A stretch of 64,000 nucleotides of DNA. It comes from Deuterostichococcus epilithicus. Lineage: Eukaryota; Chlorophyta; Trebouxiophyceae; Prasiolales; Stichococcaceae. The translations under genes were made by a program, and so were the position numbers. Below the pieces are notes generated by a model. It made no database searches. It saw nothing but the letters and a program-made list of their open reading frames with translations, and was not told the DNA's origin. Every line of letters begins with the position of its first letter. Within the stretch, counting starts at the first letter, position 1. The stretch lies in contig JAVTLE010000010.1 of assembly GCA_033439295.1 (NCBI GenBank), positions 248,001 to 312,000 of the forward strand. The letters run 5' to 3'. Below are positions 1 through 64,000 of the stretch, piece after piece.

Positions 1-193
1 CTGCTCATGACATGGTGGACAACAATATCTGACAACAAGCAAACGGTGGCTATTGCCAATAACCTAGCTCATGGCATGCAGCGTCAGGCCACGGGATTTG
101 TTGTGAGTCCGGTTGTCAGCAGTACGCAGCACAACATTGCTAGCCATAAACCCTGCTGGTAGCTAGGTCAATCTCAACTCGATCCACTTGCAG

Positions 194-2246
194 GCTGATC
201 AAGCTGATCATGCTGGACACGAGGATCATCGGGCGGGACCTGCAGAACTACACAACGGCAGTCCAGGAGGTGCGTCACTCCACCGCATTGCCCGTGTCCA
301 ACTGGATTGGATCTCATCGATTCACGATCCTGACAAGCACGTTATGTGTGCATGACCAACACTGTTCGATCTCTCAAGTGCCTAGTTGTTTCGAGTGCAT
401 GTCGCCGTATCGCAGGACCCGACGCGCACCATCCTGGGCTCGACCCAGAAGGAGTACCTGAAGCAGCAGCTGAGCGCGGCCAAGGGCGCACAGACGTGGA
501 AGGTTCTTGGGCAGCAGGTGCTGTTCGCTCACCGCTGCGACTCGCCGTCTGGCGACCAGTGGGACGGTAAGCTTCTGCCTGAGTGTACCGTCATGCCGTT
601 CCCAAGAACCACTATGGCTGAACGAAACCCGTCTCTTGCCATCCGTGAGCACAACACCGCTTGCCAACTGCAGCGGCTGCCGCGTTGCCAGATAAGCGCC
701 ACTTACAGTGTTGCCGCTGGTCGTGATAACAGGGCTACCGCGGCAGCGGCTGTGGCGCTGAGTTTCAGTGTTCCTACTCCGTGAATGTCGTACTTACCAC
801 TGTGTAGCTACTGGTCATTGGGTGTATCTGATTGCTGCAGGCTACCGCCAGGACCGGCGGGATGTGCTGGACCACCTCGCCAACAACAAGATCGACAACA
901 CCATCGTGCTGACCGGCGACATTCACACGCACTGGGTGCGTGCGCTGGTCTGCTGTCAGCAATAGCAGACTGCCAACACATTACTAGCTTGCCGTCTCCG
1001 CTTACTTGCTGCAGCATCCGTGGCCCATGCAATTGACACACAGGCCTGAATCCTTCACAGCTACCCGGCATTGGGACACTCCTTGGTCCCCGCTGACCAT
1101 CATGTACTGTGCTGACATAGACTCCTCTTGCGTGCGCAGGCCAACGATGTGCCCAAGTACCCCTGTCCGCGCGAGGGCAACTACAGCTACAACCCCGAGA
1201 CTGGCAAGGGCTCCCTGGCGGTCGAGTTCGTGTCCTCCTCCATCACCTCCGGCTACAAGTGAGTCCGCCCAAGCCGCATCACACAGCAAACTCTCTGATT
1301 GCTCAATGGCGTCGCTGAAAGTTACCGGGAGAACGATCCTGTTGTGCACCTGTCGCGACACTCATCGCCGTGCGGGCAGACGATCGAGAACACACTGCTG
1401 CCTGAGCCTGCACATGTCAGGCCGCTGGCATGCTAAACCCGTTCAGAGGTAGTGCGTCTCTTGCATGCTCCTACCCCTGGTGCATCACTGCGTCAGGCTG
1501 CTGCAGAGCATCAGAAGCACCTGTCTTGCCGCAGCCCGAGCGATGCCAACAAGGCCTCCGCCGCGACCAAAGCCCAGGCCATCAAGGCTGCCAACCCCCA
1601 TACCAAGTACCAAGAGAGCTTCTACAAGGTAATGAATTGTCTGTAGCGTTGCCTGCTGCAAAGTTGGCACGGTTACCCAATGGCGCACCAGGCCAACTCA
1701 CGCCCGCCTCTTCCAGAACCTGGCAATTGTCGGCCGGCGCAAGAATTGCCATCGCATCGTTGGCTTGCGTGGTGCTTGGTGCAGTCGCTGCCACCCTCGT
1801 TGTTTGCTTTGCTGCCCCAAATCCACCGTACCTTGACAAAAGTGCCCGTCATCTGGCCGCAGGGCTACGCCATCATCGATGTGCGTCGCAAGGAGACGAC
1901 TGCCACCTGGTACTTCGCTCCCGACCTGCTGAAGGCCGGACAGTACGAGACCAAGGCACGTATTTGTGCTTCTTGGCTGTAGTTCATGTAGATACACTGT
2001 ATCATGTCAGCGATGCGCGCACCGTCTGCGTCTCGCTGTGCTGCATGGACATGCGGCTGCATAGCAAGCGCCGCGCGCCCCATTTTCCGTGCACAAATTT
2101 GGATGTGCGTTTTGCATGCCACGCTGCCTGAGAGACGCTGCTAGTACATGCAGCTGATTTCGTCACGCTGTGTGGTTGAATTTCTGCAGGTGCAGGGCGA
2201 GAGCTGGAAGGTCGTTGCAGGCACCAATCACCTCGTCAAGGCATGA
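194..2246 (+). CDS. PhoD-like metallophosphatase, 3' part (5' exons lie left of the window)
   Basis: Predicted secreted or membrane-associated phosphodiesterase/alkaline phosphatase of the PhoD family, which releases phosphate from organic esters using a metal centre. Exons: 194-269, 416-566, 841-935, 1140-1258, 1535-1628, 1863-1955, 2190-2246; all phases agree and the last ends in TGA. Seen motifs: LDTR followed by GRD in the first exon, WDGY (exons 2 to 3), and the metal-binding TGDIHTHW at the end of exon 3. This order matches the C-terminal half of PhoD. The usual family length (450-550 aa) means roughly half is missing to the left; bases 1-193 look like intron ending in TTGCAG. The sixth intron (1956-2189) needs a GC donor (AAG|GCACGT), because the nearby GT at 1960 breaks the frame. 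The 3' end converges on NEMF. Confidence 0.9.
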
Positions 2247-3093
2247 AGATCATCCCCGAAGTTCCCGGCACGTCATGTCACCAGCAAAGAACATGAAATA
2301 CGCCAAGAAACTCTGCGACGGACGCCGCCGTCAGAAGCTCTAGAGAAAGCGCAAGAGGAAGCGTAAGAATGGCTGCCTTCATCCGAGAAGATTTAAGCAC
2401 CAACAGATGGAGCTGCCACTACTGCTACCCGCAACATTGTTTGATGTGCCATGCTTTAAGCTGCCGTTGGCTGACTCGGTACTGCGGCTGAAGCTAACCT
2501 CCCTCATTGAAGTGACGAATTGGTAGGGTTGTTGCAGCCAGACGGACCTGTGCCTGCAGACGAAGTGCTGGTCGTGCTAACGGGCTTGGCCCGATTTCCT
2601 CACCAAACATTCTTTTTGGCAAGCAAACAAGTGGGCTGCCAAGCGTTGACCTGTAATGCGCATGTGACACGTTATCTTCGCCACAAATCTCATTGATCTG
2701 CTACACCGCAGATGCATCTGCAACCTCGTCGCACATCCCCGTTTACACTCAGCGAGACATCCCGTTCGGCACCGTGCTTCAAATCGATAATTGTGCAAGA
2801 GTGGAAGTGCATCCATCCATGCGCAGCGAGTCCTATCACAATTCCGCAAGCTGATTTGCCACAGGACAATCTCCATACCGTTATGTGTGCAATGTCTCAG
2901 TCTGCGGAGGGTTGTAGCATACATTGGAGTGCAGAAGTGCAGGTACAGCAGCCGATGCAGCATGCAATGCCCGCTCCTACCCACACCCCTCCTACCTCCT
3001 ACCCACACCACTCCTACTCACACCCAAACACACCCACCTCGTCCCCAGCACTGACGGCGTCTCCACGCACATCATTGCCGCGTGAGCGCCTTG
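2247..3093. other. Convergent 3' intergenic region between PhoD-like gene and NEMF
   Basis: No convincing exon on either strand. It should hold the two facing 3' UTRs. TGTAA, the usual green-algal polyadenylation signal, occurs on the + strand at 2652-2656 (about 400 bases after the PhoD stop) and on the - strand at 2743-2747 (about 350 bases after the NEMF stop). If both are used the transcripts end less than 100 bases apart. The stretch 2970-3045 is C-rich with repeated CCTACCCACAC-like units. Confidence 0.45.
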
Positions 3094-6000
3094 TCACTTC
3101 CCCTTAGCCTTCTTGCCCTTCCTTGCAGCCGCCTTGGCTGCCTGCAGGCCGGGCACGCTGATCTTGACGCCTCCCAGACAGGCGGCAATGGCGTCGGCCT
3201 CGGCCACGCGCCGGATCGCATCCGCGTGCGCCGCCGGCACCGCCGCACCGCGGGTCAGGAGCTCCATCGCCTGCAAATGCAAGTCAGTAGTGTCGGCATC
3301 TTCCTGACCCTAACCCTAAACCCTGCTGACACACACAACGAGCCTGCGAGCCTGCGCAGCAGAGGCTGCAGGAGCAGCGGTCGGCCGAGCCGGCACAAGA
3401 GGCCGGCGCCGGGTACGCCCAGCGGCAACAGGCGGCGCCCGAGACCACAGCCTCGTTCAAGTGCTGCTGCACATCAGTGGCTGCCAGTCTGGAGCCCTTC
3501 CTCACTCGTGCGACCCGGGAGCAAGTGATTCTTACCGTTTGTGAACCCGGAAGCAGGAAGCACCCACCTGGCGGGCGGCCTTGCCACGTTTCTGGCCGCC
3601 GGGCGTCAGCTTGACCTTGAAGCGGTAGCCGGCCAGCACCGGGTACGGCGCGCACACCGGCAGCGCGTGCAGGATGCCGTCCTCGTCCCGCGGGATGCCC
3701 TGCAGCAGGAGCACGAATGAGGGGAATCGTGACACACCAGCCACAGCCGCAGAATGGACATCGGAGAGGGTGCAGGCACAGGCTCCACATTCCGGCTCCA
3801 CATGTGCGAAAGACCGTCTTCGTCCCTGCATGCCGGTTTCGCATAACTTACGGCCAGCAAGATTGGTGCAGGCATTCTTCAAGGGTTTCACGACCGTGAG
3901 CGAGACGAGGCGTTTCTGAGGCTTTCATCGTTCGAGTGCCAGCGCCCATGGCAGCGAGGCGTAAGAAGGGTCAGGACGCTGAGAGGCTCGAAAACGTGCT
4001 GGGCTCATGTCGGGTGGTGTGCCCGCCTTGCTCCTGATCTGCATGGCACGGTGGAATTCCGGATCGAGGGGTACACCACCCCGTAACGTGTGAGAAACCA
4101 GCAGCTAATCTCCCTCGGAGGGTGCGCACCGTCATGGCATCCAGCAGCTTGAGTCGCTCCAGATCTGCCGCAGCCGCCGCCGCTTGTGCCGCGTCGTCGC
4201 GTCCGTCTCGCTCTCCTCCGAAGGCCGCCACTCGTGATGCTGGCTGGGCACCGGATTCTTCGCCTGCTGGGCCGCCTGGCTGCGGTGATGCATTGGTGGC
4301 GGCGTCGGCGGCGCCCACTGCTGGAGTGTCGGCCGCAGTGCCAGCGCCATCACCGCCTGGGGCGCTGCTGTCGGGTGCCGCCCCCGCATCTGCTGCTGGC
4401 ACTGCCGCGCTGGCCGCTGCAGCGACCGCCTGCTTGCCCTGCACAGCACCGGCGGGTCCGTTCAGAAATACGCGTCTTGACTGCAGTGCCTACCAACTTC
4501 CCTGGTCGAACTGTGGCCTGACTCATTCCATGAGCATCATGGCAGCTTTGCCTGGCGCGCTGCACGACCAGTGTGAAAGTTCGCCACGCAGCGGCAGCCA
4601 TCCGGGCAAAACGGTCGGATGGAAACACAGAGGCGCTGTGCTATGGGGCTCCGCCACGGGCTCCGCCAGATGTTCAATTGCATGACTGCAGCAAGGAAGC
4701 CTACCTCCACTGCCCTCCACCAGCTTCAAGCAGTTGATGGCTCAGGCTCACCCAGATGCGCCGGGTGTCGACCGGGCGCGCGTTGACGGCCGCCATCTCC
4801 TCTTCCGTCGGCAGCGGCGCCGGCGCGGCGGCCTCAGGGCGGCGGGCGTCCCGCCGCGCCTTGCGCGCCTGCTTCTTGTCTCCCTTGTCCCGCCGGCCGC
4901 CTGTGTGTGTATCGACCATGCAAGTGTGAGCAGCCTTCCGTTGGTGGTCGCGGCGAGACGCCGCAGAGGCTGGGCAGCACGCATCAGCACACCCGACAGC
5001 CGCACCCGTCCGCTGCGGATGCCGTGAGGCCTTTCCTGAGACACCGCAGGCATGGATTCCTCGTCGAGGGCTCACAGCTAGCCCAGAACCCTCAGCCACC
5101 TGCGGACGCGAGCGCCTCCATGGCCAGGCGTCGTTCCTCTTCGTCCTGGTCTGCATATTTGTCTCTTGCCTTCTTCAGCTTGGCCGCCTTTCCGCGCACC
5201 GCCGCCGGCGCCTGCAGCAATGCGGCACCAGGCATGCACTGGGCAGGCATCATGGCTGCGTGAGACACCAGGGCCGGGACTAGGCAGCAGGCGCTATGCA
5301 GGTATCACACTTCGCCTTGGCCGCGCAGAGTCTTCTGCTCGGCACCATCAGCCAGGGGAACTGTGGCCAACTTACTCAAAGTATCCCCTGGCCCAGCGCA
5401 GCAGAAGACACTGCGAGGGTCCTCAAGTCTCTGCAAATGCCGCAAATGGTCCACGACTCGGTGCCACGGAAGGCACCTGCGACTGCTGCTTGGCCGCCAC
5501 ACGTGCATGCTCCGCCGCACGCGCCGCCTGCACCGCCGCCTGGCCCGCGTCATCGCCGCCGCCGTCGCTGCTGCCACCATCCTCTGCAGCGCCTGCCTCA
5601 GCGGCATCGACCGCCTGTGGCTGTGCGGCTGCCGTGCCGCCAGCTCCAGTACCCGAATGTCCCTCCGCGGGCGTCGCTTCCGCCAGCAGTGCTGCGCCGG
5701 GTGCCAGACCCTGCAGGCCGCATATGAGAAATGACCAGCGGCTGTGTTCAGCTCTCGCTGGAACGGTCTTGACTAGGGCAAGGTGGCATCACTCCACCAA
5801 GGGTGTCTCGAAACCACACACGGGAGAGAAGCGCGATGGGAATGCTGCTTGCTGTGCAACGCACGATTTGATGCAGGTGCATTGTCACATTGATCGAGGC
5901 GTGTTCGCCACGACTTGACAGGCATCAGTTTTTTGCGCATTTGCAGCGGGCCCCTCCAGTCAGTGCCGCGCTTGGCGCCTCAATACGCAGCCACTCATGC

Positions 6001-9000
6001 CGGTCGCAACTCAAAAGTGCACGACGCATCCTCCAACATCACTGCTGCAAGGCAGAACACCACCACCTTCAACACAACAGCTAGTCCCTCAGCAAACAAT
6101 GCTTGAACCCTAAACTCTAGTCCCACACGCACCTGCTTCCGGGCAGCCCGCCGCTGCGCGGCCGAGATATGACGCCTGCTGCCACCCGGCTGCTGCCCGC
6201 CCGCCGCGCCATCGTCTGCCTCGCCGCCCATGGCCTCTGCAGGTGTGTCGCTGGCAGCAGGCTCGCCGCCAACAGCGCCCGCGCTGATACTGGGCTGTGC
6301 TTCTGCCAGTCCATACCTGCAGGTCGGCGAACCTCAGGTTCACAACCGCGAACTACGCACCGCAGAATGGCATTGTGTGGCTGGAGCTCCCGACGCCAGC
6401 TGGGCCGCCAGCCCGACGAATTGCCCTTATCAAGCCCCAGCTCACGCCCTGCAGCAGGTCGTAGTTTGTGAATGTTGCAGCTCCACAACCTTGCACTCGT
6501 GTACCCACAGAGGCCCGACTCACCGCTGGAAGGAGGACAGACGCGGGTCGGCAGCAGAGTCCATGAATGCCTCTAGCGCCGAGCTGCCGCTGTGCTGCCG
6601 ATCGCCGCCCCCGCCGCCGCCATCATCGTCTTCGCCTGCTGCGACATCTGTCAGCGGTCCAGAGTCTGCGCCGCCTGCTTCTGTTCCAGATCCTTCTGCC
6701 TCTGGCTCCGAGTCCGAGCCGCTGACGGAAGCATCCCCATCCCCACGATCGCCTGCCGCCCCTGTCAGGGCAGATCCATGGTGTCAGCCGGATGGGGGCA
6801 GTGTCAGGTGGGTGGCCACACCAGCGCATGCACACCACCGTATGCCAGACAGCACGAGCAGGGACTCAGAGCAAAGACCAGCAGCCGGAGCAACAGATCG
6901 GCAGCCATATCCGCGGCGCCGGCACGTCCTGTCCGCAAGTGAGAATGCTGTGCAGCAGCTACCGCTGCAGCACGTTGCCGCTGCACGCTGCCGCTGCTGC
7001 GCAGGGGTGCAGCTGACCTTGCACATCCTGTCCGTGAGTGACACTGCTGCGCAGCAGGGGTCAGGGCGCAGCCGACCTGGCTGCTCATCGGACGGGTCCG
7101 CGGCGCCCAAGGCGGGTGGCGCGGCGTCGCCGCTCTTGACGGCACGCTCGCCTGCATGCCCCGCGGCGCTCTGGTCGTCCAGCACGAACAGGAAGCCCAG
7201 GCCCATGATCTGTATGCGGGGCCAACGCTCACTTTCGGGCCCTCGCAAGAGTGCTGTCAGTATGTCTGCGCGCCACAAGTGGCTGTGGCAAACCCGTCAG
7301 AAGTCCAGCAGAAGACTCTTGTTTGCCTCGCGGCAGACGCATCGAGTGCCTCGAGGTGGTGCAAGCTCCTGACAGATGTAACTACGCCTCCCACAGTCGC
7401 GAACATACGGCACATAAGCGCATGTGCTGTCCACGCTCAGATGCAGTAAGTGCGGCGCCTGCAGGAGCGCACCAACGGCGTCGGCGGTAGGAAGTTCTTG
7501 CGTCCGGCCACGTGGAAAGAGCCCGCCGCCAGCTCCTCGCCAGTCACCGCGCTTTTCGACACCTGCAGCAGCGCAAGCGAAATGAAGGCGCCGCGATGAA
7601 CCAGCGGGAGCACGTGGCGAGGGTTGTGAGCTGCCACCCCGCGGCCGTCACGCTGCTGGCACTCGTCCTTTGACGCAGCATGTGAGCATGCACACCGCAA
7701 CAGGGCGGGGAAGAGCCAGCAAAGTCCTGCCTTCATGCAGCGAGCGGAGGAACGCTGCTGCGAGGTGCCACAGGGAGATTCGCTGTCCGAAGACAGGCGC
7801 ACCTGCTCGGGACCCACCCACCAGGCGGAGGTTACGATCTTCGAGTCCCACGCCGCCGATCGGCACACGCATGCCGCACCCGCCTGAAGCCATCGAAAGT
7901 GCGTGTTTTGCTCGACCGGGTCAGCGGTGCTCCTGGAAGAGACCCAGCCTGTGCGACGCTTGCGGCTGAAGAGAGCAGCAAAGCACCCCTCGGGGTCCAA
8001 TGGCATGCCGAGCAGGAGCACCCAAATGTGCATGCCAGACGCAGACGTTCCGCGATGTCTGGCAACCGTCATACCTCTAAACCCTGAACCCACCTGGGAG
8101 ATGGTCAGCGGCGGTACGGGCCGCGACGGGTCCGCATTCTTGACGACTGTCGCCGGCGCGCCCTGCAGCTCTGCGTGCACGAACACATCGCCCGGCCTGC
8201 GCGTGCGCAAAACTAGACGCCTCAACACCCACCGAAGGAACCTTAGGGCGTGTTTCGGCGCGCCCGGCAGCGCTGTGTGCGCGGAATGGTCTCGGGGTCT
8301 GTGAGCCTCGTAAGTTTGTAGCCCCGACTGCTTGAGCAGTGCAGAATCGCTTTGAGTCGCTCTCCCATCAGCCGAGCACGCCACAGGCGATCATGATGAG
8401 TTTCTGAGTGTTCCATTTGCAGTCAAGCACGGGACGCACCGCAGGTGGCGCCTGACCAGCAGGTCCGCCTGCCCCGCATCACGCGCGCTGAGCACCAGGT
8501 AGTTCTCCGACGAAACGAACCAGGCGAAGCGCTCGAACCAGGCCGGCTGCCGCAGCTCGCGAGTCTGAACCGCTTTGGCGTGCACCTGCGGAAAAGAGAA
8601 TGAACGTTTTTGAGGATATTGCCTCGCACAGGACTCTCCATGGATGGAGGGGTTTCGCTGCGGGCGGCGCCATGGGCGAACAGCCGGCGCAGCACGGCGT
8701 GCAGGCGAGCAGCTTCGAAACACTAGATGAAAGATTAGATGCTGAAGCACCACGACCGCATGTCGCCCTCCTGTGCAGCGCCATCCAAGGCTGCGCGGCT
8801 CGGCCAATGCAACTCCCTGCACAGCGCTGGTGGTGCGGGCTTCCCAAAGCCAGTGCAAACTGTCAGCCCCTGCTCGTGCTCTCTCGGACTCACGGCTCGC
8901 TGTCCAGGGTGTCGCAACAGGAGCAGGAGCTCGTGCTTCAGGGACATGGCAGTTCGAGTTTCAGGGGATTGCGGTTTGGGCATCTCAGGTTGTAGAGACG

Positions 9001-10309
9001 CAGCACCTGCGCCAGCTGCACCTCGGAGCGCTTTTCCGCCGCCGCCAGCGCCTTCTCGTTGGCCGCCAGCGTCTTGCGCTGCTTGGCGACAGCCCTCTTG
9101 CGCACCTCGTGCCGTGCCCGCGCGTTTGCCGCCGCATTCATGCCCAGGTCCACCTCCACCTGTCAATCAAATTTGAGAATTTCAATGTGGGTTGGATTAG
9201 GTCATCAGGAACACAACACAACAACACGATTCCGCCTGACCTGAGGACCCCTGAAACCGTCCCGCTTTGCGCATGGCAGTGCTCCCTGCGCGCAGTGCCC
9301 GCCACCAGCATTGAACCGCCATAGCAATGTCAGCTCATCCCTTGCGGCTGCGCCAGCGCACCGCCTCCCCATCGGCATGCGACCCCTCATCCCAGCGGGG
9401 GCAGACCCACACCAGAGACGGCGTCCCCTGCCACCTCCCACACCAGGTGGGAGTTCCTGAACCCTGAAACCCTCCCACCTTCTGCGGCTGCGGCGGCGCG
9501 CCTGCGCCCTCCTCGTCGCTGTCCTCCTCCTCATCCAGCAGATTGCGGAGCAGCAGCGTCGCGGCATTGCGCTCCAGGTGGAGCGCCCCCACGGTGGCCG
9601 CTACAGGGTTTCCCGCCCGCTTCTCGGCCTCAATCAGCGCGCCTAGCTCGCGCCAGTCGAGGCCGCGGCCCAGCGCCGCGTTCAGCGCGTCGATCGCGGC
9701 GTCGACGACCGTCATGTTGTACTCGATCAGCGCCGCCTGGGGTCGCAGTTGTGAGAACGACAGTCAGAAGCTCGAACGGGGCGTCCATATCGGCTGCGTT
9801 GCATTCGATCAGCCTGCCTGCAGGCACAGAGGATCCGGAATAGATCTAAATTTAATTTGCTTGATGGTGGAAAAAGGTGGAAAAGAAACAGATGAGGGCG
9901 CGGCCGAGCGCCGCATTGAGCGCATCAGTTGCGGCATAGACGACTGCCTATTTGTAGTTGGCCAGCGCCTGTGGTAGGTTGAGAAGTTGATTGGGACATC
10001 CACGACACTCATGCATCACTGAATGAGCGACGTCTGCGGCACCGTCGGACTTCCAGGGTCAGTCTGGAGACCGCGCACACCCCACGCGTAGCACTGGCTG
10101 CACAACACATCATCTACACCCCTGCTCAGGGAGGGGATCACAGAAGGCAGTAGGCGAGAATAGAGGCACCCCGGTTGCCCTGCCATGCACACGGTTCAGA
10201 CTTCAGCCGAGAAGGCTGGGCCGCCAGCAAGCATTACACAGATGGTTGGGTTGCAGCCGTCTTGGTGTTGCAACGCTGGACAACCGGAAGCACTCGACGC
10301 TGCCTGCGG

Positions 10310-10342
<33 letters not shown>

Positions 10343-13300
10343 CCAAAAGTGGTGAGGCAAGGCTGACATCGTGGAGCCCCGGAGCTCGCCCGGCTTCTTG
10401 CCCGGCATCGGGCTCTCGCCCAAAGCACCTCTGCACTCTGTATGTGGTCGTTGATGTGGAGGTTGCGGTTTGGGGTTTAGGGTTTAGGGTTCGATGATCA
10501 CCTGGTCCTCCTCGGCGTCAGCTTCCTGCCCCAGGGCCTCCGCACGCTGTGCCTGGTCGATGCGGACCTTCTCCAGCTTCGACAGCACCTGCTTCGTTGC
10601 TGCTTGCGTCTGCACCTCCGCCCGCTGCCCCTCCACCTGGGTTTGCACGGCAGGAGGCGATGAGCGGTCCACTCTTTACGTGAAAATAGGTTGGTTGCCG
10701 CCGCCGTCTGCACCTGCCCACGCTGCCCCTCCACCTGGGGTTGCACGGCAGGAGGCGATGAGCAGCGCACTGTTGGAGTGTCTTTCTGCGGTTGCCGCCT
10801 GCCTCTGCACCTGTGCACATTGCCCCTCCATGTGGACTGCGCAATGGTGGTGTGACGTGCAGCTTAACAGAGCATCCATGACCATCGCTCCCAGCCCAGG
10901 CTGTCTGGCCAACACAGGTGCTCAAAACGACGCTCCCGTGCCGCATCGCGAGCGGTGCTGTGTGATGCAGCGCGCTCTCAGTGCATGCTTACTCGCTGCA
11001 GCAGCGGGAGCCAGGGGCGGGGCCCCCACATGCGGCCCGGTCACCGCACCTTTGCGAAGAACTCGTCCAGCGCTGCGTCAAAGGTGTCGAACCTGCGGCT
11101 GGGCTGCGCCGCGTGCTGCGCCAGCGGCAGCGCCTCGAACTCGTCATACACTAAACCCTCCTCGTCCGCATCCGGGGCCACACTTGGCGTCGCAGCGGGA
11201 TCACCGGCGGCCGCCGCAGCCGCCGCGGCCTCGGCTGCTGCAGCACGCTTCTTACGGCTGTTGCCTGTGATGCGCGGAGAGTGGGTCACGTCAGCTGTTA
11301 TGGTCGAGAATCTGGCTGAAAGCGGGGTGTGACACCTTGGCACGACACCGACTCGCAGCAGCGCCCCTCCTGGCTGCAACAATGCTTGCACCAGAGAATC
11401 TTCAGCATTGAGGCATCCTGTGCATCCAGGGACCGCGCGCGGAAGGAGCGCCGTTCATTGCACGAGCGCTCTGGCTGAGCTGCACCCGGCTTGCTGAGTA
11501 TGATGTAGCCCGCCGGCGGCGAATTGGCGCAGCCCGCCAGCCACGCCTCATACCTCTGCACCGTGCCCAGCAGGCGCGCAGTGTCTTCCTCTGTGAGCTG
11601 CGCGTCTGCCGCCTGCAATGGCGAAACGCATGCCGTCCTTAGCACTGGGTGTGCCGCCGATGACACAGTAGAGTCGCAACTTAGACACATGGTTCAGCAG
11701 TGGGCGAGTCGCCCGTGCTCTGTCGCCTGCAGGTGTCGCTTTGGAGCAGAGGAGCTGCAGGCAGAAGGATACAGCAGCTTGCAGCTTTCTGTTCCTCTGC
11801 AGGTTGCTGTAAATCCGCCTGCAATTCCTTTGCTCCGCTCTCAGCAGCAGCACCAATAATCATTCATTCAACATTGTTGTTGCTGTTTGCAAGTCTAGTT
11901 GGCACAATAGGACAATATTCTGCCAGAAGACTTGTTGGACGTCTGTCATGTACGTTCAACCCTTTGAGAACGGCCAGCTAAGTCCGAGCTTGGACATACC
12001 GTACATACAAACATGATGTTCAACTTGCCGGTTTGCGGGTTTCCGGCTGCGCAATTGGATGTGACCTAGGAAAGAAGCAACGTGGCAATGAAGCATTTCT
12101 GTGAGTACAGAAAATGCAAGAGGCGCAGTGAAAGCAAACCTTCTGCACCGGCTGCAGGCCGGCGGTCAGCAGGCAGTGGTCCGCGATGTGCGGTCCGTAC
12201 AACAGCACACTCGCAAGCACGCCTGCACACAGCGGCAGTAGATCGAATTATGCAGTGCGCAACCAGTGCAGGTTGTCAGCACTGTGTCGACACGCCTTCC
12301 CTCGACGATGCGACACTGTGCTGCTTCTGTGTGTGCAGGCACATCATGTATGTGAAGGAGCCCGGCGCTGCGCTCAGCAGCTGCATGTGCTGCCGCTAGT
12401 GGAGTCGAGTAGCTTCGGGTCATGACAGGCGTGCGCATGTGACACGCCTGCCATCAGGCTGCTACCGGGTGCGCTCCGGTGCTGCTACTGCAGGGGTGAC
12501 AACCTGATGCGGCAGGCTGGCCATGCCAGCACAGCCGCCTGGTCGTGAAGTGCCCGTCGGACGTGGCGGACGGCACTGCTGCCAGTCAGCGCCTTAGCGC
12601 ATACGCAGCGCATTTGCCCTCGTGGTGCACATGTGAAGTCTTGCGGGACCGGAGCACGGTTGGTTCCCGACAACACATCGCGCATCGCTGCCGGCATCCA
12701 CATCTGCCACGAGAGCCAGCGCGCACCCCGCAGGGTGGCCTTGTCGTCCGCCGCCGACAGTGCCGCCGCCCACCCGTCGGCCGTCACCGGCTGCGCCAGC
12801 CGGATGGAGTGCAGCGGGTAGGGGTGCCGCGGCATCGTGGCCAGCCCGCGCGCGTCGTCGCGGTGCGAGCGCAGCAGCGTGAGCACCTCGTATCGCCCGT
12901 CCGTCAGGATGACGTTGCCCTGTGGCAGAAGCACAAAGCGGCTGAGGCAGTGGCCACCAGCCGATCTGCCCGGTGGCCACCGGCCGGTCTGGCACGCTCA
13001 GTGCTGTGCCTCAAGCTTCCTGTGATCCAGGTGCAGCCAGGAGCGGGCGCGTCACCCCGCCCTCCAGCCTCCAGCCCGTTGCAGTGCTGTGCAGCTTCCA
13101 TCCAAAGCTGCCTCGCAACATAGCCAAAAGCAAATCAGGAGTTCCGGCTTTCATCGCGTGTCAACCAAGCCTCAACATCACCCGGCTGCAGAGATGCAGC
13201 GTGGCAAGTCGCTGATGGGCGATCTAGCTCCTGGACCATCAAACGATTATCTCAGATGAACAGACATGAAGCTCGAATTTGTCACATAAAGCCATCTTGC

Positions 13301-14415
13301 CTGGCTGTACAGCTCCAGTATGATGTGGTACGTGGCTTCGCCAGTGCCGAAGGTGAAGTCCACGATTCGGTCCACGCCCAGCTGTCGAACGTCCTCCAGC
13401 CGCCGCGTGCGCACGTGCTTGCGCAGCTTGAGCGCAAAGTTGCTCGGGGCGTCTGGCCGCTCCTTCAGCGTCTGCATAGGTGCCGCGCACATGTCGAAAT
13501 GTCTCGTTGTGCTATGTCATACCTGCGGTCCTGCTGCGTCCCATGACGTGCGAGTTTCTTATGCGAGAGAGAGAGACCTTGTGAGACCTTGTGAATGTTG
13601 CTCTGGGGAGGCGCTCGTGCGACATGACGGCAGCGTTTCGGGAGCAGCACGCTGCAAGCCCAGCCTCCTGATGTCAGGAGCATGGAGTCTCTTGCGCCAG
13701 GGTGATGTGGAGCGCGTCACCGCTTGCAGGCAGGGGGTGGCGGCGACAACCTCCCGCCACTCCCACGATACCCCAATATTGAAACGACAGGAACTGCAAC
13801 AGCAATCTGACCCGCCTGAGTGGCGTGGACACGCATCTAGCATGGACGCCTTCTCGTTCCCCTGCAGCGATCCACCTGCAATGATCCGGAATAACAATGA
13901 GGTGGGCAGCAATGCAACCAACCTGAGTAGTGTGAAAGCGTGTCCCCGACTCCAGCAGCAGAAACACCTTTTCGCCCTCCTCGCCACTCCGTGCCAGCTT
14001 GAGCAGGTACGTCTGCAGGCGACAAGCTAGAGGGTTGCTGTCTGTTTGCACACGGCTGCATATCCAGAGCAAAACAGTCTGCATCGGTGGGCCAGTACAG
14101 GCGCTGTGCGGCGGCGGCAGCTTATTCTGGCGGCACATAAGCAAAGCAACGATGCGAATGCCTGCACTCCCCAAAGCAAGGTACAGTGATATCTACCTTG
14201 ATTTTTAGTTGCTAAGGTCACGCATGTGACGGTCTGCACAGTTGCTTCCTGATGACAATGCAGCTGGAAGGGATGTGCGACGACGCGGCCATGCATGGTT
14301 GTCTTACCCGGGAGTTGAGGTCGTAAACATTTGCCACCCGCATGCCCAGGCATCTTTTACGGAGGCAGGAGACCTCTGCCACCACGTCTGCGGTGCTCAT
14401 GCGCTGTTTCGGCAT
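3094..14415 (-). CDS. NEMF: NEMF / Rqc2 (NFACT) ribosome-associated quality-control factor
   Basis: Binds stalled 60S-peptidyl-tRNA complexes, recruits the Listerin/Ltn1 ubiquitin ligase and, in yeast, directs C-terminal Ala/Thr tailing. Complete 23-exon model, 1206 aa (human 1076). Exons 5' to 3': 14415-14308, 14012-13923, 13471-13301, 12919-12727, 12222-12140, 11612-11486, 11264-11050, 10636-10502, 9736-9479, 9159-9007, 8585-8440, 8196-8094, 7883-7803, 7562-7473, 7209-7077, 6761-6524, 6316-6133, 5710-5477, 5211-5100, 4900-4752, 4438-4130, 3699-3568, 3270-3094. All phases join. N-terminus has [13 protein letters not shown] and a VDR at residues 99-101, matching the Asp-Arg pair needed for tailing in Rqc2. 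NFACT-R is near 525-650 ([30 protein letters not shown]), with acidic low-complexity sequence around 700-1000. NFACT-C is at 1105-1206 ([24 protein letters not shown]). Intron 3 is GC-AG. Introns 8 and 9 carry exon copies and telomere-like repeats. Confidence 0.96.
3308..3324. repeat. Interstitial telomere-like repeat in last NEMF intron
   Basis: CCCTAA/CCCTAAA tract, about 2.5 units, lying 38 bases from the acceptor of NEMF exon 23. On the sense strand of the gene it reads as the G-rich TTTAGGG form. Confidence 0.8.
6106..6116. repeat. Short telomere-like repeat just inside NEMF intron 17
   Basis: AACCCTAAACT, about 1.5 units of the CCCTAAA type, 17 bases downstream (in the gene's sense) of the exon 17 donor at 6132. 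Confidence 0.55.
8075..8092. repeat. Degenerate telomere-like repeat abutting NEMF exon 12 donor
   Basis: CTCTAAACCCTGAACCC directly touches the exon 12 donor (exon ends at 8094). In the gene's sense the intron starts GTGGGTTCAGGGTTTAGAG, so the donor itself is part of the repeat. Confidence 0.7.
9457..9473. repeat. Degenerate telomere-like repeat abutting NEMF exon 9 donor
   Basis: CTGAACCCTGAAACCCT ends six bases from NEMF exon 9 (ends 9479). In sense, the intron starts GTGGGAGGGTTTCAGGG. Confidence 0.7.
9894..9974 (-). repeat. Decayed copy of NEMF exon 9 inside intron 8
   Basis: About 80 bases align base for base with the 5' end of NEMF exon 9 (9658-9739), at roughly three-quarters identity by eye, including the CAG acceptor. 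Read on the - strand it begins A-L-A-N-Y-K, hits TAG, then continues [17 protein letters not shown], which matches exon 9 [17 protein letters not shown]. The in-frame stop makes it unusable as a coding exon. It sits about 155 bases upstream (in sense) of the real exon 9. Confidence 0.85.
10312..10341. repeat. (CTG)10 microsatellite in NEMF intron 8
   Basis: Ten uninterrupted CTG units (CAG on the NEMF sense strand), followed by GGCC. It is in the intron between exons 8 and 9 and is not translated. Confidence 0.95.
10471..10490. repeat. Telomere repeat (TTTAGGG)2+ at NEMF exon 8 donor
   Basis: TGGGGTTTAGGGTTTAGGGT is the cleanest plant-type telomere repeat in the window. It ends 11 bases from NEMF exon 8 (ends 10502), so in the gene's sense it is the C-rich strand just inside the donor. 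Confidence 0.9.
10600..10880. repeat. Three tandem copies (period 97-98 bases) of the start of NEMF exon 8
   Basis: CTGCACCT followed by the CTGCCCCTCCA core recurs at 10610, 10708 and 10805. The first copy is the used exon 8. On the - strand the copies read [31 protein letters not shown] and [16 protein letters not shown]. The first two share the intron flank (TTGCACGGCAGGAGGCGATGAG) and both keep a CAG acceptor. The third is more diverged and has lost the acceptor. Confidence 0.9.
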
Positions 14416-15126
14416 GGTGTCCTGCCTCTCAGAAATGCCTTCGGGTGAAGGTATCTCACATCAGCGGCTCGGCGAGCAGCAGTGGTCTGCTTGTCTGCAG
14501 CGTTCAGAGATCGTGAATTGCATCCGTTCAATACAAGTATGGGCATCACGCGCTTGTTGTTTGCCGAGTTGCACCAGAAACCGAGATATGTATGTCAGCA
14601 GCTTCCACAGCGTCCAGCTGCCACAGCTCTCAAACAGCGTCGGTTCTTTGTGCACAATGAGCATTGTCACTGAGCAACATCGTGCTTAGACATGGCTTAG
14701 GCCGCCCACTCTGGTTTGTGCGGCGCTGCGCACCCCGGTGCAGACAAATTTTGATTCAGGCACTCCTGTTCCGTTGGAAGCTGCAGCTTCACATTCACAA
14801 ACTGCGCAGCCACGCACTGTACAACGAAACGAGCCCGAGCTGGCTTGCAACAGCGGTCCTTCCTGCACTGATTGTGTTTGGGTCTGAATCTTTAAATTCA
14901 CCTGCCAGGCGTGGACGCCAGAGCTAGCGGCGTCCAGACATTTTTACACCAACAGCACAGCACACGGCCGCAGCGCCAGGAGCGCGCAGGCCAGCATCTC
15001 GCAGCTTATAAAGTCATCGGCTCACAGTAGAGAGCGGCTCACCCAGGAAAGCCGAGCCGTTCTGCAGCGGAGGCGCCTGAGGACGCTCAAAAGGCCCCTC
15101 GCGACAGGGAGCCAGCAGGCGCTGCC
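14416..15126. promoter_or_regulatory. Divergent promoter region between NEMF and PRP31
   Basis: 711 bases separate the two start codons, which point away from each other, so both promoters must lie here. A TATA-like TTATAAA is at 15006-15012 on the + strand, about 115 bases before the PRP31 ATG. No comparable element was found for NEMF. No exon was seen inside. Confidence 0.6.
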
Positions 15127-18100
15127 ATGGCGACGCTGGCGGAGAGCTTCATGGCAGACCTGGCAGACCTGTCGGACGACTCGGCGGGGTCGGAAGATGA
15201 GGCGGCGCCCATCGTCGATGGCGAGGACCTGCTGGTAAACGCTGCGGCTTTGTTGTTTTTCTTTAACCCATGTCGTCAGAGCCTCCGGCAGCCATGCACG
15301 TATCTCCTTCCTCGAGACCTCGTGCAGCAGAGGCGCTGCCAGTCCCCAGCAGCCATTTCGGCGCAGTATGGCAGGCTAGCCCTGGGCTTGTCTCGGGGCA
15401 CACTACCTCAGACCGAGGCAAGGCAGAGCAGTAGTGCTGCAGGGCCGACGCTGCATGTCAAGTGCCTTGACTCTCAGGGCATGGACCTGTGCGCTGGTGC
15501 AGATGCCGGATGCGCAGCGAGGTGCCGGAGCCGCAGCACCAACAAGCGGCAACCTGCAGGCTGTGGCAAAGCTGACCAGCAGCAACCGCTACACCGACAT
15601 CATGGCCCAGGTGCGGCTGTGGCCTCATCGTCTTCAAGTTGCTGGTGCTGACTTTCAGGATTTCCGCACCCGCAGCCGGTGGCTCAATCTCGGCGTTGAC
15701 TGCTATTCCGGGGCAGCGAGTTGTTCTCGACGGCCAAACCTGACCAAGGTTGCGAGTTTGTCGACGCCAGCCAGACACGAGGGGGTGAAACTTCCTGCTT
15801 CAGGTGCGTGCGGCACTGGCAGAGAACGAGCAGCCGGACCAGCCGGCGGCATGGGCGGGCAGCTCCGAGGACGACCCCACCTACAAGTGCGTTTCATTTG
15901 AGTTTGCATGATCACGAACCCTGACGCGAAAGCGGGCATGATTTGGCGCTCTGGACGGTATGTGTGACCGTTGACTGACGGAGCTGGCTTCGCCGCGATT
16001 GGCGATACAGCCGCGGGCCAGGGCCCACCCGGTCCGATGGTGTGTCTGCATCGTTGCAGGCATGGCCTGTTGCAAGGTCCAAGTGATCGCCGGCTGCCCC
16101 TGCCCCTGCCCTGCTGCCGCACATGCGCCCATGACCCTCGCAGTAGGCAGCGCAGCAAAGTGCGCTCCAGCTCCCGACCGGCCCCCCGACTGCTGCGCTG
16201 CCCCGCAGGCTGCTGGTGGACTGCAACCAGCTGGCGGTGGACATCGACTCGGAGCTGTCCCTCGTGCACAACTGGGTGAGCTCTATTCCTCCGCGTCCTG
16301 CCCTGCGGCGCCGGCACTTCCGCTGCGTGTCTCTGCCTGAGCTCGCTGTTCAGCTTTGCCGTTTCCTTGTCTTTCTCTTCCCTTTGACTTTTCGTAGTTC
16401 CTATCTTCTCACTTCGAGTTGCCTTCCCTCATGCAAGGTGCGGGACCACTACCGGGTGCGCTTCCCGGAGCTGGAGTCGCTGGTGCACCACCCCGTCGAC
16501 TACGCACGCGTTGTGGCTGCCATAGGCAACGAGTCCGACATCACCAACGTGGACCTGGACGGCGTGCTGCCGAGCGCCACGATCATGGTGGTGTCGGTCA
16601 CGGCGTCGACAACCGCCGGGCAGCCGCTGCCGCAGGCGGAACTGCAGCAGGTGCAGTCCTGTCTGTGCCCTGAACGTTCTGTCTAACTGTGACAAAGTTC
16701 TGCCCGGCGCTGATGATCCTGGTCGTCTCAGACGCGGCGAGCACGACTGCAGGGTGGCCGCTGCCGCGGCCGGAGCGGCAGCAGGTGATTTTGTTTTGTC
16801 GGAGTACCGTCTGAGGTCGTTGGCGGTGACTGAATGCTGGCGGGCTGTGACCGCGCAGGCATACCGACCTTTGTAGCCCTGTAAGGGGCCTGTGATCTCA
16901 ACAGAACTTAGTCACCCCATGTGCTCTTCTGCAGCTCCGGTGTCGGCAGGCTGCGACGTCGTGCTGGTGCACCCTCGCCAGCTGCAAATGTCTTGCAATT
17001 CAGTATACAACACGCACCGTTTACCCCCATGATGCTAGCCAACATGTTTCCCTTGCACGACGCAGGTGCTGGCGGGCTGCGATATGGCGCTGGCGCTCGA
17101 CGCCGATCGCGCCGACATCCTGACGCTGGTGCAGACCAAGATGGGCCGCATTGCGCCCAACCTGTCCGCCGTCGTCGGCACCGCCATCGCGGCGCAGCTC
17201 ATGGGCGTCGCGGGCGGCCTCGCGGCACTATCCCAGATGCCCGCCTGCAACATCCAGGTGTGCCGTAAACCCTAAACCCTAGCGCACACTCTTCCCTCTC
17301 TTCCTGTGCCCCCACCGCTCCGTCTCCTCCTGTCCTACCTTCCTCTCCACTCCCCTCCGGCGCGCCCCCCTGCAATGGGTTTTTCCCGAAGGTCCTAATG
17401 CTGCCTGCTTGCGATGAGCGGCGACGCGTGTGCGCATCTGCATGGCACCACAGGTCGTTTGCAGCCCCAGGGATCTGGGCGCTTGCCTGCCGCACCTTTG
17501 GACGAGCCATTCGGCCGTGCATCTGGCCTGTTGCCGCGATACATGGCTTGAGGGGACTCTGGAGCTTGGGCTGAAAATCCCGGCATCGCTGTCCGGCTGC
17601 GCAGGTGCTGGGCGCCAAGCGGAAGAACCTGGCGGGCTTCTCTTCCACCGCAGCCCAGCCGCACCAAGGGTGAGACTGCTTCTTGCACTGCACGGAACGG
17701 TACTGCACAGAATAATACTCAGGTGGGAGCCACATGCCACATTGGTTCAGCAGCTCGCTTGCCTTCCGGCTGCAATCCGAGCCCGCGACGACCCCTGCCG
17801 TCGCGGTGACAACATCAGTCGTCCCGGGCCGGCGTGGCCGCGATCTGCTTGCGTAATAGGACAGCAGGCGCGACCCCTCCTCCGCCGCGTGCGACTCCCG
17901 GCCACCGACTGGACGCTGTCACCGCAACCTTCGCAGATGAGATAAATGGTTGCAGGTTCATCTCGGCGTGCGACCTGGTGCTGAACGTGCCGCCGGCGCT
18001 GCGGCCCCAGGCGGCGCGCATAATCGGCGGCAAGACGGCGCTGCTCGCGCGCATCGACGCCGCCGGCGGCGACCCCTCCGGCGTCAGGGGCAACGAGATG

Positions 18101-19616
18101 CGCGACGCCATCGTGGCCAAGTTCGAGAAGCTGCAGGAGCCGCCGCCTGCCAAGCAGTCCAAGGTGGGGGGAATTTGAGGCCTTCATACCCTACCCAGCT
18201 CAAAGGGGTCGCTTCTGTGAGCTGTGCCCCTGTATAATGGAGCACTTCCATCCTCGCCTTAAGTCTGCAAGCTGTACTGCGCCTCCAGCAGTCTGTCAGG
18301 TCTGACCTGCATTGTGATCGTGACTGTCTTGAACTGCAGCTATTTGTCAGGGTTACCAAATCGGCTCAGATATTCGATCAGCGCATCACATTATATCATG
18401 CATGCTTGTATTACAGCCTTGCGGCTGTGACGTCACCGTGCCAGTGTACGAGGCACAACAGGTCGCATTTTTTCTGGAGCGGCTGCATGCTCCACCACCT
18501 CCTCCGCCTCCTCCCGCCGCCTGGCTGCTTCAGATCCGTGCTGCCCCAGTGTCCGAGCAGGTGGCGCATTGTGCGGCGTGGTGGCACTCGCTCCGGGCGC
18601 CGGCCCCCTGCCAGGCCCATCGCAAGACGGTCGGGATCCATGACTCCTGGCGCAGGCCCGCAAGGAAGCGAGTGACAGCCTGCCCTGCGTCCTTACCTTG
18701 CAGGTGCTGCAGAAGCCGGACATGGAGCCGAAGAAGCGGCGCGGCGGCAAGCGCTTCCGCAAGATGAAGGAGCGGTACGGGCTGACGGACACGCGCAAGG
18801 CCGCCAACCGCGTCAACTTCAACCAGGCGGAGGAGGAGTTCCTGGACGGCGACGAGGTAGGGGGTTTTATCACAATAGAAACGCGCAAGTGAACAGGACG
18901 ACTGCCTGCTCCATCGCCCCTGCCGTTGCTGGCTCCTCCCTGTGCTGCCCGGCAGACGCGTGTGTGCGCTGAGGCTGCACCACACCCAGCCACAGCAGCA
19001 GCAGCGTCAACGAGTCTCCCTGTGCCGCGCTGCTGTCCCAAGCTCTGTCATCCATCACGAAATTTGAGCAACCCCGTGGCCGCCCCCCCTGCTGCGCAGA
19101 TGGTGGGTCTGGGCACCCTGGGGCGAAATGCCGCCGGCGGGCGGCTGCGCATTGCGGTGCGCTCGCAGAAGCAGAAGCTGTCGGCCAAGACGCAGAAGCG
19201 CGCCAAGCAGTACGCCTCGCACGGCGCCGCCGGCGCCGTCTCGGGGCTGTCCTCTTCCCTCGCCTTCACGCCCGTCCAGGTGCGGGCAACACCTGCACTG
19301 TCCTGTTTACAGCTGATCGGACGAGGGTGCTGTGCAAGTGCATCTCTGTGTCTCCCCCGCCTCACCCCCTGCCTGCCCGCCTCGCGACCTGTGCGTCCTG
19401 ATGCCCTGACGCCTGATGATGAGGACAACGAGTGACGCGCAAAGGCGCACGAATGCCGCTCGGGAGTGTGAGGGAAGAGGGGACTGCCCGCAGGGCATCG
19501 AGCTGCAAAATCCAAACGCGCTGGCGGGCGATGCCGACATGAAGTCGGGCACCGAGTCCTACTTCTCCGAGTACTCCGGCTTCCGAAGCCTGACGCTGCC
19601 GGCACCCAAGAAGTAG
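15127..19616 (+). CDS. PRPF31: U4/U6 snRNP assembly factor PRP31 (Nop-domain protein)
   Basis: Bridges U4 snRNA/15.5K and U5 to assemble the U4/U6-U5 tri-snRNP in the nucleus. Complete 11-exon model of 499 aa, the same length as human PRPF31. Exons: 15127-15234, 15503-15610, 15804-15886, 16209-16275, 16438-16650, 17066-17257, 17605-17669, 17956-18163, 18704-18856, 19100-19279, 19494-19616 (TAG). All introns are GT-AG and in phase. Seen: N-terminal [23 protein letters not shown] segment ([16 protein letters not shown]), Nop core ([20 protein letters not shown], then PHQGFI where human has PHTGYI), [10 protein letters not shown], and the C-terminal [15 protein letters not shown]. The start ATG is the first in frame and matches family N-termini. 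Intron 5 contains decayed copies of exons 5 and 6; intron 6 starts with a telomere-like repeat. Confidence 0.97.
16707..16784 (+). repeat. Decayed copy of PRP31 exon 5 3' end inside intron 5
   Basis: Aligns with the last 78 bases of exon 5 plus its donor. Translated in the exon frame it reads [20 protein letters not shown] then RPERQQ, against [19 protein letters not shown] then QAELQQ in the real exon. A GTGATT donor follows at 16785. No good acceptor is visible at its 5' end. Confidence 0.85.
16836..16969 (+). repeat. Two short copies of PRP31 exon 6 5' start inside intron 5
   Basis: GCTGGCGGGCTGTGA at 16836-16850 and the segment 16940-16969 both resemble the first bases of exon 6 (17066 on). 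The second translates [10 protein letters not shown] against [10 protein letters not shown] and is preceded by GCAG at 16931-16934. The first is short and could be chance, but it sits between the exon 5 copy and the second exon 6 copy. Confidence 0.6.
17266..17280. repeat. Telomere-like repeat just inside PRP31 intron 6
   Basis: TAAACCCTAAACCCT, two full units, eight bases after the exon 6 donor at 17258. Confidence 0.88.
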
Positions 19617-21536
19617 GAAGAGGGAAGGAGGTTGCATGGGCGTGCCCGCAGCCTGGCACTGCCGGCGTAAAAAAACAGGACGCAGGCGGCGGCGGCGGCA
19701 GCGCGCAGCAGCGTCGCGCAACCTGCTGCGTGGCCGATGACCATTGCGGTTGAGAGCACTGCAAGGCCATGCCATGGAAGGTTGAAGTTGACATTAGGAA
19801 ATCTTTTCGACTTGAAAGATTTTTCCTGAAAATTGCCGCCCAAAAGGGATCTGTTCCGCGGGTACGCTGTACCAGCGGTGGGACCAGATCAGCGACCAGT
19901 CATCACAACTCTACCACCACGGCTTGCGGCGCGGAAAATGAACGACGCCCTGTACATCCACCGGCCATAGTCTCGCCTGCCGATGATACATAGTGTCTAG
20001 TAGACAACGCCCCTCGCTGTTGCCGCTGGATCGCAAGCTCGACGCTTTCACGGGACGCTTGCCGGACGCTGGCGACGTGCAAAGCCGCGGACGCGGATGG
20101 CTGAGCGATGACATCTGCGCCTGGATGTCCCAGGTGAACACACGGCGGCGTCACATGAGGTGCCGGCAGATTGCGCATGACCACTGCCAGCCCGCGGGTT
20201 GGCAGCGCGTCCCATTGTACGTACCGTTTCGCCCCCGCGCAGAGTGGGCTGACTACGTATAGCAAGTAAGAGGGAGCGGAGCCTTCTGGGTCAGAGTGAC
20301 AGGGTGTCACTCGGGGTTGCTGACGTCTCAGCAGTGCTATGACGCGTGCCGTGTCAGACTGTAACTTCTTGAGGACCTCGCGAGCTTCTCCGCGACATGA
20401 AGTGTCGCCTGTGTATTGTGGTAATATCGAAGCACTCTCCCGGCATGCGCAGAGGGTGCAGGCGCCAAACATCAAGCACGCGCAAGGGTTGATTGCGCTG
20501 TTCGCCAGGCCTATTTGTGTTAAGATGCTCTCTGGCGCCTTTTGCGAAACAACACTGCTCTTCGATTCCTCGAGCGCCTGAGACACGCGGCACTGGCTGC
20601 CCTACGTTCTGCAGGGGTTTTGAGGCCCCTTCCCGGAGGGGCGGACCGCCTTCCGATTGGCACCCCCGGGTTTCAATGGGCAGTCTGAGCCGCTTGCGTA
20701 TGCGTCCAGGCTGCTTAGGAGGCATCGGCGCAGCGTGGCAGCGGCAGGGACGACAGCGGCGTGGCTCATTGCATGGCTGGCGCTGGCGGCGACGCTTCGC
20801 CGAGCGGCGGCAGCGGCATGGGTGCCGGGAGACGTGCTCCTGGTGTGTTTTTCTGCTCTGCCGCAGCGCAGCTAGTACGCCGTACAGTGGGTGGCATTGG
20901 CATGCTGCGGTACATGGCGTGCAGCTGCGCAACCACAGCCACTGCCAGGCGCACAGGGTGATGCTCGCATCGCCGACAATCCTTGTTGATCCAGCAGCTC
21001 AACCCAACCAAACTCGCAGCGATGGCGCCTGCCGCTGGCTTGATTGGCTTTGCCGCAGCACGCCCCGCCCCGCAGTCTGCTCTCATGCCCGCGGCTTCGG
21101 CTTCAGCGCGAAAATCCCCCTCTCCAACGACAGGGGCGGGGCAGACAGCTTGGCGGCGTGGTCTTCTCATGTGCTCTGGCAACCTGCAAGACTTTCGGGC
21201 CTCCGCTGCACTACCACCGGGTTAATGGCAGGCGCTGCTGCCCTGATGCAGGAGACGACGAGGCGGCACGCCAACGGGAAACTGTACCGCTCCCTGCTGG
21301 TGCGCCCACGCTCTTTTCCAGCTCCCTCGTGCCGCCTGGAGGCATGCCAATATTGGAGGCTCTGCGTGCACCTCTCCCCAATGCCCCCTGCAAGGTGCTG
21401 GCTGACTGTCGACGGTTGCCACGATACCATGCCTGGGGCCTGTCGAGGTGCTGATGCAGGTGCCAAAACCCACGGAACAAAGGCGTCTGTGCCTTCATGT
21501 GGTGCCAGATGTGTGGTCTCCAATGCAAACATGCAG
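19617..21536. other. PRP31 3' flank and unresolved 5' part of the next gene
   Basis: The first part (19617 to about 20600) should hold the PRP31 3' UTR and the promoter of the next gene; no exon is supported there. Between about 20620 and 21530 the 5' exons of the gene ending at 24892 should lie. Two stretches look exon-like. One is a hydrophobic frame at 20657-20847 (AAWLIAWLALAATL, followed by a GT donor) that has no in-frame ATG. The other is a frame near 21104-21160 (AKIPLSNDRGGADSLAAW). Neither could be linked with confidence. Confidence 0.35.
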
Positions 21537-24500
21537 GTGTGGGACGCGGGCAGTGGGGCAGCTCGAAACGACCCTGTCATCCTGTACCCGTATGCCAGAG
21601 CGGCGCCGCTGGCGCTGACCCGTCCCAAGGTCAGCTCAGACGGGCGGCTGCTGGTGTCGTTGGGGGTGCCCGACGGCAAAACCCTCAGCCTGGTGGCGGT
21701 GCAGGCAGACGGCGCCAATCCGAAGGTGAGTGGGCCCTACAGCGCACTTTGGGGACGCATTGGCGTCCGTCGCCGCTGCGGCCTCTGCAGCAGCGAGCGC
21801 TGCGGCCGCCTGCAAGGCCAGAACGGCGCACCCCACGCGTTGGCGCCGAGCCAGGGCCGCGCACCGGGCCCCCGGCCGCCCCCGCTGCCCTGTTGGACCT
21901 CCAACCTGCCCAACCTCAAGTAGCAAGGAAGAGGGTTGCCTCCTTACGCACCATGCAGGTTCTGGCAGTGGAGCCGCTGGCACGGCACCTGGGCTCTGGT
22001 GACCCGGCGCCGCTGCTGGGTGCGGTGGATGTGCACAACACATACGACGACAACAAGGTCGTCATCCCGGACCAGTATGCGGTGTTCCTGTTCGGGCTGG
22101 ACACCGGCGGTCGCGGCACCGCCGTCATGCGGTGCGTGGCAACGGCCAAACGCACCCTGACGGCGCCTTCTGGCTGTCGATACTTCGGCTGAGGGCATCG
22201 CCGCCAGGCACACTCGAGTGGCGCTGCTGCAGCCATGAGCAGGCTCACTTCATGATCGACCCGTTGAGCTCGTGAGTCCACGCAGTGCCCCTGGACATTG
22301 TTCTGATGCGCGAGTTCACTGGCTAGTGTCGCTGACCAGTGTCTCAGCCTGCAGGGCGCTCCTTGCAGCAGCTATCAACCGTTGTCTGAAGGCGGCGTGC
22401 AGTAATAACGAGTGCGATACCTTGGACGCAGGTGGCTGCTGCGGCTGAACACCGGGGCGGAGTATCCGGAGCTGACCTACATTGCGTCACTGAAGCTCGC
22501 GGGCTTTGGCGGTAGCTCGGGCGGCAGCTTTCATGACTACTTCCACCTGCAGGTGATATATCTTTCATGCTTGCAGCTTAGACACGCTCGCTGAAACAAT
22601 GCACATGCTGAGGTAGCACTGCCGCCTGGCCATGTCGCCGCTGGCGGCATGCGCCGGCTACAGCGCGTCGGCGAGCTCAGCAGCTGCCGCTGTGCATGGA
22701 GCCTGGCCCTCAACAGCAGCGAACGCTGTGCGGAATGGGGTGGCGGGATGATGCCAAACCAAAGGCAGTGGCTGTGCAGCGCGCAACGCGCCGTTCCCCG
22801 TTGCCCCGCGGCCTGCAGCGCCCTGAGGAGTTTCGTATTGGGTGCGCAGGTGTTTCGCCCGTACCAGATGGTCATCCATGCCATGGTGTACCCGATCTTC
22901 AGCCCGAACAGCCAGCCACGGTTGGAGGTACGCTGCTTGCCCGATTACAGACACCTCCCCGCCGGCAGGAGCTTCTTGTTGGTGGAGCGCTGTGCTGCTC
23001 GGTGTGGGCCCGGCAGCAATGCAGGCCGCCTCAAAAGGCCCTACAACGAACCTCTCAACAACACCGACAGCTCTCCTGCGTGACTGCAGGCGTTCGTCCT
23101 CAACTGGAAAACGCGGCAGCTGGACTCCTATCCAGTGGAACTGGGGGAGCACCAGCCGGTGCCGACGCTGGTGAACAGCCAGTGGGATGTGAGTCACTCA
23201 TCGCTCCCCTCTCCCTTGCCGCTGTTCTGTCGGCATTGCTGTCCCTGCGCTGTAAGGCGGGCGGAAGCCTCGGACACCGTCTGCGGTAGCAGATGGGCAG
23301 GCCAGTGGCCCCCGAGCGGCGAGCTGGGTGCAGGCTTGGCCAGACGAGAAGACTGCACAGTGGCACTGTGCAGACGTTCTGGCAGAGGCACTGCTTTGTG
23401 TTCATCTTGCCCAGGTCGTGCGCACACAGTGACACACAGTGCTGTTGTGATGTCACGCTTGGAGTCTTGAATCTGCTGCTTCACCCCGCAGATTACGTCG
23501 GTGCCGGGGGGCTTCCTGACACTACTCAAAAGCCGGGGCACCGACAGCAGCGGCGCGCCAACGAACGTGTACACGGTGAGCCGCATTGATTGAGGCGTTG
23601 TCACCGGTAGCATTGCGGTTCGATCCCTTCTCACCTGAGGACCGGCAGCAGCGGCCAAAGTCAGTCCCTCGGTTGTGCGAGAGGCATGTATGTTCGACAC
23701 AGCACATCGTGCACCGCCTCTTAAAGACAAGAAAAAGTGCTTGGCAACAAGGAACCAGTCAGCACGAGTGAATTCACTTCTGGGGCGCTCGCAGTGCACG
23801 CTGGTGAAGGCCACAGCGAATTCTGGCCGAACTGCCAGCGAAATTTTCCTGCCTAAGGGCAACAGCACCGGCAGCGTCAACGACTGGTGCGCACTCCCTA
23901 TGCGCCGTCAGATACCGGGAGCTCCCCTGTACATCTGCACTACTGCTCGGGCAAGCATTCGTGCCTGCTTTTCTTCTCGGCTGCTGCACCTGGAGCAGCA
24001 TGCAATAGCGCAGGCAGAGGCTGCTGACTTTTCAATACCAGCGTGAGGCAGCGAATGCACTGGCTGCTTTGCCTGCAGCATGGCTGAGCAGACGAGCCGC
24101 ATGCCTTCGTGCACCGCAGGAATGGCCTGGCAACAGACACTGCCAGGGAGGGCGGACCTGTATGGTTTTGGACGCTCCGGCGGGTGCGGCGGTCCCTTCA
24201 GTGCATGCTCGATCTCCACTGAATGAGCAACTCGCCCGCCTGCATCATGCGAGCAGTGCGCATGACGCTTCCCCACGTCCTACTTTGGACGTGACAGTGC
24301 CGCGGCAGTCTCCTCACCGCACGCTCCCGTCCCAGCCGCTGTGATGTCAATCTCCCTATCTGCCGCGCAGTCAGTGGCAGCCAACGGCACGGGCCAGCCG
24401 CAAACGCGCCTGGTGAAGATCAGCATTCAAGACGGTGCGCATCATGCAGCCCTGCGACCTTGTGACGGCAGCAAGACGCCGCATTGTGACAGCCGTGTGA

Positions 24501-24892
24501 AACACGCCAGTCGGCGCCTTTGTGCTTTCTGTGCGTGCTGCTCGGTACAGCTGTCAGGAATGGCTCGTCATCATCTGTGCCGTGTCAGTGCAAGGCGGTC
24601 GGGCAGCTTTGGCTCTGCCCTTGAGCCTCCTGTCGGCTTGCTCAAACGGCCCTAAAAGGCCACACCCTCATGCGACACCCCTTTCACGCTGTGGCCCGCT
24701 GCTCGGCAGCGCCCGGCGATTCACAATCACCAGCAAGGTCACTAGCAAACATTCGGCCATGTGCTACAAACCGCAATCGCAGGCAGCAGCCCGGCCGAAT
24801 TTCTGGTCCCGCCAGACCCAACCGACGCCGCGGCGATGACGGCAGCGCTAGGCGTGGTGCGCACCCCCGCCAACTACACCGTCAGGTTCTGA
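21537..24892 (+). CDS. Unrecognised protein, 3' 305 aa resolved (5' exons uncertain)
   Basis: I do not recognise the family. Eight exons join in phase to a TGA: 21537-21725, 21959-22131, 22432-22552, 22850-22927, 23090-23188, 23492-23575, 24371-24434, 24783-24892. All introns are GT-AG. The resolved part has no membrane segment, is rich in beta-type hydrophobic alternation (FLFGLDTGGRGTAVMRWLL; AFVLNWKTRQLDSYPVEL; FLTLLKSRGT) and has N-glycosylation-type sequons (NGT, NYT). It ends VVRTPANYTVRF. Several exons end in short blade-like segments, so a beta-propeller or lectin-like extracellular domain is possible, but this is inference. The long 713-base intron 23576-24370 contains a 29-base exon-like stretch (23858-23886) that would break the frame if included. 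Confidence 0.65.
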
Positions 24893-26384
24893 GCCGCGCC
24901 TGTCGCAAGTCCCGCGGGTGAGCCGCAGTCTTCCCCCGCTCGGCCTGAATCAGTAGGATCAGTGTTGCGCTGGAGGCGCACATGATTTTATTGCCCAGCA
25001 GCGGCAGCAGCACATGGCAACCTGAACTGTCCCGGGCACTGCCGGTGCGAACAACCCTCTAGTATTTGGTTCCACACACTCTGTCAGCACCGCTGTGCAG
25101 TGGGCGCGCAGACCTGCATCGAGCCGCGGATTGCATGCATCTAGCCACCATCCTCTGCTGGAATGAATCTCTTTAGTTTGCGCTTTGCGGCTTGTAGGAC
25201 ATCGGTGCAAGGCGGCAGCGAAACCCTGCCAAATCGTGCCTGCATCGGCGGCGCGCGCTGAATGCATGGAAGGCTCTGCGGAATCGAGGAGGCCGGCAAT
25301 CACATGAAGTACTGAAGAGCTGAAGGGTGATGTTGGTGCGCCCGAATGCTGATGAGCTCCTGTTGGCGCTTCGAGGTGGCATGTAACCCAGATGTCTACC
25401 AATAATGATCACCTCCGCCTTGTGCCACAATCTAGCGCTCTCGGCAACCTGAGCGCTGGCGGCTGCGCTTTGGCAGCTGGGTTGCGCATGTGAGTATTAT
25501 GATGGGTGAAGTCCCACGGCGGCACAATTTGTTAGGAAGTAGGGTTCTCGACGGGCGTGCTGCTGGGTGTTCCTCTGCGGTCTGCAGACTCAAACGGTCA
25601 TATGCTGTCTTCATGCGAAACTTCGCATTGGTTGCATTCTGAAGTTTGAGGTTGGAGTGGTAGCAGCGGCAGCCTAGCTGCTTGCGCCGTTGGTGTGTGT
25701 CTTCATCACAATAAGGAGGGGTATGAAGAGTGAGAAAATTTCTGGGTTTTGGCAGCACCTCGGCGACAACCTTTCCTCAGTAAGCGATCTCAATCCCCCG
25801 CAGCTGCTGCCGCCACCGCACATCACGAGCGGTACACGACTGGTGATATGGTATCAAATGAAACCACACAGAATGATCAAGTCCAGGAAATGTCAAACAG
25901 CAGCGGGCGCGTTGTGGTGGAGAGGCAGCAGCGAATCCATGATGCCGTTGCCTTCGTGACCAAATGAGTCGACATTGTCTTATAATAATCTGCAGTCTGA
26001 CAACCCAATACCTAGATGGCCTCCAGACAGACAGCGTGCAGCCTCGACCCGTCAATCCCTTGCCTCTCGCCACAGGCAATGCGTGATGGGCTTGCGCAGC
26101 ATATGAATCGTCGCTTTGGTGTTTGACTGTTGGCCAACAAGGCCAACAGCCGCAGCAGGCGTTGTGCTGCAGCCGTGCTGACGGCGTGCGGCGCATTGGC
26201 AGCCAGATATCGGCATGTGCGGTGAGAGCCGCGCCATTGGAAGCTGCCCCGCCAGCGTTGGCAAGTGCTGCCCCAGTTGGCGCCAGTCACGGCGGCGTGC
26301 CAGTTGGCAATGCCGCTGCGCCGCCTGCCGATTCGTCCACCTCTTCCCAGCTGGCTACCTGAAGCATGTCAATAGCAATGCGTT
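24893..26384. other. Convergent intergenic region, no gene found
   Basis: Lies between the stop of the unrecognised + gene and the possible stop of the - strand ABCA gene. Frames on both strands are short, lack splice-consistent partners and have no recognisable motif. A TGTAA occurs at 25382-25386 (+). I see no element or RNA gene here. Confidence 0.4.
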
Positions 26385-29300
26385 TCAATCGATGTGAGAA
26401 ATGCGCCAGGGCGGTGGGAGTGCATCAGACCACTTTGATGAACCAGGGGGAATCACATCGTATGTAATCTCCCCATCTGAGTCCAGCCCTGCGCTCGAGC
26501 CAGCAGGGGCCAGCAATGACCACAGGATGCGGGGGCTTGTATCAGCCCACAACCTCCTCCTCAACCACTCACCAGGCGAACCCTGTCAGGGCTCTGACCA
26601 CTCTGCTGGGGAGCACAACTCTCGGCAGAGGAAGGTGCGGCAGGTGGACACGCGTGGAGCAAGCCTGTCGGCAGCAAGCCCGTCTGCACCGGCAACAGAC
26701 ACTCACCTGCAGAGCTCCGCCGGCCCAACTGGCGCCCTGGCGCGACACGACGGGCTCTCGCTTGCAGGGGCTTGTCTGGGAGAGCAGAACCGAAAGGCTC
26801 ATCTGCAGGAGCGACCCGAAAGGCTCGTGTGTGAGAGAGACAGCGAAAGGCAACCCACCGAAAGGGCGCCGTCCGCGTCCTGAGCCCAGGTGAGCGCGTA
26901 CAGCCTGCCGTCTGCGGCGTCCCGCGCGGTCGCCGCGCCAGGGTGCGCCTCCAGGACGTGGCCGTTTTCGAGGTGCACCTTCGTCGCCTCCCGGCCCTCC
27001 GCCGCCGCCGCATCCGCCTCGGCCTGGGTTTGGGGTCTGGGATTCAGGGTTTCACGGCGTGCAGGGCTGAGCCAGGCCCGCTGCGGCCGCAGATGCTGCT
27101 GGGAGAAGCCTCGGCTGTGTTGCCTTGCCGAGACCCGCTGGCTTCGCAGAGCTGAAGCTGAACTGGCCTTCCCATATCCTGGCCGAAAGGGAAATCAACT
27201 CCTTTCAAAGTGTGAAGTGTTTGAAGGCTCAGCAGCGGCTCAGCAGCCACGGCCCCGCACCTTGAGCGCCACCGAAAGGAACACCTCCTCCAGCTGCGCG
27301 AGCGCGATCTGGATGTCCGTCACGCCGAGGGCGGGCGCGCCTCGCTCCAGGGCCTCCAGGAAGCCTGGCAGCCGGCCCTCCAGCGCCGCCGGCACCAGGA
27401 ACTGGACGTACGCGCGCGTCTCGTCCGAGGGCGTCAGGCCCAGTTGCTCCCTGCGGCATGATTGAGCGATGCGGGTTTGCGACAATCGGGGTGAGAAAAC
27501 CTGGGAGCATGGGGAGGCGGCACGTTTTGCCAGCCCCAGGCGCTCGCTGCAGGATGTGAAATCCGACAATATTGATTGTCGAAGCCGCATTCCCAAAGGA
27601 CCAACTTGCGAGCCGCAGGGCTTTCAAGCCGCTGGTGCGGAGGCAGTGGGCCGACCCGACAGCACCAGCAGCAGCGGCTGGCTGCAGTGCCTTAAAGGAT
27701 GCAAGTCGGGGTCTGCAACCACATGGTGTGGACAAACCAGTGTGGACAAATCAGTCGCGTGGGACACGGTCGTGACGAAACACAACAAAAGCGCACTGGA
27801 AGAAGGCCTTCACGCGGGCAGTGCGCTCTGCCTGGGCAGGGTCAGTGATGGCGCTGGCGCCGCCGCCGCCGCCGCCCGCCGCTGCGCCCATGCCGGCCAG
27901 GTCGGCGCCGACAGAGCCCTTGGGGGCCGCCACGCTGACGCTGATCTGCACGCGTGCAAGCAAGGGCGGTGGCGGTCACCGGGACCTGTGGAAACGTCCG
28001 ATAATGGCACGTGGAGCCGGTCCTTCTGCAGCGCTGTGGAACTGCGGGGTGACAAGACGCTGCTGCGGATAGGACCGCCCATGGATGTGAAACATGTCGG
28101 AGACACCGGGTGTCGTGCAGCATTGAAGGCTGAGACGCCCCGCCGCGAGGGATGCATGCAACCTGTCCGGCCTCACGGCTGTTGGTCGCACCTGGTAGCC
28201 AGAGCCGAAGCGCTGCTTCAGGCGCAGCGAGGAGCCGATCGCGCGCAGCTGCCCGCGCGCCATGATGCCGATGCGGTCCCCAAGAATGTCGGCCTGTGTG
28301 CGCAGGGGCAGAGGTGACGCTGCAGCGGCTCGCCAGGCCCAAGAAGGAGCATCCGCAGTCAGTGCATGCAACAGCCGCAGCCTGTGATCGAGATGCGGGG
28401 ATGCCTTTGTGTCATCGCTGGCTGACGGCAGTCCCTCGCTCCGCGCACCTGCTCCTGCATTCGTGGTCTCGACCAGGATGGGCAGAGGTGCTGGGCAGTT
28501 TCGCACCTCTTCCATGGAGTGCGTGGTTAGCACGATGGCGCGCCCCGCCTTGGCCTCCTCGATGATATCCCACACGAAGCGGCGGGATATCGGGTCCATG
28601 CCCGTCGTTGGCTCGTCCAGGTACACCACCTCCGGGTCGCCTGCGGGGGCAGGGCGATGAGACGTCCGAAATTCTGTTTCAGCTTGGAACTGCGTCAAAT
28701 GTTGTCGTCTCACGTCAGCGGCTGGTGTGTGCACAGGACCACACGCCGCACGACGCCGAAGGCCACGCCGCAGCAGGCCAACAGGCTTGCGGCACTTGTT
28801 GGAGCGGTGCTCCGTCAGCTCCCGGTCCCTGGCTGGGGCCTAGTGCAGGTGGCACACGATGTCTCAGCGCTGCAGAGCGTCCTCACCCAGGAGCGCGATG
28901 GACACGGACAGCCGGCGGCGCATTCCGCCAGAGTAGGACCCCGTGCGCACGCTGGCTGCCTCAGTCAACTTGACGCGACCCAGCAGCGCCGCCGCCTGCA
29001 GTTTGACCTGCTTGCGCGGGATGCCCTGCAGCGCAAGCGAGAGCAGCCGAGTAGCCGCAGGCGACCCGGGCTTGGCGGCATGGAGGAGCGCACGGCCCCC
29101 TGATGGGTCCCCAGGACCTGCTGTCTGCCGGTTGACACATCACCGCGGCCTCACAGCGGTGTGACGCCGCCCGCAGGTCGAGGACCGGTTTCAGACGCTG
29201 CACACCTGCGACGGCTGTTGCGCCGAGTGCAGTGTGCGCCCCAGTTGCCAGGGGAACTGCGACCTCTACCACCAGCCTTTTCCTGCTTCTGAGGCGGCAC

Positions 29301-32300
29301 CTCAACCGCCGGCGCGCAAGCTCTCGGCACGCACCTTGATGGCGCCGAACAGCAGCAGGTGCTCCCGCCCCGTGAGCTCGCGCCAGAGGATGTCGAACTG
29401 GGGGCAGACGCCCATGCGGGAGCGGATGCGCTGCATGCCGCCGGGCGCCGACAATGCCTCGCCAAACACCAGCGCGTCGCCACCTGGCGGATGCGAGGCA
29501 AGGTTCACACACTCAGCCACCCTGGAGTATGGTGTGACAGGCGACCTGAGCTGCAGTGCGTTCCGCCGAGGGCCGACAGCATACCCTGAACCCCGCATGG
29601 CGCCCCGCCAAACATTAGGGCGTTGCCGCGTGCAGTCGAACAGGAGTATTTCGTGAGCTCGAGGGGAGTTCAAGAAAGCACCTTTGCATCGCTGGCTCAT
29701 GTCTGGCACATTGAGAAAACAACATCGCAGGTTCGGATCAGAGGCTGTTGCGGCGGCTGTTGACCAGTACCGTGGGAAGGGACGCCGGTTTGCAGAGATG
29801 CACAGCGATTTATCCTGAAGCGCACCCGACGCTGGCAGCACGCCGGTGAGGCAGTTGATGGTGGTCGTCTTGCCTGCGCCATTGGGCCCCTGCAACGACA
29901 GCACATGAACAGGTTGTGAGCCGCGGCATTGACAGACATGCGGCAAAGCCTGACCTCGTACTTTCGCTCAAGCGCAGTCGAGTTCACAGGTGGAGCCTTC
30001 CTTGTGAAAATGCATGTGACCTGTTGGGAGGCTGTGGCCTTGCAGACAGTTGGGCCCGGGCAGAAGCGCGCACTCCGCGACGGGGTTCGGACGCTTGAGC
30101 GCGGCTGCCCGGCAATACCAGACTTTCATGTAGTAAACAAATTTGCTGCTGGACACAGGACAGCAGGTTCGGGCGCCAAGGTGCTGTGATGGCAAACCTC
30201 AACAGTAGACGCACCAGGAGGCAGAACAGCTGGCCGCGCTGAATGCGGAACCAGGGGCCCTTGAGCGCCCAGAATCGCCGCGCGTCCTGCGCCTTGCGCT
30301 TGCCGCACCACCGCCACGGCTTCAGGAACCTGCGCAAACCATTTTGAGGGGTGAGCTGCCGCAAAGCCATTCAAGGATTGAGCAGCGGCCTTTCGTCTGA
30401 TTCCGCCGATTCACCGCTGCTACACCGCACAGTCAGCGGGCAAGCCAGCCATCCCAGCACAGCGCAGCAGCGGCACCCAGCCTGAACGGATCCGAGCACC
30501 TGGAGCTGCAGATTGAGAGCAGAGAGGCCCTCCTCTGGTCTGCACACGACCATGTGACGCCCTGCCAGGTGCTTCGAGGGTTCAGACCGGGTGGCGGGGC
30601 GTCCCGCAAAGAGGCCTACACCCCAAGACAAAGGGGCGCCCAAACCCCAGAACTAAGAGGCGCTCACCGCGTCCAGCTGCCGCCAAAGACCTTCTGCAGC
30701 CCGAAGATCTCGACTGCGCCCGCAGCCAAGCCCCGAAGCTGCGCCTCCTCACCTGCCGCGCCCGCCAGCGCCCTGCGGCCCACACATACACCCTTGTACC
30801 TTGCACGAGTGCTCCACGATCGCGGGGGCCGGATTTCGGGGCTCAAGCCGTGAGGCGGACCACTTTGGTCAGCAGCTGCCGCCGGCAGACTCCTGCAGCG
30901 CCGCCGCGCTGGAGCCGGTGCTCGGCGGCGTGCTGCACAGGCGCAGGCAGACCATCACAGCAAAGGCATGACTGAACAGGTGCGAGGCGGGTGAGCCTCC
31001 TGGCCCCGCCTGTGAATCAGGCTACTGCTGCTAAGGGCTCTCCCGCTGCACAACAGGTCAATGGAAACTGTGCAAGTTTGGTGCGTGCCAGGCGAGCTCT
31101 CAGGATGGGGCGAGGGCACTTGTGATGCAAGACGGGGGACGAGGCAGGCGGCGCACCCGGCTCTGCCGGTACGGTGCTGCGCCAGCGCCTTCACTTCGTC
31201 CGCCTCCGCCACAACGTCGGGGTCCAGCGCCTCGCCGTCAAAGGGGCAGGCGCCGGCGCCCGCCAGCGGCGGCCGCAGCCGCTGCTGGCCCCTGTGCGGC
31301 AGCGCGCACAGCAGCGTCGCTTGCATGGTCCTTCACACGGCAGACAAGCCGCATGCATGGGCATAGCTGCCGCAGTCGCGCAAGCACAAGCTGCTCCCGC
31401 CTCAGCACAGCCGCACAGCCACCACGTTGCATGTCAGCCTCACATGGTGGTAGTCACGGTGGCGCGGTGGCGGAAGTTGGCGCGGCCGCCGAGGCCCCAG
31501 TAGCTGGGCAGCAGGAAGTACCAGGGCCTCTGGCGCACGCCATTCTCGTTGGCCAGCACATTGTCGAGCCACACAGCCAGCAGCATGTAGACCAGCCACT
31601 GTTGCAGACAGACAATAGTCTGCTGACGACCAGTCTCTCAACCATGCTGCAGAAGCGGTGTGGGCAAAACTAGGTCGCATTGCAAGTTGGGCTGTAGGTC
31701 GAGGTCTGATAATGGTCAGGTGCTGGCAATGGCACAGTCACATCATACAGCACAACAGATGTGGCCCTCCGCCCGACCAGATCGACGCTGGGCGGGTGCA
31801 TCAAGACACAGCGCTTCCCCCGACATGTTGGAGCCAGCAACACGCTGTTTCTGGGGCCAGCCGGCAGCCAATACGAAGAGCGAGGGGCGCAGCACCGCGC
31901 TTGTGAGCAGCATGCGACCGGGAATGCGCACCTCCGCGGTGAGGATGACGAAGATGGTGCCAAGGGGCAGCACGCAGTCGTAGTTGACGTACACATTCGG
32001 GTCGACCGGCTGCAGCTGCTGCTGGGCGAAGTCCAGGTTCTTGCAGTAGCTGCGCAGGTTGCCAGAGTTTGTCGTGAAGTGCACACGGACGACTCATTCG
32101 AGTGCGGCAGTACAGACAGTGCATCGTGGTGTGTCATGTCTGAGCGATAGCCGCCGCGACCTCCGCAGGCAGCCGTGCGGCATCGCACCTGTAGCGCTGC
32201 CCCCATTGCAGGCCAGGGCTGGTGCCTGTGGAGGCGAGCCCCAGGTCGTTGAAACCCTTGGACAGCATCGTCCAGGGTAGCAGGGCGAAGATGATGCCGA

Positions 32301-35300
32301 CAACCTTCCGCGATCCGGTGTAGGGCGGCTCGTACGGGTAGCCAAACTGGATGATGGTCTGTGCGCGATGCATGGCAGAGGCGAGTTGCTGGGCTGTGTG
32401 CCGGTCTTGCGCAGCAGCTTGTCAGAGCACATTTCGGCTCCAGGGCAGCAGGACATACGACAGATGCCAAGAGCAGGTGTGTTGTGTTGTGTTGGCGGCT
32501 CCAACTTAGACACGAGACCACATGTGCACGCCAACGGAGCACTGCCTGCATCCTTGTCGGCCCACATTAGGGCGCCCCAGCGGGCTGACGGCTTGTGGGC
32601 GTGGGTTTGCATAGCAACACACAAAAATGAAACATACAGCAGCTTGTTTCCCGGCTGACAATGGCAGTAAATGAGGACCGGCGCGCCTGCATGATCCAGC
32701 CGACCACAAAGATGACGAAGCCCAGGTTGACTGCCGTGGAAGCCTTGGAGACTAGTGTAGACAGAAGGAACGCCGTGGAGCTCATCGCCAGCTGCACATC
32801 GGCATGCGGTGGCAGCTTGATGCAGTCTCGGAAATTTGGTGCTGCATGTAGCAGCCACTGCGGGTGCTCCGAGTCTGCTCGAGGTGAATCCTTTGCAAGT
32901 TTGCCGGTGCGCGGCAGATGGCGGCCAGCCATGCGGGAATGTGACCCGCAAGGCTTCTGGCAGCCTCAGAAGCAAGGTCCTGCATGGGAGGCAATGGGCA
33001 GGCTGCAAGGGGGAGAGGGCTGCGCGCCTGGAACAGGAAGAAGAGGAAGAATATGAGGCCGAAGGAGTTGGACTTGAACAGGTCGAACTGCCACATGGCG
33101 CCGAAAGCCGCGAGCAGCAGCGCCGTCAGCGCGTCCTGAGCAGCAGCAGCGTCAAATGTCAGACAGGTTCACTGTGCCTGTGCGTGAGGCTCACTCTCGC
33201 AGCAGGCCTGGCGCTCAGCGCTCGTCGGCATGTAGAGCAACACACAACAGCTGGCGACCCGCTGCGTCTTGCTGGGGTCTCACCGCATGCTGCCATACCC
33301 TACAGCCTCCCTCATGCCGGGGTGAAGCCGCTGCAGAGTAGCAACCCCGACTTCCTCGCGGGGTGACAACGACCGTGGGCAGAGGCTGAAGCCAGCTCAG
33401 AGCGTTGGCCCCCCATCGTGCACTCGCGCTTTGGGACATGGAAAAATCATGAGCCTCTGAACACCCTTGCAACACGTACCAGCACGACCTCGAAGGAGGC
33501 CCAACTGAGCCAGAAGGCCGAGTCCAGCATGCCCATCGTGCGCATCGCCTGCCGCAGTCGCAGCTCGCGTTCTGCGACCACAGCCCCCATCTGCGGGGTG
33601 CGGGTCGAGTTCAGCGTCTGGGTGCGTGGCAGTTGGGAGCCAGCGCAGCAAACTCTCGAGGCGCTTGCAGTCGTTCAGGGGGTTCGCAGCAGACGTGGAA
33701 GTGCAGCGGGTACCTCGAGCAGAAACCAGCAGAGTTAGGGAGGATTGCTGCACCCGCGCTGAGGCCCGCGTCACAAATTGGGTTGTCAGGGAGGTCACTC
33801 GCTGGCAATGACCCGCCCTGCCAACCTGGCACGGGTGCGTAGACCAGGAGCAGGACTGGCAGCGCAGGGCACGCACCACCAGCACGAAGGCGAACATGTT
33901 GGCAGCGAACACGAAGGGTCCAGCCAGGGTCCCCACCAGGCTGAAGTTGTCCACCTGCGCCCAGGGTTCAGAGGGTCATCTGTAGGGTTCAGCGAGGTTG
34001 TCAGGTGCAGCGTCACAATGCCTGGCAAGCGCACGCTGCGCTGGTGCAGAGTCGGCGCCATGGCAGAGTCGGCGCCATGACAGGTAGATGACAGGTAGCG
34101 AACAGTCATTGCGCAGAGCACCGGCGAGGAGGCGGCTGCGGCCCACAGCGCGGCTCAGCGGGCATCGACTGCATTGCGGGCGGAGTCCAGAGGCCATAGC
34201 CGCATCTGAGGGCGGCGTAGCTTATGTGTTTCAGAAGGTCAGACCCCGCTGCAAGGATGGCAACGATAGTGATGACAGCAACAGCGCACCGGCGGGTGGG
34301 CAAAGCTGGAGAGCGAGACATCCCAGTCGGCGGCGGCAAGCGTGCGGCCAGGGCTGGCCGTGAAGTAGCTCCGTGCGATCTCGCGCTCCGCAGCGACTTG
34401 CAGCGGCACTTGCACGTATGTGTTGGGGTCCTGCCACTTGCCGTGGAAGTTTTTGGCCTGCAAGTTTGGGAGCAGTAAGGAATGGCACTCAGAATGAACT
34501 CTGTTGTGGAGAATCACAGCGACAACAAAACACAGAGAGACAGGGGTGCACAGACATGCTCGCACCGCGGCACATGCATCAATTTGTCGAATGCAAGCCC
34601 CAGCTGTATCGCTACAGAGCGTTAAGCGCTTGTTGGTGTTGCCACAGCAGCCTGCGGCACATGTTCAGTCTCTTGCACAGTCTGAAAGCATGCTCTCTTT
34701 GTGCCGGCGATCAGGGCTAGCTTGTCAAAGGCTGCACCGTGGAGTTGGCCTGCAGGACGAAACCGATGTTACCGCCCGGCTGTCGCGAGAAGAAGAGACC
34801 ACCATTGACCGTCTCGGGGTTGGCGGCCTCGTACGTATTTGCGGCGGCGCGGCTCGCAAAGCCGCGCACAGCTGTGACGGGGATTGTGCGGCCTGGATTG
34901 TTAGTGCGGATGCCCGCCACGATAGCCTGCAGAAAGGCCCGAAAGTCGTGCACCGCAAGCTTGTGCGATCAAGAATCATTCCGTTTCCTGTGCACTGTGC
35001 GGCTGCCCTTGAGCGTGGTCGGGCTGCACACGGCTGCCGAATCGTGCTTCAGCAAGACATCGCGGGTCGGCTATGTCTCCTCGTCGTCTGGCAGCCGTGC
35101 AGTGCTTATGACAGCTCTCAGTTGCAGCGTCAGCATCAGAATCCTTTTCCATTTTGTGTTGATGTCAATGTTCTTTGATATTGTTTCTTAACATTTATAA
35201 AAAAGCACCTCCACTGTGGCATCGCCGCTCGGCGCATACACGAAGTCCAGGCACGGAGTCTTGGTGAAGATGTTGGCAGAGCACTCTGGGATTGAGGCAA

Positions 35301-36213
35301 CGCGCTCGGGCCTGCAGGGAAGTCAAAGATCGGCATTTGCGCAATGAGCCATCTGGTAGGTATCAGGCGTCACGTAATTTTCCAATTGATTGATGACAGG
35401 TTCTCCGGAAATTCGGGGTTTGATATTGAGGTAAAGCCGCAAATCCCACAAGCAGCATGAATGCTTGCCCACCTGGTCGCCACATCTGGCAGGTGCATGG
35501 CATATGAGACGGTGCTCGCGCATGCTGCTGCTGCATCGTGCTCAGAGCAGGAATGGGACAGCAATGGAGCAGCGAAACGGCAGCTGTGCGCCAGATCTGC
35601 GCACTTTGGATTGGGCACGCTGCGGTTCGGGTTGAACGCATCGTTGCCGCTCGTGAGCGCCTCATTGACCACCCAGATCAGGGCGATGAACAGGAAGGGG
35701 GCGATGAGGACGCGCGCTGCGGTTGCCTGCCAGTTGCGGCTCGCCACCCGCACTGTGCACACACACGACTCAGCTTCAGGTGGTGCTGTCACGTGGCCGG
35801 CAGGTCCCTGGTGCAGCGAAGCGAGCCCACGGCGGGTCTCCGACCCGGCTTCAGGTGGTGCTGTCACGCGGCCGGCAGGTCCCTGATGCAGCGAAGCGAG
35901 CCCACGGCGGGTCGCACACTCGCATGCTCGTGTGTGCCGCGCCAGCAATCAGGCATATGTGCCCACAGACTGCGCTGCTGTGCTGATGCGGTCGCTTGAC
36001 TGGAGAAATCAGAGCACGATGCAAGCATGAAGTAGGCATGCATGCAGGGTGGGAGTCGAGTTCATGAGCAGTCATACAGCACAATGCCTCACCGTTTTTG
36101 ACCAGCAGCGCGGCATACTGCTGCCCGAAGCGGCGGTGCCAGCCGTAGGTCCTGAGCTGCGGCCGCACTGCCTCGCTGCCGACCGTCGCGGCTTCGATAC
36201 TAGCTTGCTTCAT
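26385..36213 (-). CDS. Half-size ABCA-type ABC transporter (first of a divergent pair)
   Basis: Membrane transporter with an ABC2-type transmembrane domain followed by one ATPase domain, probably moving lipids. Exons: 36213-36093, 35752-35605, 35311-35209, 34926-34738, 34457-34290, 33954-33877, 33590-33480, 33135-33028, 32791-32687, 32358-32189, 32049-31932, 31598-31444, 31291-31157, 30772-30668, 30329-30215, 29889-29826, 29483-29335, 29025-28887, 28640-28507, 28293-28192, 27945-27797, 27450-27261, 27023-26859 (1007 aa to here). Walker [11 protein letters not shown] near residue 644, signature YSGGM near 745, Walker [14 protein letters not shown] near 765, switch His in LTTHSMEE. N-terminal membrane entry segment near 55-70 and helices in 260-500. 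Introns 8 and 9 are GC-AG with GCGCGC donors. The C-terminus is unresolved: a candidate last exon is 26488-26385, but its phase fits only if exon 23 uses the alternative donor GTTGCC six bases... further in; treat the end as uncertain. Confidence 0.9.
27025..27052. repeat. Degenerate telomere-like repeat abutting an ABCA acceptor
   Basis: Degenerate TTTAGGG units touching the acceptor of ABCA exon 23 (starts 27023). In the gene's sense the polypyrimidine tract and CCCAG acceptor are themselves built from CCCTGAA/CCCAAA units. Confidence 0.6.
33962..33992. repeat. Degenerate telomere-like repeat abutting ABCA exon 6 acceptor
   Basis: Three AGGGTTCAG/AGGGTCA-type units beginning eight bases from exon 6 (starts 33954) of the - strand ABCA gene. 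In sense they form the C-rich tract before the acceptor. Confidence 0.6.
35773..35913. repeat. 75-base tandem duplication in ABCA intron 1
   Basis: GCTTCAGGTGGTGCTGTCAC recurs at 35773 and 35848. The two copies (about 1.9 units) differ at only a few positions, so the duplication is recent. It starts 21 bases from exon 2 of the - strand ABCA gene (exon begins 35752) and lies wholly in the intron. Confidence 0.95.
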
Positions 36214-37107
36214 AGCGCGTGCAGATATGAGCCAGCTGGGCGCAGCAGTGTTTGCACTGCTGGGTACGACGTGGTCAAAGTTTGGAGCTGTCAGACAGCG
36301 AGGTGCACGACTTGTCCCTGACACTTTTGCGGGAAATGCGAAGTAGGGTACACGTCAGGCGATCCGGATGTGTCGCGCTGAGCCCTGCAGAATCTGCACG
36401 CGTGTTGCACAAGCGTCGCGGATCTCACTCGTCCGAAGCAAGGCCGCGGGCCCGTGCATGAGATGCCTGATAGGCGTCGTCGCTGATCGCCGCAGAGATG
36501 AAGCCTTGACTCTGCAGACCAGCTGGGATCGCAAGGCCGCGGAGGTAGCTGTTCCGGAAAATTGAGCTGCACTCGTGCCGAAACAATGCACGATGAATCA
36601 TTCTCTTGTGGTGCCTCTGGTGGTCGTACTATAATCACAAAGCCCTATCTCATCTACTGATTTCTTATAATTACAGCGGCTGTAGGGGTTAGGTCACCAT
36701 TTTGTATGCGCTTTTTATAGGCTTTAAGGCAGCCAGGTAAGCATTGGTCACCCTCTTTGTGTCGCTCCTTCTGAGGAGCGCATACGACCAGCCCGCCTCT
36801 GCCCCACGACAAGCCTGCACTTTGCGCTAGATCTATGCGGCGAAGTCGATTTGTTGAGATCTCTCAGCTGGAATCATCAGACGCATTGGCCTGGCGGACG
36901 ATTGCCGCAGGTTTCGGACACGTGCAGTGAATTTTTTGGGTGCAGTCGCAGCCTGTCAACACAAGATTCCACTTTGAGACTGCAACGTGATCTTCATTGC
37001 CGAATCCTGCACTCCATCGCACAGCTGACCGGAGTCTGCACAGTCAAAACACTCCTTGCCTTCCACGGCCGCTGTGCACGACATCGTGCCGCGGCCACAC
37101 TTCCAAA
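36214..37107. promoter_or_regulatory. Divergent promoter region between the two ABCA genes
   Basis: About 0.9 kb separates the two proposed start codons. It contains the most AT-rich stretch of the window (about 36620-36735, with TATAATCACAAAG, TTATAATTACAG and CTTTTTATAGG), which could supply TATA-like elements for either side. A short telomere-like GTAGGGGTTAGG lies at about 36684-36695. No exon was supported inside. Confidence 0.5.
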
Positions 37108-40100
37108 ATGCAAAATGGCTACACTGCTGATAGCGTCGAGAACCCAGCACGACACCACGGGCGCGTGAAGGTGTGATCCCGCACCTCAACCTTGCACCAG
37201 AGGTGGCACCCGTTACTGCCATGCAGTCCTCCGAATCCGGCAGTTTGCAACCTGGCGCGCCGCACACAGCTGAGATGTAACTGATGCTGCTGCTTGCAGG
37301 CGTCTTTCGGCACGCAGGCCAAGGCGCTCCTGCGCAAGAATGCGGCGTACCAGCGGCGCAACCGGCGGTCAAACTGCTGCATCACGGTCACGTACGCGCT
37401 GAACATGCCTGTGCCTGTCCTCGTGTAGGCCTCGCGTGTAACGTATGTGGCTGTGTGCTGTGTGCCCGACTGTACACTGCGAGGTGGCTGTTCTGCGGCT
37501 AGCACTGCGAGACTTCTGAAGTGCCTGTGCAAACCAATGCAGGCCAGTACTGTTCATCATGCTGCTCTACGTCATCCAGAAGCTCGTCAACTCGCAGCTG
37601 GACACGCCAGACAACCGGGTATGGCTTCCTTCAGCGGCGGTCCCGGCCTTCCAGTATTCCAGGCGGTCCCAGTCTGACCACTTCATGCCTTGTGCTGCAG
37701 TCCAGAGACTTTCAATGTTGCAGAAAGACTCTGCAGGAGTATTGCGGCTACGAATCCTGCCCTCTGCTAACCTGTCTGCTGCCCGATATGTTGCCTGCAG
37801 TGCGGCTGTGAGTGCCTGCGCTGCTGCGACACGGTGGTCAGCGGCTCCTCGTCAGATCAGGTGGGGGCTACCTGCGCAGCCTCAGGGGCGATCTGCAACC
37901 CAGGTTGATCAGACCAGCTTCAGCCAACCTGTATTGTACGGCGAACGGGAGCTGGAGATTGCTTTGTCACCAGGATAGTCAGGGTATGCGAGACGAGGTG
38001 CAGCTGACCGACTCGCGCGGCTGTGCCGCGCAGCGCTAGTGCCTGTGCGGATGATGTCAGCTCAGGGGTGCGGTCGTGCGGGAAGGCGTCCTTCAATGGA
38101 TGCAAGCCAAACAGCTCCTACAAACGAAGCCGAGTGGTTGCCCCGCAGCAGGACTTGAGGTCTTGACGGCTTGGTGGTGGCCCGCAGGTGTGCCGGGACG
38201 CGACGGCGGCGGCGCCTTGCCTCCCCGGCACCTTCACCGGGGACTGCAAGACGTACGACAAGGACAAGTGCGGCGTGCAGTACAGCGACCAGGACAACTC
38301 TGCATTCTGCGCCATCGACACGCCCTCCACCTGGCCGCCGCTGCTGCAGGCAGGCCCCCTCCGCGCTGTCCACTTCTGTGTGGCGCTTCAGACCGATCGC
38401 GCTAGATGCAGCTCGGCAGGGTTCTACTGAAGCTCCAAGCCCCTGCATCGTCTGTTCTTTCTATAGCTCCTGCCCAACTTCGTGCGTCTCTCCTGTCCCC
38501 AATGTTCCTCTCCGGGAGTGCACCGTGTCAGCCGAGCCCAGATGCGCCACACTGGTTGGCGTACCACCGCTCACCTTGGTCACCAGAGGCGGGGTTGTGC
38601 ACACAGGTGCCCGAGGAGCAGTACCGGGCGGAGCCCTACCGGCCCGCGGCAGCGGTGCTGTACACCGGCAACGACCCGCAGACGGCGCGCGACATCGCTG
38701 CAAACCTGTTTCAGACCGCCAACCTCAGCAACCCGGCCACGGTGGCGAGCGCGACGCAGGAGTTCCGCAGTGGCCTGCAGGAGGTGTGCTATTGGTGCTG
38801 CCATTGGGGTTAAGCTGCCCACTCAGGTGGCCGGTGCATGGCTGATATTGTTGCTCGTATGGCGCGCTCTGCCCTCCAACCCTTCGAAGCACGCTGCATC
38901 AGCAGGCGACAGCAGCGAGCCGCGCTGAGTACGCTTCACCGCACCAGACCAGGTTGTGACGCAATGGGTTCTCGCCACTCTGGATCTTTGCGCCGCAGGT
39001 GCCGGCGGTCGTCAATGGCGACGCGGTGAGCGAGCTGGGATTCACCCTCGGCACGTCCGCAGACAACTACAACTCGTACTATCTGGAGGCCGCCTTTGTG
39101 CAGAACTTGGTGAGTTTCCGAGCGGACTGGTCTCAACAAACATTGGGCAATCAACCTCACGTATTGCTCCCAAAGACCCCTGATCTGCGCTGCTCTATGC
39201 AACAAGTATAGGACACAGCTACTGTGATGCGGTCCACCGCGGCTATGAGGACTTGACTGATCCCGCAACTCCTCCTGTCCTTCCCCTGCAGCCAGTCTAC
39301 AACATGAACCCCAGCTGCGCCACGCCCGCGGCGCAAACCTCGACGGCGGCGCTCGGCACGGTGCTTGGCACCGCCGCCAGCAACGGCATCAACTTTGGCG
39401 CGGACCTGGAGTGCACGTCTCAGGCAGCAGCGTATGTCGCAAATGCATCGGCAATAAACCGCCAACTGTACTGCGGCTTCTACCAGGTGCGGATTTCAGC
39501 AAGAGCGCTTCTGCCTCAGCATGACGACGCATTCAACCAACACAATTAGGGACTGCAGACGTAGGTGTCCTGCTTCACTCTGACAGGCATGCGCCGGCAG
39601 ATGTGACGGATGTGTTGGAACGGAGGCAGCGGGCCATTTGCTCAGCCTTGGCAACGTGCCTGGCCTTGTTGTCGAGCGTGTGGAGAATACTCATTGGTCC
39701 GCGAGCGAACCTAAGCCACCCATATGTATCATGGCGTTCCTGCAGGCAGCGTGCAATTCGTCGGCGCCATTTGCCAAGAACGCCTACATGCACGCCTACG
39801 ACTTCGGCAACACCACCGCGGACCAGTTTTCACTTGTCATGTGGTGCGACACCCGCCAGCTTTCTGGACCTTGCCCTCATGCCGAGCCCTAGGCAGAGCC
39901 TGTCGTGCTTTCATCGGGGGTCGCTGCGCAACTGGCAGGCGTGCGAATTTGCAGCCGCCACGTGCTGGCACCGTTGGCGACTCGCCTTGCGTCTCGAGGC
40001 TGTCCACATTCTGCGATCAGAGTCGATTGGAGACGCAGCGACCCTGAGCGAGTTTTGTCATCATGGTGTAGGTACAACGACACGAATCAGCTCAATTCCA

Positions 40101-43100
40101 CCAACGGGCCTCCCTCCGTGCAGCGCCTCAACCAGGTGCGCATTCTGTCCGATCTGCTGCCTGGTTGGCCCCAAAATCTTCCGACAGAATCCACCGGCAA
40201 CATGCCTCAGGGGACCGCAGCTGGGCGGGAGCCTCCTCGGCTCTGGAACAGGCTGTTGACGGCGCGGCCCCACACAACTTTGTGCAACTGCAGGGGCTGA
40301 ATATGGCGGTGAATGCGTTCCTCAAGTTCTCTCTGGGCGACGCATTCGCGGCGCCGCTGCTGGGCATCAGCGAGATGCCCAAGCCGGAGACGCGCCTCAC
40401 GCTCGACTTCTCGTCTCTACTGGGTGCGGTGGAACATCGGCCTGCCTTTGTGTTTTCCCATTGGAACCTTGCTCCTGCATTTGGCCCAGTCCGCTTGGAA
40501 GGACGGCTTTGCTTCGTGATACGCCACCCCAGCGCCTATGCACTGCCGGCCCGGACTCGGCGGCCACACCCGGCAACGTTGAAGTTACTCTTGAAAATGC
40601 TGTAGTCTGCCACAGTGTGCCAGTTGTTTGGCCAGAGATAGCTGGCTCTCGTTTCGTCAAAGTAGAGAGGCGACTGAGTGGCCACCTGTTGCAGGGCCCA
40701 TATTCTTCAACTGGCTGACGCAGCTGCTGCTGCCCCTCATGCTCGTCAACCTGGTTTACGAGAAGCAGCAAGGGTGCGCGCCTGTCTTCTGCTCGTTAAT
40801 GGATGCAGTGTTTGATGCTATTGGGAAGTTTTAGCCAGACACACACGTTGCTTGGGCTGCTCATGCAGACACAAGGCGTGAGGGCATGATTGGCCAGTGC
40901 CAGTGGATAGCAGAGCCTCCTGTTTAGAAAGTGCTTATCCGTTCTGGGTTTTGCACGTTACACAGGCTGCGCATCATGATGAAGATGCATGGCCTGGGCG
41001 ACGGTGCCTACTTCAGTGTCCAGTACCTGTGGTTCCTGCTGCTGTACTGCGCATACATGGCGGTGCTCATCATCATCGCCTCCGCCGTCAATATCGGCTT
41101 CTTCCGCAAGAACTCTTACGCTCTCCAAATCGTGGGCCGTCTTCCCCTTGCGAAGTGCTGGGAACATGCCAGAACGACCTGTTGTGGATGCCTTCAGTTG
41201 CATTGGCCTGACACATCTCCAGTCTACTCGGCGTCCGTGCAGCTGACTGCAGGCGGCTCGTCATGCAATGCCAGTCGTAACCGATTGCTTGTGGCACAGG
41301 TGTTCTACTTCGTATGGGGCAACTGCCTCGTTGCTTTCGGATTCGTGCTCTCGACCTTCTTTCGAGTCGTTAAAACTGCTGTCGTGTTCGGCTATCTCTA
41401 CACCATCGGCTCCGGTGCGTTTCTGCCCCAGCATTGAATTGTTCTGACTCCATCACCTCAAGCTGTCATTTGGCCTCCGAACCCGGGAGGCCTGACAGAG
41501 TGCGCATAACCTCTGAGGGGTGCATCAGAAGTGCGTCAGGATCATGGGTGCCAAATTTGCGCCCAGCGGGCAGCGGCGGCAACGCCGCAGCCAAGGATGT
41601 GCTCTGCATTGGCAAGCCTAGGTTCTGCCTGGTGGTTTCGGTAGCTGACGGTCGTCATGCGATGGACTGCCTGCAGGATTGCTGGGATACTTGTTGTTCC
41701 AGCAGCTCATCGAGCGCGGCTACAGTTGGGTGTGGGTGCTTGAGCTCATACCCTCATTCGCGCTGTACCGCGGGCTGTACGAATTCGCACAGTATGCCTT
41801 CAAGGCCGGCTACGGGGTGCGAGTCAATCCATGTTGGCGCCGCCATTCCGTGCATGATGTGATCACCGCATGCTGTGTCCCTCCACTGCGACCACACGAC
41901 TGCACTACACAACCCCACATCCCCGACTCACGTTCGAGACAGCGTTTGCAACAAGTACAGATGGCTTCGCAGCTGAGTATCTGCTTTGGAACACACTCGT
42001 GCAGATCTCTCACTGCATTCATTGCTGTTTCTGCTGCAGAACGGGGACGGCCTGAGCTTCGGCAACATCAACGACGGGTACAATGGTGCGCTTGGGCGGC
42101 TGCCAACAGCTGCTGTACAAGCTGCCTCTCTGTCTGCTTTGATGCGGCGTTGGTGTCAACCTCGCAAGTCTCCCTCGCACCTCGCAGCCAGCCAGTCACC
42201 TGCCTTTCGGGCCATTGGTGCCATCTGTGCGCTGGTCAGCCAATCACCTGCCCTTCGGCCCTTCGAAAAACATGCTGTGTATTGGTGCACCTGCAGGCAT
42301 GAGTGTGGCGCTGGGCATCATGGCCGTGGAGTGGGCACTCTTCCTGGTGCTGGCCTGGTACCTGGAGCAGGTTCTTGCATCAGGTAAGAACCAGAAATCG
42401 ATCCTCAACTAGGAGTAGAACGGTCACGGCACACAAATCTGCGCCATGAGCGACCGCGCTTCCTGGTGTTCGCACAGACTCAGCGAGGGTGGACCACAGC
42501 AGACTGAAGCTTGATTCGTGTCTGCAACGCGACCATGGCTGCACACTGGGGTTGGAATCCCTGTGAAGCTGATTGCATGGTGACCACAGGCACGGGCGTG
42601 CGGCGCAGCCCGCTGTTCTTCCTGGACAGTGCCAAGAAGCGGCGCCGGCGCCGCAGCGGCACAGTTGTCGACGCGGCGCCGCCGAGGTCCCGAAAGTCCA
42701 TGGACGGCGACCTCGGGGTGGGTGTTGTGGATGCTCCTCCGCAGAACATAGGAGCCTTCTTGAAGATCACACAAGTAGTGCTCCATTGGCGCGGAGTACT
42801 TATAGCTCGTCACTTGTGCCTGTCGTGATTTCATGAAATGCTAGAAGGGTGTGCAGCTTTTGAAACCTGGCATGCGCCTGCGCCGTGAAGGTGCCACTGG
42901 AGGGAGACGATGTGGCAGACGAGCGGTTGCGTGTCGCCTCGATGCCAACAGACGGCTCCGGCGACTCCATTGTCGTGCGCGGCTTGCGCAAGATCTACCC
43001 GGCACAGGTGCGCGTGTGCCGGATGTATAATATTATCAGCATTGGCTGTGGTGCATGGCTGCCACTGCCCCCAGCATTGCACAACCCTTTCAGAACGCCG

Positions 43101-46100
43101 GAACGAGCAGCTTCTTCGGCTTGCTGACAGCCTGCTCGCGACAGCGACATGGGCTGCCGCCGCATGGCTCTCTCCGCGTCAGACACTTCTGTGTAGTATG
43201 AGATTGCAGACGATGCTCTCCTTTTCTGCATGTCTGACGCCTGCAACGATGCGCAGGATGGCAACCCGCCCAAGGTCGCAGTCAAGGGCCTCGACCTAGG
43301 CATTCGCCGCGGCGAGGTGTTTGGTGAGCACCCTGCATCTGCTGCCCTGCATCGCTCAAGCACTGCGCAGCTGCTTATTCGACAGCAATGTGCGCAGTGC
43401 TGTGCATGGCGCGCTTGCGCTTTGCATATGCCATTCGCTGCATGCCAGAATGATGAAGGCAGCACGAATCGAAAGGCGCCTCATGGAAAGCTCAACCCTG
43501 CTGCATAGGCCTGCTCGGCCCCAATGGCGCCGGCAAGACGTCGGCCATCCACATGATGATCGGCTTCCTGGAACCCACAGCAGGTTTGTTGTCGGAACAT
43601 TGTGCCTGTGGCAATCTCAGTGCATGTTGAGGGTGCTGGTTGGACCCTTGGGCATCTCTTGCGGCGGCGGCGGACGAAGACCATCACAGCCACGAGGCGC
43701 GATCTGGGCTCGGAGGGGGGATTTATCACACGTGTCCGCCTGGACTTCGGCCTTGTGATGCAGACCTAAAACCCAATCGCTGCTGCATCATGCAGGCACT
43801 GCATCCGTTGAGGGCCTAGACATCCGCGAGGACATGTCGGCGGTGTACGCGCTCATGGGCGTCTGCCCACAGGTGTGCATCCGTCCACTCTGGCGGTACT
43901 TGGCTGTTCAGGCCCTGCCCCTGCTCCGCTCAGTATGTCGCACTGGTGTGTCTGCAGACTGCTTGCATCAAGCACTGCAGCCTGCGATTGCACTCCACAT
44001 AGAGTGGGTGTGCAATAGACCTCCCGCGCGCATCTAGGACCCATTCTGCATGCACAATGCAAATCTGCATGTCCACTCCGTGCTGGTCCTCAGCAGACTC
44101 CTTGATGTCGACTTCCTCGTGCTGAGACCTGCCTGATGACCTGTGGTTCTTTACTAGCAGCCATGCGCATGCGCCTGACCTTCAAACTCTGCCCCGGGCT
44201 CGCCGGGCTACCTGTAGCCACATCAGTCCACCGACCTGTGCTGCACCTCTGAACATCTCTGCTGTCCTCCCCCTGCAGCACGACCTGCTGTGGGAGCAGC
44301 TGACGCCGGTGGAGCACCTCAACTTCTATGGCCGCCTCAAAGGCCTCAAGGTGCGGTTTTGAGGGGTCAGGGGGTCAGGCCCTGGCTGTCGTGTTCGTGC
44401 GTCCGACTTTCTCACTTCCTTGCATGGGGACGTGGTGCTGGATTGGGTCCTGGCAGCTGCGCAAGTCTATGACAGCTCGGACCAGCCCGAATGTCCAAAA
44501 ATTGGCCCAGTTCGCCAAGATCAGCCCATCATGCACGAACGCGCCCCTGAGGGTCCAACCCTCAAGTGTCAGTGGCTTTGCCACCGGTTTCGAGCCCTAA
44601 AGCAAACAGGTCCACGTCGCTGAGGCATTTGCGCATGCTGCCGCAGGGGAAGCAGCTGGCGGCGGCGGTCGAAGCAGGCCTGCGCGCAGTCAACCTGTGG
44701 AACGTGCGCCGCAAGCAGGTCGGCCAGTTCTCAGGCGGCATGAAGCGGCGGCTGTCCGTCGCCGTCAGCTTTGTCGGCGACCCGGCGGTGGTGTACCTCG
44801 ACGAGCCAAGCACGGTGCGTTGGGAAAAGACCACAGATCGACTTTGAAGGAATCTGCTGGTGGTGGGTTTAGGGTGCTGCGTGCCCGAGAGCTCAGGCGC
44901 CAATTGCGCCGCCCATCGCCAGCCTTCCATTCTCACCGCTGCCTCCAGCACCAGCCAGGCACGAGCGACGAGGCGTCGCAGCTCACATCACGAGTGGCAG
45001 ACAGTGACCTGGGTTGTCGCGATTATTGCGAATGCTGAGTTGAGCGCCTCTGATGCGGTCAGGCCCTGTGGCACAGCCCCCATGGCACTGCAGCCTGCTG
45101 TCGTACACTCCATCTCCTCGAGCAACAGCATCGGCACCCTGCAGGGGCTGGACCCGGCATCGCGGCGCAACCTGTGGGAGGTGGTCAAGCAGTCGCGGTC
45201 GGGGCGCGGCATCGTGCTGACGACGCACTCCATGGAGGAGGTGCGTGTCGGGCTGCTGAAATCCGACCGGGTGCTGGCAAGTATTGACTAACGTCAAAAT
45301 AATGGGCGAGCTCGCCCAGCGCAAACGGAGCAGCACGAGCACAGCCGAAAGCCTGCATGAGTGCTCATCAGCGCCAGAGTGCATATCGGTTCAGCGCCTG
45401 GTGTAACAGTGCCCGGAATTGCTTTTTCAGGTACTCGACTCGGCCTCAAAACCATAACCCTTCCAGATGAGGCTCTGTACAGCACAGGAACAGGAACAGC
45501 TGCGAGCTGCAAGCTACTGCGTCTCTGACCAGCCAGGTTTATTGCACCGCAGGCGGAGGTGCTCTGCGACCGGCTGGGCATCTTTGTGGACGGACAGCTG
45601 GTGTGCATCGGCGCACCCAAGGAAATCACCGCGCGCTACGGCGGCTACCTGGTGAGAAAACAGATAATCCATGCTGCAAACTCGTAAACTCCGCGGTCTC
45701 TGGAGGGCGCATGTTTACACCATGCGCTGTAGCGGCCAGCCGGTGCACTTCTGACTGGAACGGCTGTGCGCTGGAGGCGTACTCGATGCTTGGGTGGCAC
45801 CTTGGCTGAGACGGCCCGGCATGCGGAGATGCGTGTAATGCTTTGCCCGAATCGTTTGCATGGCCGGCGCTAGGTGCAGTGCTTCCAGACACGGCTGCTC
45901 AGCGCAGACGTTTTGCAGCCCGCCGGGCAAACACGGTGGATGCATGGTCCTCAGCCTGCTTGGCAAAGCATTGGTCCCTTGCCCAAACACCAGCTGCCCC
46001 TCAACCTCTGCAGCATCTTCTGCGCACAGGTGTTCACCATCACGACGGCGCACACGGATGTCGACCTTGAAGCGGCGGATGCGCTGGTGCGGTTGCTGTC

Positions 46101-46742
46101 ACCTGGCGCGCGTCGCACGTATGCGCTGGGCGGCACCCAGAAGTACGAGCTGCCGACTTCGGAGGCGTCGCTCAGCCAGGTGCGTGCACTGGGAGGCTCC
46201 GGCAGCGCGACGCTGCTGCGAGTTGGGCCTGCGGCCCGGCCGGTCCTCTGGCTCTGGCTGTGGGCAGGTCGCACCACGAGCACTTAACTGATCTGCCGAG
46301 CGACAGCACCCGGCGGCCGGGCATCAGGAGGACCTGTGTCTGCACTCCGAGCGTGCCGGCAGATGATAAGGCCTTGTAGTGATGTCCGTCACAGGCTCGC
46401 CTCTGCTGCGTTGTCGCAGGTGTTTGCTACGATGGAGCGTGCAAAGGGATCGCTTAATGTACTGGATTGGGGCGTTGCCAACGCCACCCTGGAGGAGGTG
46501 AGGCGGCTGCTGTCCACTGTGTTCGGGGGAAGGCATGCTGCTTGGCAGCCGCGGCTGTCATGTGTCACTGCAAGCATTGCGTGATTGCGCGCACGGTCAA
46601 ATGTCGTGTTTCTGAGATGCGCTGCCCGGCTTGGCTTTGGCGGCTGCATGTGGCGTCTGTGTTCTAACAACTTGTGCACTCTTGCTGCGCACAGGTGTTC
46701 ATCAAGTTTGCTCGACAGATTGGCGCGGAGGGCGAGAAGTAG
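37108..46742 (+). CDS. Half-size ABCA-type ABC transporter (second of the divergent pair)
   Basis: ABC2 membrane domain plus one ATPase domain. Exons: 37108-37164 (tentative), 37300-37391, 37543-37618, 37801-37860, 38188-38349, 38607-38783, 38999-39109, 39292-39486, 39746-39843, 40072-40135, 40294-40423, 40695-40773, 40966-41131, 41300-41414, 41677-41816, 42040-42085, 42297-42383, 42590-42717, 42891-43007, 43257-43323, 43509-43583, 43796-43872, 44279-44350, 44647-44814, 45145-45240, 45553-45651, 46030-46179, 46420-46497, 46695-46742 (TAG); 1009 aa, all in phase. N-terminus [17 protein letters not shown]; cysteine-rich lumenal loop ([10 protein letters not shown], then [14 protein letters not shown]); [19 protein letters not shown]; Walker [13 protein letters not shown] near 726; signature [10 protein letters not shown] near 825; Walker [22 protein letters not shown]. 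Closer to plant/protist ABCA than its neighbour. Intron 38350-38606 is GC-AG. Exon 18 could instead end at 42768; the GTGGGT donor at 42718 is preferred. Confidence 0.93.
42189..42261. repeat. 49-base tandem duplication in second ABCA gene intron
   Basis: AGCCAGTCACCTGCC at 42189 recurs as AGCCAATCACCTGCC at 42238, with shared flanking CTTTCGGGCC/CTTCGGCCC. It lies in the intron between exons ending 42085 and starting 42297. Confidence 0.75.
44865..44874. repeat. Single telomere-like unit near an ABCA donor
   Basis: GGGTTTAGGG, about 1.4 units, 50 bases after the donor at 44815. Too short to be convincing alone, but it fits the pattern seen in other introns. Confidence 0.4.
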
Positions 46743-47183
46743 TTGGCTCAGCACCCCTCGTTGTTTCTGTGATATTACACAGCTGTGCGAGCCCTGAAAC
46801 TGCGGCACCACACTGCTCGGGTCGCCAGGTGTGGCGGCTGCAAACACCCCACATGCGGGCAGAATTAAGGAAGGGATGGGTGTGGTGGAAAATGACCATG
46901 CAAACATCAGAACTGCCACAAACGTTCAGGCTAGGTTTGTATATTGTCCTGTTCCGGTTCACTATCATTGAGTTCAACGGCAGTTAGAAACTTCAACCCA
47001 AAGTGAAATTACAAAGTCAGAAAAGCGAAAAAGCGCACATGTCGCACAATGGGTACAACTCGTACAGATCCGCAGACCTCCTCGCGGATCCGCAGACATT
47101 CGAACGTCCTCACAGTTGACATAGGGAAGGATTTGTGCTCAATTATCTCGTTTCGGTTCTTAGCCAGAAGATTCAGAGCAAAT
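46743..47183. promoter_or_regulatory. Tandem intergenic region upstream of the unrecognised secreted gene
   Basis: 441 bases holding the 3' flank of the second ABCA gene and the promoter of the next gene. It is less GC-rich than its surroundings, particularly from about 46900 on. No exon was seen. Confidence 0.4.
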
Positions 47184-50100
47184 ATGCTTCGGCGGCTACT
47201 TGTCGTGGTGGCGTCGGTCCTGGCGGTGGCGAGCACCCCCTCCGTTACAGCAAGTGCTAAACACGGAGATCTCGTGTTCGTCTCATCTGCGCCCAGTGGC
47301 ACGTCTTCATTGAAAGTAAGCGCTCCAATCACTTGGACGGCCGCACGCCCAGCTACACGGCTAATCTAGCGTTGTACCTACTTGTATGTTCATCGCAACA
47401 TGCAAAAGCAGGGGGACGTAGCGCAGATTTCAAAGACCATGGATCTGCGTTTCCACTCTCCGCATGCGCCTTGCAGTGTGTACACACGCATGTGTGAGGT
47501 CCACGGCCGCCGGTCCTCTGATGCGTCACGAGAGTGTATGAGCTATTTTGTGCTGTACAGCGCCTGCGAGACGCATCTGAAACACCGTCAATGTGTCTCC
47601 GATTGCGCTTCTTGCCGATGTGGGAGCGGATGAGGGTAGATCCAGGGCCCTGGACGTGCTGCACTGGTACGATGCCTCAGATCTGCAACCTCGCCATCGT
47701 CGATGCGAGGCGCTTTACGACAGCCCCCTGAAGCGTTCAGTCAGATGAGAGTATCTTGCAGAATCTAGCTGCCGGTCCGACCTCGCAAGAAGTTTTCATC
47801 ACCTTCTGGCACTGCTGCATGCTAGTTGCAGTCCTGCAGCTCCAACCCCAGCGTGTGAGGCTGCGTTTGGCGTTTCGCTGCGGCTTGATGGACCTGTACT
47901 GCTGTTCCCCAATGGCCCGCACCTCGGCAGTACTGAGCGCCTAAGCTTGGGGCAGGATGCACTGCGCTGCGCGCCGCATGCCTGCAGTGCTGCGCGCTCA
48001 GGCAACAAATGGGACTCCAGACGTTTGGCTTGCGATTTCATATCGGAAGCTGACTACGACTCATCCAGCCTGCTCGCAGCTGGCGGGAACAGCAGCTTCG
48101 ATCTGACCATTGCCGGCCTGCCAGCATGAGGAGCCGACGGAGGGCGGCTGGGTTCAGGTCCCCAGCTAGACCCTCGCGAATCGAAAGGTTTGAGACCATA
48201 GTCCTGCTGCATGTGTGCAGGTGAGCAGTGCAAATGGCACGCCGAGGATGACCGTCCCGCTGACAACGGACACGGAGTTGTTCAGGCAGATCGCCGTGTC
48301 ACGCGATCGCAAGTATGCCTTCATCACCACAGACTACTACAGCGATAAGTTACAAAACCCAACCTCGCGGTCGGACCTGTGGGTTGTGAGGCTCGGCACC
48401 TCGGCGGCATCGGGCCAGGTAAGCAGGCAGCCCGGTGCTGGCACCCGAGCTCTGACGTGCTTGCATGTACGGCCCCTGCTGTCGACCTCAATCCCGTGCA
48501 CGCAGCGCCACGCTGCATGCTGGCATGTGTAACGCTGTGCGCTGTCCTGCGGTGGCTGTCATACAATGATTGCTGCCGTGTGTCGCTGGCAGCAACGAAG
48601 CGCAGATGTCTTGGATGCACGCACAGGTGGTTGGAAAGTTCAAGCTGCCTGGCCTCGGCAAGGGCACCCTGAAGACCTGCAGCCTCCGCGGCATGGGTGC
48701 GCCGGCTCTTGTGCGGCTTCTGGGTGTCACCAAGAAAGCTGCTCCTGTTGCCTTCGTTGCCGCAGACCTCTGGCCTGAGGTTGCAAAATATTTGCCGCCG
48801 CAGCAGGGCGCAGCAGTGATACCCCTCCTGAGTGAGCCTCCCAGCTGAGAGCAGCAGCCTCACGTGACAGCCAATGCCCTGGCGCAGCTCCGGTCGCTGT
48901 GGGCACGGTGTCGCCGTCCTCGGGCCTGTACCCTGTTTACGTTGGCGCCACCTGCACTGGCGGCTGCAAAAGCAAGTTCCCGCCGGACGAGACACAGGAC
49001 GTGGCCTCCTCCACCTACGTGCTCAACCTCCGGTGAGCAGCATCACACCACATCAAACGACGACATGATGCTGTGCAACCTTGTGCTTCGGTGCGTGCAT
49101 TGTGCATTCTCTCAAGCAGACGCAGATCAGGACAATCACACTTCCCATACATGCACCCAATGATGAGCAGCAACTGGCTTCCCATGCGCTGTAGCCTTGT
49201 AGTCAATCTGGCAGAATGCTTTCTCACCTATCGGGCTGAATGAACTCCTCAATGCTAGCCGATCGGCCATCCTTCTCATTCATGAGCAACGCTGCACACA
49301 TTCTTCACAAATGAAGGAAATCCCCCGCATCCATGGCAGGTGATTTCGTGATTTTCGAGCTGCTTTGTTGACATGTGGATCCCAGAAAACGTGTGCCGGT
49401 GCAGGTTTAATCCGAAAACCAGGAAGCTGACGAGCGTTGGCTCGACCCGCACCGGCTTCACCGATGTGTGCACAAAGGAGATCGTTGACACGCTGCGGAC
49501 GCTGTGGGTGCCGCCGATCGGCGGGCCGCTCATGATCATCGGCGAGCGCGACGCTACGGTGAGCTGTGCTCATTTCGCGCTGATGGACACACATCCACTT
49601 GCTTCGCCAACAAGGAGGATGTGCCGGTGACTGTTGACACCTTTCGTCATATTGCTTCATGCAGCCGATTGCCCTGCCTGATCGGACTGGTGCAGGTGCA
49701 CCATCATGCTTACATGCCACCGCAAGTCTTACCCGCTCAGTGGCCTGTGTGATGTTCGTTTGCAGACGTTCCACCTGCGGCGCGTCAAGACTGGTTCCAA
49801 GAACCTTCTTACCTGGAAAAGCGGCCACTCGGGCGAGTGCATCAACTTCGTCATCGGCGGCACCTCCGAGTTTTACGCCCTATGCCCCGGCCGCTTCACA
49901 GGGTTCTTTGCCCCCGGCACGGTATGCAGCACCCTCCAGTGTGCATGCCATGGTCCACGATTCGGCCTGTGGCGGCAGCGTGCGCTGCCAGCGGCGGCTT
50001 TCGTAGCCATGGTGCAGCGGCAGCAGCACTGCCTGCAACTTTCGCTTGGCCCATGCATGACGCCCTTGTCAAAGTTACTTTGCGCATCCAGCGAATGGCG

Positions 50101-50584
50101 CCAACTGCTGAGCGGAAAGTGTATGAAAGTAGGCCAAGAAGCCGAGCCAGAACACTTGCGTGTGTTGCGTTGCTGCAGATCAAGCGCATTCGGTCCAAGC
50201 CCCAGCCGCGCGTCACAAAGGTCGGCGCAATCCCGGGCAAGGCGGGCGAGCGCTTCTACAATTATGGCATGGCCACCCTGCCGGGCTCCAGCAACCCCTT
50301 TTACGCGATTGCTGCAAAGCCGGGACCAGGCGACGACAAGGCAAGTCTCCCATCATGATGGAAGCATCAAACGCTGCGGATAAAAGTTGCGTGAGACTGG
50401 CCATAGTGCGGCACAGATGCACAACAGACGGTCACCAATGCGGCTGCCCAGCTTGACTGATCAACCTCGTCAATTTTTGCAGGTCGTTGCCTTCAAAAAG
50501 TCGGGGCTGGCCAACAAGGGCCGTTTTGCTTTCCAGATCCAGCCCGTCACCGCACGCACCTTCATCATAGCCGTCGCGCCTTGA
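47184..50584 (+). CDS. Unrecognised secreted or membrane-anchored protein, possibly beta-propeller-like
   Basis: Family not recognised. Eight exons, 372 aa, in phase: 47184-47315, 48221-48418, 48627-48696, 48888-49032, 49405-49558, 49766-49921, 50179-50340, 50483-50584 (TGA). The ATG at 47184 opens a textbook signal peptide (MLRRLLVVVASVLAVASTP, with ASA near residue 25), so the product probably enters the secretory pathway. Later segments repeat a pattern of a strand ending in L/F-x-R/K at an exon start (STYVLNLRFNPKTRKL; TFHLRRVKTGSKNLL; IKRIRSKPQPRVTKV; VVAFKKSGL), as in propeller blades. Conserved-looking cysteines: CTGGC, DVC, GEC, ALC. The intron 50341-50482 is GC-AG with the classical AAG|GCAAGT donor. 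A TGTAA lies at 50791-50795, about 207 bases past the stop. The 905-base first intron has an exon-like stretch near 48000-48120. Function unknown. Confidence 0.75.
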
Positions 50585-51455
50585 GGGCGGACATTTTGGA
50601 AGCCGAAATTGGTGCAGTGGCATTTGGCGGCATCCGCCTGTGATCACGTCAATGCAGCCGTGCTGGGCCCGCTCTGCAAGCTATGCAGATGTCGAGAGTC
50701 TGGAGTGTCTCACATGCCACATATCTGTGTAGGGCTGGACATATTTGTTGTTTCGGTGCTCACGCAGCGTGCCAGCCTACCCCTTGGGATTGTAAACAGA
50801 CCATGACGTTGTGTGTGGGGGGTGTGTTCACATTAGTAGTGCGTCAAATTCTCTTGTGTTTCAAGAGTACCAATGGACTTGGTAATGCAGCTGGACCTCC
50901 CATCAGTAAATGCAAAATGTGTTGAACTATTTGATGCGTAGACGTTCAAAGCTCAGCACAGCAATGGCTCTGTCAGGAAACCTGCGCTTTTCAAAAGTAC
51001 TCTACAGATACAGCGTCTCTCAGAACTTGCACAATAATTCCCTGCTCCTCACTTGCTACACTTTACAGCTCGACGCATCCATCTCACAACTGAAGGTACA
51101 CGCACGATCCAGGCATGTCTGCCTGAGGTACAAATGAAGCAGTAGGCAGCAGTCGTTCCCAGTCATATTACGCACATAGGATGGGCGCAAAGTTGCGCCA
51201 TGCTTCACCAAGCAGAGCTGCCGTCTCAGGCAGGGCGATGGCATGCAGACAGCCGACAGCCGCAATCATCTGCGGCGATGGCCGTCGACGATAACCACGC
51301 ACCCGACCCTGGTGGCAGGTCATTGGCGGTAAATATTCGACTGGCCCATTACCCTTCCACGTTCGGCCCACCCCGCTGGACGTTTGGCGCCTGATGTGGT
51401 GCTTTGGAGCCAGGTGGTACTGGCAGCTGCACCGGCAGGCAGGCTCGGCCTCCGC
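50585..51455. other. Convergent 3' intergenic region
   Basis: Between the secreted protein gene (+) and the dehydrogenase (-). It holds the TGTAA at 50791-50795 (+) and a - strand TGTAA at 51063-51067. No coding exon or RNA gene was recognised. Confidence 0.4.
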
Positions 51456-53891
51456 TCACCAGCAGTTGGGGCGGCCATCGATGAAGAATCCGCCACTGAG
51501 CTCGGCGCCAGGTTCGTAGGTGATGTTCCAGAATATGGACTCCACACCCTGCTCTGCTGAGCGCGGCGCACTCCCACCGCCCATGTCAGTACGGCACTGC
51601 ACGAGGAATGATGCAATGCGTGTGATCAGACGATGGATGGTGCCAAATTACATCCAGATCGTTGAGTGCCCCCTGCTGCACTGAGCGTGGCTTGCTACCC
51701 CCACCCAGATCTGTGCGGCAGTGTAGTATGTGACTAGAGGACCCACGTAACAAGGGAGGAGGTGCAGCATCAGCAGCGTATGGGCTGTCATACAGGCGCA
51801 TGGCAGAGCAGTGATCGCATGCTCCTCAGCAGCAGCTGATCTGGGTTGCCTCCAGAGTCATAGCAGAGGTGCGGGATGTATCGCAGACCTGTCAGTGCAA
51901 TCTGTCATGACAGAGAGGAGATTTGACCAGATGGTCAATCCAGAGAGGCCAAGGGGGGGTAGCAGAACGCACCCAGCCGGGGGTGACAACGCTGGCAGTG
52001 ATGCCGCGCTGTCGGAGCTGCTCGTTGTGCGCAAGCAGCTGCGTCGCCCGGTTCAGCATTGCCTTTGTAACGCTGCGCAGGCAGGCGACAACACATGCCG
52101 CTTGTAACACTTCCAACTGGCGCGCGGAGCGCGGGCGAGGGTGTTTCGCGATGACTTCCGCCACTGCCAGCAGCGCCAGCCGCATCGTGTGCAAGCCTTG
52201 CACTCGCTCTCACTCACAAGCTGTGCTGTCGTCCCTGACGAAGCCCTGTCGCCGGCGTGACATGCTGGGCTGCTGCAATACACGGTGCCGCCGCCCGGTG
52301 GCACATTTTGGCTGCAGTATCAGCCACAGCATCCCTTGTCGCTCTTCTGGATTTGCACGGGCTCACGTTGTGCAAGTCACCTGTAGGTGGGCACAGGGCC
52401 GGCCGCCTGACGTGAGTCCGACGCGTCAAACGGTAGCCGCCGCAGCTCCTCCAGGGTGTCCGATTCCATGATGCGGTCTCCATAGGCTGTGGACAGGCAG
52501 TGCAGCTGGCCGAGGCCGCTGCTGACGTTCACCACGCGCGCGCCTGCAGGATGGTGGCAGGCAGGCGTCGCATGACGATTCAAGGGCAGGGAGTAGGGGC
52601 TGCGGCAGTGACAGCCTTTCAACGCTGCACCTGGCCATCGGCATGTGTTCTCAGGTCTGGCCATCAGAGGGAAAGCTTGCTTGCAGCATGCACGTGCCTG
52701 TAGCGCATGAAGACAGCATGCAGGATGCCGCATAATTGCACCCTGCCAGGCTCCTGCGGCCGGCCCTGTGGCGGATGTGAATTCCCGGCGCACCTTCCGC
52801 CATGTGCGGGCACAGCTGCTCGACCAGAGATATCGGGCCCTCGAAATTCGTTGCGTAAGCCATGTCCCAGGCTGCCTGGCTCCACTCGTGCAGGTACACC
52901 CCCGCTGCAGCACACAGGCGCGGGTCATGAGCCACAAGCTACAGGCTGCAACCACATGAGCAGCCTGGTGATTCTGGCCGGAACAGCTCCCCTGAACCCT
53001 CTTGTGGGATGGTAGCACAGGCCACGCACAGAAGTCGCGACGACACAGCCCAGGCGACTTTCCGTGGCAGCGGGGCACGCGCCGCCAGCACGAAGCCTGC
53101 ACCCCGCCAGCTCCACACACCGCAACATGGTATCGAACAGTCCAGCGCAGATGGTGCAGCGCACATCCAATAGCCGCACTCCGCTGGTCGTGCGGGATGT
53201 TACAGCTAGATTGGAAATGGGAGGGGGAATGGGAGGGGCTGCCCTGACGGTTCACCGTTATTCACGAGGCACGTGATGCGCTGGTCATAGTCCCGCCGCA
53301 CCGCCGCCACCGCCGCCGTCACGCTGCCGGGATCGGCCACGTCCAGCTCCAGCGGCCGCACTGCATCCTGGCGCCGCGTTTCGGCGGCCACCTGGTGCGC
53401 CGCTTCCGCCGCTGCACAGCATTTAAGGGGTCAAAGAAACATTAAAGCTCAACTTTTTTAACGAAAAAGAAACCTGCAGCCCTCATCCCCATACGCCATC
53501 GACAGTTGTGCTACTTTCGCTCGACCACCTGTTGACTAGGTTATGACTAAGGTCAAGTGGCAAGCCGCTACACCTGTAGGCGCACCTTTCCCATGCGTGC
53601 GGCTTGCGAGCAACACCTGCCGTCCTGAGGAGACAAGCTTCCTGGCGAGGCCCAGGCCCAGGCCCCTGTTGCCACCTGCGCGGCAACAATTCGTTCGGGT
53701 CACAGGTGTAACTCGGATTGAATTTCTGGCAGGTCATCAGCCGCAGCGGTTGTGATCTGATCTGCCGTGTAATCACCCTTGCCACTACATAACTACATTC
53801 CAGTAGTATGTCGATCATACCATTTGGCCAGATCAATATTCTGACCGGCATATGGTTGCTTACCGGTCAGAAGCACCCAGCCCTCCGCCAT
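51456..53891 (-). CDS. Short-chain dehydrogenase/reductase, carbonyl-reductase type
   Basis: NAD(P)H-dependent cytosolic-type reductase; substrate not deducible. Seven exons, 262 aa: 53891-53864, 53675-53586, 53411-53256, 52904-52794, 52543-52381, 52072-51973, 51596-51456 (TGA), all GT-AG and in phase. The 28-base first exon encodes MAEGWVLLTG, completing the nucleotide-binding TGGNRGLG (TGxxxGxG) across intron 1. Then CLVNNAGVY (NNAG), VNVSSG (catalytic Ser), YSVTK (catalytic Tyr-x-x-x-Lys, split by intron 5) and PGWCRTDMGG. About 45 residues separate SSG and YSVTK, the insertion typical of monomeric carbonyl reductase, menthone reductase and salutaridine reductase relatives, rather than classical tetrameric SDRs. 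No targeting peptide is visible. Intron 6 contains a decayed copy of the final exon. Confidence 0.93.
51636..51720 (-). repeat. Decayed copy of the dehydrogenase's last exon inside intron 6
   Basis: On the - strand, 51720 downward aligns with the start of the last exon (51596 downward). It reads CRTDLGGGSKPRSVQQGA against CRTDMGGGSAPRSAEQGV, then diverges. The base pair before it is AC rather than AG, so the acceptor is lost and it should be skipped. Confidence 0.9.
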
Positions 53892-54624
53892 GCTTGAGGA
53901 GCTGCAAGCACCAGATCGCAAGTGCACGACCCGGTATGTGTCTGTTTGCCGGCCAAGGCTTGCCGATATCGAACTTGACCTTGGACACCACAGGACCTCC
54001 TGTCAGTGATTGCGTGCACGAACTACACAGCGTTGATGCATCGCACGTGCCGTGCTGCTGAGTCAGCAATATCAGGGGCCTGTAACATCTTTCATGAGGT
54101 AGGTACGTGCAGAAATTCGATGGCACCCGTTTCGGGGGCCTCAGCCCTGCACGCTGGCACCACTTCTGATGCATTGGTACTGATCATCGATGTATACACT
54201 CTCTGCCGAAGGGAAATCCTAAACGTCACGGCCCTTCACCGTCAGCCAGTGCCCTCGCCGCAGCGGAAGCGCGCTACTAGCGCAACCAGGCACTCAGAAA
54301 AAGAATCCAGCCGACCAACTCAGGCTGCGCCGAGAGTACTTCGGGAGTGGGCCCGCCACATTCCGGTTTTGATTTCCGGTTTGTTTGACCAAGATCCGAA
54401 CAATTCGCCTAGAATACAGCCACGCTTTGCTGTTGCCGCCCCTGCGGTTGCTGGCAATGCGTCTGCTCGTGCCGGGTGCAGCGCGAAGAGGGCGGGCATG
54501 ATGCATTGCGAGGTCGGCTCGGCTGCCGGTCAGCCTGCGCATGTGGACCCTCCGCTCTGGAGACCAGAGAGCTACGGCGTCCTGGCACCAGCGCTCACTC
54601 CGCCGTGCAGTGCAGTAACACACG
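53892..54624. promoter_or_regulatory. Intergenic region upstream of the dehydrogenase, downstream of the bZIP-like gene
   Basis: 733 bases containing the dehydrogenase promoter and the bZIP-like gene's 3' flank, both - strand. No exon was supported and no TATA-like element stands out. Confidence 0.35.
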
Positions 54625-57600
54625 TTACTTCGGCGCAGCGGCGGCGGCCCACGCTGCAGTAGTCGTGGAGACTGCGTGCTGGATGTACTCGACGCCCGCG
54701 TCCGCCGCCAGGAGGCCACCGTGCTTTCCGCCGTTGTACTGCATGACCAGCGCCAGGGCACCATCCAGCGGCGGCAGAGACCCTGCACAGCACGCGATCG
54801 CGTCAATGACTGCAGCATATTTGCCCCACCCCCGTCGGGCTGCATTTGCTGTTGTTCTCCGACAGCCCAACTGGACCGGCTGGTCTGAAAGCTGGAAGAC
54901 CTGAGTGACGCTCGCCCCTCCTGCTGCAGTTCTGCACCACGACAGCCGCGCCATTGCAGCCGCAGCAGTAAAGCATGCAGCTGCGCAAAGTGCCGGGGAA
55001 GCTGCTAACACCCAAGCTGCACAACACAGCAAGAACCCCTCAACGCACACAGCACGCGCGGACGGGACGCTAGAGGTTATATGCGGTAAATGAGAGGCTA
55101 TATAGCACAACAAAAAACACTCGTGGGTGGCCCGCCCACCTGCGGGCGAGCGGGCGCCCATCGCCAGCAGCTCCTTGTGTCCCGGCTCCCCCGCCTCAGC
55201 GGCCAGGGTTTCCACCAGCTCGATGTAATCTGCGCGCGCCGGGTACGCCTGCAAGCGCGCAGAGCGGGCGCTCACAATTGCGAGCGCTTTGACACAGCGA
55301 CCATCCATTTGGTGCTTCGCCACCTCAGCGACAGGATGAGGTGGAGGGCTCGTGCACTTTGACGTCTTCGTGTCAGTGCACGGAGGCGGTGCTGGAAGCG
55401 AAGACAAAGTGAAGCCAAGGAGCTGCCACGAAGCATGTCGGCAAAGGGAACGCACATGTAGCTGGAGTGTGGCCGCCTGAACGGGCGTGAGAACCTGTGA
55501 AACACATCGAGAGGCATGGGCCCGTCTATGCGTTCACATCACAACAGAGGAGAGACATGTGTGGTGCCGGCAGCTTCAGGTGCGGCGCCTGCTTGTAGCT
55601 TCCTGCTTGCAGCTTGCGGCACGGTCGGCAGGTGGGCAACTCCCCACCTGCAGCAAGCTCCCCACCATCCATTGAAATGTGGTGCTGCCCTCCTGCGAGG
55701 GTAACAACACGCCAGTTGACAGTGGGCCCCAGCACACCCGTTGATGCATCTGCACTATACAGCAGCATGCAGCCATGCACTCATGCCCGCTGGCAAGCAC
55801 ACTGCACCAATTTGGTCAATGCCGTCAGCCCTGCCGCCGCTGACGCCCGCTTGCAAGCCGTCATGCCTGCTTTTCCTCCCTTACGACACCACCAGACGCA
55901 TGCAGAAATGTGCCGGGGCTGCACCCACCAGGCATGCGCGCGAAACCTGAACCCTGCATCCAGCCCACAGTGTGATGCAGCGGGAGCCCCGGTCACTCAC
56001 TGCGCAGAGGATGTCCTGCAGCTCGCTGGTCTTGGCGTTGAGCGCATCCAGGCTGGCGCTCGAGAGCCCGGAGGCGTCATCGGGGCGCCCGGCATGGCCG
56101 ACGCTGCCGTCCTGTGCGGCGACGCACAGCAGCAGGAGTGACGCACAGAGTGCATGCATGCGTGTGCGCCCTGTGCCAGCAAGCAGCTCTACGGCCGAGG
56201 TCTGTACGGCATGCCCAAGCGCAAGGGAGGCAAACAAGGCCGCCAACTGGATCACGACGAGCTGTGGCACTTACGCACAAGCTGCAGCCAGTCCATTCGC
56301 ACATGCTGAACACCACTATTCTCGTAGTGCAGGTCGCACCTGCAGCGTGGCTGTAAGCCGGCGCCGCCGAGCCTCCAGCTGCCCCAGGTTGAGCAGGCAC
56401 AGCCGGCGCAGGCCCAGCAGCGCCGTGCGCTGCACGGGGCGAAGCGCCGCCGCACGCAGCAGGTTGCTGCCGCCCGACGCGCTGCCGCCCGGCGCGCTGC
56501 CGCTGAATGGCGCAGAAGACTGCGAGGGCAGTGGACGCAGAAGGGCCTGCACGATGTGCAGGCGCCAGATCTCCAGCTCCAGCTGCGCCTGTCAGTATTC
56601 AAGGGAAAGCTGTGACAGAGTTTGAGAGATCCAGGGGTGCAGGGGGGAGAGTTGTGAGTGATGCCAGTTTCCTGACACAGCGGCCCCATAAGGTCGGTTC
56701 TTCCGGTGCTTTATGACTTATCAATTCTACCACCCGCGGTCTGGTGAAGACGAGTTTGTTAATATGGAGCAGGTGTCGAGTGCCCTTGAGTCCAGACATA
56801 TTCCCGAGTTTTTTTCACTCGGCGCATCGTTTTCTGCATATGGGTTGGTCTTCACAGATGCTGGCATGGGATCCAAGCCAAACACGCACCAGCCGGCTGA
56901 CGACCGATGGCTCGGGGTCACATTTCTGCGGCATCGCCAGCAGCAGCTCCCCGAATGCCGCAATGTACTTTTCCCACAGCCGCTGATATTCGCCTGCATC
57001 CATAGCCGCCGCCTGCGTTGCAGGGACGGCCATGATCCTCAATCAGCCACGACTGCATGGTCGGTTCTTTCGACAAGCCTCTCTTCAGGAAGCAAGCGTG
57101 GCGGGGGAGGCCGGCACCGGCAGTCTGGTTATAGACATGGACGTGCCATAACGTTGATCTGTGTTGCGCCAGGAGCCTTGCACCCAGGGATTTTCAGCGC
57201 CCTTGCACTTGCGCATTGAATGAGCACAAGTGAACGCCTGTAGGCGCCAGTGTTGGCAGCCCCTACAAATCAGTTTCAGGGGGAGCTGGACGTGCCTGCT
57301 GCCGGGTGAGCGTGAGCGGCGGCCCAGGGTCCACAGTGAACGTCAGCGTCGGCCCCAGCTCCAGCATGTGCTCCAGCAGCCGCCAGGTGTGTGCGTCCAG
57401 CCACCTAATTGGTGGGACGCCTGCGGTTGTGATTGCAGATGTGGGACTTCATGGTCCAACGGATTGCGGCGCCAGCAAAACAAAGAAACCAGCGCACGTA
57501 TTGCATCGGTGAGGAAGGTTGGAAGGAGAAGGAGGGGCAGTGCTGACCTGTTGTGGCATCGGATGGTGGTGTCGAGTGTATGAGCTTCTCCAGCAGCGTG

Positions 57601-59258
57601 TTCCGCATCGCAAAGCTCTCCTGCAGCATCCGGGGTGCCGGCTGTCACAGCTGACAGGGCAGCTTGCTGCCTCGTCAGACATTGTCTGAAAATCGATATT
57701 CGGTGTGTGTGACCGGGAGAAGAAGTTTGTCCTCCAAGCGGGACCTCAAGCCATGCTACTGATGGTGGCCCCTCTGGGCATGGTTGGGTGGTGCATAAGA
57801 GCGCTTGCCTTTCGGATGCGCATAGTTTCCAGCTCCACCGTGAGCGCTGCTATCTTGACCTCCGAGTCTTGCAGCCGCTCCTGCAGCACACAGCCAGAGT
57901 ATCGATTCTGGCAGGTCTTAGCATGCGCAGCTGGACCCTGCCGACAGCAGTCTGCTGGCACCACGCAGCACGGCCAGAGCCAGGTCCACCCGGCAGGGGT
58001 CCATGCACCGTGAGCATTCGTGATGTACGAGGAATGCCTTTCCGGCACACCCTGATGCTTCAGCATATGATGCCTCGAAGCAGTACATGATAGCATTGAA
58101 TCAAGGCCAATTGGTGTGAATTCTGCACCTTTTGCCTGTCATAGTACTTCTGCTGTGCCGACCTGGTTGCTGCAGGCTTGCGACAGGTGCTGCCGACAAC
58201 GGACGGCGGCTCGCGGCTCTGCAAATCATCACCCAATGGCATAGAAGTTCAGAGTGATATAGGGGGAGTTCTGCACGCCATCATCTAATGGCTTCGCAGT
58301 TCAATGTGACATAGCAAGAAACCATGCCTCCCTCCAGCCCAGGTGTCGTTTGCATCAGCAGGTGGAATGAGGTACCATATACCACGGGTGCCTGGCCCCA
58401 TCGATGTGCACATGCTGGGGTTAAGCAGTTGGCTGCGATGCTGAGTGGCTGTCTGACACGACCCGCAACAAGACGCAGTCCTGAGGTGTCCGCGCCAGGC
58501 GGTGAGTCTCACCCGTTTTGGCGGCGCATCGCGCGCAGCGACACAAGGCGCAGCCCCCCTGGCCCTCGGCTGTTTGAGTGCGCAGCTGCCGGCGCTGTAG
58601 TCGTTGTGCTGCACTTGCTGCGCCGCCAGCTGCTGCGGACGATCGCGCACGCAATCTTGCAAGGCGTTGCTGCTCTGTTGTCGAGCGTCTCCCACGTCTG
58701 CCATCTGCAGCTGCAGCGGCGCTGCGCAGCCGCCAGCCTTTGGAGCGTTTGAAGTGCTGGCCCACTGCCAGGCGCCGGTGCCACCTGGCTGCAGATCCGG
58801 CTGTGTCGCCGCCGGCGGGGTCTCGGGCAGACCCAGCAGGACTCGCATTTCATCCTGGACGAGTGTAGACAATGATCCATAACAACACGAGAACCCAGCT
58901 GGGACCCTTGACCGGCAGTGCAGCTTTCGCGTCCTGACACCACTTGGTGGTCCAGCGTTTGAACAGAGCATGTGCGGAATTCAGCAATTCGCGTGCGCAC
59001 GACATAGCGGGCCCGGGCTCAGCTGGGCACCTGCACGACAAAGTTATGCCAGGGACATTTCAAAGGTGTGCCATGATGCAGTGACGGCTGGCCTGCACGC
59101 TGCCGAACCTGGAATACGATGTCTGACACGGATCGGCCGACGCAATCGAAAGGCGACGGCTCCGCTGCCATCTGGTCCAGGAAGGTGGGGCTGAGGTCCT
59201 CATGATCCCAAAGCCGACCCAGGAGCGGTGACATCACCCGCCCCAGCAACGCCGACAT
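54625..59258 (-). CDS. bZIP-like coiled-coil protein, possible transcription factor
   Basis: Thirteen exons, 564 aa, all in phase: 59258-59109, 58854-58513, 58218-58129, 57880-57809, 57620-57548, 57420-57296, 57012-56890, 56588-56340, 56111-56001, 55692-55648, 55323-55276, 55248-55140, 54782-54625 (TAA). Residues about 170-225 read RKPAATRSAQQKYYDRQK then ERLQDSEVKIAALTVELE, followed by MRNTLLEKL. This fits a bZIP basic region (RxxAQxxYxxRQK) running into a heptad leucine-type coil, a form common in algal and fungal bZIPs; the usual basic-region Asn is not obvious. The C-terminal 330 residues are helical, Leu/Ala-rich (LLEHMLELGPTLTF; YQRLWEKYIAAFGELLLAM) and match no domain I can name. Two introns are GC-AG (57621-57808, AAG|GCAAGC; 57013-57295, CAG|GCACGT). 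An alternative reading is a structural coiled-coil protein. Confidence 0.75.
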
Positions 59259-60038
59259 CGCTCGATAGCAGCAGCACCTCACAAACACAAAGCGGCTCCA
59301 GAGATCCAGGCCAATCAGGCAAGAGTATGTAGATCCTGCGCTCGGATGTCTTAGCAGCATAAATGGCTTAGAAATCCGAACACGGGTGGCGCCATCAGTC
59401 TTGGATTGCTTTGATCAGCACCACACGGCCGTATGTTCGCTGCTCAGGCGAAGAAGCAGCATCTGAAGCTGCTCTGATGAGGCAGCAGATATGACTAAGT
59501 ATGCACGTGGCTGCACATGATGTTATGTCACAGCGAGATCTACGCAGTGGATCCAGATTGCATCTGCGATCAAGTGCTCCTCTGCAGAGGCTGTACGAGT
59601 GCGCCTGGACGAATGCAACTACTCGTTGTATTGTTTCCTTCTGCGCCGCTCTTACCTCTAGAGTAGCTTGGCTTTGCAATCAGTAAGTGCCCTCAGACCG
59701 CCGCAGGCGCAGAAGGCGCCATCGATCATGCGCAGGGACAGTCAGCCCCGACTTCCTGGACCGGCTCGGCAGCGCAGCCGTCGCCTTTCGGCTGTGTAGG
59801 TACTTGGGTCAGATATGGCATTGCAGGTGCGGCAGCGCGCAGGCCGTCTGACTTTGAGACTGGCAGCAGCGCTATGGCATTTGTTTTTGGCTGAAGGACG
59901 GAGTGCTTCAATCACTGAACAGGCAAACTCCACTCAACGCGTTTGCATGTGCATTATGTCAGGTTTACTGGATGATAGTGAATCGAAGTTCACGCTTCTA
60001 GGTCGTGCAAGGCCCACGACATTGCCGCCGCTCGGCGC
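59259..60038. promoter_or_regulatory. Intergenic region between bZIP-like gene and CLC gene
   Basis: 780 bases, promoter side of the bZIP-like gene and 3' flank of the CLC gene (both - strand). No exon, RNA gene or repeat was recognised. Confidence 0.35.
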
Positions 60039-63000
60039 TCAGATGTCGAGCTCGACAGGGTGCTCGTCGGCACGCTCCTCCCTCTCGTCCTCGGTGGCAT
60101 CGTCATCATAGGAGACGTCCTTTATCTCCACATCCCTGCTTGATACCACAGGCAAACACCTGAGGCACGATGCGGCAGGTGGTGATGCGGATTGCCATGA
60201 TTCATCTCCGTCACAAATCCTCGATGGGTCATGTAGTCGTGGTACAGGGGCATGGCGGCTCCGGTTGAGAAGCACACCAGTTTTGTAGATGTTCACGAAG
60301 GCACAGGAATTGTTTGTGAGCGATAGCATACCGTCGGTCTCGCTGCGGCATGATGAAGGGGAAGCGCAGCGTCAGGAACAGCGACACCAGGCTTGAGCAC
60401 AGCGCTGGCACCATCACCTGTAATCAAGACGGGAAACACCAATGCCGTCAAAAAGTTGTGTGTGGCGCAGTCAATGCAGCAATGAGAGTCATAGGAACGG
60501 CTGATAGACTGCTTGCAAGTTCTGAATTTGAGCCGCTCAGACTTCCGATCCACCGCATATGTACTGTGTGAAGTTGCGTTGGGCAGCTGACATCTATACA
60601 ATTCCTAAAAAGATGATCGAGCATCACCGAGAGCGCGAACGTTCTCACCTCAGGGTGGCCACTCAGGGTGGTGAGGATGAGCGGAGTCGCAAATGGTGTC
60701 CTTGTGATCGCCACATCCACGCCTGCACAAGATATGTGCAGCGTGAATGCGGCATGAGTGCAGCGTTACAGGGATGTTGCTTGAATGCTGACAACCCTGT
60801 AACCGCGTGCAGGATGCGCCCGTGTGCAAGCTACATACATCTATAATGCCAGATGCCTCTGCGAATATGCTGCGGCTGGTGCCTCCTCTCCCCTCACGTT
60901 TATGTGATCGTGCACGCTCACCTGCCGCTAGCGTCATGGACAGCAGCACCGGCGGCACTGCGCTGACGAAGGGGATGCCGGGCACCTGCCGTGCCGCCGT
61001 CAAGCGTCATTAGCAGCAGTGTGCAGTAAGCGTGACAATGGCATGTGGACGACCTGCCAGCAGGATTGCGCTTCGCGATATTTCCGCAGGTGTATGGCGC
61101 GCTGCATGCCACACCGTTCGAAATGTATGCGCCTGCGAATGCTCTTGCCAAATCCGAGGTGATCCGATGCTGCGGCTGAGAAGGCCATGGCTTGCCTGCG
61201 CCAAGCCGCGCCCCAGGGCTGTGCCAGCCAGGAAGATGGGAAAGATGAAGCCGCCACGGAAGCCCGCCAGCACAGTGATGCTGATGGACACCAGCTTGGC
61301 GAAAGCAATGGCGACCAGCATGGCGATGCTGTAGTGGCCCTGGTGCCACGGCTCCAGGCCCCAAATGCCGCCTGTCATGGGACCACAATCGAATTTCATT
61401 TGCCGACACCGACCGTCCTAAGCCGCCAGTCTCACGTTGAATTTTTCTGCGGCAGTACAGGTGCTTGCACAGGACCACCAGCTGCCCCTTTGTTGTACTA
61501 CTGAGGGACCGCAAACGCCCGTCAATGAGCGTAGCACCCGCCCGGAATATGGGGAAAACGAATCAGGAGAGCTGATGCGGGGACCGACTGCAAAAGGCTT
61601 GCAGGTGCGCACACCCTTGGGCCAGATGTGTGGCAGCGGGTTCTCGAAATTCGCGAGCGTGTTCATTTCGTACTCGCCCCAAAACATAACCGGCGGCAGG
61701 ATGACACCGATAAGGCCCACGAGGAAGCCGCCGACCGCGCCTGCACAAAATATGATGTGCCGCTTTGCAGTTCGAGTTCATTACTCAGTTCATTACTCGG
61801 CAGGCTCTGCTTATTGATCGATGGTGCATCGGCCACTCTGAGTAATCCTATGCCCTTCCAACGTCCTGTCGCAGCTGCACTGCCCACTAGGGAAGAAAAT
61901 TGGGCATGGACCAGCTGTTGGATCTGTCGGGCTGTCGGGACCAGACCGAGAGACTGGACCGCACAGACATGTTCTGTTGCCCAACGTCGTCTCCTCAGTC
62001 CTGAAGCCAATCATGCTTCAGGTAGCCCAGCACAGAGCATGCAAAATGCGCACCTGACAGGATGGGCGTCTTGTGCTCGTGCAAGCCTGCTCGGTGTGAC
62101 GCCCGCTTCAGCACTTTGTGCAGCTGCATGAAGAGCAGCGCCAGCGCGGCGCCAAAGATGCCGCCCATCCCGCCTGCGGCACCCAAAGCAACGTGCTGCT
62201 GGGATACTACCAATCGCAGGGCGACCTGCCTGTCAGGAACAAGCACGCACAATTACACGATCTGCGCCAGAGTCAGCGCACCCAGTAGGATGTGCCGGTA
62301 GTCCACTGCTGTGATGTACTGGCTCCAATCCCAGATGGGGCCATAAGGTAGCCCCGCCAGCGCGCGGAAGATGAGCAGGCACACCAGTCCTGCCGACAGA
62401 AAGCAGCTTCGGTGTCAAAATCTAGTGCGCCACGATTTTTTGATATCGTATCATTGAGTCGAGCCACCAGACATCGCGGTGAATGGCCGCTGCACGATGA
62501 CAGCACCCCCACCAACGACTTGCATGACTGGCGGCCAGGTGCTTGGCTGGGTGTCCAAGCGCCGCCACCACAGTGGTGAACTACAACAGCCGGCATCAAG
62601 CTGACAGTACCAGCATGCTCAATCACATTCCGACAGGACGTAGTCCGCACCGGCCAGCACGCAGAATGTCGCCATCTCGAAGTGCTGGAGACCGGACCGA
62701 TGGAGCACCTCCAGAGCAAACAAGGAACCTGCAGCATGACGGCTATTTCAAGACTGCAATTCTGTAGTCCTACGATGCATCCGTGACTGTGGCAGACCCT
62801 ATCTCCCTGCGGTGTGTGGCAAGATGAATGGGCTGGGTGTCAGGTTGTCGGGGCTTTGAGACACATGGCGAAGGAGCTGAGTGGTCAAGTCGTCGGGCTC
62901 TGAGACACATGGTGAAGGGAGGCCAAGGCAGCTCTAGTCTCTACATAATGCAACGATGGCACACCTCCCAGTGAAACACCGAAAAACGCGGCAAGACCGG

Positions 63001-63867
63001 CCGCCATGCCGATGAGTGCGCAATTGCGCAGCACTTGCCCCTTGGCATTCAGCACGTTGGCTGCCAGCCAAGACGTGCTCGCCGCGCACAGCGCTGCGGC
63101 AGTAGTAGCAGCATGCACAGTAGAGTCGGTGAACGCAATCGGATGGACATCCCCACCATACATGCTGCTGAGCCCATGCACAACCACTCATATCAAAGCA
63201 GGCTGCCTAAGCCTCAGCACAACAAGCACAATAATATACGATACAGGTACCCGAATTGTGGTGTCTTGTGACGCACCAAGCAGCGGTGCCTCGGGCCCCA
63301 AGCTGCCGCCGGCAGCAATGGAGAAGGAGGAGCACAGGAACATGGACGGAGCCTGCTGGATGGGAACGAAACCCTGCGCGGCAGCCAAAGCCACGTCCGC
63401 ACATCCTTATGGTGTTGCAGCATACATTCGCGGTTCATCGAAACGTAACATGCCTTCTTGCATTCGAGCCTCGCACAGCCAGCGTCACGAACACCATGTG
63501 CATGCTGCCAACTCCAAGCTGTGGACGCGCAATCACGCAGCGGCGAATGGCAGAGCACCCATACCTTGTGGTGGATACACTCCACAGTATCCGGCAGATC
63601 ACCTGTGCAACACAAAATGTGCCTGAAGATCATGCCACACCCTCGAATAAGAACACTGCCTGAAGATGTCAGCAGTCCATGCGCACCACCTCATGCATGG
63701 CACATCCCCAGATTTTATGTGTACTCGACTGAGCTGCTGTCCGCCGGGCACAAAATTCATGGAAGTGGTACAACATCAGCTGCATTTACCTGGAAAGCCC
63801 ATGATTGCCTGCACCGTGCCCGCCAGCGTACCCATCAGCGTCGACGCCGCGAGAGTGAAGAGCCAGG
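60039..63867 (-). CDS. CLC-family chloride channel, C-terminal 422 aa (N-terminal exons lie right of the window)
   Basis: Integral-membrane anion channel. Exons in the window: 63867-63790, 63602-63565, 63373-63277, 63093-62965, 62728-62651, 62389-62282, 62173-62054, 61740-61615, 61371-61196, 60985-60922, 60722-60649, 60417-60332, 60135-60039 (TGA), all in phase. It starts mid-gene (WLFTLAASTLMGTLAG, a membrane helix). Filter-type motif GGSLGPEAPLL, AGLAAFFGVSLGGSLFALE, then GFRGGFIFPIFLAGTALGRG, all in CLC order. Where antiporters have the gating glutamate (GxEGP) this protein has Leu (SLGP), as in plant chloroplast CLC-e-like proteins, which suggests a passive channel. The C-terminal tail is short and acidic (YDDDATEDEREERADEH) with no CBS domains. 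Intron 60986-61195 is GC-AG. Bases 63868-64000 look like intron. Confidence 0.93.
62839..62922. repeat. 45-base tandem duplication in a CLC intron
   Basis: GTCAGGTTGTCGGGGCTTTG at 62839 recurs as GTCAAGTCGTCGGGCTCTG at 62884; both continue GAGACACATGG. It lies in the intron between exons 63093-62965 and 62728-62651. Confidence 0.9.
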
Positions 63868-64000
63868 CTGCAGCATGATCATTGCGGCTTTGATCCGTCA
63901 CTTTCCGGTTGCTGTATGATTGAGCCGGCAGAAGCACATGATTGGGGAGAAGCTGTGCAGAACGGGAGTCTGCGCATGTCTCAAAGACAGCATTGCCCAA

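What the first reader, a model, noticed from the sequence alone, without database searches (positions are those of the whole stretch)
9894..51720. General pattern: introns carry decayed copies of adjacent exons ('exon echoes')
Four separate cases in three unrelated genes within 64 kb, all inside introns, all next to the parent exon. Together with simple tandem duplications of 45-98 bases in at least three other introns, this points to a genome-wide process of short tandem duplication in genes, which could also create new introns when a duplicated AGGT is used as splice sites. I know of no named system matching this exactly.
Basis: partly seen in the sequence, partly recalled or inferred. Interest (0 to 1): 0.78.

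Follow-up and report, generated by a model that had tools for sequence, protein, structure and literature searches.

The report
Decayed tandem copies of exon edges
Several introns in this stretch of nuclear DNA hold worn-out copies of the edge of the neighbouring exon, which are best explained as ordinary short tandem duplications that happened to cross a splice site and were tolerated because the extra piece is spliced out.

Summary
With 131 hand-checked introns, strong intron-to-flanking-exon matches occur in 5 of 262 own pairs, against 0 of 2148 same-gene non-flanking, 1 of 16061 other-gene and 0 of 262 antisense pairs. Direct repeats crowd at short offsets: 11 pairs against 0.04 expected. 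Two further strong ones are NEMF 10691 and 8256.

Interpretation: no special 'echo' process is needed. Short tandem duplications land anywhere; those crossing one splice junction leave the mRNA unchanged if the outer site stays in use, and the inner copy decays as intron while its conserved parent keeps it recognisable. Uniform placement predicts a 0.42-0.83 junction share; 5 of 9 families are seen. Codon positions differ at a ratio of 2.1, 2 being expected for a neutral copy. Against: three echoes keep usable-looking splice sites. Intron birth from duplicated AGGT finds no support in 130 introns. Genome-wide claim untestable: no genome held. New member of a known kind.

The parts
9479..9736 (-). 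NEMF/Rqc2 (NFACT) exon, parent of echo A
   Evidence: gene model; Pfam NFACT_N and NFACT-R_1; aligned to NEMF of the PDB
9889..9971 (-). echo A: decayed copy of the 5' edge of the exon, offset 235, in-frame stop; an AG acceptor is still there after a 3-base gap and scores above the real one
9986..10039 (-). weaker second copy of the same exon edge, offset 297
   Evidence: score 18, 67% identity
9772..9813 (-). weak third copy of the same exon edge, offset 82
   Evidence: score 16, 69% identity
10502..10636 (-). NEMF exon, parent of array B
   Evidence: ungapped against NEMF of the PDB across its junction
10691..10774 (-). echo B1: 44 bp of exon edge plus 40 bp of adjacent intron, offset 98; acceptor still as strong as the real one
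10790..10835 (-). echo B2: third copy of the same unit, acceptor lost
8094..8196 (-). NEMF exon, parent of echo F
8256..8283 (-). echo F, offset 102, 86% over 28 bp
16438..16650 (+). PRP31 exon, parent of echo C
   Evidence: Pfam Nop and Prp31_C; PRP31 of the PDB
16697..16787 (+). echo C: copy of the 3' edge of the exon with its donor site, one-base frameshift; donor about as strong as the real one
17066..17257 (+). PRP31 exon, possible parent of echoes D1 and D2
16940..16970 (+). possible echo D1 of the exon 17066-17257, weak
   Evidence: empirical p 0.005 per pair
16834..16855 (+). possible echo D2 of the same exon, very short
51456..51596 (-). SDR (short-chain dehydrogenase) last exon, parent of echo E
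51671..51723 (-). echo E: copy of the 5' edge of the exon, offset 124, reading frame kept, acceptor AG changed to AC
29602..29632 (-). weak echo of ABCA exon 29335-29483, offset 146
   Evidence: score 17; empirical p 0.002 for this intron-exon pair
35766..35922 (.). 75-bp tandem duplication wholly inside an intron
6922..7057 (.). intron-only direct repeat, offset 99
58218..58314 (.). intron-only tandem repeat, offset 52
62832..62918 (.). intron-only tandem repeat, period 44
42189..42261 (.). intron-only tandem repeat, offset 48
   Evidence: score 19
59742..59845 (+). inverted copy of 59090-59194 (part of the first exon of an unnamed gene, its donor site and start of its intron), in intergenic DNA
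   Evidence: 78% over 106 columns

Best explanation
The echoes are the intronic leftovers of ordinary short tandem DNA duplications (about 40-235 bp) that happened to cross one splice junction. After such an event the gene has two copies of the junction. If the outer, exon-proximal splice site stays in use, the mRNA is unchanged, the inner copy becomes intron, and it decays without constraint. The parent edge is held by protein-level selection, so exon-derived halves stay recognisable longer than intron-derived halves. That makes the pattern look exon-specific although the duplications fall everywhere. Shown here: the excess, its short-range direct orientation, the adjacency to junctions, one array with the intronic half still visible, signs of decay (a stop, a frameshift, some lost acceptors), and the coexistence of intron-only duplications. 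Inferred: that the older cases were also units crossing the junction, that the outer site was used from the start, and that the mutational source is break repair or replication slippage.
For: Own-exon excess 5/262 vs 0/2148, 1/16061, 0/262, and 4/262 vs 0/2148, 2/16061, 0/262 at the protein level. Direct repeats of score 20 or more at offsets 30-399: 11 pairs vs 0.037 expected; inverted repeats of the same score with gaps 50-399: none (3 palindromes at smaller gaps and two pieces of one inverted copy at 599-681). In the strong cases A, B, C and E the match reaches within 2 bp of the splice junction or crosses it; F stops 15 bp short. Array B crosses it, with 35 of 40 intronic bases matching, and echo A keeps an AG at the matching place. 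The inverted copy at 59742 also runs across a donor site into intron, so it is a DNA-level copy and not a copy of spliced mRNA. Third-position differences 37/106 against 41/213 at first and second positions; corrected ratio 2.11, bootstrap 1.30-3.38, where 2 is expected if only the parent is constrained. Stop in A, frameshift in C; acceptor lost at the homologous place in B2, E, D1 and D2. At most of the amino-acid changes that I compared by eye, PRP31 and NEMF of the PDB agree with the parent. Simulated junction share 0.42-0.83, observed 5 of 9 families.
Against: The intronic half of the unit is not detectable in A, C, E or F (p 0.29, 0.45, 0.79, 1.0). The model puts it near the detection limit, but tandem origin is not proved for those four. 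Three of the five strong echoes keep usable-looking splice sites: the A acceptor (38.9 percentile of real acceptors, the real one 6.9), the B1 acceptor (22.9 against 15.3) and the C donor (47.3 against 38.2). Why the outer site should win is not shown. Without case E the codon ratio is 1.72 (0.99-2.92), which no longer excludes 1. Case E has a stronger third-position bias (9/16 vs 5/34, p 0.005) than a copy neutral from birth should show. Gene models are my own, without transcripts. Only one 64-kb window was examined.
Confidence: 0.83

Rival explanations
1. The echoes are, or until recently were, functional alternative exons or alternative exon edges made by exon duplication.
For: SDR echo keeps its frame and 12 of 16 codons encode the parent residue, with third-position bias. 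Echo A acceptor, echo B1 acceptor and echo C donor score as well as or better than the real sites.
Against: In-frame stop in A, frameshift in C, acceptor lost in B2, E, D1 and D2. The NEMF of the PDB aligns with the parent exons without any insertion at the B junction. Offsets 235, 98, 134 and 124 are not multiples of three (102 is), so use of the inner site alone would mostly shift the frame. Pooled codon ratio of 2.1 fits a neutral copy.
Confidence: 0.08
2. A dedicated process copies exon pieces into neighbouring introns (RNA-templated repair or exon-derived insertion).
For: In the older cases only the exon half is clearly visible and the match ends near the exon edge.
Against: Array B and the inverted copy at 59742 include intron sequence. 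Intron-only duplications of similar sizes are about as frequent. Uniform placement plus decay reproduces the mix.
Confidence: 0.04
3. The host introns were themselves born by tandem duplication of an AGGT-containing exon segment, and the echoes are what remains of that birth.
For: In 35 of 130 introns the exon after the acceptor starts with GT, so AG|GT occurs at many acceptors; the mechanism is documented elsewhere (PMC3443670 and PMC2891723, passages read).
Against: Donor and acceptor surroundings of the same intron are no more alike than those of different introns (p 0.20-0.97). Birth by duplication would give an offset equal to the intron, whereas the offsets of the strong families (98-235) are shorter than their introns (243-765 bp).
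Confidence: 0.03
4. Chance similarity from biased codon composition, wrong gene models or an assembly artefact.
For: GC-rich, low-complexity coding stretches give many weak matches, and case D is within that range.
Against: Controls from the same exons and introns give 1 of 16061 at the same level. The exon-to-intron copies of the five strong cases differ by 14-28%, too much for a plain assembly duplicate. Pfam and PDB matches support the parent exons in PRP31 and NEMF, and Pfam the SDR protein.
Confidence: 0.02

Closest known systems
Tandem exon duplication with unannotated or degenerate exons in introns (Exonize, PMC12343006; PMC9013439)
   Same: Exon-like copies in an intron of the same gene, found by similarity of exon to intron; Exonize has 'intronic' and 'inter-boundary' match classes and speaks of degenerate (pseudo) exons.
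   Different: Here only exon edges, not whole exons, are copied, and most copies look dead; the genomes named in what I read are human, fly, worm, yeast and vertebrates.
Intron gain by tandem genomic duplication of AGGT (PMC3443670 passages; PMC2891723 passages; PMC4974935 seen in search listing only)
   Same: Short tandem duplication within genes whose cost is removed by splicing.
   Different: There the duplication makes a new intron; here it lengthens an existing one and no birth signature is seen.
Short tandem duplications from repair of staggered double-strand breaks (PMC8355091 passages; patch-mediated repair in plants recalled, not read)
   Same: Direct head-to-tail copies of tens of bases.
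   Different: Mechanism not tested here; copies are too old to read breakpoints, and several are longer than the overhangs of about 43-54 bases in the passages read.

Membership tests
Tandem exon (edge) duplication with degenerate intronic copy | exon-intron similarity within a gene above a background of unrelated exon-intron pairs | tested here: met
Tandem exon (edge) duplication with degenerate intronic copy | direct orientation and short offset (tandem) | tested here: met
Tandem exon (edge) duplication with degenerate intronic copy | the duplicated unit includes the adjacent intron (DNA level) | tested here: inconclusive
   met for B, not detectable for A, C, E, F
Tandem exon (edge) duplication with degenerate intronic copy | copy lacks features of a working exon | tested here: inconclusive
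   stop in A, frameshift in C, acceptor lost in B2, E, D1, D2; but A and B1 acceptors and C donor remain as strong as the real sites
Intron gain by tandem genomic duplication | the two ends of the same intron resemble each other beyond the splice consensus | tested here: not met
   130 introns, p 0.20-0.97; only young events could be seen
Intron gain by tandem genomic duplication | intron absent from relatives at that position | not testable with these tools
   no relative found and no genome held
Mutually exclusive alternative exons | both copies spliced into mRNA in alternation | not testable with these tools
   no transcripts
Double-strand-break repair tandem duplication | breakpoint microhomology or fill-in signature in young copies | not tested
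   copies too diverged to read breakpoints

The most novel reading that the evidence does not exclude
In this genome, scars of break repair (short tandem duplications and telomere-like inserts) recur next to exon-intron junctions and act as a one-way ratchet: each event that crosses a junction is tolerated by use of the outer splice site, lengthens the intron and adds an exon fossil, so that intron length itself records the breaks that genes suffered. The telomere-like motif near splice sites (8 matches at 7 sites against 0.3 expected, all within 41 bases of a splice site) would be the second trace of the same process.
Probability: 0.13. Interest if true: 0.6.

Novelty: new member of a known kind. 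Interest (0 to 1): 0.33.

Why it matters
Exon edges copied into introns could be used as dated fossils of short duplications, because the parent exon preserves the original. That would give a direct estimate of how often genes suffer such duplications and how much of intron growth they cause. Such fossils also mislead gene predictors: my own gene finder called pieces of echo B1 and echo C as exons.

Tried and rejected
Gene finding: a first run of my gene finder over-predicted tiny exons and was replaced by stricter settings plus hand curation. One intron end (PhoD 1957, should be 1956) stayed off by one base in the models used for the counts; it was left out of the 130 introns. Two gene-finder exons of the unnamed gene at 54625-59260 that were in the protein given to Pfam were left out of the counted models.

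Mended on checking: I first took the acceptor of echo A as lost, because one search scored the wrong place. One search shows an AG there after a 3-base gap, stronger than the real one. I raised the odds of the alternative-exon rival from 0.06 to 0.08 and lowered the main reading from 0.85 to 0.83 for this.

Relatives: the PRP31 piece found nothing in viral contigs (8 pattern stretches, none confirmed) or genome contigs (59 stretches, none confirmed).

Rejected: coding-coding paralogue calibration of the codon test, because the ABCA pair is too diverged to serve (ratio 1.4). Rejected: reading longer echo introns (4 of 5 above the 85th percentile, p 0.005) as proof of growth, because long introns also give more room for detection. 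Set aside: pairing of echo and parent in the RNA as a function, since direct copies do not pair with each other.

Literature: searches. I make no claim that the pattern is unpublished. The rows listed for combinations with green algae (15 of 67 papers) and Trebouxiophyceae (2 papers) showed no title about this pattern.
Full report
What the window is. The window is intron-rich nuclear DNA, 56-66% G+C in 2-kb steps. A custom gene finder, Pfam and hand curation gave ten genes with 131 introns, median 257 bases. Names by Pfam: PhoD phosphatase, NEMF/Rqc2 (NFACT domains), PRP31 and a short-chain dehydrogenase (SDR). Two ABCA-like transporters and a CLC-like channel are named from recalled motifs only and were not given to Pfam. 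The proteins of three unnamed genes gave no Pfam match. I believe it is a green alga (telomere-like TTTAGGG motifs, dense short introns), but no call establishes the species. No whole genome is held for it.

Is the observation there? Yes. Every intron was compared with every exon by best ungapped segment. At normalised score 10, 5 of 262 own-flank pairs pass, 0 of 2148 pairs within the gene but not flanking, 1 of 16061 pairs from other genes, and 0 of 262 own-flank pairs with the intron reverse-complemented (Fisher own vs other 6e-9, own vs antisense 0.03). At the protein level, 4 of 262 own pairs pass score 20, against 0 of 2148, 2 of 16061 and 0 of 262. The five are NEMF exon 9479-9736 (A), NEMF exon 10502-10636 (B), NEMF exon 8094-8196 (F), PRP31 exon 16438-16650 (C) and SDR exon 51456-51596 (E). 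F does not pass at the protein level. Weaker further copies lie at 9986, 9772 and 29602.

Without any annotation, direct repeats of score 20 or more at offsets 30-399 number 11 (9 families), against 0.037 expected from the 3 such pairs at offsets of 2000 or more. At score 16 it is 18 against 1.9. Inverted repeats of score 20 with gaps of 50-399 number 0; there are 3 palindromes at smaller gaps and 2 pieces of one inverted copy at gaps 599-681. So the excess is tandem in kind. Of the nine families, five are exon-to-intron (A, B, C, E, F) and four lie wholly in introns (35766, 6922, 58218, 62851); a fifth intronic one (42189) scores 19. Four repeats of score 16 or more lie wholly inside exons, at offsets 12, 15, 30 and 381, all multiples of three.

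Anatomy. In A, B, C and E the copied part reaches within 2 bases of the edge of the parent exon or crosses it, and sits on the intron side of that same edge; F ends 15 bases short. In B the 98-bp unit continues across the acceptor for 40 intronic bases, 35 of them identical, and a third copy follows. For A, C, E and F the predicted intronic half is not detectable (p 0.29, 0.45, 0.79, 1.0). A has an in-frame stop and C a one-base shift. Acceptors are lost at the homologous place in B2, E, D1 and D2. But three strong echoes keep splice sites that score like real ones: the A acceptor (38.9 percentile against 6.9 for the real one), the B1 acceptor (22.9 against 15.3) and the C donor (47.3 against 38.2); the F acceptor is weak (4.6). 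This speaks against a simple rule that the inner site dies quickly. PRP31 chains of the PDB (human by recall) carry [13 protein letters not shown] like the parent and unlike echo C, and NEMF (human by recall) shares LIE.N...VD.AI with the parent where echo A differs (compared by eye).

Decay. Pooled over A, B1, C, D1, E and F, mismatches are 20/107, 21/106 and 37/106 at codon positions 1, 2 and 3 (the extra copies A2, B2 and D2 were aligned but left out so that no copy of the same edge counts twice). The corrected ratio of third to other positions is 2.11 (1.30-3.38), where 2 is expected if the parent changes only at silent sites and the echo everywhere. Without E it is 1.72 (0.99-2.92). E alone is more biased (9/16 against 5/34, p 0.005) and may have been constrained for a time; its acceptor is now AC. 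A simulation with uniform placement, constrained parent exons and neutral copies (250 events per class and age) gives a junction-crossing share among detectable families of 0.42, 0.53, 0.81 and 0.83 at 0.1, 0.2, 0.3 and 0.5 changes per site and lineage, and none detectable at 0.8; the share at 0.5 rests on few detections. Observed: 5 of 9 (for the simulation, for the families). It assumes sizes like those observed and fixed rates of my choosing.

Mechanism. The best reading is therefore plain. Short tandem duplications arise anywhere. Inside introns they are free, and inside exons they survive in multiples of three. Across one junction they are free if the outer splice site is kept, and then they leave a piece of exon in the intron. 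The exon half outlives the intron half because its partner is conserved. The source of the duplications, break repair or slippage, is not shown. Tandem duplications at staggered breaks are documented in mammalian cells (PMC8355091, passages).

Intron birth. Six comparisons gave p 0.20 to 0.97. There is no sign of recent birth by AGGT duplication; old births could not be seen.

Known kinds. Exonize (PMC12343006; first third of the text and passages read) searches for exon copies in introns, has intronic and inter-boundary match classes and mentions degenerate exons; it reports that more genes had partial, inter-boundary and intronic events than full-exon ones. PMC9013439 (passages) cites a 2002 study that found more than 2000 unannotated candidates by similarity to neighbouring exons or DNA adjacent to exons. 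PMC2891723 and PMC3443670 (passages) treat intron gain by tandem duplication. The present case belongs with tandem exon duplication; what differs slightly is that exon edges rather than whole exons are involved. I make no claim of priority.

Limits. One window, own gene models without transcripts, no relatives, no genome. The genome-wide claim remains open.

Noticed in passing
3312, 6106, 8080, 9460, 10476-10491, 17268, 27043: Telomere-like motif AACCCTRAA occurs 8 times (7 sites) against 0.3 expected. All are intronic and within 41 bases of a splice site, 6 of 7 sites within 20 (noncoding expectation 0.12), in both orientations relative to the gene (cut-offs chosen after seeing the data; 5 of the 7 sites are in one gene, NEMF). 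Looser patterns also hit at 51-100 bases. Short telomeric inserts are known as break-repair scars in mammals (PMC7215372, passages), where the intronic share fits random insertion.
   Followed up: partly
59090-59194 and 59742-59845: Inverted copy, 78% over 106 columns, of part of the first exon, the donor site and the start of the intron of an unnamed gene, lying about 600 bp upstream in intergenic DNA.
   Followed up: partly
introns beginning at 1956, 13300 (-), 33027 (-), 32686 (-), 38350, 50341: Six of 131 introns look like GC-AG introns by my hand curation on reading-frame or recalled homology grounds; the gene finder itself allowed only GT, so there may be more.
   Followed up: no
5321-5418: Imperfect palindrome of about 100 bases (70% over 103 columns) inside a NEMF intron.
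   Followed up: no
28502-28641 and 44776-45245: Two ABCA-like transporter genes on opposite strands share exons of what looks like the ABC domain (77-90% identity over two pieces, about 16 kb apart).
   Followed up: no
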